From Novosphingobium sp. IK01 (GTDB lineage Bacteria; Pseudomonadota; Alphaproteobacteria; Sphingomonadales; Sphingomonadaceae): a stretch of DNA of 64,000 nucleotides. The notes under the pieces were generated by a model, which saw nothing but the letters and a program-made list of their open reading frames with translations, made no database searches and was not told the DNA's origin. Position 1 is the stretch's first letter. Each line of letters starts with the position of its first letter. The position numbers and the translations under genes are program-made. Below are positions 1 to 64,000 of the stretch, in pieces. The stretch lies in assembly GCF_033242265.1 (NCBI RefSeq), contig NZ_BTFW01000001.1, forward strand, positions 310,001-374,000. Reading direction: 5' to 3'.

Positions 1-1
1 G

Positions 2-298
2 ATCGGCGGCCCCACGCTCGTGGAATGCAAATTTTACGGCGGCGGTAGCGGAAGCGTCATCAAGAACTCGGAAGCGACAATTAGACGGATTGCGACGGCG
101 GTCGAGCGTAGCGACGCTAATCTGGCGCTTCTCGTCTATGACCATGACCGATCGACTCCACCACCAAGCCTTTATGAGACACCGAGCGTGCTCTCGTTCG
201 CTGTGGAAGATGTCATTCAAGCTGCCGAGCAAGGAACCTTGGAGAGGGAAATCCTCAAGCGGCGTGAGCGCGCTCGTTTCGTCCGGCCAGAACAGTGA
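2..298 (+). CDS. PD-(D/E)XK nuclease-like protein, 3' end only
   Basis: The gene begins before the window; its frame is open from base 2 and 98 codons are visible. The fragment opens with GGPTLVECKFYG, a hydrophobic strand ending in an E-x-K pair. This is followed by a helix-like stretch and a second hydrophobic strand (NLALLVYDHD), the strand-helix-strand order of the Mrr/REase-like half of PD-(D/E)XK nucleases. The catalytic aspartate that normally lies upstream of E-x-K would fall outside the window. The stop codon overlaps the GTG start of the next gene (GTGA), so the two are probably translated together. The nuclease fold is inferred from the motif alone; substrate and role are unknown. 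Confidence 0.45.
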   Translation: MGGPTLVECKFYGGGSGSVIKNSEATIRRIATAVERSDANLALLVYDHDRSTPPPSLYETPSVLSFAVEDVIQAAEQGTLEREILKRRERARFVRPEQ

Positions 299-840
299 CG
301 CTCGATCCCGTTTGGATCAGTAGCGAACTCGATGCAATCGATTCGCTGGGGGACAAGCCGCTTGAAAAGGGCCGACGCCTAGAAGCACTAATTTCTGCAA
401 TTTTCTCTCTTGTCTCCGGCCTAGAGTATGATGGCGCGGATCTCCTCAACTTCTACAAAACCGAGGAAATTGACCTACTTTTCTGGAATGATCGGGAGCG
501 TGACGGCGTCCATTTTCTCGACTGTCCGCTTATCATCGAATGCAAGAGTTCGAGTACGCCGCTAGCGGGCCGTGATTTGCGTTATTTTGCGACCACTCTG
601 GCAGACAAAGGCCGCAGAAGCGGTGTTCTAGTCGCCTTAGGGGGGGTCGCGGGGAACGAAAGATCGGCCAGCGCCGGCTTCTATCATATGACCGCCGCGC
701 TGGGCGGAGGTGTTACGATCCTCGTTGTCACTCGAGAAGACCTGCTGGCGCTGACCACAGTTCTAGACTTGGTCGCGCTGCTGAAGCGTCGCCTTTTAGC
801 GCTCACTAGGTCGCAGATCCTTGAGGCCGGCGGAGCGTGA
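295..840 (+). CDS. PD-(D/E)XK nuclease-like protein
   Basis: 181 residues from a GTG start that overlaps the previous stop by four bases. Residues 57-62 (EEIDLL) supply an acidic residue and about 20 residues later PLIIECKSS supplies the E-x-K pair. The D-X(n)-E-X-K layout, followed by a helix and the strand SGVLVALGG, is that of restriction-endonuclease-like folds. No DNA-binding or methyltransferase domain is visible, and no partner follows: the next gene encodes an unrelated membrane protein. The second nuclease-like gene immediately upstream suggests a two-gene defence or repair module, but this is inference. A plain hypothetical protein is the fallback call. Confidence 0.5.
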   Translation: MTLDPVWISSELDAIDSLGDKPLEKGRRLEALISAIFSLVSGLEYDGADLLNFYKTEEIDLLFWNDRERDGVHFLDCPLIIECKSSSTPLAGRDLRYFATTLADKGRRSGVLVALGGVAGNERSASAGFYHMTAALGGGVTILVVTREDLLALTTVLDLVALLKRRLLALTRSQILEAGGA

Positions 841-942
841 GGCACTTACCGACCAAAGCTGGTCGCTCCCATCAGAGTCGGTCAACTTCTGGTCTCTTAA
901 GCTGTCGATCTCTGGCATCTGCGAATTCTGGACGAGCAAGCG

Positions 943-1896
943 ATGGTCGGGCTGTTTGACGGGATGAGAAAGATGATGCGATACGCTGAATGCGACGTTC
1001 CACCGCTGGTTGCGCGATGGCGTAAGGCTCTCATCACGGTGGTGTTCGTGGCGATAGCGACCCTAGCCCCTGGCTCGGCGCCGGCTCAGAATGGACCGAT
1101 GGCCAACAACTCAAGCCCTGCCAAACCACCTGAGAACAAGACGGTTGCCGTCGAGGTGTCGGATGCCCCCGACAATGCGTCGATGCCGCCTGCGGCGAAC
1201 AATCAGAATCAGCAACCCAACCGCCAGGAAGCGGAAATCGGCGATGGGCCGGACAACGGGGGGTGGCTTAAGGTCGTGATCGGGGGCCTGGTGGGCGCGG
1301 CGACGGTGCTCGCCACCCAATGGATCACAGCCCGCGCTAACCGCGCCATCGCGAGCGAGCAGGCCGAGATTAGCCGCTCTGCGGTGCAGGTCGCGGCGGA
1401 CGCCGCCAAGGCCTCTGCACTCGGGGCGAGCGCTGCGGTCGAGAGTGCCGGGGCCGCCCGTGAGAACGCGGCGGTCGCCGGACGTAATGCCGATAACCTA
1501 GGCGTGCACGCGGTCGCACGCCTCCGTCAAGAATGGATCAATACCGTACGCGACGAGCTTTCGAGGCTACATTCCCTACTCGCTAATTACCGACCACCTC
1601 CGGCCAAGGCGACACCGACGCAAATCGCCGCAAGCGAGCAGCGTCAGCGTGACACCAACCAGAGCAAAGCCAAACTTGCGTTGCTGCTCAATCCCCGGGA
1701 AATACCATCACGCAACCTCGCCGTCGTCATCCGCCAACTGGAGAACCCGGCGCTTGCGACCGCCGACCGTAAACGATGGGCGCGCTGGATCGTCCGCTGG
1801 GGCCAGATCCTGCTAAAGGAGGAATGGGATCGGGTCCGGGCCGAACTCAGCGGTGAAGAGATTGCGGTGCGCTTCAGGAGGGACGGGCGCCGCTAG
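943..1896 (+). CDS. hypothetical membrane protein with Ala-rich coiled segment
   Basis: 317 residues if translation starts at 943; in-frame ATGs at 964, 973 and 976 are alternatives. A basic N-terminus leads into a hydrophobic segment (about residues 29-49) ending in APAQ, which reads as a signal peptide or anchor. A Pro/Asn-rich linker follows, then a second hydrophobic span (about 109-127, KVVIGGLVGAATVLA). The next roughly 60 residues are very Ala-rich and helical. The C-terminal 120 residues are charged and end RFRRDGRR. I do not recognise the family. The layout (exported linker, one membrane span, helical stalk, charged tail) suggests an inner-membrane protein with a cytoplasmic C-terminal domain. 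It stands alone with 102 bases upstream. Confidence 0.55.
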   Translation: MVGLFDGMRKMMRYAECDVPPLVARWRKALITVVFVAIATLAPGSAPAQNGPMANNSSPAKPPENKTVAVEVSDAPDNASMPPAANNQNQQPNRQEAEIGDGPDNGGWLKVVIGGLVGAATVLATQWITARANRAIASEQAEISRSAVQVAADAAKASALGASAAVESAGAARENAAVAGRNADNLGVHAVARLRQEWINTVRDELSRLHSLLANYRPPPAKATPTQIAASEQRQRDTNQSKAKLALLLNPREIPSRNLAVVIRQLENPALATADRKRWARWIVRWGQILLKEEWDRVRAELSGEEIAVRFRRDGRR

Positions 1897-2203
1897 GCCT
1901 CGGGCCGCCAGCACTGCATCGGATCGATCTCGACGGTTCAGAGCGACAAATGGTCGTCTATGCCTACCCGACGGGTAATACCCCGCATGTCGGCTCCCAC
2001 CAGAGTCTGCCGTTCGTTGCATCGCTTGGGAACGGCAAGAATGTCCCACGACGCCGCGTTCCGCTGTTGGCGGCAGCCGACCAGAGCCGGTCGTCGTGCG
2101 ACGGACACCGGAATGGCAGTTCGCTCCCAAAGCGGTCTAAAATCTGGTCGGCGCCAGTGCAACTGGCGTGCACTGATTGTTGGCGCCTCTACAGATTTTG
2201 CAC
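1897..2203. other. non-coding gap between convergent genes
   Basis: 307 bases with no convincing gene. Several overlapping open frames exist on both strands but none has a plausible composition or ribosome-binding site. The only structure seen is GCCAGT-GCA-ACTGGC near 2153-2167, a 6-bp stem with a 3-base loop, beside repeated GGCGCC palindromes. These may form a weak terminator between the convergent genes on each side. Confidence 0.4.
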
Positions 2204-3145
2204 CTAAGGCGCCTTGGCCAGTCTGCGCAGGGCCTGTGGTGGCTGTCCATACTGCCGCATGAACGCCTCACGCATGCGGCGAATGTCGACGAAGCCCGCT
2301 TCGCGCGCGATCTGGTCCATCGGGTGGCGCGTTTCCTCGATCAGCAACCGCGCGGCTTCCAGTCGCATCTGCTCGACTGCCTTGGCCGGGGTCTGGCCGG
2401 TTTCCGCGCGGAAGGCACGGGCGAACTGGCGCGGTGAAAGAGCGGCGACCTCGGCCAGTTCCTCAACTGTCAACGGATTGGCGAGATGGGCCTTGGCAAA
2501 GATCACCGCCTTCTGGATGCGGTCGCTGCTGGGGGCGAGTTCGAGCAGTTCGGAATGCTGCGATTGGCCCCCGGCGCGGCGATGGTGCATGACGAGGCGG
2601 CGGGCAATTGCGCCTGCTACGTCGCGACCGAGATCTTTCTCGATCAGGGCTACGGCGAGATCGAGCCCCGCCGTCAGTCCTGCCGAGGTCCACACTGCGC
2701 CTTCGTTGATGAAGATACGATCATCCTCGACGCGGACGTTGGGAAAATCCTCGCGCATCTGGCGAGCGTAGGACCAGTGGGTTGTCGCACGGCGGCCATC
2801 CAGCAGGCCCATCTGCCCAAGCAGGAAGGCTCCAGTGCACAGCCCTGCCACGCGGCGAGATTCCCTTGCAATGATACGCAGGGTTTCGAGCGTTGCTTCG
2901 TCCTGTCGTGGCGGGGGCACAAGGCCGGCGAGCAGGAGCAAGGTGTCTACCTGCCCCACTTCGGCGAGCGGTACTGTGGGAACGGCAAAGCCGCTGGACG
3001 AGGTGACCGGGCCGCCTTCTACCGAAGCAATCGAGAGGGTGTAGTAGGGCTCGTCCTTGATGGCATTGGCAAGTTCGAAGGCCGCCTGCACGCCCAGAGC
3101 AAGAAACTGGAAGCCGGGGGTGAGTACCATCGAAACGTGTGGCAT
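2204..3145 (-). CDS. GlxA-family AraC transcriptional regulator
   Basis: 313 residues. Residues 1-190 form a DJ-1/PfpI-like domain with the nucleophile-elbow motif GLCTGAF (Cys103). The C-terminal 100 residues carry two AraC-type helix-turn-helix motifs, ending with the second-helix signature around AREAGFVDIRRMREAF. Proteins of this architecture sense small metabolites and usually activate neighbouring genes. It is divergent from the short-chain dehydrogenase pair and the AhpD-like gene, with about 120 bases between start codons holding an inverted repeat at 3173-3187. It is therefore the likely regulator of those three genes. The ligand is not predictable. Confidence 0.88.
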   Translation of the reverse strand: MPHVSMVLTPGFQFLALGVQAAFELANAIKDEPYYTLSIASVEGGPVTSSSGFAVPTVPLAEVGQVDTLLLLAGLVPPPRQDEATLETLRIIARESRRVAGLCTGAFLLGQMGLLDGRRATTHWSYARQMREDFPNVRVEDDRIFINEGAVWTSAGLTAGLDLAVALIEKDLGRDVAGAIARRLVMHHRRAGGQSQHSELLELAPSSDRIQKAVIFAKAHLANPLTVEELAEVAALSPRQFARAFRAETGQTPAKAVEQMRLEAARLLIEETRHPMDQIAREAGFVDIRRMREAFMRQYGQPPQALRRLAKAP

Positions 3146-3172
3146 GCGGCCTCCAAACGGTATGTCCTAAAA

Positions 3173-3187
3173 ACGTAGTTTATACGT
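3173..3187. promoter_or_regulatory. inverted repeat in divergent regulator/SDR promoter
   Basis: ACGTA-GTTTA-TACGT is a perfect 5-bp inverted repeat in the divergent region between the GlxA-type regulator and the SDR genes. An outer pair ATGTC (3162-3166) and GACAT (3195-3199) flanks it symmetrically. This is a candidate operator for the adjacent regulator; binding is inferred from position and symmetry. Confidence 0.4.
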
Positions 3188-3270
3188 CATATAAGACATC
3201 GGTGTATGCGTCCATAAGGTCCGTGTCGAGAGCAACGGCGCTCTCCCCGACAGCAAGAAGGACCATGACC

Positions 3271-4071
3271 ATGACCACTGCATCCAAGGGCACGGCTCTC
3301 ATCACCGGCGCATCGACCGGCATCGGCGCGATCTATGCCGATCGCCTTGCCGCCCGCGGCTATGACCTCATCCTCGTTGCCCGCAACAAGGACAAGCTGC
3401 AGGCGCTGGCCGCGCAGATCTCGGACAAGACCGGCCGCTCGGTCGAAGTGCTCTCTGCCGACCTTGGTGACGCTGCCGATCTTGCCCGCGTCGAGAAGGT
3501 CCTGCGCGAGGATGCCAGCGTGACGGCGCTGGTCAACAACGCCGGCATCGGCACGCACACCACGCTGCTGGAAAGCGATGTCGAGAAGATGGCGGCGATG
3601 GTGCAGCTAAACGTCACCGCGCTGATGCGGCTGACCTATGCCGCGGTGCCGGGCTTCGTGGCGCGCGGTGGCGGCACGGTGATCAACATCGCTTCGATCG
3701 TGGCGGTTGCCCCCGAGCTGCTCAACGGTGTCTATGGCGGCAGCAAGGCCTTCGTCCAGGCCTTCACCACTTCGCTCAACCACGAACTGGCCGACAAGGG
3801 CATCCGCGCCCAGGCCGTGATGCCGGGGGCCACTCGCACCGACTTCTGGGCGCTGGGCGGGCTCCCGGTGGAGCACCTGCCGAGCGAGATCGTGATGGAC
3901 GCAGAAGACATGGTCGATGCGGCGCTGGCCGGCCTTGACCTGGGTGAGACCGCCACGATCCCGGCGCTGCGCGACATCGAACTGTGGAACGCCTTCGAAA
4001 CCGCCCGCGCCGCGCTCGGCCCGCAGCTTTCGGCCACCCGTTCCGCCCCCCGCTTCCACGTCGCGGCCTGA
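3271..4071 (+). CDS. short-chain dehydrogenase/reductase
   Basis: 266 residues. NAD(P)-binding GASTGIG lies at residues 13-19, NNAG follows near residue 90, and the catalytic pair is YGGSK. The start at 3271 has AAGGA eight bases upstream; ATG 3265 is possible but leaves only a 2-base spacer. A longer frame back to 3139 would run into the divergent regulator and is rejected. The substrate is unknown. It is the first gene of a unit with a second SDR and an AhpD-like protein under a divergent GlxA-type regulator. The N-terminal half resembles the DltE/YqjQ group of SDRs that act on ketones or aldehydes. Confidence 0.87.
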   Translation: MTTASKGTALITGASTGIGAIYADRLAARGYDLILVARNKDKLQALAAQISDKTGRSVEVLSADLGDAADLARVEKVLREDASVTALVNNAGIGTHTTLLESDVEKMAAMVQLNVTALMRLTYAAVPGFVARGGGTVINIASIVAVAPELLNGVYGGSKAFVQAFTTSLNHELADKGIRAQAVMPGATRTDFWALGGLPVEHLPSEIVMDAEDMVDAALAGLDLGETATIPALRDIELWNAFETARAALGPQLSATRSAPRFHVAA

Positions 4072-4114
4072 TCCTTCCCTCCAGCCATCCTCTCCAGACA
4101 AAGGACAATTCGAC

Positions 4115-4879
4115 ATGAAACTCACCGGCAACACTATCTTCATCACCGGCGGCACCAGCGGCATCGGCCGTGGCCTGGCCGAGGCGCTGCACAAGCTCGG
4201 CAATCAGGTGATCATCTCGGGCCGCCGCACCGCGCTGCTTGACGAAGTGACCGCAGCCAACCCCGGAATGGCCTCGATCCAGCTGGACGTGACCAGCCTC
4301 GACAGTATCCGGAATGCGGCGAACGAACTGATTGAGCGGTTCCCGAACCTCAACGTCGTGTTCAACAACGCCGGGGTCATGCCGTTCGACGATGTGAGCG
4401 GGCCGGTGGATGACGATCTGACGCAGGATCTGATCACCACCAACCTGCTCGGCCCGATCCGGGTGACCTCTGCCCTGATCGAGCACCTCAAGACCAGGGC
4501 GGAAGCCACCGTGCTCTATACCAGCAGCGTGCTCGCCTATGTGCCGATCGCCACCAATGCGATCTATTCTGCCACCAAGGCCGCGCTCCATTCCTACGCC
4601 CTGTCGCAGCGGTTCCAGCTGCGCGACACCGGGGTACGGGTGCAGGAAATCGCGCCGCCGTGGGTCGATACCGACCTGATCTACAAGAGCGGCGATCCGC
4701 GCGCGATGCCGTTGCCCGACTTCATCGAGCAAACGCTGGTGGCGCTGGCGACCGATGCGCCCGAGGTGATCGTCGATAGCATCAAGACGATGCGCGACAA
4801 TCCGGGCGCCAATGAACACACCCTGTTCGAGGCCTTCAACCAGAGCCTTGTCGACAATCCGATCCCGACTGGCGCCTGA
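4115..4879 (+). CDS. short-chain dehydrogenase/reductase, DltE-like
   Basis: 254 residues beginning MKLTGNTIFITGGTSGIG, with the glycine-rich cofactor loop at 11-18, NNAG near 84 and YSATK as the catalytic Tyr/Lys. ACAAAGGACA precedes the ATG. It lies 43 bases after the first SDR in the same direction. The N-terminal sequence is that of the DltE-type subgroup, classical single-domain oxidoreductases of uncertain substrate. The upstream extension of the frame overlaps the first SDR and is not used. Confidence 0.88.
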   Translation: MKLTGNTIFITGGTSGIGRGLAEALHKLGNQVIISGRRTALLDEVTAANPGMASIQLDVTSLDSIRNAANELIERFPNLNVVFNNAGVMPFDDVSGPVDDDLTQDLITTNLLGPIRVTSALIEHLKTRAEATVLYTSSVLAYVPIATNAIYSATKAALHSYALSQRFQLRDTGVRVQEIAPPWVDTDLIYKSGDPRAMPLPDFIEQTLVALATDAPEVIVDSIKTMRDNPGANEHTLFEAFNQSLVDNPIPTGA

Positions 4880-4923
4880 GTCCCACATCCCGATCAATTT
4901 CTTGAAATACGAAAGGAAAGACC

Positions 4924-5451
4924 ATGTCTCGTATCACCATCCCCGAATCCGCCGCTGCCCCGGAAGGATCGCAGGCCACGCTGGGCGCGATCAACGGCAA
5001 GCTGGGTCGGGTGCCTAACTTCTTCCGCGTCCTGTCCAACAGCCCGGCAGTGATCAATGCCCACGCAGCGTTGAACCAAGGGCTTGGCAAGGCACTTGAT
5101 CTCAAGACTCGCGAGCGCATTGCCCTTGCCGTGGCGGCGGTGAACGGCTGTGAATACTGCGATGCGGCGCATAGCTACACCGGCTACACTTTCGCCAAGC
5201 TGAGCAAAGAGGAAGTGGAACTTGCCCGCCAAGGCACCTCGGCCGATCCGGACGCTGCAGCAGTTACAGCCTTTGCTCGCAAGGTAGCAGAGGTTCGGGG
5301 CAAGGTTTCGGCGGAAGACATCGCAGCCATCCGCAAGGCTGGCTTCAGCGAAGGTCAGATCGTGGAGATCGTGGCCGTTGTCGCCGAAAACTTCTTCACC
5401 AACCTGATCAACAATGTTGCTGGCACTGAAGTGGATTTTCCGGCGATCTAG
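4924..5451 (+). CDS. carboxymuconolactone decarboxylase/AhpD-like protein
   Basis: 175 residues, all-helical, with the redox motif C76-E-Y-C79 followed by H83 (GCEYCDAAH). This marks peroxidase-active AhpD-type members of the CMD family rather than true lactone decarboxylases, which lack the CxxC pair. GAAAGGAAAG lies just before the ATG. It is the last gene of the GlxA-controlled unit and is followed directly by a strong hairpin. The role is probably peroxide or thiol detoxification linked to the two dehydrogenases; that link is inference. Confidence 0.85.
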   Translation: MSRITIPESAAAPEGSQATLGAINGKLGRVPNFFRVLSNSPAVINAHAALNQGLGKALDLKTRERIALAVAAVNGCEYCDAAHSYTGYTFAKLSKEEVELARQGTSADPDAAAVTAFARKVAEVRGKVSAEDIAAIRKAGFSEGQIVEIVAVVAENFFTNLINNVAGTEVDFPAI

Positions 5452-5478
5452 GTCAGCGCTCTCAAAGCTGAAAATCCG

Positions 5479-5513
5479 GCAGCCTTGTGCGGTTCGAGAC
5501 CGCACAAGGCTGC
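5479..5513 (+). terminator. hairpin after SDR/AhpD unit
   Basis: A perfect 14-bp stem, GCAGCCTTGTGCGG with its reverse complement, closes a 7-base loop 28 bases after the stop codon. No T-run follows, so termination may be partial or Rho-assisted. It marks the boundary between the host unit and the prophage tail genes. Confidence 0.7.
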
Positions 5514-5530
5514 GGCTTATGGAAGGACGG

Positions 5531-5674
5531 CTAACGGCAACGCCGGTCGTTGATCGGATCTTCCACGAACAACCGCTTTGTCCCAGACTCGGTCGCCCCT
5601 CGCTCGGCTGCCAGCACTTGGCCAGCCAGCCAACCCGATACACCCCCCGCGTAAGCTGAACGATCCCGCGCCAT
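5531..5674 (-). CDS. possible 47-aa orphan reading frame
   Basis: A reverse-strand frame from ATG 5674 to TAG 5531 encodes 47 residues beginning MARDRSAYAGGV and ending DPINDRRCR. Its composition looks protein-like. It lacks a Shine-Dalgarno sequence, and its start is only 9 bases from the divergent start of the baseplate gene. It could be the surviving end of a gene lost at the prophage edge, or chance. I do not recognise it. Confidence 0.22.
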   Translation of the reverse strand: MARDRSAYAGGVSGWLAGQVLAAERGATESGTKRLFVEDPINDRRCR

Positions 5675-5683
5675 GGTCTGGCC

Positions 5684-6220
5684 ATGGCGACCACTTCCGA
5701 TCCTGAACACCTTACCGGCGATGTCCTGCGTCTTGGCGTGGTGGCGGCTGTTGATCCGGGCGGGGCGACCTGCATGGTGGAGAGCGGGGGTGTGGTGGCC
5801 GGGCCTTTGCCGTGGGTGGCGTGGCGGGCCGGGGGCTTGCGGGTCTGGGCGCCGCCTTCGGTGGGCGAGCAATGCCTTGTGCTTTCGCCCGAGGGGGATC
5901 TGGGCAACGGGATCGTGTTGTCGGGGCTCTATTGTGATGCTTTCCCGGCGCCATCCGATCAGCCTGATCTTGTCTGTTTTGCTTTCGCCGATGGGGCGTG
6001 GATCGGCTATGATCCGGTGCGCCATGCCTTGGCCGTTACGCTGCCCGCAGGGGGCACCGCCGCGCTCGATGTGCCCGGTGGGCTGACCATCCATGGTGAT
6101 GTCACCGTCAACGGCAGCCTGACTGCCAGCGGCGATGTCGTGGGGGAGGGGGTTTCCCTCAAGGGCCACCGGCATTCCGGCGTGCAGGGCGGCAGCGGCC
6201 AGACCGGGGCGCCGGTATGA
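5684..6220 (+). CDS. V: phage baseplate spike protein, P2 gpV-like
   Basis: 178 residues, slightly shorter than P2 gpV. The N-terminal OB-like part (about 10-100) is followed by repeated short hydrophobic strands (LTIHGDVTVNGSLTASGDV) typical of the triple-stranded beta-helix. The C-terminus carries GHRHSG, the H-x-H iron-binding tip motif of the membrane-piercing spike. It is the first gene of the tail module and its stop overlaps the ATG of a 54-residue gene. No clear ribosome-binding site was found. Confidence 0.88.
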   Translation: MATTSDPEHLTGDVLRLGVVAAVDPGGATCMVESGGVVAGPLPWVAWRAGGLRVWAPPSVGEQCLVLSPEGDLGNGIVLSGLYCDAFPAPSDQPDLVCFAFADGAWIGYDPVRHALAVTLPAGGTAALDVPGGLTIHGDVTVNGSLTASGDVVGEGVSLKGHRHSGVQGGSGQTGAPV

Positions 6221-6381
6221 GCAGCTTGTACAAAATCAGCTGGACCAAGCGCGTCTGCTACTGCCGCTTGTTCGTCTGGGCGGCCTATTCCGTCCGCAAC
6301 CGCCGATATGGTGGCCTGATCTGGATACTGTGGCATCCGCGTGAGTGGTTCAAATTCGGCTCCGGGCTGGATTGCGACTGA
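6217..6381 (+). CDS. small phage protein between V and W
   Basis: 54 residues, overlapping V by ATGA and W by TGATG, so it is tightly embedded in the tail operon and almost certainly translated. The sequence is rich in aromatic and basic residues (SWTKRVCYCRLFVWAAY, WILWHPREWFKFG), with three cysteines and no membrane span. I do not recognise a family. Its position between spike and wedge genes suggests a phage-lineage-specific baseplate or regulatory peptide. Confidence 0.6.
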   Translation: MSSLYKISWTKRVCYCRLFVWAAYSVRNRRYGGLIWILWHPREWFKFGSGLDCD

Positions 6382-6731
6382 TGGCGGGCATGGCACGCAC
6401 CACTGGCGCATCGCTCGATGGCCTCGACCATATTCGCCAGTCGGTTGCCGACATTCTCTCGACGCCCATGGGCACGCGCGTTGGGCGCCGTGACTATGGT
6501 TCGCTGGTGCCCGAGCTGATCGACCAGCCCATGACGCCCGCCAATATCCTGCGCCTCTATGCCGCCACGGCTGTCGCGCTCACCCGCTGGGAGGATCGCC
6601 TGCGCCTGCGCCGTGTCGGCCTGGTTGTCGGGGAGCGGCCCGGTTCCGCGCAAGTCGTGCTCGATGCCCGGCGCACCGACACCGCCTCGGCCAATGCCCT
6701 CGTGCGGCTGTCCATCCCGCTCACCCCGTAA
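6381..6731 (+). CDS. W: baseplate wedge protein, P2 gpW / T4 gp25-like
   Basis: 116 residues, the usual size for gpW. LDHIRQSVADILSTPMGTR and RDYGSLVPELID are the conserved gp25/GPW signature, with an acidic C-terminal half. It starts at an ATG that shares a base with the previous stop; ATG 6390 is an alternative. In P2, genes J, I, H and G follow W. Here the sheath gene follows after 52 bases, so the rest of the baseplate and the fibres are absent. Confidence 0.9.
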   Translation: MAGMARTTGASLDGLDHIRQSVADILSTPMGTRVGRRDYGSLVPELIDQPMTPANILRLYAATAVALTRWEDRLRLRRVGLVVGERPGSAQVVLDARRTDTASANALVRLSIPLTP

Positions 6732-6783
6732 CACCAATTCCGGCTCCCGGCCCCGCTTCCAACCCCGTTCAAGGAACCCGTTC

Positions 6784-7956
6784 ATGCCCTTCAAACATGG
6801 TATCACCCTGACCGAGATCAGCACCGGCGCCCGGACGCTGACCGCTGTTTCCACCGCGATCCTCGGCCTTGTCGCCACCGCGCCCGACGCCGATGCCGAT
6901 GCCTTCCCGCTCGACCGCCCGGTCCTCGTGACCGACATCGAGACCGCCATCGGCAAGGCCGGTCTTGCCGGCACGCTGGCCCGCTCGCTGCGCGCGATTG
7001 CCGACCAGACCCGCCCGGTCCTGGTCGTGGTGCGCGTGGCCGAAGGGGCTGATGATGCGGCCACCGCCAGCAACGTGATCGGCACGACCACGGCCGAGGG
7101 TACGAAGACCGGCATGCAGGCCCTGCTCGCCGCGCAGGCGCAGCTGGGCGTGAAGCCGAAGATCCTGGGCGCGCCCGGCCTTGAGACACAGGCCATCACC
7201 GCCGCGCTTGCGGTGATCGCCAAGAAGCTGCGCGGCTTCGTCTATGCCCGCGCGCTGGGCGCGACGATCACCGAGGCGAGCGCCTATCGCGCCAATTTCA
7301 GCGAGCGCGAGCTGATGCTGCTGATGCCCGACTTCCTCGCCTGGGACACCGCCACCAGCGCCAATGTGACCAGCTATGCCGCCGCCCGCGCCATGGGCCT
7401 GCGCGCGCTGATCGACGAGCAGACCGGCCCGCACAAGACCCTGTCGAACGTCGCCGTCTCGGGCGTGGTCGGCCTCACGCAGGACATTCACTGGGACATC
7501 GAGGACATGGCCAGCGATGCCGGGGTGCTCAACGCCGCGCAAGTCACCGCGCTGATCCGCTCGGACAGCGGCTTCCGCTTCTGGGGCAACCGCACTTGCG
7601 CCGACGATCCGCTGTTCGTGTTCGAGAGCACCGTGCGCGTGGCCCAGTTGCTGGCCGATACCGTGGCGCGCGGCATGGTCTGGGCGATGGACAAGGATCT
7701 CACGCCCTCGCTCGCGCGCGACATCGTCGAGACGGTCAACGGCTTCTTCCTCGATCTCAAGACCTCGGGCGTGATCCTGGGCGCGAAGGCCTGGTTCGAC
7801 GAGACCGACAACCCCGTCGACAGCCTCAAGGCGGGCAAGCTGCGGATCGACTACGATTATGCGGTGCCCCCGCCGCTCGAAGACCTCGGCTTCAACCAGC
7901 GCATCACCGACAGCTATTTCGCCGATTTTGCCAGCCAGCTCTCGCAGGCCGGCTGA
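6784..7956 (+). CDS. FI: contractile tail sheath protein, P2 FI-like
   Basis: 390 residues against about 396 for P2 FI. The N-terminus (MPFKHGITLTEI) and the C-terminal domain (KDLTPSLARDIVETVNGFFLDL) match the sheath family, whose polymer contracts around the tube. CAAGGAA lies upstream of the start. Earlier in-frame codons overlap gene W and are ignored. It is intact, with no frameshift or stop. Confidence 0.93.
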   Translation: MPFKHGITLTEISTGARTLTAVSTAILGLVATAPDADADAFPLDRPVLVTDIETAIGKAGLAGTLARSLRAIADQTRPVLVVVRVAEGADDAATASNVIGTTTAEGTKTGMQALLAAQAQLGVKPKILGAPGLETQAITAALAVIAKKLRGFVYARALGATITEASAYRANFSERELMLLMPDFLAWDTATSANVTSYAAARAMGLRALIDEQTGPHKTLSNVAVSGVVGLTQDIHWDIEDMASDAGVLNAAQVTALIRSDSGFRFWGNRTCADDPLFVFESTVRVAQLLADTVARGMVWAMDKDLTPSLARDIVETVNGFFLDLKTSGVILGAKAWFDETDNPVDSLKAGKLRIDYDYAVPPPLEDLGFNQRITDSYFADFASQLSQAG

Positions 7957-8003
7957 GGCCTGCCGCCGCGTTTTCTTCCCTCCCCATTGCATAGGAACCC
8001 CCG

Positions 8004-8516
8004 ATGGGATTGCCCCGCACGCTCCAGAACCTGATGCTGTTCAACGAAGGCCAGTCCTATGTGGGCGAGGTCAAGACGGTCACCCTGCCCACGCTCACCC
8101 GCAAGCTCGAAGAATACCGGGGCGGGGGCATGTCTGCCCCGGTCAAGCTCGACATGGGCATGGAGGCGCTGGAGATGAAGTCCGTCTTCGGCGGCCCCGA
8201 GCGCGCGATGCTGCGCCAGTTCGGCGTGGTGCGCGTCAATGGCGTCTACCTGCGCTTCGTCGGCTTCTACCAGCAGCAGGACACCGGCCAGAGCGACACG
8301 ATCGAGATCGTCGTGCGCGGCCGCCATGCCGAGATCGAGATGGGCGATCAGGAACTCGGCTCGGCGGCGGATTTCACGGTCACCTCGGCGCTCGCCTACT
8401 ACAAGCTCATCTGGAACGGCCGCACGGAAATCGAGATCGACCCGCTCAACATGGTCCAGATCGTCGATGGCGTCGACCTCATGGCGCAGCAGCGCAGCGC
8501 GCTCGGCCTGTTCTGA
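8004..8516 (+). CDS. FII: tail tube protein, P2 FII-like
   Basis: 170 residues, near the 172 of P2 FII. It begins MGLPRTLQNLMLFNEG, the conserved N-terminus of the major tube protein, whose hexameric rings stack inside the sheath. ATAGGAACC precedes the start. It follows the sheath gene by 47 bases in the standard P2 order. Confidence 0.92.
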   Translation: MGLPRTLQNLMLFNEGQSYVGEVKTVTLPTLTRKLEEYRGGGMSAPVKLDMGMEALEMKSVFGGPERAMLRQFGVVRVNGVYLRFVGFYQQQDTGQSDTIEIVVRGRHAEIEMGDQELGSAADFTVTSALAYYKLIWNGRTEIEIDPLNMVQIVDGVDLMAQQRSALGLF

Positions 8517-8544
8517 TCCCCTTTTTGCCTGACAGGATACCCCG

Positions 8545-8847
8545 ATGACCGATACCCCCCAGCTCCGCACCGTCACGCTCGACACCCCGATCCAGCGCGG
8601 CGAACAGACCATCGAGACCGTTCAGATCCGCAAGCCCAGGGCGGGCGAGTTGCGCGGGCTGGCCCTGGTCGATCTGGGCCAGCTCAAGGTCGATGCGCTC
8701 GGCGTGCTGCTGCCGCGCATCACGCTGCCCCCGCTCAGCCCCGCCGAAGTGGCCAACATGGACCCGGCGGACCTCCTCGCCTGCGGCGCCGAGATCGGCA
8801 GTTTTTTGTTGCAGAAAGCGCGGCGCACGGATGCCCTCGCACAGTAG
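8545..8847 (+). CDS. E: tail assembly chaperone, P2 gpE-like (unshifted product)
   Basis: 100 residues from ATG 8545 to the TAG at 8845-8847, close to the size of P2 gpE. The sequence IRKPRAGELRGLALVDL is the typical E-family core. ACAGGATA lies upstream. This is the zero-frame product; a T TTT TTG heptamer at 8802-8808 allows a longer E+E' product. Chaperones of this kind coat the tape measure during tail assembly. Confidence 0.9.
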   Translation: MTDTPQLRTVTLDTPIQRGEQTIETVQIRKPRAGELRGLALVDLGQLKVDALGVLLPRITLPPLSPAEVANMDPADLLACGAEIGSFLLQKARRTDALAQ

Positions 8848-8987
8848 ACGATGCCATGGCCGACGTGGCGGTCGTCTTCCACTGGCCGCCCGCCGCCATG
8901 GAGGCGATGGCCCTGTCCGACCTGATGGGCTGGCGTGATCATGCCGCCCGTCGGTCTCGCTCCCCGGAAACCCGAACGAGACGCTGA
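8545..8987 (+). CDS. E': tail assembly chaperone E+E' by -1 frameshift
   Basis: Slipping back one base at T TTT TTG (8802-8808) joins the first 88 codons of E to 59 codons read from 8808 to the TGA at 8985-8987, giving 147 residues (P2 E+E' is about 142). The extension contains VDDAMADVAVVFHWPP and MALSDLMGWRDHAARR. It is recognisably the conserved E' domain, and no independent start for it is visible. Its stop shares a base with the tape-measure ATG. The frameshift is inferred from the heptamer, the frame relation and the coding quality of the extension. Confidence 0.85.
8802..8808 (+). promoter_or_regulatory. -1 programmed frameshift slippery heptamer T TTT TTG
   Basis: The heptamer is in the X XXY YYZ phase relative to frame E (codons AGT TTT TTG). 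It is the same heptamer described for phage P2 E/E'. It lies 37 bases before the E stop. Confidence 0.85.
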
Positions 8988-11458
8988 TGGCCGACCGTAA
9001 CCTTCGCCTGCAAGTCATCCTCGAAGGGCTGGACAGGCTGACCAGCCCGCTCCGGTCGATCACCGGCGCCTCGGCCGCCGCGCGTCAGGATCTGGCGCGC
9101 ACGCACGAGCAGCTCAAGGCGCTCGATGCGCAGCAGCAGCAGGTGGGCCGCTACAAGGCCGCCGAGACCCGCTATGCGGACGACGCGCGCCAGTACGAGG
9201 CCTTGCAGACAAGGCTGGCCGCCCTGCGCCAGCAATTGGACGCGACCGAAGCCCCCACGAAGAAGCTGCGGGCCGAGTTCGAGAAAGTCGAGCGCCAGAC
9301 CGGCCAGACCGCACAGAGGCTGGAGCAGGGCGGGGCCGCGCTGCAAAAGCTGTCCGCCGGGCTGAGCGCCGCCGGGATCGACGTGCTCGACCTTGCCCGG
9401 CACGAGGAACGCCTTGCCACCCGGACGCAGGAGGCGAACGCCACCCTGCGCCAGCAGACCGCCCAGCTCGACAAGGTCAACGCCGCCCGCCGCGCGTCGG
9501 AGAAGATGGGCGAGATCAGCTCGAAGGCCACCGGCATGGGCCTCTCGGCCATCGCCGCCGGCACGGCCACCGCCGCGCCGCTGGTGGTGGCGACCAAACA
9601 GGCCATGACGCTCGAAAGCGCGATGGCCGATGTGCGCAAGGTCGTCAATTTCCCCATGCCCCAGGCCTTTGCCCAGATGTCCGACGACATTCTGGAGATG
9701 AGTACCCGCATCCCGATGTCGGCCGAGGGGATCGCCCAGATCGTGGCCGCCGCCGGGCGGGCCGCCGTGCCGCGCAAGGAATTGCTGGGCTTTGCCGAGG
9801 ATGCCGCCAAGATGGGCGTCGCCTTCGACAGCACCGCCGAAGAGGCCGGGACGACCATGGCCAAGTGGCGCACCGCCTTCGAACTGCCCCAGTCCGGCGT
9901 TGTCGCGCTGGCCGACCAGATCAACGCGCTGACCAACAGCTTTGGCGGAGATGTCGGCGCGGTGACTGACATGGTCACGCGGATCGGCCCGCTGGGCAAG
10001 GTCGGCGGGCTTGCCGCCTCGCAGATCGCGGCGATGAGTCAGGTCCTGTCGAGCGTGGGCGTGGAATCCGAAGTGGGTGCCACGGGCATCAAGGCTATGA
10101 TGCTGGCCCTCACCAAGGGCGCGGCGGCGACCAGATCGCAGCGCGATGCCTTCAAATCGCTCGGCCTCGATGCGCAGCAGGTCGCCAAGGATATGCAGCG
10201 CGACGCGGGCGGCACGATTACCGATGTGATGAAGCGCCTTCAGGCCCTGCCCAAGGAGGCACAGGCGGGCGCGCTGACCGACCTGTTCGGCTCGGAGAGC
10301 GTCGCGGCCATCGCCCCGATGCTCACCAGCCTCGATCAGTTGCAGGCCAACTTCGCGCTGGTGGGCGACAAGAGCCAATATGCCGGGTCGATGAATCAGG
10401 AATACCTGTCGGCGGTCTCCACCACGCAAGGGGCGACCGGCCTTGCCGCCAATGCGCTCTCGGGCCTCAACATCACCATGGGGCAGGCCCTGCTGCCCAC
10501 GGTGGTCGCCGTGTCGGAGAAAGTGACCGAGGCGGCCAATGTCATGCGCCACTGGGCGCAGGAGCACCCGGCGATGACCAAGGCGATCATGCTGTTTCTG
10601 GGGGTGGGGGCCGGGCTGCTGATCCTGCTGGGCGGGCTGGCGCTGGCCTTTGGGGCGCTGACGGCTGCTGCCGCGCCGCTGGGCATCGCGCTGGGGCCGC
10701 TGCTGCTGATCGTGGCGGGCATCGCCGCCCTCGCTGCCGCCGCCTATCTCGTCTACGACAACTGGGGGCCGATCAGCGCGTGGTTCGGCGGGATCTGGCA
10801 GGGCATCAGGGACATGGCCTCGGGCGCGCTGGCGTTTCTGGTCAATGCCTTCCTGACCTTCACGCCGCTCGGCCTGCTGGTTCAGGCCTTCGCGCCCGCG
10901 CTGGCCTATCTGCAATCGCTCAATTTTACCGAGATCGGGCGCAATCTCATTCAGGGGCTGATCAACGGGATCACCTCGATGCTCGGCGCGGTGGCGGCGA
11001 CGATCACGGGCGTTGGCAGTTCGCTGGTCACCCTGCTCAAGGCGAAGCTGGGCATTCATTCGCCCTCGCGGGTCTTTGCCGGGCTGGGCGGCTTTGTGAT
11101 GGCCGGGCTCGATCAGGGGCTGGCCGACAACACCGCCGGGCCGCTCCAGCGCATCGCCAGCCTGTCCGACGCGATGACCGCGGGCTTCCGCGCCGATGGC
11201 GGGGCCATGCTCGGGCGCATCGGTGATGCCTCGGGCCAGATTGCCAGCGCCGTGGCTCTCGGCGCGGCTGTGCCCGCCGCCGCGATGCCCGCGCCCGCAC
11301 CGGGGCCGGGCGCGCCCACCGCCAGTGCCGCCCCGGCCAGCTACACGATCACCATCAACGCCGGAACCGCCCCGGCGCCTGACATCGCCCGCGAAGTGCG
11401 CAAGGCCATCGAGGACATCGAGCGCGAGCGGCGCGGGCGCGGGTTTGGTGATGGATAA
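8987..11458 (+). CDS. T: tail tape measure protein, P2 gpT-like
   Basis: 823 residues against about 815 in P2. Residues 25-130 are a charged coiled coil (RTHEQLKALDAQQQQVG). Residues about 200-450 form the TP901-type tape-measure core (MTLESAMADVRKVVNFP; LPKEAQAGALTDLFGSES). Two to three hydrophobic spans follow around 528-590, and the C-terminus is Ala/Pro-rich. The protein sets tail length and is threaded into the tube. Its similarity in length to P2 gpT implies a tail of similar length. It starts within the E' stop. Confidence 0.9.
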   Translation: MADRNLRLQVILEGLDRLTSPLRSITGASAAARQDLARTHEQLKALDAQQQQVGRYKAAETRYADDARQYEALQTRLAALRQQLDATEAPTKKLRAEFEKVERQTGQTAQRLEQGGAALQKLSAGLSAAGIDVLDLARHEERLATRTQEANATLRQQTAQLDKVNAARRASEKMGEISSKATGMGLSAIAAGTATAAPLVVATKQAMTLESAMADVRKVVNFPMPQAFAQMSDDILEMSTRIPMSAEGIAQIVAAAGRAAVPRKELLGFAEDAAKMGVAFDSTAEEAGTTMAKWRTAFELPQSGVVALADQINALTNSFGGDVGAVTDMVTRIGPLGKVGGLAASQIAAMSQVLSSVGVESEVGATGIKAMMLALTKGAAATRSQRDAFKSLGLDAQQVAKDMQRDAGGTITDVMKRLQALPKEAQAGALTDLFGSESVAAIAPMLTSLDQLQANFALVGDKSQYAGSMNQEYLSAVSTTQGATGLAANALSGLNITMGQALLPTVVAVSEKVTEAANVMRHWAQEHPAMTKAIMLFLGVGAGLLILLGGLALAFGALTAAAAPLGIALGPLLLIVAGIAALAAAAYLVYDNWGPISAWFGGIWQGIRDMASGALAFLVNAFLTFTPLGLLVQAFAPALAYLQSLNFTEIGRNLIQGLINGITSMLGAVAATITGVGSSLVTLLKAKLGIHSPSRVFAGLGGFVMAGLDQGLADNTAGPLQRIASLSDAMTAGFRADGGAMLGRIGDASGQIASAVALGAAVPAAAMPAPAPGPGAPTASAAPASYTITINAGTAPAPDIAREVRKAIEDIERERRGRGFGDG

Positions 11459-11470
11459 GGAGGCCCCGCG

Positions 11471-11884
11471 ATGCACCTGATGGCCCTTGGCCTGTTCCTC
11501 TTCCAGATCCCCACGCTCGCCCACGACGAATTGCAGCGCAAGACCGACTGGCGCTTTGCCCGCTCGGCCCGCGTGGGCGCGCGCGATGCTGTGCAGTTTC
11601 TGGGGGCAGGGGACGAGAAAATCAGCCTTTCGGGCTCGGTCTATGCCGAGATCACCGATGGCCGCGTCTCGCTCGACCAGTTGCGCGAAATGGCCGATCA
11701 GGGCGAGGCGCTGCCCCTGCTCGATGGCAGCGGGCTGGTCTTCGGCAGCTTCGTGATCGAGGCGATCGACGAGCGCCACGCCGGGCTCATGGCTGATGGC
11801 CGCCCGCTGCGGATCGACTTTGCCATCGACCTTCTGCGGGTCGACGATCCCGCCGGGGCTTACCTCGCACAGAGCATGGCATGA
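11471..11884 (+). CDS. U: phage tail protein, P2 gpU-like
   Basis: 137 residues with a strong TAAGGAGG ribosome-binding site. LFLFQIPTLAHDELQR and WRFARSARVGARDAVQFLG are the typical gpU N-terminal region. The family terminates or caps the tail. The stop overlaps the D start (ATGA). In P2 a small LysM gene X lies between U and D; no such gene is present here. Confidence 0.88.
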   Translation: MHLMALGLFLFQIPTLAHDELQRKTDWRFARSARVGARDAVQFLGAGDEKISLSGSVYAEITDGRVSLDQLREMADQGEALPLLDGSGLVFGSFVIEAIDERHAGLMADGRPLRIDFAIDLLRVDDPAGAYLAQSMA

Positions 11885-12891
11885 CCCACGCCCTCACCAA
11901 TATCCCCGACTGGCGCGTCACCCTCGACGGCACCGACCTGACCGAGCGCATGCGCCCGCGCCTGGTCTCGCTGACCATCTCGGAAAAACGCGGGGACGAG
12001 GCCGACCAGCTCGACATCGTGCTCGACGATGCCGATGGCCTGCTGGCGATCCCGCCCGAGGGCGCGCGCCTGCTGGTCATGCTGGGGTGGAAGCAGGGGC
12101 GCGACGTGGCCCCCGGCCTCGTCCACAAGGGCAGCTTCAAGGTCGACGAGGTGAACCACAGCGGCCCGCCCGACCAGATCCGCATCCGCGCGCGCGCCGC
12201 CGATTTTACCAGCGCGATCCGCAACCGCCGCGAACAGAGCTGGGCGAACACCACGCTGGGCACCGTCTTGCAGGACATCGCCGGGCGCAACGCCCTGGCC
12301 TTGCGCATCGCGCCCGATCTGGCCGCCATCGCCTTGCCCGCGCTCCACCAGAGCCGCGAGAGCGACACCGCCTTTCTGCGCCGCCTCGGCCGCGAGAACG
12401 ACGCCGTCGCCACCATCAAGACCGGCACCCTGATCTTCGCGCGCAAGGGCGCGGGCACCACCAGCACGGGCCAGCCCCTGCCGACCCTCGCGCTCACCCG
12501 CCGCAGCGGCGATGGCCATTCATGGCAGCGCCAGACGCGCGACGGGCAGGCCGGTGTCACCGCCCACTGGCACGACCGCAAGGCCGCCCGCCACCGCGCC
12601 GTCACCATGGGCAAGGCCGAAGGCGCGAAAACCCTGCGCAAGACCTACCCCGACGAAGCCACCGCCCGCCGCGCCGCCACCGCCGAACACACCCGCCTCA
12701 AACGCGCGCCCGCCACCCTCGACATGCGCCTCGCCCTGGGCCGCCCAGACGCCATCCCCGAAGCCCGCGTCACCCTCACCGGCTTCAAGCCCGAGATCGA
12801 TGCCACCCCATGGCTGATCACCGAAGTAACCCACCGCCTCGACAATGCGGGCGGTTTCATCACCGAGTTGAAGATGGAAACGGCCGGGTAG
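11881..12891 (+). CDS. D: late control D protein / tail hub, P2 gpD-like
   Basis: 336 residues, somewhat shorter than P2 gpD (about 387). It starts LTNIPDWRVTLDGTDLTERM and contains VSLTISEKRGDEADQLDIVLDD and SFKVDEVNHSGPPDQIRIRA, the conserved hub core shared with T4 gp27. The hub sits beneath the spike V. It is the last gene of the tail operon; after it the gene direction reverses. Confidence 0.9.
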   Translation: MTHALTNIPDWRVTLDGTDLTERMRPRLVSLTISEKRGDEADQLDIVLDDADGLLAIPPEGARLLVMLGWKQGRDVAPGLVHKGSFKVDEVNHSGPPDQIRIRARAADFTSAIRNRREQSWANTTLGTVLQDIAGRNALALRIAPDLAAIALPALHQSRESDTAFLRRLGRENDAVATIKTGTLIFARKGAGTTSTGQPLPTLALTRRSGDGHSWQRQTRDGQAGVTAHWHDRKAARHRAVTMGKAEGAKTLRKTYPDEATARRAATAEHTRLKRAPATLDMRLALGRPDAIPEARVTLTGFKPEIDATPWLITEVTHRLDNAGGFITELKMETAG

Positions 12892-12926
12892 GGGGGAAAC
12901 GAGCCAATTTTGGTGGAAAGCGGACT

Positions 12927-13244
12927 TCAGCCAACTCGCTTGAGGCTGAAACCTTCGCGCGTCTCGTTCAGGATCGATGCCTCGTCGGCAATGCCTGAAG
13001 CTATCTCACGGGTCATCTGCTCGCCCGTTACGTTGATCTCCGTCCACGCCGGATGATGCTCTAACACGTTCCACAGTATGTTCAGGGGGGCGGAGACTGG
13101 ATTAAACACGGCGCTGTTCTGATCGATGTACATCGAGTGCCGTTCAAACCACGCGCGGTTTTCCGGCGAATCTACGATCCAAACTGCATCGCAGGGGCTG
13201 CCCGCGTAGGCAGGCTCGAAGACGACCAAGACGTTCATAGGCAT
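12927..13244 (-). CDS. hypothetical protein, prophage cargo
   Basis: 105 residues from ATG 13244 (ATG 13238 is also possible), with a weak GAGCGA upstream. It begins MNVLVVFEPAY and contains DAVWIVDSPENRAWFERH. The fold looks alpha/beta and acidic, and no family is recognised. It lies on the strand opposite the tail genes in the position where temperate phages carry accessory or lysogenic-conversion genes. The base composition (lower GC, more ordinary codons) differs from the tail module. Confidence 0.55.
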   Translation of the reverse strand: MPMNVLVVFEPAYAGSPCDAVWIVDSPENRAWFERHSMYIDQNSAVFNPVSAPLNILWNVLEHHPAWTEINVTGEQMTREIASGIADEASILNETREGFSLKRVG

Positions 13245-13367
13245 TTTCTATCGCTCGGGCGGATGCCCGCAAGGGGGCGCGAGCCGCCCGTCTCGTTATG
13301 GTGGCTAACTGCCGTTAGGGGCGGCAGCACCCAGTTCACGAGCAGGTCTGCAGAAGCTTCCCTGTGG

Positions 13368-13700
13368 TTATTTCCACAGGCCAAGCCAAAACCCCAAGTC
13401 GATCACGAACACGGCAAAGAACAAGCTCATGGCTGAACCACAAGAGGCAATGGACATGGCAAACCAATATCCAAAGGGCCTTTCTTCCCTTGTGTAACGA
13501 TCACGTTTCAAAACAATGGTGCCGGTTTTGAACCCGCGCCATGTCGCACGTAGTATCACCAGGCACGCTGCGTTCGGCAGAATGAGCATCGTGGCTAACC
13601 GGGGAATTTGGTACACTACTGCGAGGATTGCCCACACGATGACACACAGGGGAATTATGAGGAAATAGAGCACTCCCTCGCCACGCTCGAACTCGCTCAT
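13368..13700 (-). CDS. hypothetical membrane protein, prophage cargo
   Basis: 110 residues from ATG 13700; a GTG at 13718 would add six. Three hydrophobic segments are visible: about 9-30 (VLYFLIIPLCVIVWAILAV), 33-50, and 84-105 (ASCGSAMSLFFAVFVIDLG). It is a small integral membrane protein with a short charged loop (LKRDRYTREERPFG). No family is recognised. It may be paired with the soluble protein downstream on the same strand; the gap is about 123 bases. Confidence 0.55.
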   Translation of the reverse strand: MSEFERGEGVLYFLIIPLCVIVWAILAVVYQIPRLATMLILPNAACLVILRATWRGFKTGTIVLKRDRYTREERPFGYWFAMSIASCGSAMSLFFAVFVIDLGFWLGLWK

Positions 13701-14052
13701 CGGGTAAGCCACCCCCACACATCGAAAATGCTGTCGTGCCTCAACCGATAGTTACGGGCTACCGGACTCGTCCGCAATTGGGCGGAAGCTGCCGATATGC
13801 GCCACAGGGAAGAATGGCTGCCAATGCCCCATAGCCCACTATGCAGGCGGGAGATTTGTTTGGCTGGCCATGCTCGGGACCGAGTCTTCACAATGATTTA
13901 CGCTTTGGGAATTTTTTCCCTTTCCTACAGTCGCATATTGCGCCAGATAGAACATAATGTGAACGAATTGAGGTGAGATAGAGTGGGTGCGGCTGAGGTT
14001 CGGCTTATGCCTGGGTGTGCGTGTGGGTGTCCGGTTTGTAGTGTGGGGTGCG
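13701..14052. other. non-coding gap in lysogeny region
   Basis: 352 bases between the membrane protein start and the repressor stop, with lower GC than the flanks. GGGAA-TTTT-TTCCC near 13907-13921 is a small stem. The last 70 bases are strikingly G/T-rich on the + strand. No gene or RNA is recognised. Confidence 0.35.
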
Positions 14053-14604
14053 CTACGCTTGTGGCGATGCGTGATCGTTTGCGGGGGCTGCTGGAGGCCG
14101 AAATTCGGGCACAGTCGGGGCGTTTGCCGAAGGATCGGGGAGATAGGGGCCGATCCCTGCGAAGCCAGTTGGCAGCCATCGAGCTAGAATTTCAGCGGTT
14201 TCGGCTCGCGATGCACCCTCGGGAACCAAGGCCAGCAGGCTATGGAACATATCTCGCAGCGCACCTTCACTAGGAAGCACGGCTTGAATGGAAATGAACT
14301 GGAGCGGGGCTCTTGTCGCTTCGACAGCCTTGGCTTCCGGCTCGGCTTCCCCCTCGTTGAGGCCTGCCAGTTTCATCACTTCGGCCGGATCAACGCCTCT
14401 TTGGCTGAGAACCGCAGCGATTTTCCGGGTCAGGTCGAGCGGAAGCTCGCGCTTTTTGAAGCGCTTCGGGTCTTCGAAATACGCATAGCGGGAATGGCCG
14501 ATACCGAGTTCGTCAGCCATCCCACGGATCGTGAGGGCCGGAACGGCGGCTTTCCTGAGTTCTTTGAGGCGGGTGTTGATTGAGGCTGTCACTGCCCTAG
14601 CCAT
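14053..14604 (-). CDS. prophage repressor-like HTH protein
   Basis: 183 residues from ATG 14604. Residues 5-50 form a helix-turn-helix of the XRE type (INTRLKELRKAAVPALTIR; MADELGIGHSRYAYFED), and the remainder is a helical/Ala-Pro-rich C-terminal part. It is divergent from a Cro-like gene, and an inverted repeat lies 10-28 bases upstream of its own start. That is the arrangement of an autoregulated phage CI-type repressor. A GTG start five codons earlier falls inside the operator and is unlikely. No Shine-Dalgarno is visible, so it may be leaderless. Confidence 0.72.
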   Translation of the reverse strand: MARAVTASINTRLKELRKAAVPALTIRGMADELGIGHSRYAYFEDPKRFKKRELPLDLTRKIAAVLSQRGVDPAEVMKLAGLNEGEAEPEAKAVEATRAPLQFISIQAVLPSEGALRDMFHSLLALVPEGASRAETAEILARWLPTGFAGIGPYLPDPSANAPTVPEFRPPAAPANDHASPQA

Positions 14605-14613
14605 GCAAAAAAT

Positions 14614-14632
14614 TTGCACAATGTATGTGCAA
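14614..14632. promoter_or_regulatory. operator-like inverted repeat, lysogeny switch
   Basis: TTGCACA-ATGTA-TGTGCAA: 7-bp perfect arms, 5-base spacer, immediately upstream of the repressor start. The half-site TTGCACAA recurs at 14661-14668. Confidence 0.65.
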
Positions 14633-14645
14633 TTTAAAGCTTGCC

Positions 14646-14670
14646 CTTTGTGTTACTATTTTGCACAAAG
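14646..14670. promoter_or_regulatory. second operator-like repeat, Cro side
   Basis: CTTTGTG and CACAAAG form perfect 7-bp arms 11 bases apart, 6 bases before the Cro-like ATG at 14677. It shares the TTGCACAA half-site with the first operator, so the two probably bind the same regulators. Confidence 0.55.
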
Positions 14671-14676
14671 CTGTCC

Positions 14677-14961
14677 ATGGAACAGCTTTGCTCAATCTTC
14701 ACCCTGTTCGGCGGCATCCGCCCCATGGCGCGGGCGCTCGGCGAGAGCCCCAGCAAGGTCATGGCGTGGAAGCGCGCGGGGCATATTCCGGCGCAAACGC
14801 AGGCCAAAGTTCTGGAGAAGGGGCTGGCCCAAGGTCTCCCGCTCACCGCCGAACACGTCGTCTTTCCCCTTGGTCGCCCTGCGCCTGATGTAGCGAACGG
14901 GGGCAGTGCCGTCGTTTGCGATCAGCCCGGCAAAGCGCAACGCGCGAAGGTGGCGGCATGA
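14677..14961 (+). CDS. Cro-like / carph-isopro domain regulator
   Basis: 94 residues from ATG 14677. FGGIRPMARALGESPSKVMA followed by WKRAGHIPAQ is the pattern of small Cro/YdaS-like HTH proteins, with the recognition helix around SPSKVMAWKR. It is divergent from the repressor across two inverted repeats and heads the right-hand operon. That fits the antirepressor of a lysis-lysogeny switch. The TTG at 14641 lies inside the operator region and is not used. Confidence 0.72.
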   Translation: MEQLCSIFTLFGGIRPMARALGESPSKVMAWKRAGHIPAQTQAKVLEKGLAQGLPLTAEHVVFPLGRPAPDVANGGSAVVCDQPGKAQRAKVAA

Positions 14962-15449
14962 CCAAGCTGCGCACGCCGCTCTCGTTTTCGCGGGCCATCA
15001 CCACGATTGCCGCCGCCATCGGGTGGGAGGCTGCGGCCAAAGTCAGCGGGCGCTCGGTCCGCACCGTGCGCCACTGGAGCGAGAGCGACCGCCATGGCAC
15101 GCCCTCGCTCGATCAGGCGCTGGCGCTCGACCGTGCGTTCATCGCCGCCGGGGGCGATCATGGCCCGATCCTGTTCAGCTATGGCCTGCAACTCGATGTC
15201 GCGCTGGTCGATGCCGTGGCCTGCCGCACCGCGCTGGCCGAGGACATCGCCGCGACCACCCGCGAGACGGGCGACGCCATCAGCCATTGCATTCAGGCGC
15301 TGCATCCCGGCGCCACGCCCGCGCAGATCTATCGCGCGATTGCCGAGACCGAAGAAGCCGACGCGCTGTTTCCGCGCCTTCTCGGTCGGCTCAAAGCCCT
15401 TCTGCCCGGCACTGGGGCCGGACGCGAAGCCACTGGGGAAATGCGATAA
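14958..15449 (+). CDS. phage protein of unknown function, HTH-like N-terminus
   Basis: 163 residues, ATGA overlap with the Cro-like gene and TAATG overlap with the ogr-like gene, so it is part of one operon. Residues 20-50 (WEAAAKVSGRSVRTVRHWSE) read as a helix-turn-helix. The remainder is helical and Ala-rich with an acidic patch (AETEEADALF). The size and layout resemble CII-type or replication-control proteins, but I do not recognise a family. Confidence 0.6.
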   Translation: MTKLRTPLSFSRAITTIAAAIGWEAAAKVSGRSVRTVRHWSESDRHGTPSLDQALALDRAFIAAGGDHGPILFSYGLQLDVALVDAVACRTALAEDIAATTRETGDAISHCIQALHPGATPAQIYRAIAETEEADALFPRLLGRLKALLPGTGAGREATGEMR

Positions 15450-15754
15450 TGTCCGGGCGTCCTGTCCAACTTCCACACGTTTGCTGTCCGGCCTGCGGCG
15501 GGCGCGCCTTTGCCCGCTCGGTCGGCAAGAAAAGCCTCGTCTACCGCGAGGTCTACTATCACTGCCGCAACCCAGATGCTTGCGGGCACCAGTTCGTGGT
15601 GTCGATGGAGGCCATCCGCACGACCCGGCCCTCCCGCTTCCCCATGCCCCGGCACAAGCTGCCCCTGACCCAATGGCACAGCGCCGCCAACGACCGCGCC
15701 GCCAACGACGACGGCCCGCCCAGCGAACCGGGCACCGCCGCCATCACCCCCTGA
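15449..15754 (+). CDS. ogr: Ogr/Delta-type zinc-finger late activator
   Basis: 101 residues. CCPACGG and YHCRNPDACGHQF supply the four-cysteine zinc site in the Ogr/Delta spacing, with REVYYHC and FVVSMEAIRTTRPS matching the conserved core. In P2-like phages these proteins activate late (capsid/tail) promoters through RNA polymerase alpha. The C-terminal 40-residue Pro/Asn extension is longer than P2 Ogr (72 aa). Its presence shows that the tail genes belong to a P2-type late regulon. Confidence 0.85.
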   Translation: MSGRPVQLPHVCCPACGGRAFARSVGKKSLVYREVYYHCRNPDACGHQFVVSMEAIRTTRPSRFPMPRHKLPLTQWHSAANDRAANDDGPPSEPGTAAITP

Positions 15755-15877
15755 TCCGGCCCGAACATCAGGCCGCCCGCGCGGCCTGACACCCTCCCGC
15801 CTGCTCACCTCAGACCCGGCTCGCTTCCGGGCGTGCCCCCGCTTTGCCTTTTTCCGCCCCTTTCCCGGAGCATCCCC

Positions 15878-16051
15878 ATGCTGCCCACCCCATCCACCCC
15901 ATTCCGCGCCCCGCCTTCTGCCTTCGCCGCATGGTGGGGCTTCTGGCTGGCCCTGCCGCGTGCCGAGCGGACCGAGTTTTTCGTGTCCGTGGCGGCCCTG
16001 CCAGCCCTGTTCGCCCTCTTCGCCGCCTTGTGGATCATGCTGCCGGCATAA
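15878..16051 (+). CDS. small single-span membrane protein
   Basis: 57 residues from ATG 15878 with GGAG 7 bases upstream. A Pro-rich N-terminus is followed by one membrane span (about 37-55, VSVAALPALFALFAALWIML). The role is unknown; it sits between the late activator and the primase gene. Confidence 0.5.
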   Translation: MLPTPSTPFRAPPSAFAAWWGFWLALPRAERTEFFVSVAALPALFALFAALWIMLPA

Positions 16052-16093
16052 GCGCGCGCCGCGCCCGATCCCTCCAGAAAGACAAGAATTTCC

Positions 16094-18820
16094 ATGCAGA
16101 TGCGAGACGACATTCGCCGCGAACTGATGCCCCTCCTGAAGACCGACTTCCAGTGGAAGAAGGACCAGGGCGAGTGGCTCCAGGGCGGCAAGTGCCCCGA
16201 ATGCGACGGGCGCGAGGTCTATGCCCGCGCAGAAAGCCCGTGGGTGCTCAAGTGTGGCCGGGCCAACCGCTGTGGCTGGGAGGCCTCCATTCGCGACCTC
16301 TATCCCGAGATCTTCGACACATGGTCCAAGCGCTTCAAGAAGACGCCAGAAAACCCCCATGCCGCTGCCGATGCCTATCTGACCGATGCGCGCGGCCTCA
16401 ACCTCATGGGCATGCGCGATGCCTATTCGCAGGAATATTTCCGCGACGAGGGGCGGGGCATCGGCTCGGCCACCGTCCGCTTCCCGCTGCCGGGCGGAAG
16501 CTGGTGGGAACGCCTGATCGACCAGCCCGGCCGGTTTGACCGCAAGGCCCATTTCGCGCCGCGCAAGTCCTACAAGGGGCAGGCATGGTTCCGGCCCGAC
16601 CTGACCATGGAAGACTTCGCCAACGCGGCCAGCATCTGGTTTGCCGAGGGCATCTTCAATGCCTGGGCGCTCGAACAGGCGGGCCAGCGCGCGGCCTCGA
16701 CGATGTCGTCGAACAACTATCCGTCCGAGTTCCTGCGTCAGTTGCGCACGCATATCGCCGCCTCGGACAAGCCGCACCGCAGCCCGAAGATCATCTTTGC
16801 CTTCGATGTCGGCCCCGCCGGCACCAAGGGCAACCGCGATTTCGTGAAGCAGGCCCGCAACGACCGCTGGGACGCCAGCGCCGCGCTGCCCATGGGCGAG
16901 GACGAGACGGGCAAGGAACTGGACTGGAACGACCTGCTCCGGCTCGACCGCCTGGGCGAGAGCCACTGCGCCGACTACCTGTGGCACGGGCAGGTGCTGC
17001 TGGCCCAGAGCGCGCAGGAAAAGGCCTACCTGATCTGGGAAAAGCACCGCTGGAACAGCTTCCACTTCAATTTCGGAAACCGGACCTACTGGTGCTCGAT
17101 CGACATTTCGGTCGTGCAGGAAAAGATCGACGAATACCGGCGCGGGCGCACCCGCGAGTTGAAGGACATCGACAGCCGGGAAGAGGCGATCATCCGCATG
17201 GAAGCCTCGCGCGAGGCGCTGGGCGTCGAGGAAATCGCCAATTGCGCGTTCCGCGTCCTCTATCGCCAGCGCGACGAGGCGACCGACGAGACCAAGTTCT
17301 TCCTCGACATCCGCTATCCCAGCAGCAAGCGCGCGCCGGTCAAGGGCGATTTTACCGCCGCCCAGCTGCGCAAGTCCTCGAACTTCGAAGACCGGCTGTT
17401 CGCCTTTGGCGGGGTGTGGACCGGCAACGTCGCCCAGTTGACCCGCATCCTCCAGCACCAGACGCCCGATCTGCCCGACGTGCGCCCGCTCGGTTTCACC
17501 GGCTATTGCCGCGAGGCCAAGGCCTATGTCTTCGGGCAACTGGCGGTCGCCAATGGCCGCGTGTTCCGGCCCAACGACGACGATTTCTTCCAGATCGGCA
17601 AGCAGGCGATCAAGCTGGGCACCTCGGAACGACTGCTCGACATCGAGTATGACGCCGACCGCCTCGACACCAGCTGGCTGGCCGATCTGTGGACCGCCTA
17701 TGGCGCCAAGGGGCTGGTGTGCCTGAGCTTCTTCTTCGGATCGCTGTTTGCCGAGCAGGTCCGCACCGAAATGAAGAGCTTCCCGTTCCTCGAAATGCAC
17801 GGGCTGCCCGGCACCGGCAAGACCACGCTGGTCGAGTTCCTCTGGAAGCTGCTGGGCCGCGAGAACTACGAAGGCTTCGACCCGGCCAAGGCCACGCCCG
17901 CCGCCATGGCGCGCAACCTGGGCAAAGTGGGCAACCTGCCGGTCGTGCTGATAGAGGGCGACCGCCGCGAGGAAGCCAGCCACGCCCGCAAGTTCGAGTG
18001 GGAAGAACTCAAGACCGCCTACAACGGGCGCACCGTGCGCGCACGCGGGGTGCGCAACGGGGGCATGGAAACCTTCGAGCCGCCGTTCCGGGGCGCGATC
18101 GTCATCGAGCAGAACGAGCCGGTCAATGCGAGCCGGGCCGTGCTCGAACGCATCATGTCGCTCGGCTTCGACATGACGGGCTGGTCGGCCCAGACCAAGG
18201 CCTCGGCCGAGCGGCTTGAGCAGTGGCCGATCGAGACCGTCTCGGGCTTCATCGTCCACGCCGCCAAGCGCGAGAACGAGGTCATGGCCCGCTTCCGGCA
18301 GGCCTTTGCCCAGTACGAGGAGGAGCTGCTCGCGATGCCGGGCATCCGCACTAACCGCCTCGCCAAGACCCACGGGCAGTTGCTCGCCTTCCTCGATGCG
18401 CTGCGCGCGCTGCTCCCGATCACCGACGAGCAGCAGGCCGCCACGGCCAGGTTCATCGTCGACATGGCGATCGAGCGGCAACTGGCCGTGAACAGCGAAG
18501 ACCCCATCGTCACCCTGTTCTGGGAGCGGTTCGACTACCTCGAGGAGAACGAGGATCCGGCGGCGCCGAGCGGCCACATCAACCACCACCGCCGCCATGC
18601 CGAGGGCATCATCGCGGTCCGCCTCAACGAAATGGAGGCCCGCTGCGCCGAAAAGCGCCTCGAGCTGCCCACCCATGCCGAGCTGATCCGCGCGCTCAAG
18701 ACCTCCAAAAACCGCCGCTTCGTCGAGCAGACCGCCGTCAATTCGCGGAACGAGGGCGTGCCCCCGGTCCGTTGCTGGGTCTTCCACGATCGCTCGCGCG
18801 CGACGGCCTCCCATTCCTGA
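16094..18820 (+). CDS. phage primase-helicase (Zn finger, Toprim, P-loop)
   Basis: 908 residues. A four-cysteine zinc ribbon (C34, C37, C54, C60) opens the protein. IWFAEGIFNAWAL near 180 and IIFAFDVGPAG near 237 are the two acidic motifs of a Toprim-like primase domain. GLPGTGKTT at 570-578 is a Walker A and VVLIEGD near 617 a Walker B. This is the one-protein replication strategy of P4-alpha-like and many prophage initiators: primer synthesis plus helicase. The first 15-20 residues offer a second ATG at 16100. It replaces the rolling-circle gpA of P2, so replication differs from P2 although the tail is P2-like. Neighbours are small phage genes. Confidence 0.8.
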   Translation: MQMRDDIRRELMPLLKTDFQWKKDQGEWLQGGKCPECDGREVYARAESPWVLKCGRANRCGWEASIRDLYPEIFDTWSKRFKKTPENPHAAADAYLTDARGLNLMGMRDAYSQEYFRDEGRGIGSATVRFPLPGGSWWERLIDQPGRFDRKAHFAPRKSYKGQAWFRPDLTMEDFANAASIWFAEGIFNAWALEQAGQRAASTMSSNNYPSEFLRQLRTHIAASDKPHRSPKIIFAFDVGPAGTKGNRDFVKQARNDRWDASAALPMGEDETGKELDWNDLLRLDRLGESHCADYLWHGQVLLAQSAQEKAYLIWEKHRWNSFHFNFGNRTYWCSIDISVVQEKIDEYRRGRTRELKDIDSREEAIIRMEASREALGVEEIANCAFRVLYRQRDEATDETKFFLDIRYPSSKRAPVKGDFTAAQLRKSSNFEDRLFAFGGVWTGNVAQLTRILQHQTPDLPDVRPLGFTGYCREAKAYVFGQLAVANGRVFRPNDDDFFQIGKQAIKLGTSERLLDIEYDADRLDTSWLADLWTAYGAKGLVCLSFFFGSLFAEQVRTEMKSFPFLEMHGLPGTGKTTLVEFLWKLLGRENYEGFDPAKATPAAMARNLGKVGNLPVVLIEGDRREEASHARKFEWEELKTAYNGRTVRARGVRNGGMETFEPPFRGAIVIEQNEPVNASRAVLERIMSLGFDMTGWSAQTKASAERLEQWPIETVSGFIVHAAKRENEVMARFRQAFAQYEEELLAMPGIRTNRLAKTHGQLLAFLDALRALLPITDEQQAATARFIVDMAIERQLAVNSEDPIVTLFWERFDYLEENEDPAAPSGHINHHRRHAEGIIAVRLNEMEARCAEKRLELPTHAELIRALKTSKNRRFVEQTAVNSRNEGVPPVRCWVFHDRSRATASHS

Positions 18821-18836
18821 AAGCGAAAGGACGACC

Positions 18837-19325
18837 ATGCGCAGCGTTCCCTCCCTTCTGTCCATGATCGGTGATCCCGATCCCGTTGGGGCGGCGGTCA
18901 TGCCCTGGGACTATATCCGCATGCGCCGCGAGGCCGCCGGGCTCTCCATCGCGCAGGCCGCCCGGCCGTTCTGGCACCATGGCGAGCACCAGGCCGATGT
19001 CGAGCGCAACTTCCGCCGCATCGAGACGGTCGGCATCCGCATGAAGCGGCTGTGGTCCATGACCCGTTCGTTCCCGCTCAGCCTGACGGTCTACCGCCAG
19101 CTTTGCGACACCCCGGCCGACCGGCACCCGCGCCTGTGCCGGGCCTGCGGGTGGGACGAGTGGACCCCGCAGCTCGATGTCGAGGGCTTCGACTGCACAT
19201 GGGCGCAGGCCGATCCGCGGATCTGCTCCCTCTGCGCCCAGACCGGCCGCCGCGTGTTCCCGCCGCGCCTGCCCAATCCTCACCCCCGCCAGACACCTGA
19301 TCGCGGCCACCAGATCGCCGCCTGA
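18837..19325 (+). CDS. hypothetical phage protein with Cys-rich zinc-ribbon-like part
   Basis: 162 residues with AAAGGACGACC upstream. Residues 28-50 (RMRREAAGLSIAQAARPF) look like an HTH. The C-terminal half has RLCRACGW and RICSLC, two CxxC pairs able to bind zinc. It is probably a phage DNA-binding regulator; I do not recognise a family. Confidence 0.6.
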   Translation: MRSVPSLLSMIGDPDPVGAAVMPWDYIRMRREAAGLSIAQAARPFWHHGEHQADVERNFRRIETVGIRMKRLWSMTRSFPLSLTVYRQLCDTPADRHPRLCRACGWDEWTPQLDVEGFDCTWAQADPRICSLCAQTGRRVFPPRLPNPHPRQTPDRGHQIAA

Positions 19326-19343
19326 CCTTCCAAGGAGCATCCC

Positions 19344-19586
19344 ATGTCCCAGCCAAACGCCACCGAAGAGCAACTGCGCCACCTGATCGAGCGCATCGAA
19401 AGGCTTGAAGAAGAAAAGAAAGGGATCAGCGACGACATCCGCGACGTCTACAACGAGGCCAAGGCCACCGGCTACGACACCAAGGTCATGCGGCTCATCG
19501 TCCGCCTGCGCAAGATGCGCCCCGACGACCGCCGCGAAATGGAAAGCATCACCGATATCTACAAGAACGCGCTGGGGCTCGACTGA
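19344..19586 (+). CDS. GapR-family (DUF2312) DNA-binding protein
   Basis: 80 residues, with LIERIERLEEEKKGISDDIR, DVYNEAKATGYDTK and LIVRLRKMRP. This is the helical coiled-coil signature of GapR/DUF2312, with the basic patch on the last helix. In Caulobacter GapR is a nucleoid-associated protein that clamps overtwisted DNA ahead of forks. AAGGAGCATCCC precedes the start. The product may assist prophage replication or compete with the host copy; that is inference. Confidence 0.88.
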   Translation: MSQPNATEEQLRHLIERIERLEEEKKGISDDIRDVYNEAKATGYDTKVMRLIVRLRKMRPDDRREMESITDIYKNALGLD

Positions 19587-19588
19587 CC

Positions 19589-19786
19589 ATGGCCGCTCGC
19601 CCCTCGAACGCCGTCCACCCGATCGGCTGCCCATGCCGGGCCTGCGCGCCCGTCGCCCCCCACAGACACCGCGCCGGCTTCACGATCAGAAGCGCCTCGC
19701 GCGCCCTGGTTCTGCTCGCCTTGCTGATTGCGATCCCGTTCCTCGTCGCCCAGGCGCTGGCCGGCCTGAAAGGAGGGCGGGGATGA
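19589..19786 (+). CDS. small membrane protein with Cys pair
   Basis: 65 residues. An N-terminal CPCRAC motif is followed by a basic stretch and one membrane span (about 38-58, ALVLLALLIAIPFLVAQAL). It starts two bases after the GapR stop and overlaps the next gene by ATGA, so it is operonic. Function unknown. Confidence 0.5.
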   Translation: MAARPSNAVHPIGCPCRACAPVAPHRHRAGFTIRSASRALVLLALLIAIPFLVAQALAGLKGGRG

Positions 19787-19956
19787 TCCACCGCCCGGCC
19801 CATCAGCACTGGCGCGCGGCCCGCATGGCCGTGCTGTGCCTGCTCCTGTCCGGCTGCATCGAGCGCTACAGCGCCCTCGCGCAGTGCCAGAAGCACATGC
19901 CCCCATGGGACACCGCCGAATGCAGCCACCTCAAGGGGCGGGGGAAGGGCACATGA
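19783..19956 (+). CDS. small lipoprotein
   Basis: 57 residues with a strong AAGGAGGGCGGGG ribosome-binding site. A basic N-terminus is followed by VLCLLLSGC, a lipobox with the acylated cysteine at residue 25, and a short mature peptide with two more cysteines. It overlaps its neighbours on both sides. The pairing with a small membrane protein is reminiscent of Rz/Rz1 spanins, but no embedded Rz frame exists, so that is not claimed. Confidence 0.55.
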   Translation: MIHRPAHQHWRAARMAVLCLLLSGCIERYSALAQCQKHMPPWDTAECSHLKGRGKGT

Positions 19957-20147
19957 GCGCCGAGGGCAGACGCCCACACCGCTTCACCCATGCCGATGTT
20001 CGGAAGCTGACCTGCAATGTCGCGGCCGGCGTGGCCAAGGTTGGGATTGGCGCACGAATCACATTGGAGCCAACGGGCAAGATCGTCATTATCATGGCGC
20101 CGAACACCGATGACGAAAGCGATAATGAATGGGCCGACCTCGAATGA
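19953..20147 (+). CDS. small phage protein preceding integrase
   Basis: 64 residues, ATGA overlaps on both sides. FTHADVRKLTCNVAAGV and RITLEPTGKIVIIM give a helix then paired strands. It is basic at the N-terminus and acidic at the C-terminus. It resembles short proteins often found immediately before tyrosine integrases in Sphingomonadales, and could act as a directionality factor. Low certainty. Confidence 0.55.
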   Translation: MSAEGRRPHRFTHADVRKLTCNVAAGVAKVGIGARITLEPTGKIVIIMAPNTDDESDNEWADLE

Positions 20148-21220
20148 ATAAGGTACTGCCAAAATACACCAGCGCGTTCACGGACGCGCATGGCATCCGT
20201 CGCATTCGGTTTCGGCGCACAGGGTGGGAGACCCGCTATATCCATGCAGAGCCCGGCACGCCCGAGTTCACGGCAGCCTATCGCGAATGGGAGGCCGAGG
20301 GCCGGAAGGAAATCGCCAAGGATCTGGCCAAGCCGGGTTCGTTCGACGACCTGATCGAGCGCTTCTACAGATCGAAGCACTGGCAGGATATCAAGGAAAC
20401 GACCCAGTACACCTATCGCGGCGAGATCGAGCGGTTCCGCGCGAAGTACGGTGGCCGTTCGGCCTCCAAGATGACTGCGAAGCACGTGGGAAACCTGATC
20501 GCGCAGATGAGCGGGACGCCCAGTGCGGCGAACAATCTGCGCAAGCGGCTCGGGCAGCTCTTCAAATTCTCGATTCAGCTGGGCTGGCGGGCGGACAATC
20601 CGGCATCGGTCGTGAGCGGGATCAGGGTCAAGTCCCAGGGCTACCCGACTTGGCAGGAAGAGCACATCGCGCAGTTCGAGGCCCACTGGCCGCGTGGGAC
20701 AAAGCAGCGCCTGGCTTTCGATCTGGCGCTCTACACCGCCCAGCGACGCAGCGACGTGCGCATCATGGGGCCCCAGCACGTTCGGGACGGCGCGATCGCG
20801 GTCAAGCAGCTCAAGACCGGGCGCCCGATGATGATCCCGATCCATCCCGAGCTGGCGGCCAGCATCGCATCGATGCCGGTGGCACATCTGGCTTTCATCA
20901 CCACCGAAGCGGGCGCGCTGTTCAGCACGAAGAGCTTCGGCATGTGGTTTGCCAAGCAGGCCAAGGCGGCCGGGCTGGTCGGATACTCGATGCATGGCCT
21001 GCGCAAAGCGGCGTCGAGGCGCATGGCCGAGACGGGACTCACGAACCAGGAGATCAAGGCGATCACCGGCCATGTTACCGACAGCGAGGTCGCGCGCTAC
21101 ACCCGAGAGGCCGAGCAGGCACTGATTGCCCGCCGCGCCATGGCAAAAATGTCTCAGGTGGTTTGGCTAAGGGGTGGCGATTCCGATTTGGCTACGGTCT
21201 CGCAAGTATCTGAAAATTAA
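20144..21220 (+). CDS. int: tyrosine-type phage integrase
   Basis: 358 residues from ATG 20144. The N-terminal SAM-like core-binding domain spans about 60-160, followed by the catalytic domain. AQRRSDV carries the first Arg, HGLRKAASRR the His-x-x-Arg pair, TGHVTDSE the second His, and the nucleophile is the Tyr of VARYTREAEQ. All catalytic residues are present, so excision may still be possible. It ends 17 bases from the 3' end of tRNA-Arg, which is presumably the attachment site. Confidence 0.92.
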   Translation: MNKVLPKYTSAFTDAHGIRRIRFRRTGWETRYIHAEPGTPEFTAAYREWEAEGRKEIAKDLAKPGSFDDLIERFYRSKHWQDIKETTQYTYRGEIERFRAKYGGRSASKMTAKHVGNLIAQMSGTPSAANNLRKRLGQLFKFSIQLGWRADNPASVVSGIRVKSQGYPTWQEEHIAQFEAHWPRGTKQRLAFDLALYTAQRRSDVRIMGPQHVRDGAIAVKQLKTGRPMMIPIHPELAASIASMPVAHLAFITTEAGALFSTKSFGMWFAKQAKAAGLVGYSMHGLRKAASRRMAETGLTNQEIKAITGHVTDSEVARYTREAEQALIARRAMAKMSQVVWLRGGDSDLATVSQVSEN

Positions 21221-21237
21221 TAGGAAAAAATACGGAT

Positions 21238-21314
21238 TGGCGCGCCCTGCAGGATTCGAACCTGCGACCACCGGCTTAGAAGGCCGATGCTCTATCCAGC
21301 TGAGCTAAGGGCGC
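21238..21314 (-). tRNA. tRNA-Arg(TCT)
   Basis: Read on the reverse strand: acceptor GCGCCCT pairs with AGGGCGC, D arm GCTC..GAGC, anticodon loop CTTCTAA giving TCT, T arm GCAGG-TTCGAAT-CCTGC, and an encoded CCA. 77 bases. The 3' end faces the integrase, the usual geometry for integration into a tRNA 3' end. Confidence 0.95.
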
Positions 21315-21517
21315 GCGCAAGGCTGCCCATAAGGCGGCTTTGCCTCCGGTGCAAATGAGGATAGCACTTCTTCCCCATGAACGATCCGCAGATTGCCTGT
21401 GGCGTGCGGTCCTGTCGGGCAGTTCGCCAGTCCGGGAGCTGCGCGCCGGGGTGGGGGAAGCATCATTCCGGTATCCGGGCCGTTGCCGTAAAAAGTCTTT
21501 CCTGAACAATATTTTTC

Positions 21518-22273
21518 ATGGATTCGAAGATGAACGACCGTCAGCATATCAAACATGTCGATGCGCGCGACCTGACCCACAAGCCGATGCGCTATTTCGA
21601 CTTCGTGATGGCCGCATTTGTCGCAATCCTGTTGCTCTCGAACGTGCTGGGCGCAGCCAAGGTGGCCAGAATCGACCTGCCCGTGATCGGCGGATGGCCG
21701 TTTGGCGCTGGCATCCTGTTCTTTCCGCTGGGCTATCTGATCGGCGACATTCTGACCGAAGTCTATGGCTATGCCCGGGCGCGACGGTGCGTCTGGGTCG
21801 GTTTTGCGGCCCTGCTGTTCATGGCCTTCATGTCGTGGGTTGTGGTGACCTTGCCGCCTGCGCCAGACTGGCATGGGCAGGACGCCTACGATCAGGTGTT
21901 CGGGCAGGTGCCCCGCATCGTGTTTGCCAGCCTTACCGCGTTCTGGTTCGGTGAGTTTGCGAACAGTTTTGTCCTCGCCTCCATGAAAGTGTGGACCAAC
22001 GGGGAAAAGCTGTGGACCCGTACCATCGGCTCAACCGTCGTGGGGCAGGCCGTGGACAGCCTCGTTTTCTATCCCCTTGCCTTTCTCGGCGCTTCGGGGT
22101 GGACGCCGGCGCTCGTGCTCAAGGTGCTGGTCACCAACTGGGCGCTGAAGGTGGGCTGGGAGGTGCTGCTCACGCCTGTCACGTATGCGGTGGTCGGTTT
22201 CCTGAAGCGCGCCGAAGGGGTGGATGTTTTTGACCGGCACACCGATTTTTCGCCGTTCAAGGCTGATGTCTGA
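21518..22273 (+). CDS. yhhQ: queuosine precursor transporter, YhhQ family
   Basis: 251 residues from ATG 21518 (ATG 21530 possible), with about six membrane spans. The family signatures are LLLSNVLGAAKV, FPLGYLIGDILTEVYGY and QAVDSLVFYPLAF. YhhQ proteins import preQ0/preQ1 for queuosine synthesis. It is a single gene between the tRNA and the catabolic island. I looked for a preQ1 riboswitch in the 200-base leader and saw none. Confidence 0.85.
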   Translation: MDSKMNDRQHIKHVDARDLTHKPMRYFDFVMAAFVAILLLSNVLGAAKVARIDLPVIGGWPFGAGILFFPLGYLIGDILTEVYGYARARRCVWVGFAALLFMAFMSWVVVTLPPAPDWHGQDAYDQVFGQVPRIVFASLTAFWFGEFANSFVLASMKVWTNGEKLWTRTIGSTVVGQAVDSLVFYPLAFLGASGWTPALVLKVLVTNWALKVGWEVLLTPVTYAVVGFLKRAEGVDVFDRHTDFSPFKADV

Positions 22274-22406
22274 GGGAGCGGGAGCCTGATTGGCAGTGGG
22301 CTCTCTTTTGCATTGATCTGAAAATATGGGATAAAAATGTTTCTAGAGGGTTGTTTTTCGGGGCGGGTCGGCGTTGCGTGATGCTGTGTAGGAATGGTCT
22401 ATATAA

Positions 22407-22424
22407 CACTTGATTATTCAAGTG
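22407..22424. promoter_or_regulatory. catabolic operator 1, amidase promoter
   Basis: CACTTGA-TTAT-TCAAGTG, a perfect 7-bp palindrome 21 bases before the amidase ATG and directly downstream of an AT-rich TATATAAC. Related sites occur at 31996, 36787, 41540 and 41808, with half-sites at 31916 and 33009. Confidence 0.75.
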
Positions 22425-22445
22425 ACATATCTTAGCCCTCTTCCC

Positions 22446-23621
22446 ATGCCAACGATCCCGAACATTTCCGGTGCAGACACCGCCAGAACCGGTTTGATCT
22501 GCTCATTCGAACTTGGCGAAGGCGCCCTGACTGCTTCGGTCAAGGATTGCATCGACATTGCCGGTCTGCCGACCCGTCAGGGCAGCGCGGTCTTTGCCGA
22601 GGCCGGGCCTGCGCTTGCCAATGCCGCTGTGGTCGACGCCTTGCTTGCTTCGGGGCGCTGGCGGATTGTCGGTAAGGCGGCGATGCATGAACTGGCCTTC
22701 GGGGTCACCGGGATCAATCCCTGGGGGGGCACGCCGGTCAACCCGCAGTGGCCGGACCGGATCGTGGGTGGGTCTTCCAGTGGTTCGGCTGCGGGCGTGG
22801 CGGCGGGTGTCGTCGATATGTCGGTCGGTTCGGACACGGGCGGATCTGTGCGTCTGCCTGCGGCCTGTTGTGGGGTGATCGGTTTCAAGCCCGGCTATGG
22901 GGTCGTCAGCCGCCAGGGGGTGAACCCTGCATACAGTTCGATCGATTGTGTCGGGCCGATTGCGCGCGACCTTGCGGTGATCGAAGCCGCGATGACGGCG
23001 ATGGTCGAAGGGTTTGCGCCTGTGGCCGCGCCGAAGGATTCTGATATCCGTCTGGTTCGCCTTTCGCCGGAGGTCAGCGAAGAGGTCGGCCAGGCTTTCG
23101 ATCTGGCGCTCTCGGGTCTGGCCACTCCTGTTCTCGACGCGCAACTGCCTTCCTTCGATGCGGCCTTTGATGCCAGTCTGGTTGTCATGGGGGCTGAAAA
23201 CTGGGCGGCGCTGGGGGCTTATGCCGATCATCCTGGCATGGGCGAGGACGTGCGCGCGCGCCTGAAGGCCGGTGGGCGCCATGACGCCGATGCGGTGGCG
23301 GCTGCCAAGGCTGTCGGCGCGCAACTGGCGCGGGAAATCGATGCGGTGCTTGAACAGGCCGATGCCCTCATCCTGCCCACCTTGCCAATCGTGCCGCCGT
23401 CGCTGGTCGAGGCGCAGGATGCCCGCGCCGTGGTGCCGCTGACGCGGTTGGTGCGACCTTTCAATCTTTCCGGCCATCCGGCCATCACTTTGCCGATCCG
23501 CACGGCGCAGGGGCTGCCGGTCGGCGTGCAACTGGTCGGGCGGCGGGGCGGAGATGCCGCCTTGCTGGCTCTGGCGACGACCATCGCCGCGCAACTTGGA
23601 CTTCAGGAGAAAGAGGCATGA
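22446..23621 (+). CDS. iacH: amidase, probable IacH of indole-3-acetate catabolism
   Basis: 391 residues of the amidase-signature family. The Ser-cisSer-Lys triad is K33 (SVKDCID), S110 (GGSSSGSAAG) and S134 (GSDTGGSVR), with the usual 24-residue spacing between the serines. ATG 22446 is chosen because the frame further upstream lies within the operator. It is first in an operon whose gene order H-A-B-I-C-D-E-G is that of iac clusters. IacH there acts on a ring-oxidised amide (lactam) intermediate of auxin breakdown. The overlap with the next gene is ATGA. Enzyme family is certain; the iac assignment rests on context. Confidence 0.82.
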   Translation: MPTIPNISGADTARTGLICSFELGEGALTASVKDCIDIAGLPTRQGSAVFAEAGPALANAAVVDALLASGRWRIVGKAAMHELAFGVTGINPWGGTPVNPQWPDRIVGGSSSGSAAGVAAGVVDMSVGSDTGGSVRLPAACCGVIGFKPGYGVVSRQGVNPAYSSIDCVGPIARDLAVIEAAMTAMVEGFAPVAAPKDSDIRLVRLSPEVSEEVGQAFDLALSGLATPVLDAQLPSFDAAFDASLVVMGAENWAALGAYADHPGMGEDVRARLKAGGRHDADAVAAAKAVGAQLAREIDAVLEQADALILPTLPIVPPSLVEAQDARAVVPLTRLVRPFNLSGHPAITLPIRTAQGLPVGVQLVGRRGGDAALLALATTIAAQLGLQEKEA

Positions 23622-24778
23622 GCGCCATGGTGCAACTGTCCGGTCAACCGACGGACGATCCGCTCGCGGCGCTTGAGGCGCTGCTGACAATGGTGGCGGA
23701 AAAAGCTGTGCAGTTCAGCGCCGAGCAGGAGGTGGATGCCGATACCGTCGCGGCGATGAAGGCCGCGGGGGTCTACCGCGCGCTGGTCCCCGTGCGTTTC
23801 GGAGGCGACGAAAAAAGTCCTTCCGATTTTCTGCGGCTGATCGAAAGCATTTCGGCGCGGGACGGTTCGGCGGGCTGGGTGGCCAGCTTCGGCGTGTCGC
23901 ACATGTATCTTGCCTCGATGCCCGCTGAAACGCTGGCGCAAGTCTATGCGGAAGGCCCCGATGTGGTCTTTGCCGGGACGATCTTTCCGCCCCAGAAGGC
24001 GGTCAGGGTTGAGGGCGGCTATCGCGTCTCGGGGCGCTGGCCCTTTGGCAGCGGATCGCCGGGCGCGGAACTGATCGGGGTGGGGATCAAGACGGACGAT
24101 CCCACGGGCACAGGCCTGCCGCGCATGGCGGTGATGCCGGCCCACAAGGTGCGGATCGAGCCTAACTGGGATGTGATCGGCCTGAAGGGCACGGGCAGCC
24201 ATGATCTGGTCGTCGAGGATGTGTTCGTGCCCGAGGCATGGACGTTCGTGCGCGGCGCGCCGCCGACCATCGATCTGGCCGCCTATCGCTATCCTTCCAT
24301 GGCGCTGGCGGCACAGGTTCTGGCCGTGGTGGGGCTGGGGGTTGCGCGGGCCGCGCTTGATCTGATGGGGAAGATGGCCGGCACGCGCGGTTCCATCACC
24401 GGCGCTCCGGTGATGGCCGAGCGCGCCAACGTGCAGATTGCGCTGGCCAAGGGCGAGGCTGCGTTGCGCGGGGCGCGGGCGTTCTTCTACGAGATCACCG
24501 ACGAGGTTTTCGCGGTGGTTCAGGCGGGTGACAAGCCGAGCCGCGAGCAGACCGCACTGGTGCGTCTGGCTGCCACGCAGGCCGCGCGCACCGGGGCCGA
24601 TGTGACCCGGCTGATGTTCGAACAGGCGGGCACTGCGGGCATCTTCAACAGCCATCCTTTCTCGCGCCTGCTTCAGGATGCGCTGGTCGTCTACCAGCAT
24701 GCCTTCCTCAACGAGGCCACCTGGCAGAGCGCGGGCCGCGTGTTGCTGGGGCTCGATGCCCCGGCTGGTTATCCTTGA
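23618..24778 (+). CDS. iacA: indole-3-acetate monooxygenase-like flavoprotein IacA
   Basis: 386 residues with the acyl-CoA-dehydrogenase fold of group D flavin monooxygenases (HsaA/HpaB-like), not a fatty-acid dehydrogenase. SARDGSAGWVAS is the characteristic N-terminal motif; the catalytic glutamate of acyl-CoA dehydrogenases is not evident. The C-terminus has FNSHPFSRLLQDALVVYQH. Such enzymes use reduced flavin supplied by a separate reductase, and a matching reductase gene (iacG) lies downstream in the same operon. In iac systems IacA performs the first oxidation of IAA. Confidence 0.82.
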   Translation: MSAMVQLSGQPTDDPLAALEALLTMVAEKAVQFSAEQEVDADTVAAMKAAGVYRALVPVRFGGDEKSPSDFLRLIESISARDGSAGWVASFGVSHMYLASMPAETLAQVYAEGPDVVFAGTIFPPQKAVRVEGGYRVSGRWPFGSGSPGAELIGVGIKTDDPTGTGLPRMAVMPAHKVRIEPNWDVIGLKGTGSHDLVVEDVFVPEAWTFVRGAPPTIDLAAYRYPSMALAAQVLAVVGLGVARAALDLMGKMAGTRGSITGAPVMAERANVQIALAKGEAALRGARAFFYEITDEVFAVVQAGDKPSREQTALVRLAATQAARTGADVTRLMFEQAGTAGIFNSHPFSRLLQDALVVYQHAFLNEATWQSAGRVLLGLDAPAGYP

Positions 24779-24837
24779 GGCCGGTTATCCCTGACGCCGG
24801 TTACCCCTGATCTGCGCTTCCATCGAAGGAACCATTC

Positions 24838-25200
24838 ATGACCGAGACCCCCGCAAAACCCCTTCGTGTCCTTTTCTGTTCGGCGGTGCTGCAGAACTTC
24901 TTTGACCTGCCTGCTGCCGAGATCGGCAAGGTCTGGGCGGCCACCGGCGAAATGCTCAAGGGCATCCGCGATCTGCCCGGTGTTACCGTGCTGGGCACGC
25001 TGGACGACGATGAAACCATGGTCGGCACTTCGCCCAATGGCTGGCCCTGGACGTTCTATATTCTGGCCGACGTGCCTGATCGTGCGACCGTGGTTGCGGC
25101 CTGCAACCTCTTTCGCACCATTCAGGTGGGCGAGCATCGCTTGTGGAAATACATGCGCGTGGAAGCCCGCATCGGTCGCGAGCTGGTGATCCCGGCATGA
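24838..25200 (+). CDS. iacB: IacB-like small protein
   Basis: 120 residues with GAAGGAACC upstream. PLRVLFCSAVLQNFFDLP, VTVLGTLDDDETMVG and GWPWTFYILADVPD suggest a ferredoxin-like alpha/beta fold as in dimeric EthD/ABM proteins. It occupies the iacB position between the monooxygenase and the SnoaL-like gene. The biochemical role of IacB is not established. Its C-terminus overlaps the next start. Confidence 0.72.
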   Translation: MTETPAKPLRVLFCSAVLQNFFDLPAAEIGKVWAATGEMLKGIRDLPGVTVLGTLDDDETMVGTSPNGWPWTFYILADVPDRATVVAACNLFRTIQVGEHRLWKYMRVEARIGRELVIPA

Positions 25201-25742
25201 TGAACGCGCCGTCCGGTCTGGCAGCGCTGGAGGCGCGAATTGCACGGCTTGAGGCGGAAAGGGTGATCCGGCAGGTCGTGACCACCTATTTCCGCCTGTG
25301 CGATACGCTGGGCCCGCAGACGGACTGGACGGCGATGGAGGCCTTGTTCACCCGCGAGGCCACATGGGAAGGGCGGGGGCGGTATCGCAAGGCCTTCGGC
25401 CGCCATGAAGGGCGCAGCGCCATCATGGCCATGCTGCGCAGTTATGCCGATCCTGCGCATTTCGTCCTCAATGCCCATTATCTGACAGGCGAGATCATCA
25501 CGGTCCATGAAGGGCCGGGCGCGGGCGCCAGTGCCCGCTGGATGATGCTTCAGGTCTCGACCTATCGCGATGGCCGGTCGGACCTGCGCAGCGCCGCGAT
25601 CGACGTCGAGATGGCGCAAGAGAACGGCCAATGGCGCATCGCCTGTTTTGTGACTGAAAACATCTTTTCCCGCGATGTGGGGCCGTGGAACGACGAGGCC
25701 CCCATTTCGGTACCTGATCCCTCCATGGAGAAAAGCGCATGA
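25197..25742 (+). CDS. iacI: SnoaL-like protein, IacI position
   Basis: 181 residues, ATGA overlap with iacB. A basic helix (EARIARLEAERVIRQ) leads into an NTF2/SnoaL-type cone (TAMEALFTREATWEG; AHFVLNAHYLTGEI; WRIACFVTENIF). Proteins of this fold serve as hydratases, isomerases or binding modules; the beta subunit of Rieske dioxygenases has the same fold. Position between iacB and iacC matches IacI. No catalytic residue can be assigned. Confidence 0.7.
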   Translation: MMNAPSGLAALEARIARLEAERVIRQVVTTYFRLCDTLGPQTDWTAMEALFTREATWEGRGRYRKAFGRHEGRSAIMAMLRSYADPAHFVLNAHYLTGEIITVHEGPGAGASARWMMLQVSTYRDGRSDLRSAAIDVEMAQENGQWRIACFVTENIFSRDVGPWNDEAPISVPDPSMEKSA

Positions 25743-27007
25743 GCAGCACAGATTATGCCGCGCTGGTCAAGGACGACCGCGTCCACACCGCGCTCTACAA
25801 GGACAGCGCGATCTTCGACGAGGAGATGGAGCGCATCTTCAAGAACACCTGGGTCTGGGTGGGCCATGAAAGCGAGCTGCCCGGCCCCAACACCTTCAAG
25901 AAGAGCTTCGTGGGCAACCAGCCCGTGATCGTCACCCGCGACAAGGCGGGCGAGATCCGCACCCTGCTCAACCGCTGCCGCCACCGCGCGGCGAGCGTGT
26001 GCGAAAAGAAGAAGGGCCGTCAGTCGGTCTTCGTCTGCCCCTATCATGGCTGGAGCTATGACATCGACGGGGGCCTGCGCAAGGTGCCCTATGCCGACGG
26101 CTATCGTGAAGGTCTCGACCGCGAGGAATTCGGCCTGACCCGCCTGCGCACCGAAGTCTATCAGGGCATGATCTTCGCTACTTTCAGGGACGACATCGAA
26201 CCGCTGGTCGATCATCTGGGCCCGGCGCGCAAGTGGATGGACCTGTTCATGAAGCAGGGCGCCGGCTTTGGCGTCAAGGTGCTGGGCGAACACCGTTTCC
26301 GCTTTCCCGGCAACTGGAAGATCCAGCTCGAAAACACCACCGACGCCTATCATTTCCCCATCGTTCACAAGACCTTCCTCGACAGCCTCGATGCCGAGAC
26401 CGAGAACATCTTCGATGTCATCGGCTCGGGGGGCTGGGTCGAGGATCTGGGCCATGGCCATTCGGTCATGGTGATGATCCCCGACCTGATCGACCTCGAA
26501 GACAATCTCGACGCGCCGATCCCGGAACGCTTCGCCCAACTGGCCGAAGAGCTGCGCGCCGAGGGCCATGACGAGCCGATGGTGCGCAAGATCGTGCGCG
26601 CGGTGGGCGGCACGGGGTTCAACCTCAACCTGTTCCCCAACGTGGCCTGCTCGATGGCCTTTTTCCGCGTGCTGCGCCCGGTGAGCGTCGACGAGACGGA
26701 AATCCAGCATGTCGCCATCGGCATGGGCGATGCCGCTTCCACGCCCTCGCCGGCGGGCAACCGCGCCCGCCTGCGCCTGCACGAGCATTTCCAGGGCCCG
26801 ATGGGCTTTGGCACGCCCGACGACGCGGAAGGCTGGGAACGGGTCCAGCGCGGCGCACAGGCGGGCGATGACCTGTGGATCATGCTCAATCGCGGGACGG
26901 ATGCCCCCGAAGGGCTTGCACAACCGGGGCACAATGCGGGCGATGCCTCCTCGGAAGTGGGCATGCGCGCGGCCTATCAGCAGTGGAAGAGGATGATGAC
27001 GGCATGA
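25739..27007 (+). CDS. iacC: Rieske ring-hydroxylating dioxygenase alpha subunit IacC
   Basis: 422 residues. The Rieske 2Fe-2S ligands are C80, H82, C100 and H103 (CRHRA, CPYHGW). The mononuclear iron site shows D202, H205 and H210 in TTDAYHFPIVHKT. Size and layout are those of the catalytic subunit. It is coupled to the beta subunit by ATGA. The operon has no ferredoxin or reductase gene, so electrons must come from elsewhere; iac clusters usually include iacF for this. Confidence 0.88.
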   Translation: MSSTDYAALVKDDRVHTALYKDSAIFDEEMERIFKNTWVWVGHESELPGPNTFKKSFVGNQPVIVTRDKAGEIRTLLNRCRHRAASVCEKKKGRQSVFVCPYHGWSYDIDGGLRKVPYADGYREGLDREEFGLTRLRTEVYQGMIFATFRDDIEPLVDHLGPARKWMDLFMKQGAGFGVKVLGEHRFRFPGNWKIQLENTTDAYHFPIVHKTFLDSLDAETENIFDVIGSGGWVEDLGHGHSVMVMIPDLIDLEDNLDAPIPERFAQLAEELRAEGHDEPMVRKIVRAVGGTGFNLNLFPNVACSMAFFRVLRPVSVDETEIQHVAIGMGDAASTPSPAGNRARLRLHEHFQGPMGFGTPDDAEGWERVQRGAQAGDDLWIMLNRGTDAPEGLAQPGHNAGDASSEVGMRAAYQQWKRMMTA

Positions 27008-27477
27008 GCATTGCATTCGAGGAAGCCACGCGTTTCATCTGGGCCGAAGCCGACATGCTCGACCGGCTTGACTACAAGCCGTGGCTGGCGCTGTGGACCG
27101 CAGAGGGCACCTATACCATCCCGGTCGACCATGACGGGCAGGACTTCGACAACCAGCTCAACGTCGTCCACGACAATGCCACCATGCGCGCGGCGCGGGT
27201 CAAGCGCCTGACTTCGGGCTTTTCGATGAGCTCGGCGCCGCCCGCGCGCACCGTGCGCACCGTCTCGCGCTTTGTCGTCACCGACGAGGCGGCCGACATG
27301 ATCGAACTGCGCGCGGCCATGGTGCTGGTCGAATACAAGTACGAGCGCACCCGCGTTCTGGCCGCCGACCTGACCTGCCGTCTGGTCCGCGAGGAAGGCG
27401 CGATCAGGCTGGCGCGCAAGATCGTCCGCCTCGCCAACTGCGACGATGCCCTTCACGGCATCGGATACCTGCTGTGA
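27004..27477 (+). CDS. iacD: ring-hydroxylating dioxygenase beta subunit IacD
   Basis: 157 residues, the length of aromatic dioxygenase small subunits. EADMLDRLDYKPWLALW followed by YTIPVDH is the family core. The overlap with iacC and with the next gene (GTGA) implies coupled translation, so subunit stoichiometry is set at translation. It forms the alpha-beta oxygenase with IacC. Confidence 0.87.
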   Translation: MSIAFEEATRFIWAEADMLDRLDYKPWLALWTAEGTYTIPVDHDGQDFDNQLNVVHDNATMRAARVKRLTSGFSMSSAPPARTVRTVSRFVVTDEAADMIELRAAMVLVEYKYERTRVLAADLTCRLVREEGAIRLARKIVRLANCDDALHGIGYLL

Positions 27478-28235
27478 GGGACGCGCCGGACATCCCCCCG
27501 GATACCGCTCTGGTCACGGGCGGGGGCAGCGGCCTTGGCGAGACCATCGTGCGCGGCCTCCATGGGGCCGGTTACCGCGTGGCGGTGACCGACATCGATG
27601 GCGACAAGGCGCAGGCCGTGGCGCGGACCCTCGACCCTGCGGGGGAAACCGCCATCGGCCTGCCGCTCGATGTCACCGATGCGGCGGCCATCGAAAGCGC
27701 CACCGCGCAGATCGAGGCGCGCTGGGGCGCGGTGCAGGTGCTGGTCAACAATGCCGTGCTCACCCGCGCGGTGCCCGTGCTCGACATCACGCTCGACGAC
27801 TGGGACCAGGTCATGGCCGTCAACGCGCGCGGCACTTTTGCCGCCAGCCAGATCCTGGCCCGCCGCATGAAGGCGGCCGGCTATGGCCGCATCGTCAACA
27901 TGGCCTCGCTGGCCGGGCAGAACGGCGGCACGGCAACCGGCGCGCACTATGCCGCCAGCAAGGGCGCGATCATCACGCTGACCAAAGTGTTCGCCCGCGA
28001 TCTGGCGCCTTTTGGCATCACGGTGAACGCCATTGCGCCCGGCCCCATCGACAGCCCGATGGTCCGCGCGCTGGTGCCCGCAGACAAGATGGCGGGCATG
28101 GTGGCGGGCATTCCGGTGGGCCGACTGGGCGACGCGGCCTTCATCGCCGACATGGTGGTGCGTCTGGCCGCGCGCGATGCCTGTTTCGTCACGGGCGCCA
28201 CATGGGACATCAACGGCGGCCTGTTCATGCGCTGA
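27474..28235 (+). CDS. iacE: short-chain dehydrogenase IacE
   Basis: 253 residues from a GTG that overlaps the iacD stop. TGGGSGLG near 15-22 binds cofactor, NNAVL near 94 takes the place of NNAG, and the catalytic pair is YAASK. In iac clusters IacE acts with IacA on the oxidised indole to give dioxindole-3-acetic acid. Context supports that role. Confidence 0.82.
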   Translation: MRDAPDIPPDTALVTGGGSGLGETIVRGLHGAGYRVAVTDIDGDKAQAVARTLDPAGETAIGLPLDVTDAAAIESATAQIEARWGAVQVLVNNAVLTRAVPVLDITLDDWDQVMAVNARGTFAASQILARRMKAAGYGRIVNMASLAGQNGGTATGAHYAASKGAIITLTKVFARDLAPFGITVNAIAPGPIDSPMVRALVPADKMAGMVAGIPVGRLGDAAFIADMVVRLAARDACFVTGATWDINGGLFMR

Positions 28236-28260
28236 AACAGCGGCGGGGAGAGCACAAGCG

Positions 28261-28773
28261 ATGGTATCGCAACAGGATTTCCGGCGCGCCATGGCCGCGC
28301 TGCCGGCGGCGGTGAATATCATCACCACCGATGGCGCGGCGGGGCGTCAGGGCATGACCGCCACGGCGGTCTGTTCGGTCAGCGACGAACCGGCCTCGTT
28401 GCTGGTCTGCATCAACCGGAGCGCGCGCATCCATGACATGCTGCGCGACAATGGCCGCTTTTGCGTCAATGTTCTGGCGGCGGGGCAGGATGGTGTTTCG
28501 GGCGCCTTCTCGACCCGCGGCCTGTCCATCGACGAACGACTGGCGCGGGCCGGATCGGTGATCATGCTGGAAGATGGCCAACCGGCACTGGCCGAAGCTC
28601 AGGTGGCGCTGGGCTGCCGCGTTGTGCAGGTCATCGAGGCGGGCACCCATTCGATCTTCATCGGCGCGGTGGAGCAAGTGGTGAGCGGACAGGGCGTGGG
28701 GGCTCTGGCCTATTACGGGCGGGCCTATCACCATCTGGGCGGCGCGGCGCCGATGGCGGACGCTTGCGCATGA
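28261..28773 (+). CDS. iacG: flavin reductase IacG
   Basis: 170 residues of the HpaC/flavin-reductase-like FMN-binding family: FRRAMAALPAAVNIITT, GMTATAVCSVSDEPASLLVC and ARFCVNVL-like GRFCVNVLAA. It supplies reduced flavin to the oxygenase IacA. GGGGAGAG lies upstream. In other iac clusters iacF precedes iacG; here iacE is followed directly by iacG. Confidence 0.84.
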   Translation: MVSQQDFRRAMAALPAAVNIITTDGAAGRQGMTATAVCSVSDEPASLLVCINRSARIHDMLRDNGRFCVNVLAAGQDGVSGAFSTRGLSIDERLARAGSVIMLEDGQPALAEAQVALGCRVVQVIEAGTHSIFIGAVEQVVSGQGVGALAYYGRAYHHLGGAAPMADACA

Positions 28774-29573
28774 GCGCGGCACGCGAAACCGCCCGCGCCT
28801 TTGTGGCGGCGCGCAGGGCGGGGCGCGGGCTGGCGGAATGGCCCGGCGACCTGCCACGGGACATGGACGAAGCCTATGCCGTGCAGGCTGCGGTGCAAGC
28901 CTGCTGGGGCAGGCCGGTCGGCGGGGTCAAGGTGGGCCGCGTGCTGGGCGAATGGGCCGAGCGGTTCTCTGTCGACCGGTTCGTCGGCCCGATCTGCGCG
29001 GAAACCATCCAGCACCCGGCCCCCGGCGAGACCGCGCGCTTTCCGGTGATCGCGGGCGGCACGGCCCTGCTCGAATGCGAGGTGATCGCGGTTCTGGGCC
29101 GCGACGCCCCTGACGACACCGCCATCACGCCCGAGGCCGCGCGCGATCTGGTCGCCAGCCTGCATATCGGCATCGAGATCGCCGGAAGCCCGATGGCCGA
29201 CATCAATGCCCTGGGGCCGCTGGCCTCGATTGCCTGCTTTGGCAACAACAACGGCGCCATCGTGGGGCCGCCGATCCCTGCATGGCAGACACGCGACCTC
29301 GGCGCGCCGGGATGCGTGGCGCGTATCGACGGACAGGACGTGGGGCGCGGCGACACCTCCCGCCTGCCCGGCGGCCTCTGGGCCGCACTGGCGTTTGCCT
29401 GTAACCGGCAAGCCCGGCTCGGCAGCCCCCTGAAGGCGGGCGACATCGTTTGCACCGGGGCGCTGACGGGGATGCATCTCCTTGCCGTGGGCCAGCGCGC
29501 CCAGGCTGACTTCGGGCCGCTGGGGCAGGTAGACTGTCTGGCCGTGCCTGACGGGAATTCACCGCACAGTTGA
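28770..29573 (+). CDS. 2-keto-4-pentenoate hydratase-like protein
   Basis: 267 residues, ATGA overlap with iacG. The family signatures are VGGVKVGRVLGEW, LLECEVIAVLGRD, LHIGIEIAGSP and CTGALTGMH. The hydratase fold is shared with fumarylacetoacetate hydrolase and with oxalocrotonate decarboxylase. These enzymes act in catechol meta-cleavage, so the gene may act after IAA has been converted to catechol. It ends the iac operon. No ring-cleavage dioxygenase gene is visible in the window. Confidence 0.8.
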   Translation: MSAARETARAFVAARRAGRGLAEWPGDLPRDMDEAYAVQAAVQACWGRPVGGVKVGRVLGEWAERFSVDRFVGPICAETIQHPAPGETARFPVIAGGTALLECEVIAVLGRDAPDDTAITPEAARDLVASLHIGIEIAGSPMADINALGPLASIACFGNNNGAIVGPPIPAWQTRDLGAPGCVARIDGQDVGRGDTSRLPGGLWAALAFACNRQARLGSPLKAGDIVCTGALTGMHLLAVGQRAQADFGPLGQVDCLAVPDGNSPHS

Positions 29574-29596
29574 GGGCAGGTCCATTTTCGGGCCGG

Positions 29597-30088
29597 TTAC
29601 AGGAAATCCAGTGGCAGGGCGGTGGTTTCCTTGTTGGTCCGCAACACGATGCTGGTGCGGCACTCGGCGATGACGGCGCATGGCAGCAGTCGCTGGCGCA
29701 ACAGCAGATCGTAGCTTTCCAGATCGCGTGTGGCGATCTGGAGGATGAAGTCGAGATCGCCGGTGACATAGTGGCAGGCGATCACCTCGGGCATGTCGGC
29801 CACTCTTTGCAGGAATTTCTGCTCGTTCTCGGTGCTGTGATTGCCCAGCTTGATGAGCAGGATGGCGGTAATGCCCAGATTGAGCTGCCTGCGATCCAGA
29901 ATGGCAACTGATTTCTCGATCATGCCCTGATCGCGCAAGCGTTGCAGCCGCCGCGAACATTGCGAGATCGAGAGGTGGACCCGGTTACTCAGTTCTGCCG
30001 GGCCAAGGCTGCCATCTTTCTGGATTTCCTCCAGAATGCGCCGGTCGAAGGCATCCGGCCTGCGGGTTTCGGGGGAAGGTCGCGTCAT
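29597..30088 (-). CDS. Lrp/AsnC-family transcriptional regulator
   Basis: 163 residues from ATG 30088. The N-terminal winged HTH spans about 12-60 (FDRRILEEIQKDGSLGPAEL; LSISQCSRRLQRLR). The RAM domain follows with the ligand-binding region VIACHYVTGDLDFILQI. It is convergent with the iac operon and divergent from a ketopantoate-reductase-like gene. ATG 30109 would add seven residues. Its promoter region holds TTTGCGCAAA (30191-30200). Confidence 0.88.
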   Translation of the reverse strand: MTRPSPETRRPDAFDRRILEEIQKDGSLGPAELSNRVHLSISQCSRRLQRLRDQGMIEKSVAILDRRQLNLGITAILLIKLGNHSTENEQKFLQRVADMPEVIACHYVTGDLDFILQIATRDLESYDLLLRQRLLPCAVIAECRTSIVLRTNKETTALPLDFL

Positions 30089-30350
30089 GGAGAAAATGTT
30101 GCAGCCCATGCTCGCTATTTCAAGCTCTGACTCTTCACATGCAGAAATGGCGCAAATGACGAATGTCAGGCGAAGGAATAGTGCAAATTTTTTGCGCAAA
30201 GGAGGTCGCTGACCCTCTCTTTGCAAACCATTTTCCCGTCAAAGGCATTATTCTCGGGTTTTAGGTGAGTTTTTGGAGCTTTCCCCCGGTGCCTTGCATG
30301 TCTGCCATCTTCCTGGGCGCCCTTGCAGGCGATCTGAAACAGCCACGATC

Positions 30351-31310
30351 ATGATGCGCTTTGCCATCGTGGGAGCCGGCGCCATCGGTTGCGCCCTTGC
30401 GGCCCGACTGGCTTATGCCGGTGCGGATGTGACGCTGGTGGTGCGTGATCCGGCCCGCGCGGCGCTGATCGCCGGGCAGGGCATCGCCTGCCGGGAAGGC
30501 GCCGTGTCGTATGTCGCCCGCCCGCGCGTGGCCCGGACTGTGCCTGATGGCGGGGTCGATGTTCTGGTCATGGCGGTGAAGGCGGGCGATCTTCCCGCGG
30601 TTGCGGCCTCTTTGCCGCAAGGCATCGGCCCGCAAACCCTGGTCATGCCGCTGGTGAATGGTATTCCCTGGTGGCTGGCGGGGGCTGGCGGCGAGACGAT
30701 CCAGGCAGTCGATCCCGACGGCATCCTGCAACGCCGTTTCCTGCCCGAACAGGTCGTGGGCAGCGTGGTCTACACGACCGCCACGGTCGAAGGGCCTGCC
30801 GCGGTTCGGGTGACAGGCAGCCAGAAACTGGTGCTTGGTGCCCTTTGCCCGGATCGAACCGCAGCCGTTGCGGCTCTGGCCCAGAGGCTTCGCGCGTATG
30901 GCATCGGGATCGAGGTGTGCGACACCATCGTGGATGCGGTGTGGAACAAGGTTGCGCTCAATCTCGCCACCAACCCGCTATCGGTGGTGACGGGGGCGCC
31001 GCTGGGCCAATTGTGCTCCGACGAGCGGCTGCAACCGATCGTCTCGAACATTCTCGATGAAGCATGGCGGGTGGCCGCGCGCTACAATGCCCGGCCCCCG
31101 ATGACGCGCGAGGATATGCTGAACCGGGGGCGGGCTGCCGGAGCCCACCGCACATCAATGCTGGAAGATTACCGCAAGGGCCGCCCGCTGGAGCTTTCGG
31201 CGATTGCCGATGCGGTCTTTGAACTGGCGGCACGGGTCGGCATGGACTTGCCCGTCAGTCGCGCCGTGGTCGACATGGCGCGATTTCAGACCATGCCGCC
31301 GGTTGCATGA
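30351..31310 (+). CDS. ketopantoate reductase-like dehydrogenase (ApbA/PanE family)
   Basis: 319 residues from ATG 30351, which begins MMRFAIVGAGAIGCALAARL (NAD(P) loop). The C-terminal domain has VWNKVALNLATNPLSVVTG with the family lysine and asparagine, and HRTSMLEDYRKGRPLELSAI. The residues for 2-ketopantoate reduction are present in general form, but the gene lies in a catabolic island with another paralogue 720 bases further on. A 2-oxoacid or beta-keto-acid reductase is more likely than pantothenate synthesis. It is convergent with the MarR gene. Confidence 0.82.
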   Translation: MMRFAIVGAGAIGCALAARLAYAGADVTLVVRDPARAALIAGQGIACREGAVSYVARPRVARTVPDGGVDVLVMAVKAGDLPAVAASLPQGIGPQTLVMPLVNGIPWWLAGAGGETIQAVDPDGILQRRFLPEQVVGSVVYTTATVEGPAAVRVTGSQKLVLGALCPDRTAAVAALAQRLRAYGIGIEVCDTIVDAVWNKVALNLATNPLSVVTGAPLGQLCSDERLQPIVSNILDEAWRVAARYNARPPMTREDMLNRGRAAGAHRTSMLEDYRKGRPLELSAIADAVFELAARVGMDLPVSRAVVDMARFQTMPPVA

Positions 31311-31320
31311 TCCCGGTCGC

Positions 31321-31776
31321 TTATTCTTCTTCCAGACTGGCGACGATCTTCGCCAGCGATTTGTTCAGCGCGGCATTTTCTGCCGGGGAGATGTTGGCAA
31401 AGGCCTTTTCATAGATCTTTTGCGCTATCGCCCAGGCCTGTTCGCGCGCGGCAATGCCGTTTTCGGTCAGGGTGACGTCGGTGAAACGGCCATCTTCCTC
31501 GCGCGGGCGGCAATCGAGCATGCCATCGGCTTCCATCCGCTGGATGATTTTCATCATCGTGGGCAGTTTCACGATGGCCAGATCGGCGATTTCACTGATG
31601 CCGATGGCATCTTTGGGGCCCACGCACATCAGCACGCGCCAGCGCGCAATGTCGAGCCCGACCTTTTTGAGCGAGCGTTCAAGACGGCTGAGATAGAGCG
31701 CGGTCGAACGGGTCAGCCAGAAAAACGGCCATGCCTGAGTCTGGAAATCCTCGCCGTTCCATTTAGGCTTATTCAC
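31321..31776 (-). CDS. iacR: MarR-family regulator, probable IacR
   Basis: 151 residues from GTG 31776 (MNKPKWNGED); no ATG is available nearby. The winged HTH (about 55-105) shows ISEIADLAIVKLPTMMKIIQ and the wing LDCRPREEDGRFTDVTLT. MarR-type IacR controls iac genes and is inactivated by IAA in known systems. Palindromic sites related to TTGA-N4-TCAA lie in several island promoters including the region upstream of this gene (31916, 31996). It is the best candidate for the binding protein. Confidence 0.75.
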   Translation of the reverse strand: MNKPKWNGEDFQTQAWPFFWLTRSTALYLSRLERSLKKVGLDIARWRVLMCVGPKDAIGISEIADLAIVKLPTMMKIIQRMEADGMLDCRPREEDGRFTDVTLTENGIAAREQAWAIAQKIYEKAFANISPAENAALNKSLAKIVASLEEE

Positions 31777-31915
31777 TCGAGTCGTCCTTGTTTTTTATAA
31801 TATAATCTGATCGTTTCAGGCGCGATCAGTATCGGAAGTGGCGCAATCCTGCCATTTCCGTTGGCCGCCGGGAAGAGCGGCGAGACCTCTAGCGGCTCTT
31901 GAAATGGAAATCCAC

Positions 31916-31927
31916 CACTTGAATAGT
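31916..31927. promoter_or_regulatory. operator half-site in iacR/panE intergenic region
   Basis: CACTTGAATAGT, identical over 12 bases to 33009-33020 before the MFS gene. The first half matches CACTTGA; the second half has decayed (TAAA). It lies between the MarR gene and the second ketopantoate-reductase gene. Confidence 0.45.
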
Positions 31928-31996
31928 AAACCTTTTTGGTGGCCCGGTCCCCCCTGTGCCCTGAAGGCTTGACAGGGCATTCGCGATGTGCGGCAA

Positions 31997-32012
31997 AGTT
32001 GAATATTCAACT
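31997..32012. promoter_or_regulatory. catabolic operator, panE-like promoter
   Basis: AGTTGA-ATAT-TCAACT is a perfect 16-bp palindrome with the same TTGA-N4-TCAA core as the sites at 22407 and 41808. It lies 19 bases before the ATG of the next gene. Confidence 0.6.
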
Positions 32013-32031
32013 GAGTTGACGGGGCAGGGAC

Positions 32032-32949
32032 ATGGAAGCCGGGATGAAGATTGCGGTTGTGGGCGGCGGCGCGATGGGCTCGCTTTTCGCTGCGCGGCTG
32101 GCTGTGGCGGGCTTTGCGACAACGCTGGTCGAAGTCGATGCCGGGCGGCTGGAGCATATCTGCAAGGCAGGCGTGGTGGTCGATCTGGCCGGGCGGTGCA
32201 TCGTCGCTCCAGTGCCTTGCGTGCAGCCTGCCGATCTGGAGCGCGGGCAGGAACTGCTCATTCTCTTTACCAAATTCGCAGGCCTTTCCGCCGCTCTGGC
32301 CCAGTCGCGCCATGCTCTGGCACCCGAGGGCGTGGTGGCGGTGCTGTCCAATGGGCTGGGCATTGCCGGGCAACTGGAAGGTCTGATCCCGGAAAACAGG
32401 CTGGTGCTGGGCGTCAGCGATGTCGCGGCGGATCTGCGGGTGGACGGGGTGCACAGCGATGGCACGGGACTGGTGAAGCTCGGCATGGCCAATCCCGCCG
32501 ACGATCCAGCGCCGCTGGCACGGGTGCAGTCGGTGCTGGAAACAGCCGGATTTTCTGCCCATGCGATGCCCGATATCCGGCAGGCCATTTGGGAAAAACT
32601 GGCTTTCAATGCGGCGTTCAACGCCGTGGCGACACTGGCTGATGCCCGTGTTTGCGATCTCGACAATGTGCCGGGACGGCGGATCGTTGCCGCAATTCTG
32701 GCCGAAGTCGGTTCGGTGGCGCGCGCCGGGCAGGTGCCGTTCGATCATGCAGCGGTCAGCGCCCGCATCGAACAGGCTTTTTTGCGGCAGGGCGAGCATC
32801 GCCCGTCCATGGCGCAGGACCGCCGCGCCGGGCGTCGCACCGAAATCGGGGCCATCAATGGTGCGATTGCCGCGCGCGGCGAAGAGTGGGGGGTGCCGGT
32901 GCCGATCAACCGGACGCTTACCGATCTGGTGTGCCTGACGGGGGGATAG
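32032..32949 (+). CDS. second ketopantoate reductase-like dehydrogenase
   Basis: 305 residues from ATG 32032; ATG 32044 removes four. MKIAVVGGGAMGSLFAARLA binds cofactor. IRQAIWEKLAFNAAFNAVAT and RPSMAQDRRAGRRTEIGAIN are the C-terminal family signatures. It is a paralogue of the protein at 30351 rather than a copy. It is divergent from the MarR gene, and the palindrome at 31997-32012 precedes it. It probably belongs to the same regulon; substrate unknown. Confidence 0.82.
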   Translation: MEAGMKIAVVGGGAMGSLFAARLAVAGFATTLVEVDAGRLEHICKAGVVVDLAGRCIVAPVPCVQPADLERGQELLILFTKFAGLSAALAQSRHALAPEGVVAVLSNGLGIAGQLEGLIPENRLVLGVSDVAADLRVDGVHSDGTGLVKLGMANPADDPAPLARVQSVLETAGFSAHAMPDIRQAIWEKLAFNAAFNAVATLADARVCDLDNVPGRRIVAAILAEVGSVARAGQVPFDHAAVSARIEQAFLRQGEHRPSMAQDRRAGRRTEIGAINGAIAARGEEWGVPVPINRTLTDLVCLTGG

Positions 32950-33007
32950 AACCCGTGCCCCGTTGCCGGAGGGGGCGGTGCAGCATGAAATGATGCACCG
33001 CAAAAAG

Positions 33008-33022
33008 TCACTTGAATAGTGA
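33008..33022. promoter_or_regulatory. operator-like site, MFS promoter
   Basis: TCACT-TGAAT-AGTGA is a 5-bp inverted repeat that contains the CACTTGA half-site and repeats the 12-mer seen at 31916. It lies about 31 bases before the MFS start. A TATATATC stretch follows at 33023-33030. Confidence 0.5.
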
Positions 33023-33053
33023 TATATATCGAGGCAGTCTTCGGCCATCCGGC

Positions 33054-34418
33054 ATGGTTGCCGCCGCGATGGATCAGCGCAGAGCCGCATCCCTCGCCCA
33101 TCCACATCCGCATCGGCGCAGGGGGGACACTTTGGGACAGTTACAGCATCGGCGTGCCTGGCTGGTTGTGGCGCTCTGTATGGTCGCTTATGTCTTTTCC
33201 TTTATCGACAGGCAGATCCTTTCGCTGTTGATCGGGCCGATCAAGGCTGACCTGCATCTGAGCGACACGCAATTCGGCCTGCTTCAGGGGCTGGCTTTCT
33301 CGCTGTTCTATGCGACGATGGGCATTCCGATCGCCAGTCTTGCCGATCGTTTCCCGCGCTCGCTCATCATCGTGGCCGGTGTCGCCTTCTGGAGCATGGC
33401 GACGATGGCCTGCGGTCTGGCGGGAAGCTTTGCCGCCCTGTTCATCGCCCGGCTCGGTGTGGGGGCGGGCGAAGCGGCCTTGTCTCCGGCCACCTATTCG
33501 CTGATCAGCGACCTGTTCCCCCGCGAGAAACTGGGCCGGGCGCTCGGCATCTATTCGATGGGGTCGTTTCTGGGATCGGGCATCGCCTTTCTGGTGGGCG
33601 GAAGCGTGATCGGTCTGGTCTCCTCGTGGAGCGGCATCACGTTTGAGGGCACGGTCATCAAGTCCTGGCATCTGGTCTTCCTGATCGTCGGCGTGCCGGG
33701 CATCCTGCTGGCGGGGATCATCGCCCTGCTGGTTCACGAACCGCGCCGCGACGGGGTGCCCCCGCGTGGACACAATGTGCCGTCCACATGGGCCGTGTTC
33801 CGTTTTCTGATCGAGCGCCGCGCGATTTTCCTGCCGCATATATTCGGTTTCTCGCTGATGGCGATCTCGCTCTATGTGATACTCGGCTGGGCTCCGGCCT
33901 ATTTGATGCGCAGCTTTGGCATGACGCCTGCCGAATGCGGGCTCCGGTTGGGGGCTGCCGCGTTGACAACGGGCGTGGCGGGCGTGTTCGCCAGCGGCTG
34001 GTTCATGGACAGGCTGGCGATGGCCGGGCGCCACGCTGCGCCCTTTATTACCGGGATCGTGGGGTGCCTGGGCACGCTGGTCTGTGTGGTGGGCCTGCCC
34101 TTCACCCATTCGGCCAACTTCGCGACAGTGCTCGTGGCATTGACCCTGTTCTTCGCCTCGACGGCGATGGCACCCTCCACGGCGGTGATGCAGATCGTAC
34201 CGCCGCCCGCGATGCGTTCGCGGGTGTCGAGCATTTTCCTGTTCTTTAACAGCTTTATTGGCTTGACCCTGGGGTCTGCGCTGGTCGGCATGCTCAATGA
34301 CCATGTCTTTGCCGCGATTGGCTCGTCGATCGGACTGATCGTGGTCGTGGCCTCGGTGCTGGGAGTGCTGGTGCTGGCGCGCGGACGCGCACCTTATGCG
34401 GCGTTCATCACGCGCTGA
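33054..34418 (+). CDS. MFS transporter (ACS-like, aromatic acid)
   Basis: 454 residues from ATG 33054; ATG 33069 is equally possible. Twelve hydrophobic spans are visible after a 35-residue polar start. The family features are FSFIDRQILSLLIGPIKADL (helix 1 Asp/Arg), ADRFPRS in loop 2-3 and GVGAGEAALSPATYSLISDL in helix 4. These are the signatures of MFS permeases for organic or aromatic acids. It is a likely inner-membrane partner of the TonB receptor. The longer frame to 33012 runs into the operator and is rejected. Confidence 0.87.
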   Translation: MVAAAMDQRRAASLAHPHPHRRRGDTLGQLQHRRAWLVVALCMVAYVFSFIDRQILSLLIGPIKADLHLSDTQFGLLQGLAFSLFYATMGIPIASLADRFPRSLIIVAGVAFWSMATMACGLAGSFAALFIARLGVGAGEAALSPATYSLISDLFPREKLGRALGIYSMGSFLGSGIAFLVGGSVIGLVSSWSGITFEGTVIKSWHLVFLIVGVPGILLAGIIALLVHEPRRDGVPPRGHNVPSTWAVFRFLIERRAIFLPHIFGFSLMAISLYVILGWAPAYLMRSFGMTPAECGLRLGAAALTTGVAGVFASGWFMDRLAMAGRHAAPFITGIVGCLGTLVCVVGLPFTHSANFATVLVALTLFFASTAMAPSTAVMQIVPPPAMRSRVSSIFLFFNSFIGLTLGSALVGMLNDHVFAAIGSSIGLIVVVASVLGVLVLARGRAPYAAFITR

Positions 34419-34440
34419 AGAAAACCCAAGGCACCAAAAA

Positions 34441-34470
34441 AGCCACCCTGTAGAACGCTACAGGGTGGCT
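34441..34470. terminator. bidirectional hairpin terminator
   Basis: AGCCACCCTGTAG-AACG-CTACAGGGTGGCT, a perfect 13-bp stem. It is preceded by AAAAAA and followed by TGGTTT. It separates the convergent MFS and dehydrogenase units. Confidence 0.88.
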
Positions 34471-34496
34471 TGGTTTATGGGCGTGAACGGGGGGGG

Positions 34497-35522
34497 TTAT
34501 TCTTGCGGGCCCCTTATCACCGGCATCATGTCGCGATGGCGCAGCAGGGCCAGGAATTCGCTCAGGCGTCCTGCCCGATAGGCTCCCAGATCCACCCCGG
34601 CATAATCATAGAAGCCCTTGCCCTCGCGCATGCCGTTGCGCCCGCTGGCCATGTTCCGGGCGACCACCTCCGGTGCGGCAAAGCGCCGGGGATCGAGCGT
34701 GCCGGACAGGTACTGGCTGGCGTGGAACAGAATGTCGCCGCCGCCCCAGTCGATGAATTCGAGCAAGCCCAGCACGGCAAAACGGAAGCCGAAGCCGACA
34801 CGGATGGCCGTATCGACATCCTGCGCGCTGGCGACGCCTTCCTCGACCAGCCTTGCCGCCTCGTTCATCGCCAGGGCCTGAATACGCGGCACGATATAAC
34901 CGGGCGAAGAACGGCAGACCACCGGCACCTTGCCGATGCTGCGCAGCATGGCGCAGAGTTTCTCGACCAGTGCGGCATCGCTTGAACTGGCCGGGCTCAC
35001 CTCCACGAGGGGCACGAGATGGGCCGGATTGAGCCAATGGGCATTCATGAACCGCCCCGGATCGGGCACCATGGCAGCCAGCGTTTCGGCATCGATCGTC
35101 GAGGTGGTCGAGGCGATCAGGGCCTGCGCCCTTGCATGGGCTCCGATTGCGGCGAAGGCATCGGCCTTGGCGGGGAGCGTTTCGGGAACCGCTTCGAAGA
35201 TCAGGTCGCAGTCTGCCAGCAGGGCAGGGGCCTGCGCTGCGCGGGCGATGGTGACATCGGCCAGCACGCTGGCCGCCGTTGCCGCATCGACAAGGCCTGC
35301 TTCGCGCAGGAAATCGACATCGCGGGCGATGTCGTCGCGGGCCTGCCGGCTCAGCCGTGCGAAGTCGGCCTCTTCACGCTGGCGAAGGTCCAGCAGGCGG
35401 ACCTTGTGGCCCGCCAGGGCAAAGCTGGTGGCGATCCCCCGTCCCATTCGTCCTGCCCCGACGATCCCGATGATCTCCGTTCGGGCGGGCGGGCTGCCCG
35501 GCGTGGCTGCCTCAGAAGCCAT
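34497..35522 (-). CDS. 3-hydroxyacyl-CoA dehydrogenase-family protein
   Basis: 341 residues from ATG 35522. IIGIVGAGRMGRGIATSFAL binds NAD, ASTTSTIDAETLA and RFMNAHWLNPAHLVPLVEV form the central family core, and VCRSSPGYIVPRIQALAMNE with GFRFAVLGLLEF belongs to the C-terminal domain. The start overlaps the stop of the opine-dehydrogenase-like gene by 11 bases. The final domain is single, so it is not a fused FadB type. The substrate may be a 3-hydroxy acid or a CoA ester. Confidence 0.85.
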   Translation of the reverse strand: MASEAATPGSPPARTEIIGIVGAGRMGRGIATSFALAGHKVRLLDLRQREEADFARLSRQARDDIARDVDFLREAGLVDAATAASVLADVTIARAAQAPALLADCDLIFEAVPETLPAKADAFAAIGAHARAQALIASTTSTIDAETLAAMVPDPGRFMNAHWLNPAHLVPLVEVSPASSSDAALVEKLCAMLRSIGKVPVVCRSSPGYIVPRIQALAMNEAARLVEEGVASAQDVDTAIRVGFGFRFAVLGLLEFIDWGGGDILFHASQYLSGTLDPRRFAAPEVVARNMASGRNGMREGKGFYDYAGVDLGAYRAGRLSEFLALLRHRDMMPVIRGPQE

Positions 35523-36594
35523 GATGCAGCCGTTCCTGAAGGTCTGCCGGGCTGTCACCGGCAAGGCCGAGGTTCTCGAAAGTGCGCCCGGCGGCATAGA
35601 GATCCTCGCCGGTGATCGCGCTGGCCAGTGCCAGCAGGCCTTCGCCCACGGCCATCGGCTGCCCCGCCCAGCGGCCTGCCGAGACGAACAGGGCAAGACC
35701 GATCGCGGTATCCTCGCGCATGTAGCGATGGGTCTGGAGGTCGATCTTCTCGCGCCAGTCGCCGCTGTCGGTCAGTTTTTCATGAGCGGAATTGCCATAC
35801 ATCCATTCCTCGCCATCCTTGCTGTAATGGTCGGCCAGCGGGAAGTGCGGGGCTGGATATCCCAGCTTTTCGCGGATCGCCATGCGCTCCCCATCCAGCG
35901 CATTGGTCACCGCACGGATCGAGGGCTGGGTGCCCTCGTTGTGAATGTCCCAGGCGTCGAAATGTTCGAGCGGGCCTGCATTCATCATGATGAGGGGCGG
36001 ATGGATGATCGGCCCGGCGTTCATCAGCGCGCCCGAGAGGATGTCGCCGCAAGGCTCGACAGAAGGATAGGCCTGTTGCAGCAAGCCGATCACCTCATCG
36101 GCATCTGCGGCGGGGAAGACCCCGGTGGGCAGCCGCGTGGCATAGACGCTCACGACGATGCTGGCGGGCCCATGCTTGCGCACCAGATAGGGCAGCGTGC
36201 CGGTTTCGGCGAAACGCACGCGGGCCTGGTTGCCCGCAGCGCGCGCAGCCTTGACGAACAGCAGCGAGCCCAGTGTGCCGGGCGGGAGGAAGACCACCTG
36301 ACCATCGCGCCAATGCGGAGCGCAAGCTTTGGCCAGATCCTCGTGTGCGGTGGCGGGCAAGGGGATGATCACCAGTTCGGTTGCCGCAAGAGCGGCGCCA
36401 AGATCGCTTTCCAGATGGGCGACGGGCACGATGCGGGTTCCGGCATGGTCGCGCACCTCGATGCCGCCCTGTTCGCGGATGGCCTCGAAAGCGGCGGCAT
36501 CGCGCCGCCAGAACCAGACTTCGTGCCCCCTGGCGCTCAATTCGGCCGCCGCCGCATAACAGCCATGGCCCCCACCCAGTACAGCGATCCGCAT
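35512..36594 (-). CDS. octopine/opine dehydrogenase-family protein
   Basis: 360 residues from ATG 36594, with AAGGAG seven bases upstream. MRIAVLGGGHGCYAAAAEL opens the Rossmann domain. The C-terminal domain contains GPIIHPPLIMMNAGPLEH with the His/Asp region typical of the NAD/NADP octopine/nopaline family. In the family these enzymes reductively couple an amino acid and a 2-oxo acid, or reverse the reaction. It is first of two genes on the reverse strand and is divergent from the FMN dehydrogenase. Substrate unknown. Confidence 0.83.
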   Translation of the reverse strand: MRIAVLGGGHGCYAAAAELSARGHEVWFWRRDAAAFEAIREQGGIEVRDHAGTRIVPVAHLESDLGAALAATELVIIPLPATAHEDLAKACAPHWRDGQVVFLPPGTLGSLLFVKAARAAGNQARVRFAETGTLPYLVRKHGPASIVVSVYATRLPTGVFPAADADEVIGLLQQAYPSVEPCGDILSGALMNAGPIIHPPLIMMNAGPLEHFDAWDIHNEGTQPSIRAVTNALDGERMAIREKLGYPAPHFPLADHYSKDGEEWMYGNSAHEKLTDSGDWREKIDLQTHRYMREDTAIGLALFVSAGRWAGQPMAVGEGLLALASAITGEDLYAAGRTFENLGLAGDSPADLQERLHHGF

Positions 36595-36786
36595 GATGTT
36601 CTCCTTGAACCTGTAGGGGCCTTGTGCGCCGCAGGATGGACCGGCGCTATCCGCAGGGCGCAAGCCTGTGCGCCGCGTGCAGGAAAATGCGGTGCCACGG
36701 GATGAAATCCCATGATTGCGGGCAAACAGGAAGGACAGACATGCCGGCGACTGGCCCCGCGGCTGGTCGGCGATCGGCGGTTATTT

Positions 36787-36804
36787 TACTGGAATTTTCA
36801 ATTG
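36787..36804. promoter_or_regulatory. degenerate catabolic operator, divergent promoter
   Basis: TACTGGA-ATTT-TCAATTG matches CACTTGA-N4-TCAAGTG at 11 of 14 positions. It lies between the opine-dehydrogenase unit and the FMN dehydrogenase, 43 bases before ATG 36847. Confidence 0.4.
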
Positions 36805-36846
36805 CCTTGCGCCAGTATTTTCGGGGCGGGGCCCGGATATGGAGGC

Positions 36847-38067
36847 ATGGTGCAAGACGATTTTCCCCCACATGGGATTCCCCGGCATGGAGTCGGGGCA
36901 CACGGTCGCCTGTCTCGCAGCCTTTTGTCATGCGGGGCGGTGGGGGGCGCTGTCCTGCCCTTGCGGCGCTATCGGCGCGGAGGGCCGGTTGACCGTGCGC
37001 TTTCGATTGCCGAGTTGCGGGCCATGGCCCTGCACCGGTTGCCTGCCATTGCCGCCGAATATCTGGAGGGCGGGGCCGAAGAGGAAGTGTCGCTGCAAGC
37101 CAATCGTGCGGCCTTCGACAGGCTGCGCTTCCGTCCGCGTCTGGCCGAGGGGGCGCAGGGGGGGCAGGGCTTCCCCTATGTCATCGCGCCCACCGGGTTG
37201 AACGGGCTCTACTGGCGCGGCGCCGACATGGCGCTGGCCCGCGCGGCGGCGGCGGCGGGCGTGCCGTTTACCCAGAGCACTGTCTCCAATGTCAGGCTTG
37301 AGGAAATTGCGGCGGTTCCGGGGATCGACCACTGGTTCCAGCTCTACCTGTTCAGCCAGATGGCCATGGTGGAGCAATTGCTGGCGCGGGCGGCAGGGGC
37401 GGGCGTGCGAACGCTGGTGGTGACGGTGGACGCCAACACCTTCGGCAACCGTGAATGGAACACGCGGCTCTATGCCGCCGAGGCGCGCCCGAGCTTTGCG
37501 GCAAGGCTGGACGTGCTGCGTCACCCGCGCTGGCTGGCGCAGGTCTATCGTCATGGCCTGCCGGGGTTTCCCAATATCGCGGAATGGCTGGGCGAAGGCG
37601 CGGGCGATCTGCTTCAGGCCAGCCAGTGGCTGCGCTGCAATATCGCGCCCACCGTCAGATGGGAGGAATTGGCCCAAGTGCGGCGCCTGTGGAGCGGGCG
37701 GATGCTGGTCAAGGGGATCGGCCATGTCGCCGATGCGCGGCGGGCCATGGCGCTGGGCGCCGATGGCGTGGTGCTGGGCAATCATGGCGGGCGCCAGCTT
37801 GATGGCGCGGTCTCGGGCATGGACCTGCTGGCCGAAACGCGCGAGGCTTTGGGCGAGAAGGCCATGGTGCTGGTCGAAGGCGGCATCCGGCGCGGAACGG
37901 ATCTGCTCAAGGCGCAGCGGCTGGGAGCCGATGCGGCGATGGGCGGGCGGGCGACGCTTTATGGCGTGGCGGTTGCTGGCGAGGCGGGCGCGGCGCGGGC
38001 GCTGGCGATCCTGCGGCAGGAGTATGAGCGCAGCCAGATCCTGTTGGGCGATGGCGATGTGGTGTGA
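36847..38067 (+). CDS. FMN-dependent alpha-hydroxy-acid dehydrogenase
   Basis: 406 residues if started at ATG 36847; a TTG at 36961 is an alternative, since the family core begins at ALSIAELRAMALHRLP. The catalytic and FMN-binding elements are in order: VIAPTGLNGL, QLYLF, VVTVDAN, LVKGIGHVADA, VVLGNHGGRQLDG (catalytic His/Arg) and LVEGGIRRGTD. Members oxidise lactate, glycolate, mandelate and similar acids. It is the last metabolic gene before the AraC regulator. The substrate cannot be assigned. Confidence 0.85.
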   Translation: MVQDDFPPHGIPRHGVGAHGRLSRSLLSCGAVGGAVLPLRRYRRGGPVDRALSIAELRAMALHRLPAIAAEYLEGGAEEEVSLQANRAAFDRLRFRPRLAEGAQGGQGFPYVIAPTGLNGLYWRGADMALARAAAAAGVPFTQSTVSNVRLEEIAAVPGIDHWFQLYLFSQMAMVEQLLARAAGAGVRTLVVTVDANTFGNREWNTRLYAAEARPSFAARLDVLRHPRWLAQVYRHGLPGFPNIAEWLGEGAGDLLQASQWLRCNIAPTVRWEELAQVRRLWSGRMLVKGIGHVADARRAMALGADGVVLGNHGGRQLDGAVSGMDLLAETREALGEKAMVLVEGGIRRGTDLLKAQRLGADAAMGGRATLYGVAVAGEAGAARALAILRQEYERSQILLGDGDVV

Positions 38068-38128
38068 CAGGCTGTCCGCACGCGGGTCCGGTCACGGTGG
38101 TGCTGGATAAGGCAGGAAGGATCGTTCG

Positions 38129-39058
38129 ATGGGGGCGTCGTTTCCGCAGCAGTTCGAATCGCGCGATGCCGTCGCGGTGGTCGATGCCGTGTCGCGCATT
38201 CTGGCGCCGCACGAGATGGATGTGCGGCATCCCGGCCAGACGATCCGCGCGCATGTGCGCCATGTGCAACTGGCCTCCTGCCGTCTGGCCGACCTGACGT
38301 ATGGTGCGGCGGTGCGCATTCGCTCGCGCGTGCCGGCAGACCGCATTCTGGTCCACACCGTGATCGAGGGGCAGAGCCGCATGGCGCTTTCGGACGGGCG
38401 CACGCGCGTTCTGGACGAGGGGGCGATGCATGTCTCCATGCCGGGGGCTCCGCTGGCCATCGCTTTCGGGAGCAGCAGCAGGCATATGACCGCCAATCTG
38501 CCTGTCAGCCTCTGGCCCGCCGCCGCAGCTTTTCGCGAGGAGGAGCGCAGCCCGATGGTGGCGCTGGACGATAGTTCGGCTGGCGTCTGGCTTGATCTGA
38601 TGCGTTTCGCGCTGGGCTGGGGGGAGATCGGCAGCCGGGTGCTACAGGATTCTGCAGGGCATATTGCCGCGCTGATCGGCGATTTTCTGTGTGATCGTGT
38701 CACCATCGAGGGGGCTGCGGGGGGGGCGGTGCCCTGGTTCGTGGTGCAGGCCCGCGCGCTGATGACCGAGCTTGTCCGCTCAGGCCAGGAGGTCATTACG
38801 CCGGGGCAGGTGGCAGCGCAGGTCGGTGTGGGCCTGCGCACCTTGCAGATGGGGTTCCGCCGTTTTGTGGGGCGCAGTTTTGGCGAGGACCTGCGCGAGC
38901 AGCGCCTGCATGAACTGCACCGGTTGATCGCCGTTTCCTCGGGTCAGGACGATGTCACCACGCTCATGCATGCCTGCGGGATCGTCAGCACCGGGCGGTT
39001 TGCGGGCTATTATCGCGAACGGTTCGGCATGCTGCCTTCGACGCAGCTGCGCGGGTAA
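38129..39058 (+). CDS. AraC-family transcriptional regulator
   Basis: 309 residues from ATG 38129, with AGGAAGG upstream. The N-terminal 190 residues have a cupin-like AraC-binding fold (LVHTVIEGQSRMALSDGRT). Two HTH motifs follow, with VAAQVGVGLRTLQMGFRRF and VSTGRFAGYYRERFGMLPS the final signature. It lies 61 bases after the FMN dehydrogenase and is convergent with the TonB receptor. It may regulate part of the island. Confidence 0.87.
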   Translation: MGASFPQQFESRDAVAVVDAVSRILAPHEMDVRHPGQTIRAHVRHVQLASCRLADLTYGAAVRIRSRVPADRILVHTVIEGQSRMALSDGRTRVLDEGAMHVSMPGAPLAIAFGSSSRHMTANLPVSLWPAAAAFREEERSPMVALDDSSAGVWLDLMRFALGWGEIGSRVLQDSAGHIAALIGDFLCDRVTIEGAAGGAVPWFVVQARALMTELVRSGQEVITPGQVAAQVGVGLRTLQMGFRRFVGRSFGEDLREQRLHELHRLIAVSSGQDDVTTLMHACGIVSTGRFAGYYRERFGMLPSTQLRG

Positions 39059-39065
39059 AGCCGAA

Positions 39066-39095
39066 CGGCCCTGCGTGAGGGGTCACGCAGGGCCG
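39066..39095. terminator. bidirectional hairpin terminator
   Basis: CGGCCCTGCGTGA-GGGG-TCACGCAGGGCCG, 13-bp stem and 4-base loop, between the convergent AraC and TonB-receptor genes. No T-run is present. Confidence 0.75.
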
Positions 39096-39120
39096 TGGGG
39101 CAGGTCTTGTCAGGCGGATG

Positions 39121-41448
39121 TTACTGGAAGCGCCAGCCCGCCGTAATGCCATACGTGCGCGGCATTCCGGCAAAACGTGCAGCCACGTCGGGGCCTGCAT
39201 AGGACACGTTGGTCCAGTAGTAGGCGTTGTTGAGATTGTGCACGAAGGCCGAGAAGCGCCACTTGTCGTCTGCGGTGTGCACACCGGCACGCAGATCGAC
39301 CAGCGTATAGGCGTTGACGGCAAAGAGGCTCTGCGCGCCCAGCGCCGAATTGGTCGCGCTCTGATACGTGGCCGATGCGCCGATGAAGCCGTTGAAGGTC
39401 TGGCTGATCGGGCGATCATAGCCGATATCGCCGGTCAACTGCCATTTCGGGGTCAGCGGGAAGGCTTCGCCGCTCATCAGCATGGCTGTGCCAGTGGGGG
39501 TGAAGTTGGAGAAATCGCCCAGAATCTTCGAGCCGATATACGTGGCCCCGGCATTGATCGTCAGGCCCTTTACAGGCTCTGTCACCAGTTGCAGTTCGGC
39601 GCCCGCGATACGGCTCTTGGGGATGTTGATCAGGCGGTTCAGTCCGCCGAGCACCGCATCGATCACACGACCGCGGATTTGCTTGTTGCGATAGTCGTAA
39701 TAGAAGGCCGCGCCGTTCAACTGCACCTTGCGGTCCAGCAGGCTCAGCTTGAAGCCGGCTTCATAGGCCAGCACCGATTCCTGCGTGGCCGGGGCCAACT
39801 GGGCCGCAAACGTGGCGCCGGTGGTGATGAAGACGCCGTTCTTGTAGCCCTTGCTGATGGTGGCATAGAGCAGCTTGTGAGGCGCCACTTCCCAGTTCAC
39901 GCCCGCCTTCCACGAGACATTGCCCTGGTTGAGCGAGTCCTGATAGTAAGAAGGCTTGTAGGTGGTGGAGCTGATCGTCACGCAGGAGCCCGGCGCGATG
40001 GTGGTGGTGGAGCCGCTCAGCCTGGTTGAGGCCGACGCCACCACGGCCGCCAGATCGCCCGCGCCGGAATCGAACAGGCAGCCCACATAATCGCGGAACT
40101 GGTACGAGTAGCGCACCCCGCCCGTCAGCGTGACCTTGGGCAGCACCTGCCAGTCGACATTGGCGAAGGCAGAATAGGTATTGACCTGATTATGCCCCAT
40201 CGCGGTTGCGGCCTTGAAGGGGAAGCTGGAACTGGAGGCCTGCGGCGAGAACGTATCGTAGGTCGCGTCGTTCTGGTAGTTGCCGCCCACCATCCAGTTG
40301 ACGTGATCACCATATTTCCCGGCCAGGCGCAGTTCCTGCGAGAAGCTCTTGATATAGCCCTTGTTGCCCGCCGTGAAATTGTTCACGGCCAGGCCGTCGG
40401 CATCGGTCAGCGTATCGCGGTGAAGCTTCTGGTAGGCCGTGATCGAGGTGAGCTTCAGATCATCGGTGAAGTCGTAATTGGTGCGCAGCGCGATCTGGTA
40501 GAAGTTGTCGTGGGTGTAGAAACGGGTGTTCGGATCCCAGTCTGCGCTCTGGGCATTGCCCGCCGTGGTGGCGGCGCCCGCGACATTGGCCGGGGCCCTG
40601 GTGGAGATCACCCCGACATACTGCCCGGCTTGCGGTGTCGAGCGGTCGATCCAGCCATTGGCGTTCAATTCGAAGGTCAGCTTGTCGTTGGCGTCCCAGT
40701 CGAGCAGGATGCGGCCCTGGGTGCGGTCGGTGCCGCCGGTGCGATCGCCGGGGCGGGTGGCGCTCTGTTGCCAGGGGCCCGAGGATTCGCGGCGAATGGC
40801 GATGCGGCCGCGCAGCGTGTCGGTGATCGGGCCGCTCAGGAATGCGCTGCCGGTGAAGCTGTCGAAGCGGCCAAAGCTGGCGTCGGCGCCCGCCTGCAAG
40901 GTCTTGGTGGGTTTGGCGGCGATGTAGTTGATCGCGCCGCCGGTCGAATTCTGGCCGAAGAGCGTGCCCTGCGGCCCCTTAAGCACTTCGACGCGCTGCA
41001 CATCCAGCGCCGCGCCCTGTGCCATCACCGAGTAGGGCAGCGGCACTTCATCGACATAGACCGAAACCGGAGGAGCGGCGGCCAGCGTGGTTTCGTTGAA
41101 GCCCACCCCGCGCAGCGTATAGACCGGCGTGCCATAAGTGCTGCGCGTATAGTTGAAGCCGGGGACGGCCTTGACGAGATCGGCGGTGTTGAGGATCCCC
41201 TGCTTGGCCAGCGTATCGCCGGTCAGCGCGTTGATCGACATGCCGATCGAGTTGCTCGATTCCTGCTTCTTGCGTGCGGTCACCACGATATCGCCGACAC
41301 CGGCAGGTTCTTCTGCTGCGGGTGCTGCTGCCGGCGGGGCGGCGGGAGCCGTTTCTTCAGCGCGGGCGGAGGCGGAAGAGGCCCCCAGCAGCAGCGCTGT
41401 CACGGCGCAAGTATTCATCCACGAAGCTTGCTTGACTGCCTTTTGCAT
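39121..41448 (-). CDS. TonB-dependent outer-membrane receptor
   Basis: 775 residues. A signal peptide (about 1-30) is followed by an Ala/Pro-rich spacer, a TonB box (DIVVTARKKQE), a plug domain (about 60-170, with VEVLKGPQGTLFGQNSTGG) and a 22-strand barrel ending in the terminal aromatic FQ. This is the sphingomonad type used for uptake of aromatics, plant compounds and siderophores. The operator-like palindrome at 41538-41559 precedes it, so it may be regulated with the iac genes. It is a candidate outer-membrane importer of the island substrate. Confidence 0.92.
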   Translation of the reverse strand: MQKAVKQASWMNTCAVTALLLGASSASARAEETAPAAPPAAAPAAEEPAGVGDIVVTARKKQESSNSIGMSINALTGDTLAKQGILNTADLVKAVPGFNYTRSTYGTPVYTLRGVGFNETTLAAAPPVSVYVDEVPLPYSVMAQGAALDVQRVEVLKGPQGTLFGQNSTGGAINYIAAKPTKTLQAGADASFGRFDSFTGSAFLSGPITDTLRGRIAIRRESSGPWQQSATRPGDRTGGTDRTQGRILLDWDANDKLTFELNANGWIDRSTPQAGQYVGVISTRAPANVAGAATTAGNAQSADWDPNTRFYTHDNFYQIALRTNYDFTDDLKLTSITAYQKLHRDTLTDADGLAVNNFTAGNKGYIKSFSQELRLAGKYGDHVNWMVGGNYQNDATYDTFSPQASSSSFPFKAATAMGHNQVNTYSAFANVDWQVLPKVTLTGGVRYSYQFRDYVGCLFDSGAGDLAAVVASASTRLSGSTTTIAPGSCVTISSTTYKPSYYQDSLNQGNVSWKAGVNWEVAPHKLLYATISKGYKNGVFITTGATFAAQLAPATQESVLAYEAGFKLSLLDRKVQLNGAAFYYDYRNKQIRGRVIDAVLGGLNRLINIPKSRIAGAELQLVTEPVKGLTINAGATYIGSKILGDFSNFTPTGTAMLMSGEAFPLTPKWQLTGDIGYDRPISQTFNGFIGASATYQSATNSALGAQSLFAVNAYTLVDLRAGVHTADDKWRFSAFVHNLNNAYYWTNVSYAGPDVAARFAGMPRTYGITAGWRFQ

Positions 41449-41537
41449 AGATACCCCACATGAATGTCGATGCGCTCACCTGAATGCCGGGCCCTGTCTG
41501 TCAGAGGTTATCTGCCGGGGCTCGACCTGTTATTATT

Positions 41538-41559
41538 TTCACTTGATATTTCATGTGAA
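41538..41559. promoter_or_regulatory. catabolic operator, TonB receptor promoter
   Basis: TTCACTTGA-TATT-TCATGTGAA, 22 bases, symmetric except one position. The core CACTTGA-N4-TCATGTG has one mismatch from the consensus. It lies about 90 bases upstream of the receptor start. Confidence 0.6.
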
Positions 41560-41807
41560 TATGAATGCGGAATCCGGTGTCGGGTCAATAGGAAAATTGA
41601 TCCAACTCAATTATTTTTGAATTTTTTTGGCCTGCCTGTTGCGGATGCAAAATTGATAATTGTTAAATAACAATTGTTTGTCTTGATTATGTGTGCGCTG
41701 CGGCGAGCGCCTCGGCAGGGCGGGGTGGTTCTTGCGGAATGGGGTCGATTCGATCGGATGCAGAATTGTGGCGTGAAGGAATGAAGTCCTGCAACGCCTT
41801 AAAACAT

Positions 41808-41825
41808 CACTTGAAGCTTCAAGTG
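41808..41825. promoter_or_regulatory. catabolic operator, aldolase promoter
   Basis: CACTTGA-AGCT-TCAAGTG, an 18-bp perfect palindrome of the same class as 22407-22424. The bases around it are AT-rich, and the aldolase ATG is about 123 bases downstream. Confidence 0.7.
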
Positions 41826-41948
41826 TCATGCCATACGCTTTGTGCCACGCATCGGGGGGAATTGGGCAGGAGCAGGGGCCTGCTGCAGGTTCCCGCGCAA
41901 GGGGTTGGAACCTCATGATCCCGGCGACACAGAGGGATATAGTGCATT

Positions 41949-42680
41949 ATGGATCAAGCCGAACGGATTTTGCGTCGCGACCTGGCCAATTTCTACCATC
42001 TGGTCGACTATTTTGGTTGGGGCGAACTGATCTTCAACCATATTTCCGTGCGGCTGCCGGGGCGGGATGCCTATCTGGTCAACCCCTTCGGCCTGAACTA
42101 CACCGAAATCACCCCTGACAACCTGCTCACGGTCAATGTCGACGGGCAATTGGTCGGGACGTCAGACTATGCCGCCAATCCCGCCGGTTTCGCGCTGCAT
42201 GGGGCGATCCACAGCCATCGACATGATGTGAATTGCGTGGCGCATACCCATTCCATCGCAGTTTCCGCCGTGGCGATGAAAGAGGGGGGCTTTGATCACA
42301 ACAACTTCTATGGCGCACAACTGATCGGACGGGTGGGGTATCATGATTTCGAGGGTATCACCCTCTTCGCCGACGAGCGCCCGCGCATGGTGGCAAGCCT
42401 TGGGCAGAAGCATGTGCTGGTGTTGCGCAACCACGGCATTGCGGTGTGCGAACGCGACATTCCCTCCACTTTCTTTCTGCTCTGGATCGCCCAGCGCGCC
42501 GCCGAGGTGCAATGCGCGGCTGGTCAGATTCCGGGTCCTGACCGCCAGATCGGCGAGGAGATCGCCGCGCGCTGCAAGGCTTCTGCCGAAAGCCTGACGC
42601 AGAGCGGGCGGGCTGCACAAATGGTCTTTGACAGTCAGGTGCGGGCCATGCGGGTGAAGCATCCGGTAGACTGGGCGTGA
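41949..42680 (+). CDS. class II aldolase/adducin-family protein
   Basis: 243 residues. The metal-binding region IHSHRHDVNCVAHTHS and downstream VLVLRNHGIAV are the class II aldolase signature. The length is that of the adducin-domain subgroup with aldolase or epimerase activity. It is preceded by a perfect copy of the island operator, so it may split the pathway product. The final 40 residues (RAAQMVFDSQVRAM) are common in this subgroup. A weak hairpin (AGCCCG/CGGGCT) lies after the stop. Confidence 0.85.
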   Translation: MDQAERILRRDLANFYHLVDYFGWGELIFNHISVRLPGRDAYLVNPFGLNYTEITPDNLLTVNVDGQLVGTSDYAANPAGFALHGAIHSHRHDVNCVAHTHSIAVSAVAMKEGGFDHNNFYGAQLIGRVGYHDFEGITLFADERPRMVASLGQKHVLVLRNHGIAVCERDIPSTFFLLWIAQRAAEVQCAAGQIPGPDRQIGEEIAARCKASAESLTQSGRAAQMVFDSQVRAMRVKHPVDWA

Positions 42681-42802
42681 TGATCGGCTGAAAAATTGCT
42701 GATCATCAGATTTGTGAAGGCCCGGAGCCCGTTTTTACAAGCGGGCTTCCGCAACACGCGTGATTTGCGTCCGGCCTGAGCGGCCCTCGATCTGCCAGCT
42801 TG

Positions 42803-43042
42803 TCAGTCTACCAGAAGGGCGATGGCGAGGTAGATCAGAATCAGCGAGCCGAAGCCGATCAGCGTGCCCGCGATCCACGCGATGCGAACCAGCGTGACAT
42901 CGACATCGAGGGCATTGGCCATCCCTGCGCAGACACCGAAAATCTTGCGGTTCTGCCGGTCGAGGTGAAAGCCGCTGCGCCCTTTTGAGCCGGCGGCGGG
43001 GCGCACGGGGTCGCGAGTCTCGAAGCGCAGGTCGCTCATCAT
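42803..43042 (-). CDS. PspC-domain protein
   Basis: 79 residues from ATG 43042. After a 30-residue polar start, RKIFGVCAGMANALDVDVTL and a hydrophobic span (LIGFGSLILIYLAIALLV) form the PspC domain. These proteins sit in the inner membrane and take part in envelope-stress sensing. It is coupled by overlap to a 46-residue gene upstream. No other psp gene is present. Confidence 0.85.
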   Translation of the reverse strand: MMSDLRFETRDPVRPAAGSKGRSGFHLDRQNRKIFGVCAGMANALDVDVTLVRIAWIAGTLIGFGSLILIYLAIALLVD

Positions 43043-43179
43043 GCCATCTCCGAAAGGGTGGTGCTCAAAGTGGTGTGGGCGGCCGGGTTGGAGACGGTCT
43101 GGCCGATCAGGGTCAGCGAAAGGGCGAGGGCGGCAAAAGCTGCGAGGCTGCGGTTGGCGAGGGTGGAAAGCGAAGTCAT
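43039..43179 (-). CDS. 46-aa small exported/membrane peptide
   Basis: 46 residues from ATG 43179, with AGGGAG about nine bases upstream; it overlaps the PspC start. A basic/Ser-Thr-rich N-terminus is followed by a hydrophobic segment (LAAFAALALSLTLIG) and a short polar tail. It reads as a signal-anchored peptide or small stress protein. Conserved overlap with a PspC gene suggests a functional pair. Confidence 0.6.
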   Translation of the reverse strand: MTSLSTLANRSLAAFAALALSLTLIGQTVSNPAAHTTLSTTLSEMA

Positions 43180-43575
43180 CTTGGTAAACTCCCTGTTTGT
43201 CTGGTGGCGCGGGCGGTGGTGCCCGGCGGATGCACAAGGCAATGCAGGAGGCGTGCCAAACCGTAAAAATGGCGGATTTCCGCGAGGCTGAAAAAATATT
43301 TGCACGACATCGGACTTGCCCGCCGCCAAAAATTGGGAAAATTTGCCGATTGTTTGGCGTGGATGTTCGCGAAATAAGGGGGCGAGTCCCGTCTTGCGCA
43401 GGCCGCAACGGTGATCTGGCGCGATTGCGGCTTTGTTCTTGCAATTTTCCGCGAGGTGGCCTATTTGCACATTCATCCCGACATTGTGAAAGGCAGATGC
43501 GGGCTGGCGCCGGAAGGGGCCGGCGCGAAAAGGCATTTCCTGCACGGTGTTCAGGAGCGGGTCATTGGAGACGGC
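43180..43575. other. intergenic region, divergent promoters
   Basis: 396 bases between the PspC unit and rimP. Promoters of both should be here. AT-rich stretches occur at 43286-43350 (AAAAAATATTTGC). No gene, RNA or hairpin of note was found. Confidence 0.4.
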
Positions 43576-44178
43576 ATGACGGATATTGCGCGGATCATCG
43601 AGATTGTTGAGCCCGAGGTGAAGGCATTGGGCTTCGATCTCGTGCGCGTGCGCCTTTACGGCAAGAGCGAAGTGGGCGACGAGGAGCATACGCTTCAGAT
43701 CATGGCCGAGCGGCCCGAGACCGGGCAGCTGGTGATCGAGGATTGCGCCGCGCTCTCGCACCGTATCTCCGACAAGATCGACGCGCTCGAAGAGGCTGGT
43801 GAAATGCTGATCGAGGAGGCCTATCGCCTCGAGGTCAGCTCGCCGGGGATCGACCGTCCGCTCACCCGTCCCAAGGATTTTGCCGCCTGGATCGGTCACG
43901 AGGCGCGGGTCGAACTGGCCGAGCTGCTCGACAACCGCAAGCGCTTCCGTGGCGATCTGGTGGCCTTCGACGAAGCGGCCGGGGTGATCTCGATCGAGGA
44001 TGATGGCGCTGTGTTCGCGGTGCCTTTCGCGCTCGTCACCAATGCCAAGCTGATCCTGACGGACAAGCTGATCGCTGCCTCGCGCCCTGTCGATGCCAGT
44101 GGCGTCGATGAGGAAGATTTCGAAGACGAAGACGTTTCGGCTCAATCCGCCGCATTTCTTGAGGAACAGGAAGACTAA
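43576..44178 (+). CDS. rimP: ribosome maturation factor RimP
   Basis: 200 residues from ATG 43576 with TTGGAG upstream. The N-terminal RimP domain includes GFDLVRVRLYG and LEVSSPGIDRPLTRPKDF, followed by the SH3-like C-terminal domain. An acidic tail (DEEDFEDEDVS) is longer than in E. coli. It acts in assembly of the 30S subunit. It is the first gene of the nusA operon. Confidence 0.95.
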   Translation: MTDIARIIEIVEPEVKALGFDLVRVRLYGKSEVGDEEHTLQIMAERPETGQLVIEDCAALSHRISDKIDALEEAGEMLIEEAYRLEVSSPGIDRPLTRPKDFAAWIGHEARVELAELLDNRKRFRGDLVAFDEAAGVISIEDDGAVFAVPFALVTNAKLILTDKLIAASRPVDASGVDEEDFEDEDVSAQSAAFLEEQED

Positions 44179-44181
44179 GAC

Positions 44182-45867
44182 ATGGCCAGTGCGATTTCCG
44201 CCAACCGTGCCGAGCTGCTGGCAATTGCCAACGCGGTCGCCGCCGAAAAGATGATCGACAAGTCCATCGTGATCGAAGCGATGGAAGAAGCGATCCAGAA
44301 GTCGGCGCGCAACCGCTATGGTGCCGAGAACGACATCCGCGCCAAGCTGGACCCGCGTTCGGGCGACCTGCGTCTGTGGCGCGTCGTCGAAGTGGTCGAG
44401 CATGTCGAGGACTACTTCAAGCAGGTCGACCTCAAGCAGGCCGAGAAGCTCCAGCCCGGTGCCAAGGTCGGCGATTTCATCGTCGATCCGCTGCCCCCGG
44501 TGGATCTGGGCCGCATCGACGCCCAGTCGGCCAAGCAGGTGATCTTCCAGAAGGTCCGTGACGCCGAGCGCGACCGTCAGTACGATGAATTCAAGGACCG
44601 CGCGGGCGAGATCATCACCGGCGTGATCAAGTCGGTCGAATTCGGCCATGTGATCGTCAACCTGGGCCGCGCCGAAGGCGTGATCCGCCGCGACCAGCAG
44701 ATCCCGCGCGAAGTGCCGCGCGTGGGCGAGCGCGTGCGGGCGCTGATCCTCAAGGTCGAGCGCCAGAACCGCGGTCCACAGATCTTCCTGAGCCGCGCGC
44801 ACCCCGAGTTCATGAAGAAGCTCTTCGCGCAGGAAGTGCCCGAAATCTACGATGGCATCATCGAGATCAAGGCCGCTGCCCGCGATCCGGGCAGCCGTGC
44901 CAAGATCGGCGTGATCAGCCGCGACAGCTCGATCGACCCGGTCGGCGCCTGCGTCGGCATGAAGGGCAGCCGCGTTCAGGCCGTCGTGCAGGAAATGCAG
45001 GGCGAAAAGATCGACATCATTCCCTGGAGCGAAGACGCTGCGACGTTCGTGGTCAACGCGCTCCAGCCCGCCACCGTCAGCCGCGTGGTGATCGACGAGG
45101 AAGAAAGCCGTATCGAGGTGGTCGTCCCCGACGATCAGCTCAGCCTGGCGATCGGTCGTCGTGGTCAGAACGTGCGCCTGGCTTCCGCGCTCACCGGTTC
45201 GGCCATCGACATCATGACCGAGGCCGAGGCGAGCGAAAAGCGTCAGAAGGAATTCTCGGAACGCTCGAAGACGTTCGAGGAAGAGCTCGACGTTGACGAA
45301 ACCCTCTCGCAGTTGCTCGTCGCCGAAGGCTTCAGCGAACTGGAAGAAGTGGCCTATATCGACATCAGCGAGCTGGCGACGATCGAAGGCTTCGACGAGG
45401 AGCTGGCGACCGAGCTTCAGAACCGTGCGCTCGAAGCGCTCGAACGCCGCGAGGAAGGCCAGCGCGAGGAACGCCGCGCGCTGGGCGTCGAGGATGCCCT
45501 GGCCGAGCTGCCGCACATGACCGAGGCCATGCTGGTCACGCTCGGCAAGGCCGGGATCAAGACCCTCGACGATCTGGCCGACCTTGCCACCGACGAACTG
45601 ATCGCCAAGAAGCGCGGCACCGACCAGCGCCGTCGCAACAACGATCGTCGCGACCGGGACCGCTCGGACCGTCAGGACGACAAGGGCGGCGTTCTGGGCG
45701 AATATGGCCTGAACGAAGAGCAGGGCAACGAGATGATCATGGCCGCTCGCGCGCACTGGTTCGACGATGAACCGGCTGCTGGCGAAGCCGTCGCTGAAGA
45801 TGTGGCGACTGGCGAAACCGCCGCCACCGAAACTGAGGAGGCCGCCAATGCGGAATCCTCGCAATGA
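44182..45867 (+). CDS. nusA: transcription termination/antitermination factor NusA
   Basis: 561 residues. N-terminal RNAP-binding domain (1-130), S1 domain (about 135-200), two KH domains (GACVGMKGSRVQAVVQEM; LSLAIGRRGQNVRLAS) and an acidic C-terminal repeat region with an alphaproteobacterial extension. It is three bases after rimP. The last 20 bases overlap the ylxR start. Confidence 0.96.
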   Translation: MASAISANRAELLAIANAVAAEKMIDKSIVIEAMEEAIQKSARNRYGAENDIRAKLDPRSGDLRLWRVVEVVEHVEDYFKQVDLKQAEKLQPGAKVGDFIVDPLPPVDLGRIDAQSAKQVIFQKVRDAERDRQYDEFKDRAGEIITGVIKSVEFGHVIVNLGRAEGVIRRDQQIPREVPRVGERVRALILKVERQNRGPQIFLSRAHPEFMKKLFAQEVPEIYDGIIEIKAAARDPGSRAKIGVISRDSSIDPVGACVGMKGSRVQAVVQEMQGEKIDIIPWSEDAATFVVNALQPATVSRVVIDEEESRIEVVVPDDQLSLAIGRRGQNVRLASALTGSAIDIMTEAEASEKRQKEFSERSKTFEEELDVDETLSQLLVAEGFSELEEVAYIDISELATIEGFDEELATELQNRALEALERREEGQREERRALGVEDALAELPHMTEAMLVTLGKAGIKTLDDLADLATDELIAKKRGTDQRRRNNDRRDRDRSDRQDDKGGVLGEYGLNEEQGNEMIMAARAHWFDDEPAAGEAVAEDVATGETAATETEEAANAESSQ

Positions 45868-46612
45868 GACGCTGAGCGCCGGAAGGCCGCAGGACCGTCC
45901 GGCAAGGCGCTCTGACGCCTCGCCGGAGCGGAAATGTATTCTCACCGCTGTCCATGACGGGCGGGATGCCTTGCTGCGGCTGGCGATCTCGCCCGAGGGG
46001 CTGGTTCTTCCCGATCCGCTCGCGCGTGCCCCCGGGCGCGGCGCGTGGATCGGCGTGAACCGTGCAGACCTTGAAATCGCCCTTGCCAATGGCAAACTGA
46101 AGGGTGCCTTGGCGCGCGCCTATAAAGGCGCGCCGCTGACCATCCCTGACAACCTTGCCGACCGTATCGAGCAGGCGCTGACCCGTGCCTTGCTGGATCG
46201 ATTCGGGATCGAACTGCGATCGGGCAATCTGGTGTTGGGAACCGAAAAGATTGCCCAGGCAGCCCGTTCGGGCGCGATTGCCTGGCTGGGTCATGCCTGC
46301 GACGCCGGCACCGATGGTGTGGGCAAGCTGGGACAGGCCTGGCGGGTGGGCGAAATGGCCGAGGGATCGGGCAAGATGGGCATCATCTTGCCGCTGGACC
46401 GCGCGGCGTTGTCTGTGGCATTGGGCCGCGACAACGTCGTTCACCTTGGCGTCACCGATGCGGGCGCTGCAGCGCGTATTGCCGGGCCTTTGGCCCGTCT
46501 GATGCACTTTCTCGGGTCTGCGACGCCGGACGGGCCACCTGGTGGCCTGGCCGAAGCCGCACGACCGGCCGCGCATGCGGCGAACGATGATATTGATACG
46601 AAGGGCGAATGA
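45848..46612 (+). CDS. ylxR: YlxR/DUF448 RNA-binding protein fused to L7Ae-like domain
   Basis: 254 residues. N-terminal DUF448 (about 25-100) with the PGRGAWIGV signature. A C-terminal segment contains RSGAIAWLGHACDAGTDGVG, which resembles the ribosomal L7Ae-like region found in alphaproteobacterial YlxR proteins. The protein starts inside the nusA gene, which may couple their translation. It ends one ATGA overlap before infB. Confidence 0.85.
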   Translation: MRNPRNETLSAGRPQDRPARRSDASPERKCILTAVHDGRDALLRLAISPEGLVLPDPLARAPGRGAWIGVNRADLEIALANGKLKGALARAYKGAPLTIPDNLADRIEQALTRALLDRFGIELRSGNLVLGTEKIAQAARSGAIAWLGHACDAGTDGVGKLGQAWRVGEMAEGSGKMGIILPLDRAALSVALGRDNVVHLGVTDAGAAARIAGPLARLMHFLGSATPDGPPGGLAEAARPAAHAANDDIDTKGE

Positions 46613-49278
46613 GTTCGATGAGCGATAGCGACAAGAAGCCGACACTGGGCCGCAGGCCACTGGGCCTGAAGACCGCAGTGGAAGCCGGAGAGGTCAAGCA
46701 GACCTTCAGCCATGGTCGCACCAACAAGGTGGTGGTCGAGGTGAAGCGCCGCAAGCTGGTGCAGGGCGGTCAGGCCGCCGCGCCGGCAGCGCCCGCGCCT
46801 GCTGCCCCGGCGGCACCCCGTCCGGCGGCCCGTGCCCCGATCGTCCCGCCGCCGCCGCCGCCGGTGTCGCCTGCTGCCTCGCGCGAGACGCGCCAGGAAT
46901 TGCAGGCCCGTCTGCTGCGTCAGGCTGAAGAAGCGCGTCTGGCCGCCCTTGAGGCAGCCAACCGTCGCGAGCAGGAAGAACGCCTGCGTGCGATCGAGGA
47001 AGAACGCCGCCGCGCCGAGGAAAACCGCGCTGCTGCCGGTGAAGCGGCCGCCGCTGCGGCCCAGCAGGCTGCCGAAGCCGTCGTCGCGGAAGCGGCCCCC
47101 GTGGTTGCCGAACCGGCCCCGGCTCCTGTTGCGCAGGCTCCTGCCGCCGCCGCTCCGGCGCCGGTCGAGGCCGCCAAGCCTGCTGCTGCGGCCCCTGCCG
47201 CTCCGGTTGCGGCCGCTCCGGCTGCTGCTGCTGCCCCGGCCGCGCCCGCAGCGCGTCCTGCTGCGCCTGCGGCGGCCATTCCCGCGCCGCGCCGCTTCAC
47301 CCCGGTTGTTGCGCCCAAGCGTCCCGAACCGCCCAAGAAGCCTGCCCACGCCCCGCGCGACAAGAACACCAACGACCGTCGCCAGGCTGGCAAGCTGACC
47401 GTCACCCGCGCCCTCAACGAGGACGAGGGCGCCCGCGCCCGTTCGCTCGCCGCGCTCAAGCGCGCCCGCGAAAAGGAACGCCGTGCGCACTTCGCCGGGC
47501 AGACCCAGCAGCGTGAAAAGCAGGTGCGCGACGTGATCGTGCCCGAGGCGATCACCGTGCAGGATCTGGCCAACCGCATGGCCGAAAAGGCTGCGGATCT
47601 GATCAAGGCGCTGTTCAAGATGGGCATGATGGTCACCATCAACCAGACCATCGACCAGGACACGGCCGAACTGCTGGTGACCGAATTCGGCCACAACATC
47701 CAGCGCGTGAACGAAAGCGATGTCGACATCGACAGTGCTTCTGACGTCGACGCCGAAACCACGCTCAAGGCGCGTCCCCCCGTGGTTGCGATCATGGGCC
47801 ACGTCGACCACGGCAAGACCAGCCTGCTCGACGCGCTGCGCGGCACCGATGTGGTGCGCGGCGAAGCGGGCGGCATCACGCAGCACATCGGCGCCTACCA
47901 GATCAAGACCAAGGGCGGTGACTACATCACCTTCCTCGACACGCCGGGCCACGAAGCCTTCACCGAAATGCGCATGCGCGGGGCGAATGTCACCGACATC
48001 GTGATCCTGGTGGTGGCCGCTGACGATGGCATCATGCCCCAGACGATCGAGGCCATCCATCACACCAAGGCCGCTGGCGTGCCGATGATCGTGGCGATCA
48101 CCAAGAGCGACAAGCCCGAGGCGAACCCGCAGAAGATCCGCGAGCGCCTGCTTGAGCATGAAGTCATCGTCGAAGAGATGTCGGGCGACGTGCAGGACGT
48201 GGAAGTCTCGTCGAAGACCGGCGCCGGTCTCGAGACGCTGATCGAGAAGATCCTGCTCCAGGCTGAATTGATGGAACTGCGCGCCAACCCCGATCGCGCC
48301 GCCGAAGCGACCGTGATCGAGGCCAAGCTCGACAAGGGCAAGGGGCCGCTGGCCACTGTCCTGATCAACCGTGGCACGCTCCATGTCGGCGACATTCTGG
48401 TTGTCGGCACCCAGTCGGGCCGCGTGCGCGCCATGCTCGACGACAAGGGCCGTCAGGTGAAGTCGGCGCCGCCCTCGCTGCCGGTCGAAGTGCTGGGCAT
48501 CGGCGGCGTGCCGATGGCCGGTGACACGCTGACCGTCGTCGAGAACGAGGCCCGTGCCCGCGAAGTGGCCGCCTACCGTCAGGAAAAGGCGACTGCCAAG
48601 CGCACCGCCGTGGCCCCGTCGAGCCTCGAGAACATGTTCTCGGCGCTGGCCGCCAAGCAGACCGTCATCGAATATCCGGTGGTGATCAAGGCGGACGTGC
48701 AAGGGTCGACCGAAGCCATCGTCAATGCACTCAACCGCCTCTCGACCGACGAGATCAAGGTGCGCGTGCTGCATTCGGGCGTGGGCGCCATCACCGAAAG
48801 CGACGTGGGCCTGGCCCAGGCTTCGGGTGCGCCGATCGTCGGCTTCAATGTCCGTCCCAACGCCAAGGCGCGCGAGCTGATCGAGCGCAACAAGGTGCGG
48901 ATGAAGTACTTCGACGTGATCTACCAGCTCACCGACGACATCGCCAAGGAGATGGCGGGCGAGCTGGGTCCGGAACGCATCGAAACGGTCGTGGGCCGCG
49001 CCGAGGTCAAGGAAGTCTTCCCCGCGGGCAAGAAGGACAAGGCTGCCGGTCTGCTCGTGCTCGAAGGCTATATCCGCAAGGGCATCTACGCGCGTCTTAC
49101 CCGCAACGACGTTATCGTCAGCAAGACGACGATTGCTTCGCTGCGTCGCTTCAAGGACGACGTGGCCGAAGTGCGCGCCGGTCTGGAATGCGGTGTGGTC
49201 CTTACGGACACCAACGACATCAAGGCGGGCGACACGCTCGAAGTGTTCGAGGTCGAAGAGCGCGAACGCACGCTCTGA
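46609..49278 (+). CDS. infB: translation initiation factor IF-2
   Basis: 889 residues from ATG 46609; ATG 46618 is an alternative. A variable Ala/Pro-rich N-terminal extension to about 240 is followed by the IF2N-like part and the G domain. GTP motifs: GHVDHGKTS (397-405), DTPGHEAF and TKSD. The domain II and C-terminal domains complete the protein ([20 protein letters not shown]). It ends with a hairpin terminator. The ATGA overlap couples it to ylxR. Confidence 0.96.
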
Positions 49279-49308
49279 TCGATTCGATCCATTCTGCAAA
49301 GCTGGCTG

Positions 49309-49344
49309 GGCGCCCATTCCGCAAGGAGTGGGCGCCTTGCTTTT
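49309..49344 (+). terminator. infB Rho-independent terminator
   Basis: GGCGCCCATTCC-GCAA-GGAGTGGGCGCC, a 12-bp stem with one wobble pair, followed by TTGCTTTT. It lies 31 bases after the stop. Confidence 0.85.
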
Positions 49345-49407
49345 GCATGGGCAACTTGCTTGCGGAACGGTACAAGAGGACCGGTTCTTCGCATTGTGGG
49401 GTGTGCC

Positions 49408-49635
49408 ATGAAGAAAGGGTGGCTTGATCGTCTGCCGGGACTGGCTTGGAGTGTCAGTCTTGTCTTGCTGGTTGTGGCTGTGGCCATGGCACGTTGGGCC
49501 AGGCCAGACGCGGATCTGGCGATTACGGTTTTCGGGCGCGCCAGTGCCGCGCTGGCGCTGGCCGGGGTAGGCGTGCTGGTATGGCGTGCGGTTGTTTCCC
49601 GGCGCGGCACCAAGCGCAAGGTTCTTCCCCGATAA
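49408..49635 (+). CDS. small membrane protein of unknown function
   Basis: 75 residues from ATG 49408. Two membrane spans are visible (about 9-28, WSVSLVLLVVAVAMAR; and 41-57) with a basic tail (SRRGTKRKVLPR). It lies between the infB terminator and rbfA. No family is recognised. Confidence 0.5.
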   Translation: MKKGWLDRLPGLAWSVSLVLLVVAVAMARWARPDADLAITVFGRASAALALAGVGVLVWRAVVSRRGTKRKVLPR

Positions 49636-49686
49636 TCGGTGTTCCCGTCTGGAACTGGCGCGCGGGATGCCCCATATAGGGCGGCA

Positions 49687-50112
49687 ATGAACCGTCAGTC
49701 TGCCTCTCCCGAACAACGCTCGGTCCGCCTGCTCAAGGTCGGCGAGCAAGTGCGCCACGTCATTTCCGAGCTGCTCACCCGCCAGCAGGTCCACGATGAC
49801 GTGCTCAGCGCCCATACCGTCTCGGTCACCGAAGTGCGCATGTCGCCCGACTTGCGCCATGCCACCGTCTTCGTGAAGTCGCTGCTGGGCACCGACGAGG
49901 AGATCGTGCTCAAGGCCCTGCGCACCCACACGGCCTTCTTCCAGAAGGAAGTGGCCGGGCGCCTCAAGCTCAAGTATGCCGCCCGGATCAAGTTCCTGGC
50001 CGACGAGAGCTTCGACGAGGCGTTCCGCATCGATGCCCTGCTCGCCGATCCGCGCGTTCGTCGCGATCTGGAAGAGGGTGAAGAGACCTCCGGGGACGAA
50101 TCCGAGGGCTGA
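49687..50112 (+). CDS. rbfA: ribosome-binding factor A
   Basis: 141 residues from ATG 49687. [38 protein letters not shown] and [17 protein letters not shown] are the RbfA KH-like core. It is needed for 30S maturation. The gene starts the rbfA-tdk-M50-truB-rpsO run. Confidence 0.95.
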
Positions 50113-50131
50113 GCGCCCTTGGCAGCAGCCC

Positions 50132-50722
50132 ATGGCCAAGCTCTATTTCTATTATGCGGCCATGAACGCGGGCAAGTCGACCAACTTGCTCCAGGCCGAT
50201 TTCAACTATCGCGAACGCGGCATGGCCACGATGCTGTGGACCGCCGCGATCGATGACCGTACCGGGGCTGACGGGCATGCGATTGCCAGTCGCGTCGGGC
50301 TCCATGCCGATGCCCATCGTTTCGGGCCCGAAACCGATCTGCGGGCGGAAGTTCTCGCCGAACAGGGGAAGGGGCCTCTGGCTTGCGTGCTGGTCGATGA
50401 GGCGCAGTTCCTCACCCGCGCGCAAGTCTGGCAACTGGCCGATCTGGCTGACCGGGCAGGCCTGCCTGTACTGTGCTATGGCTTGCGGACCGACTTTCAG
50501 GGCGAATTGTTCGAAGGGGCTGCCGCGCTGCTCGGGCTGGCCGATTCGCTGATCGAGTTGAAAGCGGTCTGCCACTGCGGGCGCAAGGCGACAATGAACT
50601 TGCGCGTTGACGCTGAAGGCCGTGCCGTGCGCGAAGGCGCGCAGACCGAGATCGGCGGCAACGAGCGCTATCTTTCCCTCTGCCGCGCCCATTTCAGCGC
50701 GGCCCTGGATCTGCACCGATGA
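50132..50722 (+). CDS. tdk: thymidine kinase
   Basis: 196 residues. P-loop AMNAGKST, the lid region, [15 protein letters not shown] and a zinc-binding CHCGRKA with a second pair in SLCRAHF. It phosphorylates thymidine for the salvage pathway. It is intact and slightly overlaps the peptidase start. Its place between rbfA and truB is unusual in other bacteria. Confidence 0.93.
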
Positions 50723-51411
50723 TGGATACCCTTTATGCGCTGGCCACGCTGGCCGTGCCGATGATCGTGGCCATCGTGTTCCACGAGGTCGCCCACGGCC
50801 GCATGGCGCGCCTGCTGGGCGACCGGACGGCCGAGCGCCTCGGGCGGCTCAGTTTCAATCCGCTGCGCCATGTCGATCCGGTCGGGACGGTGCTTTTGCC
50901 GGGCATGCTGGCGCTGGCCCATGCGCCGGTGTTTGGCTGGGCCAAGCCGGTTCCGGTCGATGTCAGTGGCCTGCCACGCCCGCGTCAGGCGATGATGCTG
51001 GTGGGGGCCGCAGGGCCGGCGATGAATTTCGCGCTGGCGCTGCTGGCCTCGGTGGCGCTGGGGCTGGAGGCGCGGTTTCTTTCCGCGCCGGGCGTGATCG
51101 GGCAGTTCGTGGCCGACAATCTCGTCAACTTTCTGGCGATCAACCTCTTTCTGGGCAGCTTCAACCTGATCCCGCTGCCCCCGTTCGATGGTTCGCATAT
51201 CGTCGAGGGGCTGCTGCCGACGGCGCTGGCGGATCGCTACGCGCAGTTGCGGCGTCTGGGCATGCCGCTGGTGCTGCTCCTCTTGGTGATCCTGCCCTGG
51301 CTGGCGCCGCGTTTCGATCTCGTGCGTCTGGTCCTGGCGCCGCCCGTGCTGTGGCTGGGCGGACAATTCCTCGCGCTTGCCTCGCTGGTCGCAGGGCACC
51401 CGATCTCCTGA
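50719..51411 (+). CDS. M50-family site-2-type metalloprotease
   Basis: 230 residues, about six membrane spans. The zinc motif is HEVAH (residues 22-26), and the third ligand motif is [12 protein letters not shown]. The family is the SpoIVFB/YwhC group of intramembrane proteases. It may process a sigma-factor regulator, but no substrate is next to it. ATGA overlap with tdk. Confidence 0.88.
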
Positions 51412-51475
51412 GGAATTGCGGGCAGGCAGGGATTGCCGGCTGACAGGGGGCGATGCGCAAGCTAGGGCGCGGGCA

Positions 51476-52375
51476 ATGGCAAACGGCTGGATCATTCTCG
51501 ACAAGCCGCTCACGCTGGGATCGACCCAGGGTGTGGCGGCGGTAAAGCGCAACGCGCGCACGCGCGGCCTTGGCAAAGTGAAAGTGGGGCACGGCGGCAC
51601 GCTCGACCCGCTGGCGACCGGCGTGCTGCCGATTGCCGTGGGCGAGGCGACCAAGCTGTGCGGGCGGATGCTCGACGCCAGCAAGACTTATGCCTTCACG
51701 GTCGCGTTCGGAACGGAGACCGACACGCTCGACCTTGAAGGCGCCGTGATCGGGCAAAGCGCGGTACGGCCCGCGCGCGCGGCGCTCGACGCCGTTCTGC
51801 CGACGTTTACCGGCCCGATTGCGCAAGTTCCGCCTGCCTATTCGGCGCTCAAGGTCGATGGCGAGCGTGCCTATGATCTGGCGCGGGCAGGGCACGAGGT
51901 CGTGCTGGCCTCGCGCAACGTGACGATCCACACCTTGCGCGTGCTGGAAACGGCGGGGCCGGACGATGCCCTGGAAAGCGCCACGCTCGAAGCCCATGTC
52001 TCGAAAGGCACCTATATCCGCAGCCTCGCGCGCGACATCGCGCTGGCACTGGGAACGCGCGGTCATGTCACCATGCTGCGCCGCCTGAAGGCAGGGCCGT
52101 TCACGCTCGATCAGGCGATTTCGCTGGACAAATTGAACGAATGGGGCCAAGGCGCCCCCTTCGAGAACGTAATCTTGCCGCTGGAGGCAGGGCTGGTCGA
52201 CATCCCGGCTCTTGACCTCGACCCCGAACAGGCAAGGGCGGTCCAGCAGGGCCGTGTTCTGGCGGGGTTGCCCTTTTCCGACGGGCTGTGGTGGGCGCGA
52301 TGCGGCGGCAAGCCGGTGGCGCTGGTCATGCTTGCGGACGGCGCCTTGCGCGTCGAACGGGGTTTCAACCTGTAA
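51476..52375 (+). CDS. truB: tRNA pseudouridine-55 synthase
   Basis: 299 residues. GHGGTLDPLATGVLPI contains catalytic Asp44. TFTGPIAQVPPAYSALKVDG and SKGTYIRSLARDIALALG are the remaining TruB core, followed by the C-terminal PUA-like part. It modifies U55 in the T-loop of tRNA. It is 21 bases upstream of rpsO. Confidence 0.96.
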   Translation: MANGWIILDKPLTLGSTQGVAAVKRNARTRGLGKVKVGHGGTLDPLATGVLPIAVGEATKLCGRMLDASKTYAFTVAFGTETDTLDLEGAVIGQSAVRPARAALDAVLPTFTGPIAQVPPAYSALKVDGERAYDLARAGHEVVLASRNVTIHTLRVLETAGPDDALESATLEAHVSKGTYIRSLARDIALALGTRGHVTMLRRLKAGPFTLDQAISLDKLNEWGQGAPFENVILPLEAGLVDIPALDLDPEQARAVQQGRVLAGLPFSDGLWWARCGGKPVALVMLADGALRVERGFNL

Positions 52376-52396
52376 AGTATGTCGCGGAGTGAAATT

Positions 52397-52666
52397 ATGT
52401 CGGTTACCGCTGAAAAGAAGCAGGAAATCATCCAGGACAACGCGCGCGTCGCCGGTGATACCGGTTCGCCCGAAGTCCAGGTTGCCATCCTCACCGAGCG
52501 CATCGTCAACCTGACCGAACACTTCAAGGCCCACCACAAGGACAACCATTCGCGTCGTGGCCTGCTCCAGATGGTCAACAAGCGTCGTTCGCTGCTTGAC
52601 TACCTGAAGAAGAAGGATGTGGAGCGTTACAACGCTCTGATCCAGAAGCTCGGTCTGCGTAAGTGA
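52397..52666 (+). CDS. rpsO: 30S ribosomal protein S15
   Basis: 89 residues from ATG 52397, the canonical length, with GGAG seven bases upstream. [20 protein letters not shown] and [14 protein letters not shown] are the signature. A start six codons earlier is discarded on length and ribosome-binding site. Confidence 0.97.
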
Positions 52667-52673
52667 TTTCACG

Positions 52674-52703
52674 AACGGCCCGCCATCGGCGGGCCGTTCT
52701 TTT
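52674..52703 (+). terminator. rpsO Rho-independent terminator
   Basis: AACGGCCCGCC-ATC-GGCGGGCCGTT followed by CTTTTT, 11-bp perfect stem, seven bases after the stop. Confidence 0.93.
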
Positions 52704-52898
52704 TGGGCGCTGTTTTTGAGTGTTGCGGCTTGAGTGGAGGCAAAAGGCCTTCGGAGCTGTCACAAAACAGTGCTAGATTATCGGCGCCCCGGCAATTCGG
52801 CCAGGGCACCAAGGGGCCAAGCCCCAGACCGGACCGGGACGGCATCCCCGGCAGCAAAACCCCGTGGGCAATAGGGCCTGCGGGCTGAAGGAAACCAA

Positions 52899-55202
52899 AT
52901 GTTCGACGTCAAGACCGTATCGCTGGAGTGGGGCGGAAAGACCCTCACTCTGGAAACCGGCCGTATCGCTCGCCAGGCCGATGGCGCCGTGCTCGCCACC
53001 TATGGTGAGACCGTGGTGCTTTGCGCGGTGACCGCCGCCAAGTCGGTGAAGGAAGGCCAGGACTTCTTCCCGCTCACCGTCCACTACCAGGAAAAGTTTT
53101 CGGCTGCCGGGCGCATCCCCGGTGGCTTCTTCAAGCGTGAACGCGGCGCCACCGAAAAGGAAACGCTGGTCTCGCGCCTGATCGACCGTCCGGTCCGTCC
53201 GCTGTTCCCCGAAGGTTTCTACAACGAAATCAACGTTATCGCTCAGGTGATGAGCTATGATGGCGAGACTGAACCCGATATCGTCGCGATGATCGCCGCT
53301 TCGGCTGCGCTGACCATCTCGGGCGTTCCCTTCATGGGCCCGATCGGTGCCGCGCGCGTCGGCTTCAAGGACGGCGAATACCAGCTCAACCCGTCGCTGG
53401 CCGAAGCCGCCACGGGCCGCCTCGACCTCGTCGTGGCCGCGACCGACAACGCCGTGATGATGGTGGAATCGGAAGCCAAGGAACTGACCGAGGAAGAAAT
53501 GCTCGGTGCGGTGATCTTCGCCCACGAGGAAAGCCGCAAGGTGATCGGCGCGATCATCGAGCTGGCCGAGAAGGCCGCCAAGGACCCCTGGGAAATCGAC
53601 CTGTCGGACAACACGGCCGACATCAAGGCGAAGCTCAAGAAGGGCCTGGGCGCCGACATCGCCGCTGCCTACAAGCTGACCGACAAGTCGGCCCGCTCGA
53701 ACGCGCTGAACGAAGTGCGCGCCAAGGCCAAGGTGCTGTTCGCGGACGAAACCCCGCAGACCCAGATGGTCGCGATCAAGACCCTCAAGAAGCTTGAGGC
53801 CGAGATCGTGCGTACCGCCATCCTCAAGGAAGGCCAGCGCATCGACGGTCGTTCGGTCACGCAGGTTCGCCCGATCGAATCGATGGTCGGCTTCCTGCCG
53901 CGCACCCACGGTTCGGCGCTGTTCACCCGCGGCGAAACCCAGACCATCTGCACCACCACCCTTGGCACCAAGGACGCGGAGCAGATGATCGACGGTCTCG
54001 ACGGCCTGACCTATCAGCGCTTCATGCTGCACTACAACTTCCCCCCCTACTCGGTGGGTGAAGTGGGCCGCTTCGGCGCTCCCGGTCGCCGCGAAGTCGG
54101 CCACGGCAAGCTCGCCTGGCGCGCGCTGAACCCGGTCCTGCCCAGCAAGGAAGAGTTCCCCTACACCATCCGAGTGCTCTCGGACGTGACCGAATCGAAC
54201 GGTTCGTCGTCGATGGCCACGGTGTGCGGCGGCTGCCTCTCGATGATGGACGCCGGCGTTCCCGTCGCTCGTCCGGTTTCGGGCATCGCCATGGGCCTGA
54301 TCCTCGAAGGCGACGACTTTGCCGTCCTGTCGGACATCCTGGGTGACGAAGATCACCTCGGCGACATGGACTTCAAGGTCGCCGGCACCAGCGAAGGCAT
54401 CACCTCGCTCCAGATGGACATCAAGATCGCCGGGATCACCGAAACGATCATGCGTCAGGCTCTGGCCCAGGCCAAGGAAGGCCGCGCGCACATCCTGGGC
54501 GAAATGACCAAGGCTCTGGGCACTGCGCGTACCGAACTTTCGGCTCACGCGCCGCGCATCGAGACGATCCAGATCGACAAGTCGAAGATCCGCGAAGTGA
54601 TCGGCACCGGCGGCAAGGTGATCCGCGAGATCGTCGCTGAAACCGGCGCCAAGGTCGACATCGACGACGAAGGCGTGATCAAGATCTCGTCTTCGGATGT
54701 TGCGCAGATCGAAGCGGCCAAGAAGTGGATTCTCGGCATCGTCGAGGAAGCTGAAGTCGGCAAGATCTACACCGGCAAGGTCGTCAACATCGTCGACTTC
54801 GGTGCGTTCGTGAACTTCATGGGCGGCAAGGACGGCCTCGTCCACGTCTCGGAAATGCGCAACGAACGCGTTGAAAAGCCGACCGACGTCGTCAAGGAAG
54901 GCCAGGAAGTCAAGGTCAAGGTCCTCGAGATCGACAACCGTGGCAAGGTCCGCCTGTCGATGCGCGTCGTCGATCAGGAAACCGGTGCCGAGCTGGAAGA
55001 CACCCGTCCGGCCCGCGAACCGCGTGAACCGCGCGGCGACCGTGGTGATCGCGGCGGCGACCGTCGTGGCCCCCGCAGCGGCGACCGTGGTGGTGATCGC
55101 GGCCCCCGTGGCCCGCGCCGTGACGGCGACCGTCCCCGTCGCGACCGCGACGAAGGTCCGGCTCCCGACCACATGCCCGCGTTCCTCAAGTCGGACGACT
55201 GA
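52899..55202 (+). CDS. pnp: polynucleotide phosphorylase
   Basis: 767 residues. Two RNase PH domains flank a helical linker; [15 protein letters not shown] and [20 protein letters not shown] are the second catalytic core. KH ([19 protein letters not shown]) and S1 ([19 protein letters not shown]) domains follow. A Gly/Arg/Asp-rich tail ([11 protein letters not shown]) extends past S1, as in alphaproteobacteria where it contacts RNA and the degradosome. A leader of about 195 bases lies upstream and includes GGGGC-CAA-GCCCC. Confidence 0.97.
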
Positions 55203-55220
55203 GGGGCCTGAGGCCTGAAC

Positions 55221-55258
55221 AAAAAAGGGCTCGCACCACCCGGTGCGGGCCCTTTTTT
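55221..55258 (+). terminator. pnp Rho-independent terminator
   Basis: AAAAAAGGGCTCGCACC pairs with GGTGCGGGCCCTTTTTT, with one G-U, around a 4-base loop. The pattern works in both directions. Confidence 0.92.
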
Positions 55259-55272
55259 CATAAGATCCAGAT

Positions 55273-55319
55273 CCTCCCCGCTTGCGGGGAGGTGGCAGGC
55301 CGAAGGCCTGACGGAGGGG
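55273..55319. repeat. dispersed double-hairpin repeat
   Basis: CCTCCCCG-CTTG-CGGGGAGG followed by TGG and CAGGCC-GAA-GGCCTG, then ACGGAGGGG. This two-stem element is the interspersed palindromic repeat seen repeatedly in alphaproteobacterial, particularly sphingomonad, intergenic regions. Confidence 0.7.
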
Positions 55320-55345
55320 CTTCTTCGTCTTCAGGAGGCAAAAGA

Positions 55346-55379
55346 AAAGGCCGCGCTCCCATCAGGGAATGCGGCCTTT
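55346..55379 (-). terminator. gcrA terminator
   Basis: AAAGGCCGC and GCGGCCTTT pair across 16 bases that hold an inner CCC/GGG stem. On the reverse strand it is followed by a T-rich run from AAAAGAAAA. It lies just past the gcrA stop. Confidence 0.82.
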
Positions 55380-55401
55380 CTTATGGCAAGAAGCCTGTGC
55401 C

Positions 55402-56139
55402 TCAGCGCACGCGCGGACCACCAAACGGCATCGGCGGGGGCGGGCGGCGATGGCCACGCGGAAGCTGCGCCTGATAGGCGCGGCCGCAATGCTCGACGCA
55501 ATAGGGGAAACCGGGGTTCACCTTCTCACCACAGAAGTGGAAATCGGGCTCGCCGGGATGGCCCATCGGCCAGCGGCAGATGCGGTCGTTGAGGTCGAGC
55601 AGGCTGGTCTTGTCGGCGATTTCCGGGCTCGGGCGCGCGGGCACGAGGCGGCGGGGCGGGGCAGGCGGGATCGGTGCCTGCTGGTCGCCGGGGCCCTGAC
55701 GCAGGAAGCCGCCGGGGCCGACCGAGACCACGCGCGGGGTTGGCGCGGCAACCGGAGCATCGGCAGCCGGTGCGGCGCTGGGGGCCGGAGCGGCAGGTGC
55801 CGGACGCGCAGCCGGGGCTGCGGGCGGGTTTGCAGGCGCCGGACGCGCTTCGACCGGAGCAGGTGCGGCAGGCGGGCTCACCGGCTTGGGTGCGGCAGGG
55901 CGCGCCTCGACCGGCGCGGGCGCAGCAGGCTTGGCCGCCTTGGCCACGGGCGCTTCTGCCACTTCACCCTTTTCATTGGCCTTGACCGGGGAAGGGCGTG
56001 CCTTGAGGCCCAGGCGATGGGCCTTGCCGATCACGGCGTTGCGGCTGACCCCGCCAAGTTCGTCAGCGATCTGGCTGGCGGTGGCGCCGCCTTCCCACAT
56101 CTTGGTCAGTTTCTCGATCCGCTCGTCGGTCCAGCTCAT
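55402..56139 (-). CDS. gcrA: GcrA cell cycle regulator
   Basis: 245 residues. The first 45 (MSWTDERIEKLTKMWEGG; GVSRNAVIGKAHRLGLKAR) are the GcrA DNA-binding HTH. A 100-residue Pro/Ala linker is followed by a C-terminal domain (ICRWPMGHPGEPDFHFCG; YCVEHCGRAYQ) that binds sigma-70 region 2. GcrA with the CcrM methyltransferase drives the cell cycle in alphaproteobacteria. The linker is longer than in Caulobacter. It is divergent from the ABC-2 gene. Confidence 0.94.
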   Translation of the reverse strand: MSWTDERIEKLTKMWEGGATASQIADELGGVSRNAVIGKAHRLGLKARPSPVKANEKGEVAEAPVAKAAKPAAPAPVEARPAAPKPVSPPAAPAPVEARPAPANPPAAPAARPAPAAPAPSAAPAADAPVAAPTPRVVSVGPGGFLRQGPGDQQAPIPPAPPRRLVPARPSPEIADKTSLLDLNDRICRWPMGHPGEPDFHFCGEKVNPGFPYCVEHCGRAYQAQLPRGHRRPPPPMPFGGPRVR

Positions 56140-56227
56140 CCGTTTGAAAACCCTTTTATGGGCAGGGATGCTCCCTGGCCCTTACATCATCTTGCCATTG
56201 GCCCCGGCGCGCGATACCGCCTTGCCC

Positions 56228-57160
56228 ATGGCCAATCAATTCCCGTCCCCCACCGGGGACACGAAACCGCTCGACCAGAGCAAGGCTGGCGAACTTGCGT
56301 TCACCGGCACCTCGGCAGCTTATGCCTACGGGCATCTAGCCGGTTTCCCGCCGCCCGGACAGCCGATTTTCCGCAGTTTCAACCGAGTCGGGCTCTGGAC
56401 CCTCTATATGAAGGAGGTCCGCCGCTTCTTCAAGGTGCAGACCCAGACGATCTGGGCCCCTGCGGTCACCACGCTGCTTTACCTGATGATCTTCACGCTC
56501 GCGCTGGGCGGTGGTGGCCGGGTGGTGCTGGGCGTTCCTTTCGCCAGCTTCGTTGCGCCCGGTCTCATCGCCATGGGTATGATCAACAACGCCTTTGCCA
56601 ATTCGAGCTTCGGCCTGCTCGGCGGCAAGATCCAGGGCACGATCATCGACTATCTGATGCCGCCGGTGTCCGAGGGCGAATTGCTGACTGCGCTTGTCGG
56701 TGCGGCGGTGACGCGCGCGGTGCTGGTCGGCCTGGCGGTGGCGGCGGCCATGATGTTCTGGCCGGGCGTCTCGCTTGAGGCCCGCCATCCCTGGGCCATC
56801 GTGTGGTTCGGCCTGATGGGGGCGACGCTGCTCTCGCTGATCGGCGTGGCCACCTCGATGTGGGCGGAAAAGTTCGATCACAACGCGGCGGTGACCAACT
56901 TCATCATCACGCCGATGTCGATGCTTTCGGGCACTTTCTACGTGATCGACCGCCTCGCCCCGGCCTTCCAGACCGTGAGCCGCATGAACCCGATCTTCTA
57001 CGTGATCTCGGGCTTCCGCTATGGTTTTCTGGGCCAGAGCGACATTGGCAGCGACAACATGGCCGTTCTGCACGGTGCGGTCGGGCTGGGCGTGCTCAAC
57101 CTGCTGCTGGGCATTGGCGTCTATGCCTTGCTGCGGTCGGGCTGGAAGCTGAAGGCCTGA
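56228..57160 (+). CDS. ABC-2-type transporter permease
   Basis: 310 residues, six hydrophobic spans in the C-terminal 240. TIWAPAVTTLLYLMIFTLAL, NPIFYVISGFRYGFLGQSD and the preceding MLSGTFYVIDRLAP are the ABC-2 signature of the NodJ/YadH type. The ATPase gene is not in this window. ATG 56228 is used; further upstream codons overlap the gcrA start region. Confidence 0.88.
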   Translation: MANQFPSPTGDTKPLDQSKAGELAFTGTSAAYAYGHLAGFPPPGQPIFRSFNRVGLWTLYMKEVRRFFKVQTQTIWAPAVTTLLYLMIFTLALGGGGRVVLGVPFASFVAPGLIAMGMINNAFANSSFGLLGGKIQGTIIDYLMPPVSEGELLTALVGAAVTRAVLVGLAVAAAMMFWPGVSLEARHPWAIVWFGLMGATLLSLIGVATSMWAEKFDHNAAVTNFIITPMSMLSGTFYVIDRLAPAFQTVSRMNPIFYVISGFRYGFLGQSDIGSDNMAVLHGAVGLGVLNLLLGIGVYALLRSGWKLKA

Positions 57161-57180
57161 GCCTCCGGTCATCGGGCCAC

Positions 57181-57216
57181 AAAAAAGGGCGCTCCCGAAC
57201 GGGGCGCCCTTTTTTT
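57181..57216. terminator. bidirectional terminator
   Basis: AAAAAAGGGCGCTCCC-GAAC-GGGGCGCCCTTTTTTT: 9-10 bp stem with A and T runs on the two sides. It separates the permease and hspQ, which are convergent. Confidence 0.9.
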
Positions 57217-57234
57217 GTTTCCGGGGAGCAGGGC

Positions 57235-57627
57235 TCAGTGCGAGAGGCTGCGGCGCAAGTGATAGCGCCCATCAGAAAACCCGTCGAACATCTCGCGCAG
57301 GGAAGGGTGGTCGACCGGCCCGGCCTCGGCATCCGAAGTCAGGTTCTGCTGGCTTACATAGGCAACGTAGCTGCTCTCGTCGTTCTCGGCGAGGAGGTGG
57401 TAGAACGGCTGCTCGCGCACGGGGCGCATGTCTTCCGGAATGGATTCATACCATTCCTCGCTGTTGGCGAAGACGGGATCGATATCGAAAACCACCCCGC
57501 GAAACCCGAAGAGCCGATGGCGCACCACATCGCCGATGGCAAAGCGCGCCTCGCTCACGGCAGGCACGGAAATCTGGCGACCGGCCTGAGGGGAGAAATA
57601 GCGGGCATTTTCGGCAACATTCGACAT
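57235..57627 (-). CDS. hspQ: heat shock protein HspQ
   Basis: 130 residues from ATG 57627. ARFAIGDVVRHRLFGFRGVV and EQPFYHLLAENDESSYVAYV are the HspQ/YccV core. HspQ binds hemimethylated DNA and modulates Lon specificity. The extra 20-residue N-terminus compared with E. coli is typical for alphaproteobacteria. Confidence 0.92.
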   Translation of the reverse strand: MSNVAENARYFSPQAGRQISVPAVSEARFAIGDVVRHRLFGFRGVVFDIDPVFANSEEWYESIPEDMRPVREQPFYHLLAENDESSYVAYVSQQNLTSDAEAGPVDHPSLREMFDGFSDGRYHLRRSLSH

Positions 57628-57790
57628 GAGGGAGATATAGGTTTGCCCTCGTGGTGAAACAAGCAAGCATCAAGAGGAATATCAGGCTGGGGATAACTCG
57701 ACTTCCCTCTTGGCAGGTCGCGAATCGTGCGTTAGAGGCGCCGTCATCGACCCGGGAGGCGCAAGTCGCTTCCTCCGCAAGGCACTTCAC

Positions 57791-57880
<90 letters not shown>

Positions 57881-57913
57881 AGCCTTCCATCCCCCAGCTC
57901 GCCATGGTGCGCT

Positions 57914-58606
57914 ATGCTGACGGCGGAGGGGCTCTACCTCAGGATTTCGCCTTCGGGCGGCAAGAGCTGGGTCCTGCGCATCCAGGTAAACCGGGGCCGG
58001 CGGGGCATTGAGCTGGGTGATGCAAATTACGTCTCGGTCAAGACTGCCCGCCTCGAGGCAGGCGCGGCCAGACGTCTCGCTGCCCTGAGTATCGATCCGC
58101 TTGAGGAGCGACGCAAGGTTCTCAAGGTCATACCGACCTTTGAGGAGGCGGCGAGGCGCACACATGCGGAGATGCTCAAGGGCTGGAAGAACGGTAAGCA
58201 CACCCAACAATGGCTCAAAACGCTCGAGCTCTATACCTATCCCAAGTTGGGCAAGCTGACGGTCGACAAGATCGACGGGCCGATGTTCAGAAATCTGGCT
58301 GAAGATCCCCGAGACGGCCAGGCGTGTGCGCCAGCGTATCGGCGCGGTGCTCGACTGGTCCTATTCCAACGGCTTTCGCGATAGCGTTCATTGACCAAGG
58401 GGCTCCCGCGCCAACCCAAGCGGAAAGGGCATTTTGCGGCGCTGGCCTATCATGACGTCGCCAGCTTTCTGGACGATCTCCGCGCAAAGCCTGTCTGGCT
58501 CATGCCGTGGGTGACAAGGCCAAAGCTGTCTATCTGCGCACGGACTTCTTCCGCAAGCGTGCCAGGTTGATGCAGCAATGGGCAGACTATTGCTCGCCGC
58601 CGCCCA
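57914..58606 (+). pseudogene. decayed P4-type integrase at tRNA-Ser
   Basis: From ATG 57914 the frame reads GLYLRISPSGGKSWVLRI and ARLEAGAARRLAALSIDPLE, the N-terminal arm-binding domain of P4-type integrases. Near 58290 the frame slips by one base (continuing IWLKIPETARRVRQRIGAVL) and stops at 58394. A third frame carries GLPRQPKRKGHFAAL. From 58495 a further frame supplies only the family C-terminus (LAHAVGDKAKAVYLRTDFF). The catalytic domain is deleted. It cannot be functional. Confidence 0.82.
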
Positions 58607-58765
58607 GGGCGACAACCGTTCACGCGCCGCCGATATCTGGCAGTTCCGTGCAGCGCCCGGCGATCGGCGTGGAGGGCGCGGCGCGGCCTCTGCCGGTGCT
58701 GCGGCGGCGATCGCTGCGATGACGACCATAGTGAAGGCCACTCAGCCTCAGACAGGAGAAAATCC

Positions 58766-58909
58766 ATGGCAAAGGACCGGGCCGCAGAGCCCAAACTGGC
58801 GCCGGACATGGCATCGGATGAGCGGCTCGCCATTCGCGTTCCGGAAGCTGCTGCTTTTCTTGGGCTGAGCCGCAGCAAATTCTTCGATCTGGTTGCAGCA
58901 GGCCACTGA
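58766..58909 (+). CDS. truncated excisionase/AlpA-like HTH protein
   Basis: 47 residues with CAGGAGAA upstream. RVPEAAAFLGLSRSKFFDLV is the DNA-binding helix-turn-helix of the excisionase/AlpA family. TGA follows directly after VAAGH, where intact members continue with a wing and a further strand. It is therefore a fragment, consistent with decay of the element at tRNA-Ser. It may still bind DNA. Confidence 0.55.
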   Translation: MAKDRAAEPKLAPDMASDERLAIRVPEAAAFLGLSRSKFFDLVAAGH

Positions 58910-58919
58910 GACAAATCCT

Positions 58920-61900
58920 TCACAGATTGACGCCGTAGCGCTCAAATTCGGCTCGGATATCCGGGTCGACTTTTGCAGCAGCGGCAGCGTCGCTTTCGGC
59001 CTTGGCGCGATCACCCTTACGCGCCCAGGCTATGGCTCGGCCGAACAGCGCTGAGGGTGTATTCGGACTTTTAGCGAGTGCCTGATCATAGTCGGCTATT
59101 GCGTCATCAATTCGGCCCAGCCGGAGCAAAACCAAGCCGCGGCTGTCAAGATATCCGGCCATGTCGGGTGCCTTTGCAAGCGCCGCGTTGCAATCGGCAA
59201 GCGCGGATTCGAGCGCCACTCCGGCAGTCGCCTTCGCCCAACACATATTGTTGAAGATCACCGGCTCGGCAGCCTTCCCTCTGGCCCGCTGGAAGTCAGC
59301 GTCAGCATGGGCAACTTCACCTGAGCGAGCATAAGCGATGCCACGCCCCATAAGAAGCGTGAAGTCGTCTGGAGACTTCGCAATAGCGGAGGAATAGGTC
59401 GAGATTGCTCCGGTCAGGTCTCCGCTTTCCGTCTGCAAATCGGCCTTCCGAGCGATGGCTTCGGTCAGGTTTGGATCGAGCTCCAAGGCAGCATCCAGGT
59501 CTGCCCGGCGACCTGCCACATCCGCTTTTGGTCTGCGCAGGCTGCGATTCAGGTAGATGTAAGCCTCAGGACCAAGCGCGATAGCCCTGTCATAGGCGTG
59601 CATCGCCTCAGCGTCTTTATGAAAGGCGCTGTAGATGTTCGCGGCGACGACATGGGCGTAGCTATTGTCCGGGTTGGCAGCGGTGACAGCCCTGGCCTCG
59701 GCGATCGCCTCGGCCTCTTTGCCTTGGCTTCGCAGAACATTCGCCCGAAGAAGATAGAGTTCGATCCATCCGGGTTGCTGCTTGATCGCCGCGGCTGCAT
59801 CCCGAAGGGCAGCCTCATAATCACCTGTCGCGCGCGCCGACTCGGCGCGATGGCCCAACGCGAAGCTGCTGTTCGGCTCAACCTGCAAAGCCGAAGTATA
59901 TGCTGCTATCGCGTCCTGCCATTCGCCCTTCCGCTGTGCCATCATTCCACGGGCACGAAACACTACGGCATTCTTCGAGTTGATTTTGGCCGCTGCGTCG
60001 AGGTCGCTAACTGCTGCGGCGAAATCCCGCTCCCAAACTCGTGCCATGCCCCGATTTGCAAGTGGCTCCTCATCGGATGGGTCTAGAGAATGGGCTTTGT
60101 CGAAGTCCGCTATGGCCTTGTCGTACTCCCGCTGGTCCAAGAAGAAGTTGCCCCTGTCGACGTAGGCGGCTGGATCGTCGGGCCTCTTCTCAACGATCGC
60201 TGTCAGATCAGCGAGCGCTCTTTGCGTGTCCCCGAGGCTGGCATATGCTGCTGCCCGATGCTCGATTGCATAGCGGTTGTCAGGTTCCTGCTCTAAAGCC
60301 CTTGTATAGGCCTCTACGGCGTCACGGGGGCGGCGTTCGATATCGGCAAGCATCCCCCGGCCGATGCCGTTCTGGACGAACGAAGGATCGATAGCCTCGG
60401 CCTTGGCAAGATCGCTTCGTGCTCCTGCGAGGTCCCCGACCTGCACACGAGCGATACTGCGGTTTGCCCATGCGTAGACGTTGTTCGGGTCGAGTTCGAC
60501 AGCCTTGTCGTAGTCGAGGAGGGCTTCCTTCACCATGCCCCGGTTGATGAAAATCTTGGCGCGCCCGACGTAGCCTGACGAGGTTGACGGCACGTCGGCC
60601 TGAACTGCAGCGATATCACTGCCAGAGTACTTATAACCCGCCGGCATGCGTACCGAAGCAGGTCGATCACTGAGCATGCGTAACGCCGCCTGCTGTGCAG
60701 GAGCGTCCTTGGCAGGGAACTCCGCAACGACGCTTCGCTCAGTCTTCTCGATGGTGAACACGCCACTCGCTATGCTCGCGTGACGTCGATACTCGATACC
60801 TCCTGCGGTCTGGTCGACCTCCATTCCCGTCCCGATCTGAAACTCGCCAGCCCCCTTCGGGAGCACGATCGTCTCGCGAGTGCGGGTAAAGTAGGGATAC
60901 GGGACGGCGAAAGGGGCGTCCTTGTCTGGACCCGGATCACGGCCAAAATCGGCCTTGTAACCGACGTTCGTTCCGTCCGTCTGATAATTGCCATTTGCCC
61001 AATCCAGCTTCGCCTCGCCTGTCATCGACAGACGGAGCTCTCCGGCTTTCTGGTCGAAGCTAGCGCTCGCTGTTTTCCCATCGATGAAGTCGTACTGCTG
61101 TTTCCAATAGTTCTTCAACGCTCGATCCCGAGCTTCCCCAACAAGGTTCGACAGCGCGGCGTTAACGCCGATCGCCTCATCACCACGTATGATGGTCTCG
61201 ACGATAGCTGGGGCGGAAACCGAGATCCCTTTGCTCGCGTCGATCCGAATGGAAACGTCCTGCGTCGGTGCCGCGAGGGGCGTGGGCATCATGCGGACAA
61301 GCGCGGCGTCCTTGGCGAGAAGGGGAAGACCCCAACCGAAATTGGGAATGGTCAGCCTGTCGAGGCTGGTATCGCCAGTTCTCGTCCCGTCCAGCCAGTA
61401 AGTGCGTCCCGCCACGGATGCCCGGACCAGCACATGATTGAACAGCCCCACCATGGGTAAACGTGCGTCCAGGCCGTCGCCGAGGGTGGTGCTGACCGCA
61501 ACGGGTTCCGCCCCGATCCCCATGGCGTGAAGGAGTGCGAGCAGAAGGGCTGTCTTGCCCTTGCAGTCGCCATACCGGCGCGACCACGTCGTCTCGGCGT
61601 CGGTGGGAACATAGCCGCCCGCTCCCATCGCAAGCGCGACGTAACGCACCCTGTCTTGTACGAGTGCGAGCGCCGCCTCGGTGCGAACCTTAGGGTCGGG
61701 CGAGAGGCTCTGTATGCGCTCCAGTTCCGACCGTAACGGACCTTGCGCCGGGATCGCGGCAGCCTTCTCATAGAGCGGCGCCATGAGTGCCCCTAGATCG
61801 GCCCAAGAGGCGTAATCGGTCACCTCAACAAGGCGCCCGATGCGATAGCGAGGCGGCGCCCCCTTCGGCGGAATGATCGGCTCCACATTGTCAAGCGAGA

Positions 61901-62564
61901 GTTCGACAGTGGACGTATTGCCTGTCTTCGTCGGCTTCAATGCGGGCAGGGAGGCTGTCTGGCGGAGGCGCACTGGCAGGTTGGTTGGCCACTCCATGCG
62001 GAGATGCGCCCGTCCGATTGGGAGGCCGTTCCAGGCTGCTGCAATCTGCTCGATGTGCCCCTTCAGCGTCGGGTCGCTCGACGAAACCGACACCGCGAAC
62101 TCCAGCGTATCACCGACCTGCAAGCCTTCCGGCTGGATATTGGCTGTAAGGACGCCATCCAGTGTCGCGCTCTCAAGGTTTTGCTCACGCCTGAGCACCG
62201 TGAACGTCTGACCAGACTTGAGCACGTCGATGGTCTGGTCGCCGCGACGTATCAGAAGTTTGTGGACCGACAGGACATCGGTCTCGGGGCGCCACGGCAG
62301 CGAAATGTTGCCGGCGGCTAGCCCCTGCGGCGTCTGAATCTTCAGCGATGTCTCGGAGTAGACGGTCTGCCGTCCCGGTTCCAACGCGATCTGCTGATCG
62401 GACAGCAGGATGCGAACCGGCGCTTCGTCCGCCTTTACGGGAGCCGGTGACGGAGTAACAGGCTTCACCCAGGCAGGCGCCGGGCCGATCACCGGCTTAT
62501 CTGCAGCGTAGGTTACGCTCGTGAGCGTACTCGTGGCAACGAGTGTAGCGAGAAGAATTTTCAT
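58920..62564 (-). CDS. exported DUF3857/transglutaminase-like TPR protein
   Basis: 1214 residues from ATG 62564, with a signal peptide (KILLATLVATSTLTSVTYAA). Residues about 40-270 are DUF3857. The transglutaminase-like domain has Cys in WSRRYGDCKGKTALLLALL, His in MVGLFNHVLV and Asp in YWLDGT, so the Cys-His-Asp triad is intact. From about 690 to the end there are some 14 TPR units (e.g. AYVDRGNFFLDQREYDKAIA). The protein is probably periplasmic and may act on cell-envelope peptides or take part in protein assembly. It has no operon partner. It is unusually long for the family. Confidence 0.85.
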   Translation of the reverse strand: MKILLATLVATSTLTSVTYAADKPVIGPAPAWVKPVTPSPAPVKADEAPVRILLSDQQIALEPGRQTVYSETSLKIQTPQGLAAGNISLPWRPETDVLSVHKLLIRRGDQTIDVLKSGQTFTVLRREQNLESATLDGVLTANIQPEGLQVGDTLEFAVSVSSSDPTLKGHIEQIAAAWNGLPIGRAHLRMEWPTNLPVRLRQTASLPALKPTKTGNTSTVELSLDNVEPIIPPKGAPPRYRIGRLVEVTDYASWADLGALMAPLYEKAAAIPAQGPLRSELERIQSLSPDPKVRTEAALALVQDRVRYVALAMGAGGYVPTDAETTWSRRYGDCKGKTALLLALLHAMGIGAEPVAVSTTLGDGLDARLPMVGLFNHVLVRASVAGRTYWLDGTRTGDTSLDRLTIPNFGWGLPLLAKDAALVRMMPTPLAAPTQDVSIRIDASKGISVSAPAIVETIIRGDEAIGVNAALSNLVGEARDRALKNYWKQQYDFIDGKTASASFDQKAGELRLSMTGEAKLDWANGNYQTDGTNVGYKADFGRDPGPDKDAPFAVPYPYFTRTRETIVLPKGAGEFQIGTGMEVDQTAGGIEYRRHASIASGVFTIEKTERSVVAEFPAKDAPAQQAALRMLSDRPASVRMPAGYKYSGSDIAAVQADVPSTSSGYVGRAKIFINRGMVKEALLDYDKAVELDPNNVYAWANRSIARVQVGDLAGARSDLAKAEAIDPSFVQNGIGRGMLADIERRPRDAVEAYTRALEQEPDNRYAIEHRAAAYASLGDTQRALADLTAIVEKRPDDPAAYVDRGNFFLDQREYDKAIADFDKAHSLDPSDEEPLANRGMARVWERDFAAAVSDLDAAAKINSKNAVVFRARGMMAQRKGEWQDAIAAYTSALQVEPNSSFALGHRAESARATGDYEAALRDAAAAIKQQPGWIELYLLRANVLRSQGKEAEAIAEARAVTAANPDNSYAHVVAANIYSAFHKDAEAMHAYDRAIALGPEAYIYLNRSLRRPKADVAGRRADLDAALELDPNLTEAIARKADLQTESGDLTGAISTYSSAIAKSPDDFTLLMGRGIAYARSGEVAHADADFQRARGKAAEPVIFNNMCWAKATAGVALESALADCNAALAKAPDMAGYLDSRGLVLLRLGRIDDAIADYDQALAKSPNTPSALFGRAIAWARKGDRAKAESDAAAAAKVDPDIRAEFERYGVNL

Positions 62565-62590
62565 GTGCCCCCAAGCCCTTGATGGAAGCA

Positions 62591-62749
62591 CTATAACGTT
62601 CCGAAGACGTAATTCCACTGCAGATGAGGGTAGGAAGCGCGCACGGCCAGGAGTGCTTTCAGGTCATCGGGCGTTTGCGGTGTGCCGTGCCGGGCAAGAT
62701 AGGCGGGGGTGGCCACTTCTTCTACAGAAGCCGAACGCATAAATCGCCT
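62591..62749 (-). pseudogene. LysR-type regulator fragment
   Basis: About 50 codons on the reverse strand read VATPAYLARHGTPQTPDDLK and SYPHLQWNYVFGT, the substrate-binding region of a LysR regulator. The HTH and the rest are missing, and the flanking sequence does not match. It is the relic of a lost regulator gene. Confidence 0.55.
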
Positions 62750-62946
62750 CGCAGTCTGAACCTGCGGCACAGTCCGACGAACAGCTTTGCTTCCGGCAAC
62801 GCCCTCTTTTGGGGAGGGGCTTGCCAGAAAGCACCTGTTTGCCGCGAACCGTCGCTTCTTTCCCGACAAGGAAAGTCGACGTATAAGAAAGGCTGGCGCT
62901 GCGCCGGACTGGAATCCGGTCGTTCGCGCAAGCGGATGGGGGGCTG

Positions 62947-63981
62947 ATGACAGTCAAGATCGGTATCGGTTTTGCTCGACCGCAGATCGTCGCTCAAGTT
63001 GTGCCATTCATCATCGTTGCGCTGGCTGGGATGGCGGTGCGAACCCCGTTGGCATCTGCTCATCCATTTTTAGCCCTCATTCTATTCCTTTGGATTGTCG
63101 CGGACACGTTGATGCTTGCGCTGGTCGTCCGATCATCCGGCAAGCCGGAGTGGCGCGCCGTTTTGGGCGTGTTGGCCGGAGCGAGCTTCACTGTCTGGCT
63201 GGGCTCGCCTTCGGTGATACGAGGCGTACTGTTGGATACGCCGATCCTTGCGTTGACGATGACGGCCGTGGTTCTGGGGCATGTTGCCTGGGCCACGGCA
63301 AGAGCAAGCCGGGTGGCAAGCAGCGAGAACATCGATCGCAAGGAGCGGTGGGCATCTGTCGCCTCTGAGTTTTTCCCGCCCGCATTGGTCCGTCTGGTCG
63401 TGGCGGAGTTGACGGTGATTCACATGGCGCTGTTCCGCTGGGGCGGACCGGCCGACGTGCCGGAAGACGCCCGAGCCTTCGCCTATCACGAGCACCTGAC
63501 ACCGATGTGTGCGACACTGCTGATTCTGTCGGCGATCGAGATTGCAGTCTATCACCTGCTTGTCGGGCATTGGAGCCGTGCCGCCGCCGTCGTCATGTTC
63601 ATCCTGAGCGACGTCGGTTTCGTGTATTTGCTCGGCCTCATCAAGTCGTTCCGGTTCAGGCCGGTATTGCTGACGCCCGAAGGCGTCCGGGTACGGGCAG
63701 GGTTCCTCATTGACCAATTCGTTCCACTCGACGCGATCGTGGCCATTGAAGGAGGCTTTACCGGCGAGGAGGTGCGCGACCCGGCCACTCTCAACGCGGC
63801 GCTGCTCGCTTGGCCGAACATCATGCTGCAGCTGAACCGCCCGCTGCACCCTCGCTCGCTCCTGAAGAAGCGGGGGGCGGTTGTCCGTATCGCGTTCCGC
63901 CTGGACGATCCGGAGCCGTTCATGCGGTTGCTCATTTGGCGGTTAGGGCAGCGCTCCAGCGAGGCAGTGTCCTCGATCTGA
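62947..63981 (+). CDS. multi-spanning membrane protein of unknown function
   Basis: 344 residues. Seven or so hydrophobic segments are visible: about 13-33, 41-60, 70-85, 98-115, 182-204, 212-232. A C-terminal soluble portion (VLLTPEGVRVRAGFLIDQFV; LDAIVAIEGGF) follows the last span. This fits proteins in which a C-terminal PH-like domain follows a membrane domain. No family name is known to me. It ends 19 bases before the window end. No ribosome-binding site of note. Confidence 0.65.
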   Translation: MTVKIGIGFARPQIVAQVVPFIIVALAGMAVRTPLASAHPFLALILFLWIVADTLMLALVVRSSGKPEWRAVLGVLAGASFTVWLGSPSVIRGVLLDTPILALTMTAVVLGHVAWATARASRVASSENIDRKERWASVASEFFPPALVRLVVAELTVIHMALFRWGGPADVPEDARAFAYHEHLTPMCATLLILSAIEIAVYHLLVGHWSRAAAVVMFILSDVGFVYLLGLIKSFRFRPVLLTPEGVRVRAGFLIDQFVPLDAIVAIEGGFTGEEVRDPATLNAALLAWPNIMLQLNRPLHPRSLLKKRGAVVRIAFRLDDPEPFMRLLIWRLGQRSSEAVSSI

Positions 63982-64000
63982 ACCGTCGATCAGGAAAGCA

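Follow-up and report, generated by a model that had tools for sequence, protein, structure and literature searches.

Gene content of the island

The window, a stretch of 64,000 nucleotides from Novosphingobium sp. IK01, carried an island of the following genes.

22446..23621, + strand: amidase, iacH-like; opens the iac operon
23618..24778, + strand: iacA-like flavin monooxygenase (acyl-CoA dehydrogenase fold)
24838..25200, + strand: iacB-like 120-aa protein; no Pfam family; 53-96% identity in the iac clusters of relatives where matched
25200..25742, + strand: SnoaL-like protein, iacI-like
25739..27007, + strand: Rieske oxygenase alpha, iacC-like
27004..27477, + strand: ring-hydroxylating dioxygenase beta, iacD-like
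27474..28235, + strand: SDR, iacE-like; GTG start
28261..28773, + strand: flavin reductase, iacG-like; its K. aerogenes homologue carries a flavin reductase annotation
28770..29573, + strand: FAA-hydrolase / 2-keto-4-pentenoate-hydratase-like; closes the operon
29600-30088: Lrp protein; the Lrp/PanE1 pair spans 29600-31307
31321..31776, - strand: iacR, MarR-family repressor, IacR orthologue by similarity, 151 aa; GTG start
32032..32949, + strand: PanE/ApbA-like reductase (PanE2); TIGR00745 above its cut-off
33054..34418, + strand: MFS transporter
34497..35522, - strand: 3-hydroxyacyl-CoA dehydrogenase family, in line with the opine dehydrogenase; PRK08269 above its cut-off; ATG at 35522 likely, start uncertain
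35512..36594, - strand: opine dehydrogenase family
36850..38067, + strand: FMN-dependent 2-hydroxyacid dehydrogenase, mandelate-dehydrogenase-like; GTG start
38129..39058, + strand: AraC-family regulator, 61 bp past the FMN dehydrogenase
39121..41448, - strand: TonB-dependent receptor
41949..42680, + strand: class II aldolase/adducin family

Homologues of iacA, B, C, D, E, G, H, and I were present in one cluster, the labels resting on Pfam family, gene order, and recurrence in other species. We take 28261..28773 to be the flavin reductase iacG, and the 120-aa gene to be iacB, partly from general knowledge. None of the examined island genes was recognized as iacF (reductase component); the K. 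aerogenes iac cluster has an annotated flavodoxin reductase. Among the 79 loci searched, a homologue of the FMN dehydrogenase was found in one (L060), which is the window's own species. Gene content suggests that this is probably an auxin-degrading gene island.

The IacR regulator

The iacR gene adjoins the iac catabolic genes. Its product matched the MarR family (5e-7) and the solved structures 7kua (104 bits, 6.3e-29), 7l19 (91 bits), and 7l1i (58 bits), and showed 51 bits with IadR (7kfo). Among proteins of solved structure it stands closest to the IacRs of P. putida, E. soli, and A. baumannii, and by this similarity the protein is an IacR orthologue. Y28, the candidate for the Tyr of the iac branch, and the Trp-Arg pair W46 and R47 were invariant in an alignment of 12 IacR orthologues and appear to fit the indole-3-acetate (IAA) contacts named in the available text of PMC9613470, under a register to the crystal structures that depends partly on an assumed tag length.

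Predicted operator sites

A palindromic 18-bp matrix (consensus TACTTGAATATTCAAGTA) was trained on 85 upstream regions from 36 loci of other species, with the window excluded. Its seven best matches in the window (14.4-25.9 bits; next match 8.7 bits) were exactly the seven sites named in the sequence-only reading. They are listed below as predicted operators, each with strand given as '.'.

22407..22424, strand.: CACTTGATTATTCAAGTG, 23.6 bits, rank 2; 21 bp upstream of the ATG of the amidase/iac operon; TATATAA immediately precedes it
31916..31933, strand.: CACTTGAATAGTAAACCT, 16.3 bits, rank 5; iacR start 139 bp away
31996..32013, strand.: AAGTTGAATATTCAACTG, 25.9 bits, rank 1; between the divergent iacR and PanE-like genes, 18 bp before the PanE2 ATG
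33009..33026, strand.: CACTTGAATAGTGATATA, 14.4 bits, rank 7; MFS start 27 bp on
36787..36804, strand.: TACTGGAATTTTCAATTG, 20.4 bits, rank 3; between the opine dehydrogenase (-, 192 bp) and the FMN dehydrogenase (+, 45 bp)
41540..41557, strand.: CACTTGATATTTCATGTG, 17.2 bits, rank 4; 91 bp before the TonB receptor start
41808..41825, strand.: CACTTGAAGCTTCAAGTG, 16.1 bits, rank 6; class II aldolase start 123 bp on

The positions and match qualities reported in that reading were all correct: perfect copies of its palindrome at 22407 and 41808, one mismatch at 41540, an 11/14 match at 36787, the palindrome AGTTGA-ATAT-TCAACT at 31997-32012, and the common 12-mer CACTTGAATAGT at 31916 and 33009. 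The last two had been called half-sites; the matrix gives them 16.3 and 14.4 bits, and they agree with the earlier consensus at just 10/14 positions. Site-to-start-codon spacing fell at 18-45 bp (iacH, PanE2, MFS, FMN dehydrogenase) and at 91-192 bp (TonB receptor, aldolase, iacR, opine dehydrogenase). The site at 31916..31933 is probably the autoregulatory site of iacR. In the matrix scan of the window, no operator site was found upstream of the Lrp/PanE1 pair.

Upstream of 36 iacR orthologues, ACTTGA-N4-TCAAGT ranked first of 45,056 enumerated palindromes and occurred at 11 of the 36 loci (0.3 expected). An Infernal model of the 18-mer matched only 31997 in the window and genome, which we read as its filters losing an 18-position model. 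A sigma-70 promoter scan gave 3 promoters against 3.1 in shuffles, i.e., no excess.

Rarity in the window and genome

With up to three mismatches, the window held six matches against 1.48 expected, and none of 100 shuffles reached six. One of these, at 16237, lies outside the island and below the matrix top 25 of the window; it was dismissed as an operator site and is probably a chance match. Among 630 palindromes with permuted half-sites, the observed one alone had three window copies at up to one mismatch (mean 0.011); at up to three mismatches, 24 of the 630, the observed one included, equalled the observed count. Sixty shuffled windows contained a mean of 0.067 sites of at least 14 bits. 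A 400-kb sample of the own genome contained one such site, within a long coding frame that is presumably of the flagellar-hook type.

Exact ASTTGA-N4-TCAAST occurred three times in the 3.77-Mb genome, each time in the island. Exact matches of ASTTGANNNNTCAAST stood at three genome places, all in the island, and one mismatch added 41541 and three places elsewhere (reversed control, 3). For the palindrome of the sequence-only reading, five places were found at up to two mismatches: the three with at most one mismatch were all in the island and two were elsewhere (reversed control, 1). Genome places elsewhere had low matrix scores (C1:1414251, 11.6 bits; 1536294, 4.7; 1153849, 7.6; 2998661, 7.7; C2:11993, -1.8). 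The same predicted operator stands before several units and is rare elsewhere in the genome, as in a local regulon under a single regulator.

Co-occurrence with iacR in other loci

In the 36 training loci (670 kb), 92 sites of at least 12 bits were found in 33 loci, 74 of them at most 450 bp from a labelled gene start; shuffles of these loci gave about 4. L065, L074, and L079 had no site of at least 12 bits. Thirteen further iacR loci, unlike the training set, had a site of at least 15 bits in 10 cases (13 sites, 0.8 expected). At 12 bits or more, the count was 11/13, or 12/14 with L161, which was excluded because it partly duplicates a training locus almost exactly (25% of its 25-mers shared), and at this threshold chance matches are non-negligible in AT-richer loci (5.2 expected over 14). 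L156 and L162 had no site of at least 12 bits, and L158 reached 12.5 bits only. In a whole-locus permutation control on relatives, which is confounded by coding sequence, 23 of 629 other permutations matched the observed count at up to three mismatches.

Some single sites are imperfect, as would be expected of chance similarity or of a repeat family without regulatory role. The own-genome, shuffle, permuted-matrix, and cross-species tests all stand against such an origin, and all seven sites were top-ranked by a matrix trained elsewhere. Either origin is in effect refuted, and we give it next to no probability.

The palindrome accompanied iacR in Alpha- and Gammaproteobacteria. A site of at least 15 bits was found in none of the five loci with iacA but without iacR nearby, a small sample made up of three fuller iac clusters and two loci with little besides iacA. 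A general iac-promoter element independent of IacR was rejected on this count from a few loci. Exact ACTTGAN4TCAAGT was present in 8 of 298 family genomes, and six of the eight were among the 12 with iacR above 110 bits (Fisher 2.7e-8), a cut-off picked after the list was seen. The reversed control was present in 9 of 298 genomes, one of them among the 12, so genomes with the exact core were no more numerous; only the association with iacR, and not the number of genomes, is telling here. In the control set without iacR nearby, one of the genomes (G331) encodes a weak IacR-like protein elsewhere, which further limits this control.

The MarR protein had been proposed as the natural binder, and the computation supports this: no other motif ranks above the palindrome in the regions upstream of iacR orthologues, and it accompanies iacR and is absent from the five loci without iacR nearby. 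Two other regulators encoded in the island, the AraC and Lrp proteins, could instead bind the palindromes, with IacR controlling the iac operon only, and some relatives do have AraC homologues close to iac. Direct repeats are the usual binding sites of AraC proteins. Of the 36 dereplicated loci, just five had an AraC homologue within flanks of up to 10 kb on each side, yet sites were present at 33. In those five, the AraC gene is itself preceded by a site, and AraC therefore looks like a target. As the sites track iacR in the loci compared, AraC or Lrp as the binder was rejected; we regard it as very improbable.

In relatives, sites preceded TonB (7/36 loci), AraC (5), PanE-like (3), and MFS (1) genes, promoters that were not chosen for training, and this backs the earlier claim that uptake, auxin oxidation, and the extra enzymes form one regulon. 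The regulon does not take in every gene: the Lrp/PanE1 pair lacks a site. No counterpart of the opine/FMN dehydrogenase site was found in relatives. Sites in relatives also preceded M20 peptidase, family-3 glycosidase, amidohydrolase, and aldehyde dehydrogenase genes.

Proposed regulon and mechanism

The seven palindromes are, with high probability, operators of the island's own IacR in a self-regulating repressor regulon relieved by IAA. The comparison largely supports the sequence-only interpretation. The computed basis consists of the sites, their rarity in the genome, the orthology of the regulator, its co-occurrence with the operator across species, and the gene content. The mechanism that we infer covers binding, IAA as the inducer, repression as the sign of control, the promoter positions, and the substrates of the extra enzymes. 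An IacR dimer would occupy the 18-bp palindrome. Eight gene starts would be controlled in this way, namely those of the iac operon, iacR, PanE2, MFS, opine dehydrogenase (with 3-hydroxyacyl-CoA dehydrogenase), FMN dehydrogenase (with AraC), the TonB receptor, and the aldolase. IacR probably limits its own synthesis, as the region between iacR and PanE2 holds two sites. The iac operon and PanE2 sites end only 18-21 bp short of the start codon, so that IacR bound there would cover the promoter core or the transcription start and prevent its use. IAA would bind IacR and release it from DNA, giving joint induction of uptake, ring oxidation, and side enzymes.

The varied spacing to the start codon would suit an IacR that acts as activator or dual regulator at some promoters. 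However, in the available text of PMC9613470, IAA relieves repression by IadR and the IacR of E. soli is described in the same way, which makes such a role rather improbable. IacR could also bind the sites while the inducer and substrate is some related indole or aryl acid, a conjugate of auxin, or an intermediate of the pathway. The mandelate-dehydrogenase-like, opine dehydrogenase, two PanE-like, and aldolase genes fall outside the named iac set, and the window IacR differs at kept positions (ALY against GRY in 9/11 other orthologues; TMM against TMT in 11/11). Against a non-IAA inducer, all named iac genes except iacF have homologues in the island, and IacRs of three genera bind IAA according to the portion available of PMC9613470; we consider this inducer unlikely, though less so than an activating role.

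With IAA-relieved repression as the preferred reading, a wider role can tentatively be suggested: the IacR regulon may serve to scavenge conjugated as well as free auxin, using its own TonB-dependent receptor in the outer membrane. The site-preceded enzymes of relatives could release IAA from its amino-acid, sugar, or aldehyde forms, and the TonB receptor, amidase, and opine dehydrogenase of the window would fill these roles. If so, TACTTGA-N4-TCAAGTA would serve as an operator code by which such regulons could be recognized in sequences from across the Proteobacteria.

Comparison with known systems

By breaking down auxin, root bacteria alter plant growth. An IacR operator that carries over between species would allow regulon prediction in sequenced degraders. 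It also points to candidate outer- and inner-membrane auxin transporters, brings aldolase, PanE-like, and dehydrogenase genes 'of unknown function' into auxin metabolism as members that can be tested, and would supply defined operators for IAA biosensors. Docked at these sites, IacR would put uptake and breakdown of the plant hormone under a single switch.

Repression of iac by IacR is already known and has been reported for E. soli (PMC9613470, available text); a shared operator code and the wider regulon were not found in the available parts of the literature searched. As in the iac loci of P. putida 1290, E. soli LF7, and A. baumannii, so far as described in the accessible text, an orthologous MarR regulator with the IAA-binding fold lies beside iac-type genes. 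Unlike them, the window has seven predicted operators before eight starts, including TonB receptor, MFS, opine/FMN dehydrogenase, and aldolase genes. An IacR operator is called 'previously identified' and credited to Shu et al. 2015 in the part available of PMC9711524. IadR (MarR_73) of Variovorax paradoxus CL14 is a MarR repressor with a 24-bp site upstream of degradation genes, released by IAA (PMC9613470, available text). It belongs to another MarR branch (51 bits, against 104 for IacR) and another locus type.

In Marinomonas sp. NFXS50, iacR adjoins genes for a class II aldolase, a 2-dehydropantoate reductase, and transport that are described as functionally uncharacterized, and an alpha-hydroxy acid dehydrogenase lies farther along; the cluster resembles the window in the aldolase, reductase, and transport genes near iacR, but its transporters are of the ABC type (PMC11373566, available text). 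The terms 'promoter' and 'palindrom' had 0 occurrences in the main text of that paper as available. Sphingomonas Root50, Root720, and Root1294 have sphingomonad iac operons with IacR and degrade IAA, with two IacR genes per cluster, unlike the window (PMC11630574, available text), and 'palindrom', 'promoter', and 'TonB' had 0 occurrences in the accessible main text. At the Root720 locus (L066), a site CACTTGACATTTCAACTA was found at 740, ~135 bp before an AraC-like match.

Gene content of the island

The window spans bases 310001-374000 of contig 1 in a genome of 3.77 Mb. The catabolic island lies between a Vut_1-type transporter and rimP-nusA-infB, and its genes are listed here in two blocks.

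21518-22273: Vut_1-type transporter
First block, in order: amidase, iacA, iacB, SnoaL, Rieske alpha and beta, SDR, flavin reductase, FAA hydratase
Second block, in order: Lrp, PanE1, MarR (31321-31776, minus strand), PanE2, MFS, 3-hydroxyacyl-CoA DH and opine DH, FMN-DH and AraC, TonB receptor, class II aldolase
From 43.4 kb on: rimP-nusA-infB

The labels of the iac (indole-3-acetate, IAA, catabolic) genes are putative and were assigned by Pfam family, gene order and recurrence. No iacF was seen within the island. Several of the same iac genes were present in most of 36 dereplicated iacR loci from other species.

Palindrome in the window and in its own genome

The site coordinates named by a sequence-only reading were correct on recheck. 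CACTTGA-N4-TCAAGTG with up to three mismatches gave six matches in the window against 1.48 expected, and none of 100 shuffles reached six. A whole-genome scan, which that reading had proposed as a check, found three copies with at most one mismatch, every one inside the island; with two mismatches, two places outside the island were found (reversed control, one). The exact form ASTTGA-N4-TCAAST occurred three times in the genome, always inside the island, and one mismatch added 41541 and three places outside (reversed control, three).

Proposed operator, modelled from relatives

The iacR survey, with one genome scanned per species, gave 45 loci. Leaving out L060 (the window's species), L104 (24% identity) and seven near-copies resulted in the 36 loci. 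All 4096 six-base half-sites with spacers of 0-10 were enumerated over 400 bp upstream of each iacR match, and the top palindrome was ACTTGA-N4-TCAAGT, in 11 of the 36 loci against 0.3 in shuffles. Expectation-maximisation restricted to palindromes was run on the upstream regions of iacR, iacH and iacA (85 regions, 90 palindrome-like seeds) and gave TACTTGAATATTCAAGTA (~20 bits, in ~58% of regions), on which the ten best runs agreed.

The resulting 18-bp matrix, trained without the window, returned the seven sites of the earlier reading as its top matches there and none besides, the next best scoring 8.7 bits.

31996: 25.9 bits
22407: 23.6 bits
36787: 20.4 bits
41540: 17.2 bits
31916: 16.3 bits
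41808: 16.1 bits
33009: 14.4 bits

Shuffled windows (n = 60) had a mean of 0.067 sites of at least 14 bits, and column-permuted palindromic matrices (n = 500) a mean of 0.18 sites, with a maximum never above 4. In a sample of this genome (20 stretches of 20 kb) there was one site of at least 14 bits, inside a coding frame; at this background rate, the Poisson probability of seven sites within 19.4 kb is ~1e-13.

Association of the proposed operator with iacR

Of 298 family genomes, 8 contained the exact ACTTGAN4TCAAGT core and 9 its reversed control, so the genome count alone is uninformative. An iacR orthologue scoring above 110 bits, a threshold set after the list was seen, is present in 12 genomes; these 12 include six of the eight core genomes against one of the nine control genomes (Fisher 2.7e-8). 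The six include the window's own genome, and the sites of G174 and G277 are on contigs other than that of iacR. Fourteen further iacR loci were fetched after training or kept outside it, and removal of L161 (25% of 25-mers common with a training locus) left 13. Sites of at least 12 bits were present in 11 of these and of at least 15 bits in 10. The 13 loci held 13 sites of at least 15 bits against ~0.8 in shuffles, and 17 of at least 12 bits against ~5.

None of five loci with iacA and no iacR nearby had a site of at least 12 bits (best 8.8); three are fuller iac clusters, two have little beyond iacA, and one of these genomes (G331) encodes a weak IacR-like protein at another location. For 0/5 against 10/13 the hypergeometric probability, calculated by hand, is ~0.007; a Fisher value of 7.5e-5 includes training loci and is unreliable. 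The matrix scan gave no sites in L065, L074, L079, L156 and L162, which argues against universality.

Identity of the regulator

By sequence likeness, the island's MarR protein is an IacR. Its best PDB relatives were 7kua (104 bits), 7l19 (91) and 7l1i (58), with IadR of Variovorax paradoxus CL14 (7kfo, 51) behind. A figure legend in PMC11630574 assigns the first three to P. putida, E. soli and A. baumannii. This protein is the predicted binder of the sites, the role that the earlier reading had proposed for it.

The register between the window's IacR and the IAA contacts of the crystal structure was set partly by what we take to be the tag length. Y28, W46 and R47 were kept in 12 of 12 aligned orthologues, the window's IacR included. 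In this register they fit the IAA-contact residues named by Conway et al. (PMC9613470). The IacR of a Novosphingobium capsulatum MAG (L060) is 99% identical to that of the window. The N. capsulatum MAG also carries a second iac cluster (L062, DQVI01000093.1) with an IacR 60% identical to the window's; the second-best match in the window's own genome is 27% identical.

Site position and proposed mechanism

The site before the iac operon lies directly 3' of TATATAA, with 21 bp between its end and the ATG. The distance from site to start was 18 bp for PanE2, 27 for MFS, 45 for FMN-DH and 91 for TonB, and longer for aldolase (123 bp), iacR (139) and opine-DH (192). In several other species the iacH site was likewise near, 9-16 bp from the estimated start (L061, L062, L069, L076, L087), and it was farther elsewhere. 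These positions fit a model in which a MarR dimer would occupy the palindrome at the transcription start and IAA would release it. Release of this kind has been demonstrated for IadR and is reported for IacR (PMC9613470).

IacR repression is already known, and PMC9711524 credits an IacR operator to Shu et al. 2015. In the literature searched, with most subscription papers and supplements lying outside it, no mention was found of the TACTTGAATATTCAAGTA consensus or of a regulon that takes in TonB, MFS and the extra enzymes.

Proposed regulon in relatives

The 36 loci contained 92 sites of at least 12 bits, in 33 loci, against ~4 in shuffles, and 74 of the 92 lay no more than 450 bp from a labelled gene start. 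Beyond iacH, iacA and iacR, sites preceded TonB receptors (7 loci), AraC (5), PanE-like (3) and MFS (1) genes, and FAA hydratase in three loci, two of which share the iacH intergenic region. Since such genes are also preceded by sites in relatives, the joined regulon of the earlier reading holds as a recurrent arrangement. The TonB receptors near sites are only distantly alike (23-39% identity), and no counterpart of the opine/FMN-DH site was found in relatives.

A Pfam scan covered 17 frames downstream of some of the sites without one of these labels and of a few further sites. Among the hits were an M20 peptidase most similar to a poly-aspartate hydrolase and an amidohydrolase; a glycosidase of family 3, aldehyde dehydrogenases and an AMP-binding enzyme were also present, as were xylose-isomerase-like proteins and DctP binding proteins. 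Two of the 17 had no Pfam family.

In Caulobacter sp. 602-1 (L067:8388-9740) an IacR site lies 2 bp upstream of the M20 peptidase's longest frame; the peptidase is closest to poly(aspartic acid) hydrolase with a weak likeness to IAA-amino acid hydrolase, making it a candidate IAA-aspartate hydrolase. Two Sphingosinicella loci (L077:4265, L078:4263) have a near-perfect site (26.6 bits), and their Rieske and SDR genes are only ~30% like iac; the L077 site lies upstream of an AMP-binding (CoA-ligase-like) gene. In this genus, a relative of IacR may govern another pathway.

Between iacH and an iacR-like gene, L063 (15017-15066) and L082 (11229-11278) each have two palindromes in tandem that contain the core TTGAATATTCAA and start exactly 32 bp apart, perhaps a variant operator for a second IacR. 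A class II aldolase and a PanE-like reductase were near iacR in L099, L092, L088, L149 and L160 (Azospirillum, Pseudooceanicola, a genome of another class, an Acinetobacter plasmid), as likewise described for Marinomonas (PMC11373566).

Within the island, 29600-31307 carries a divergent Lrp-type regulator together with another PanE-like gene; neither has an IacR site, and the two may form a pair under separate control. To the left, a PhageMin_Tail tail protein (8987-11455) and a tRNA-Arg (21238-21314, minus strand) were observed; within positions 1-21314 there is perhaps a prophage at the tRNA, adjoining yet apart from the catabolic island.
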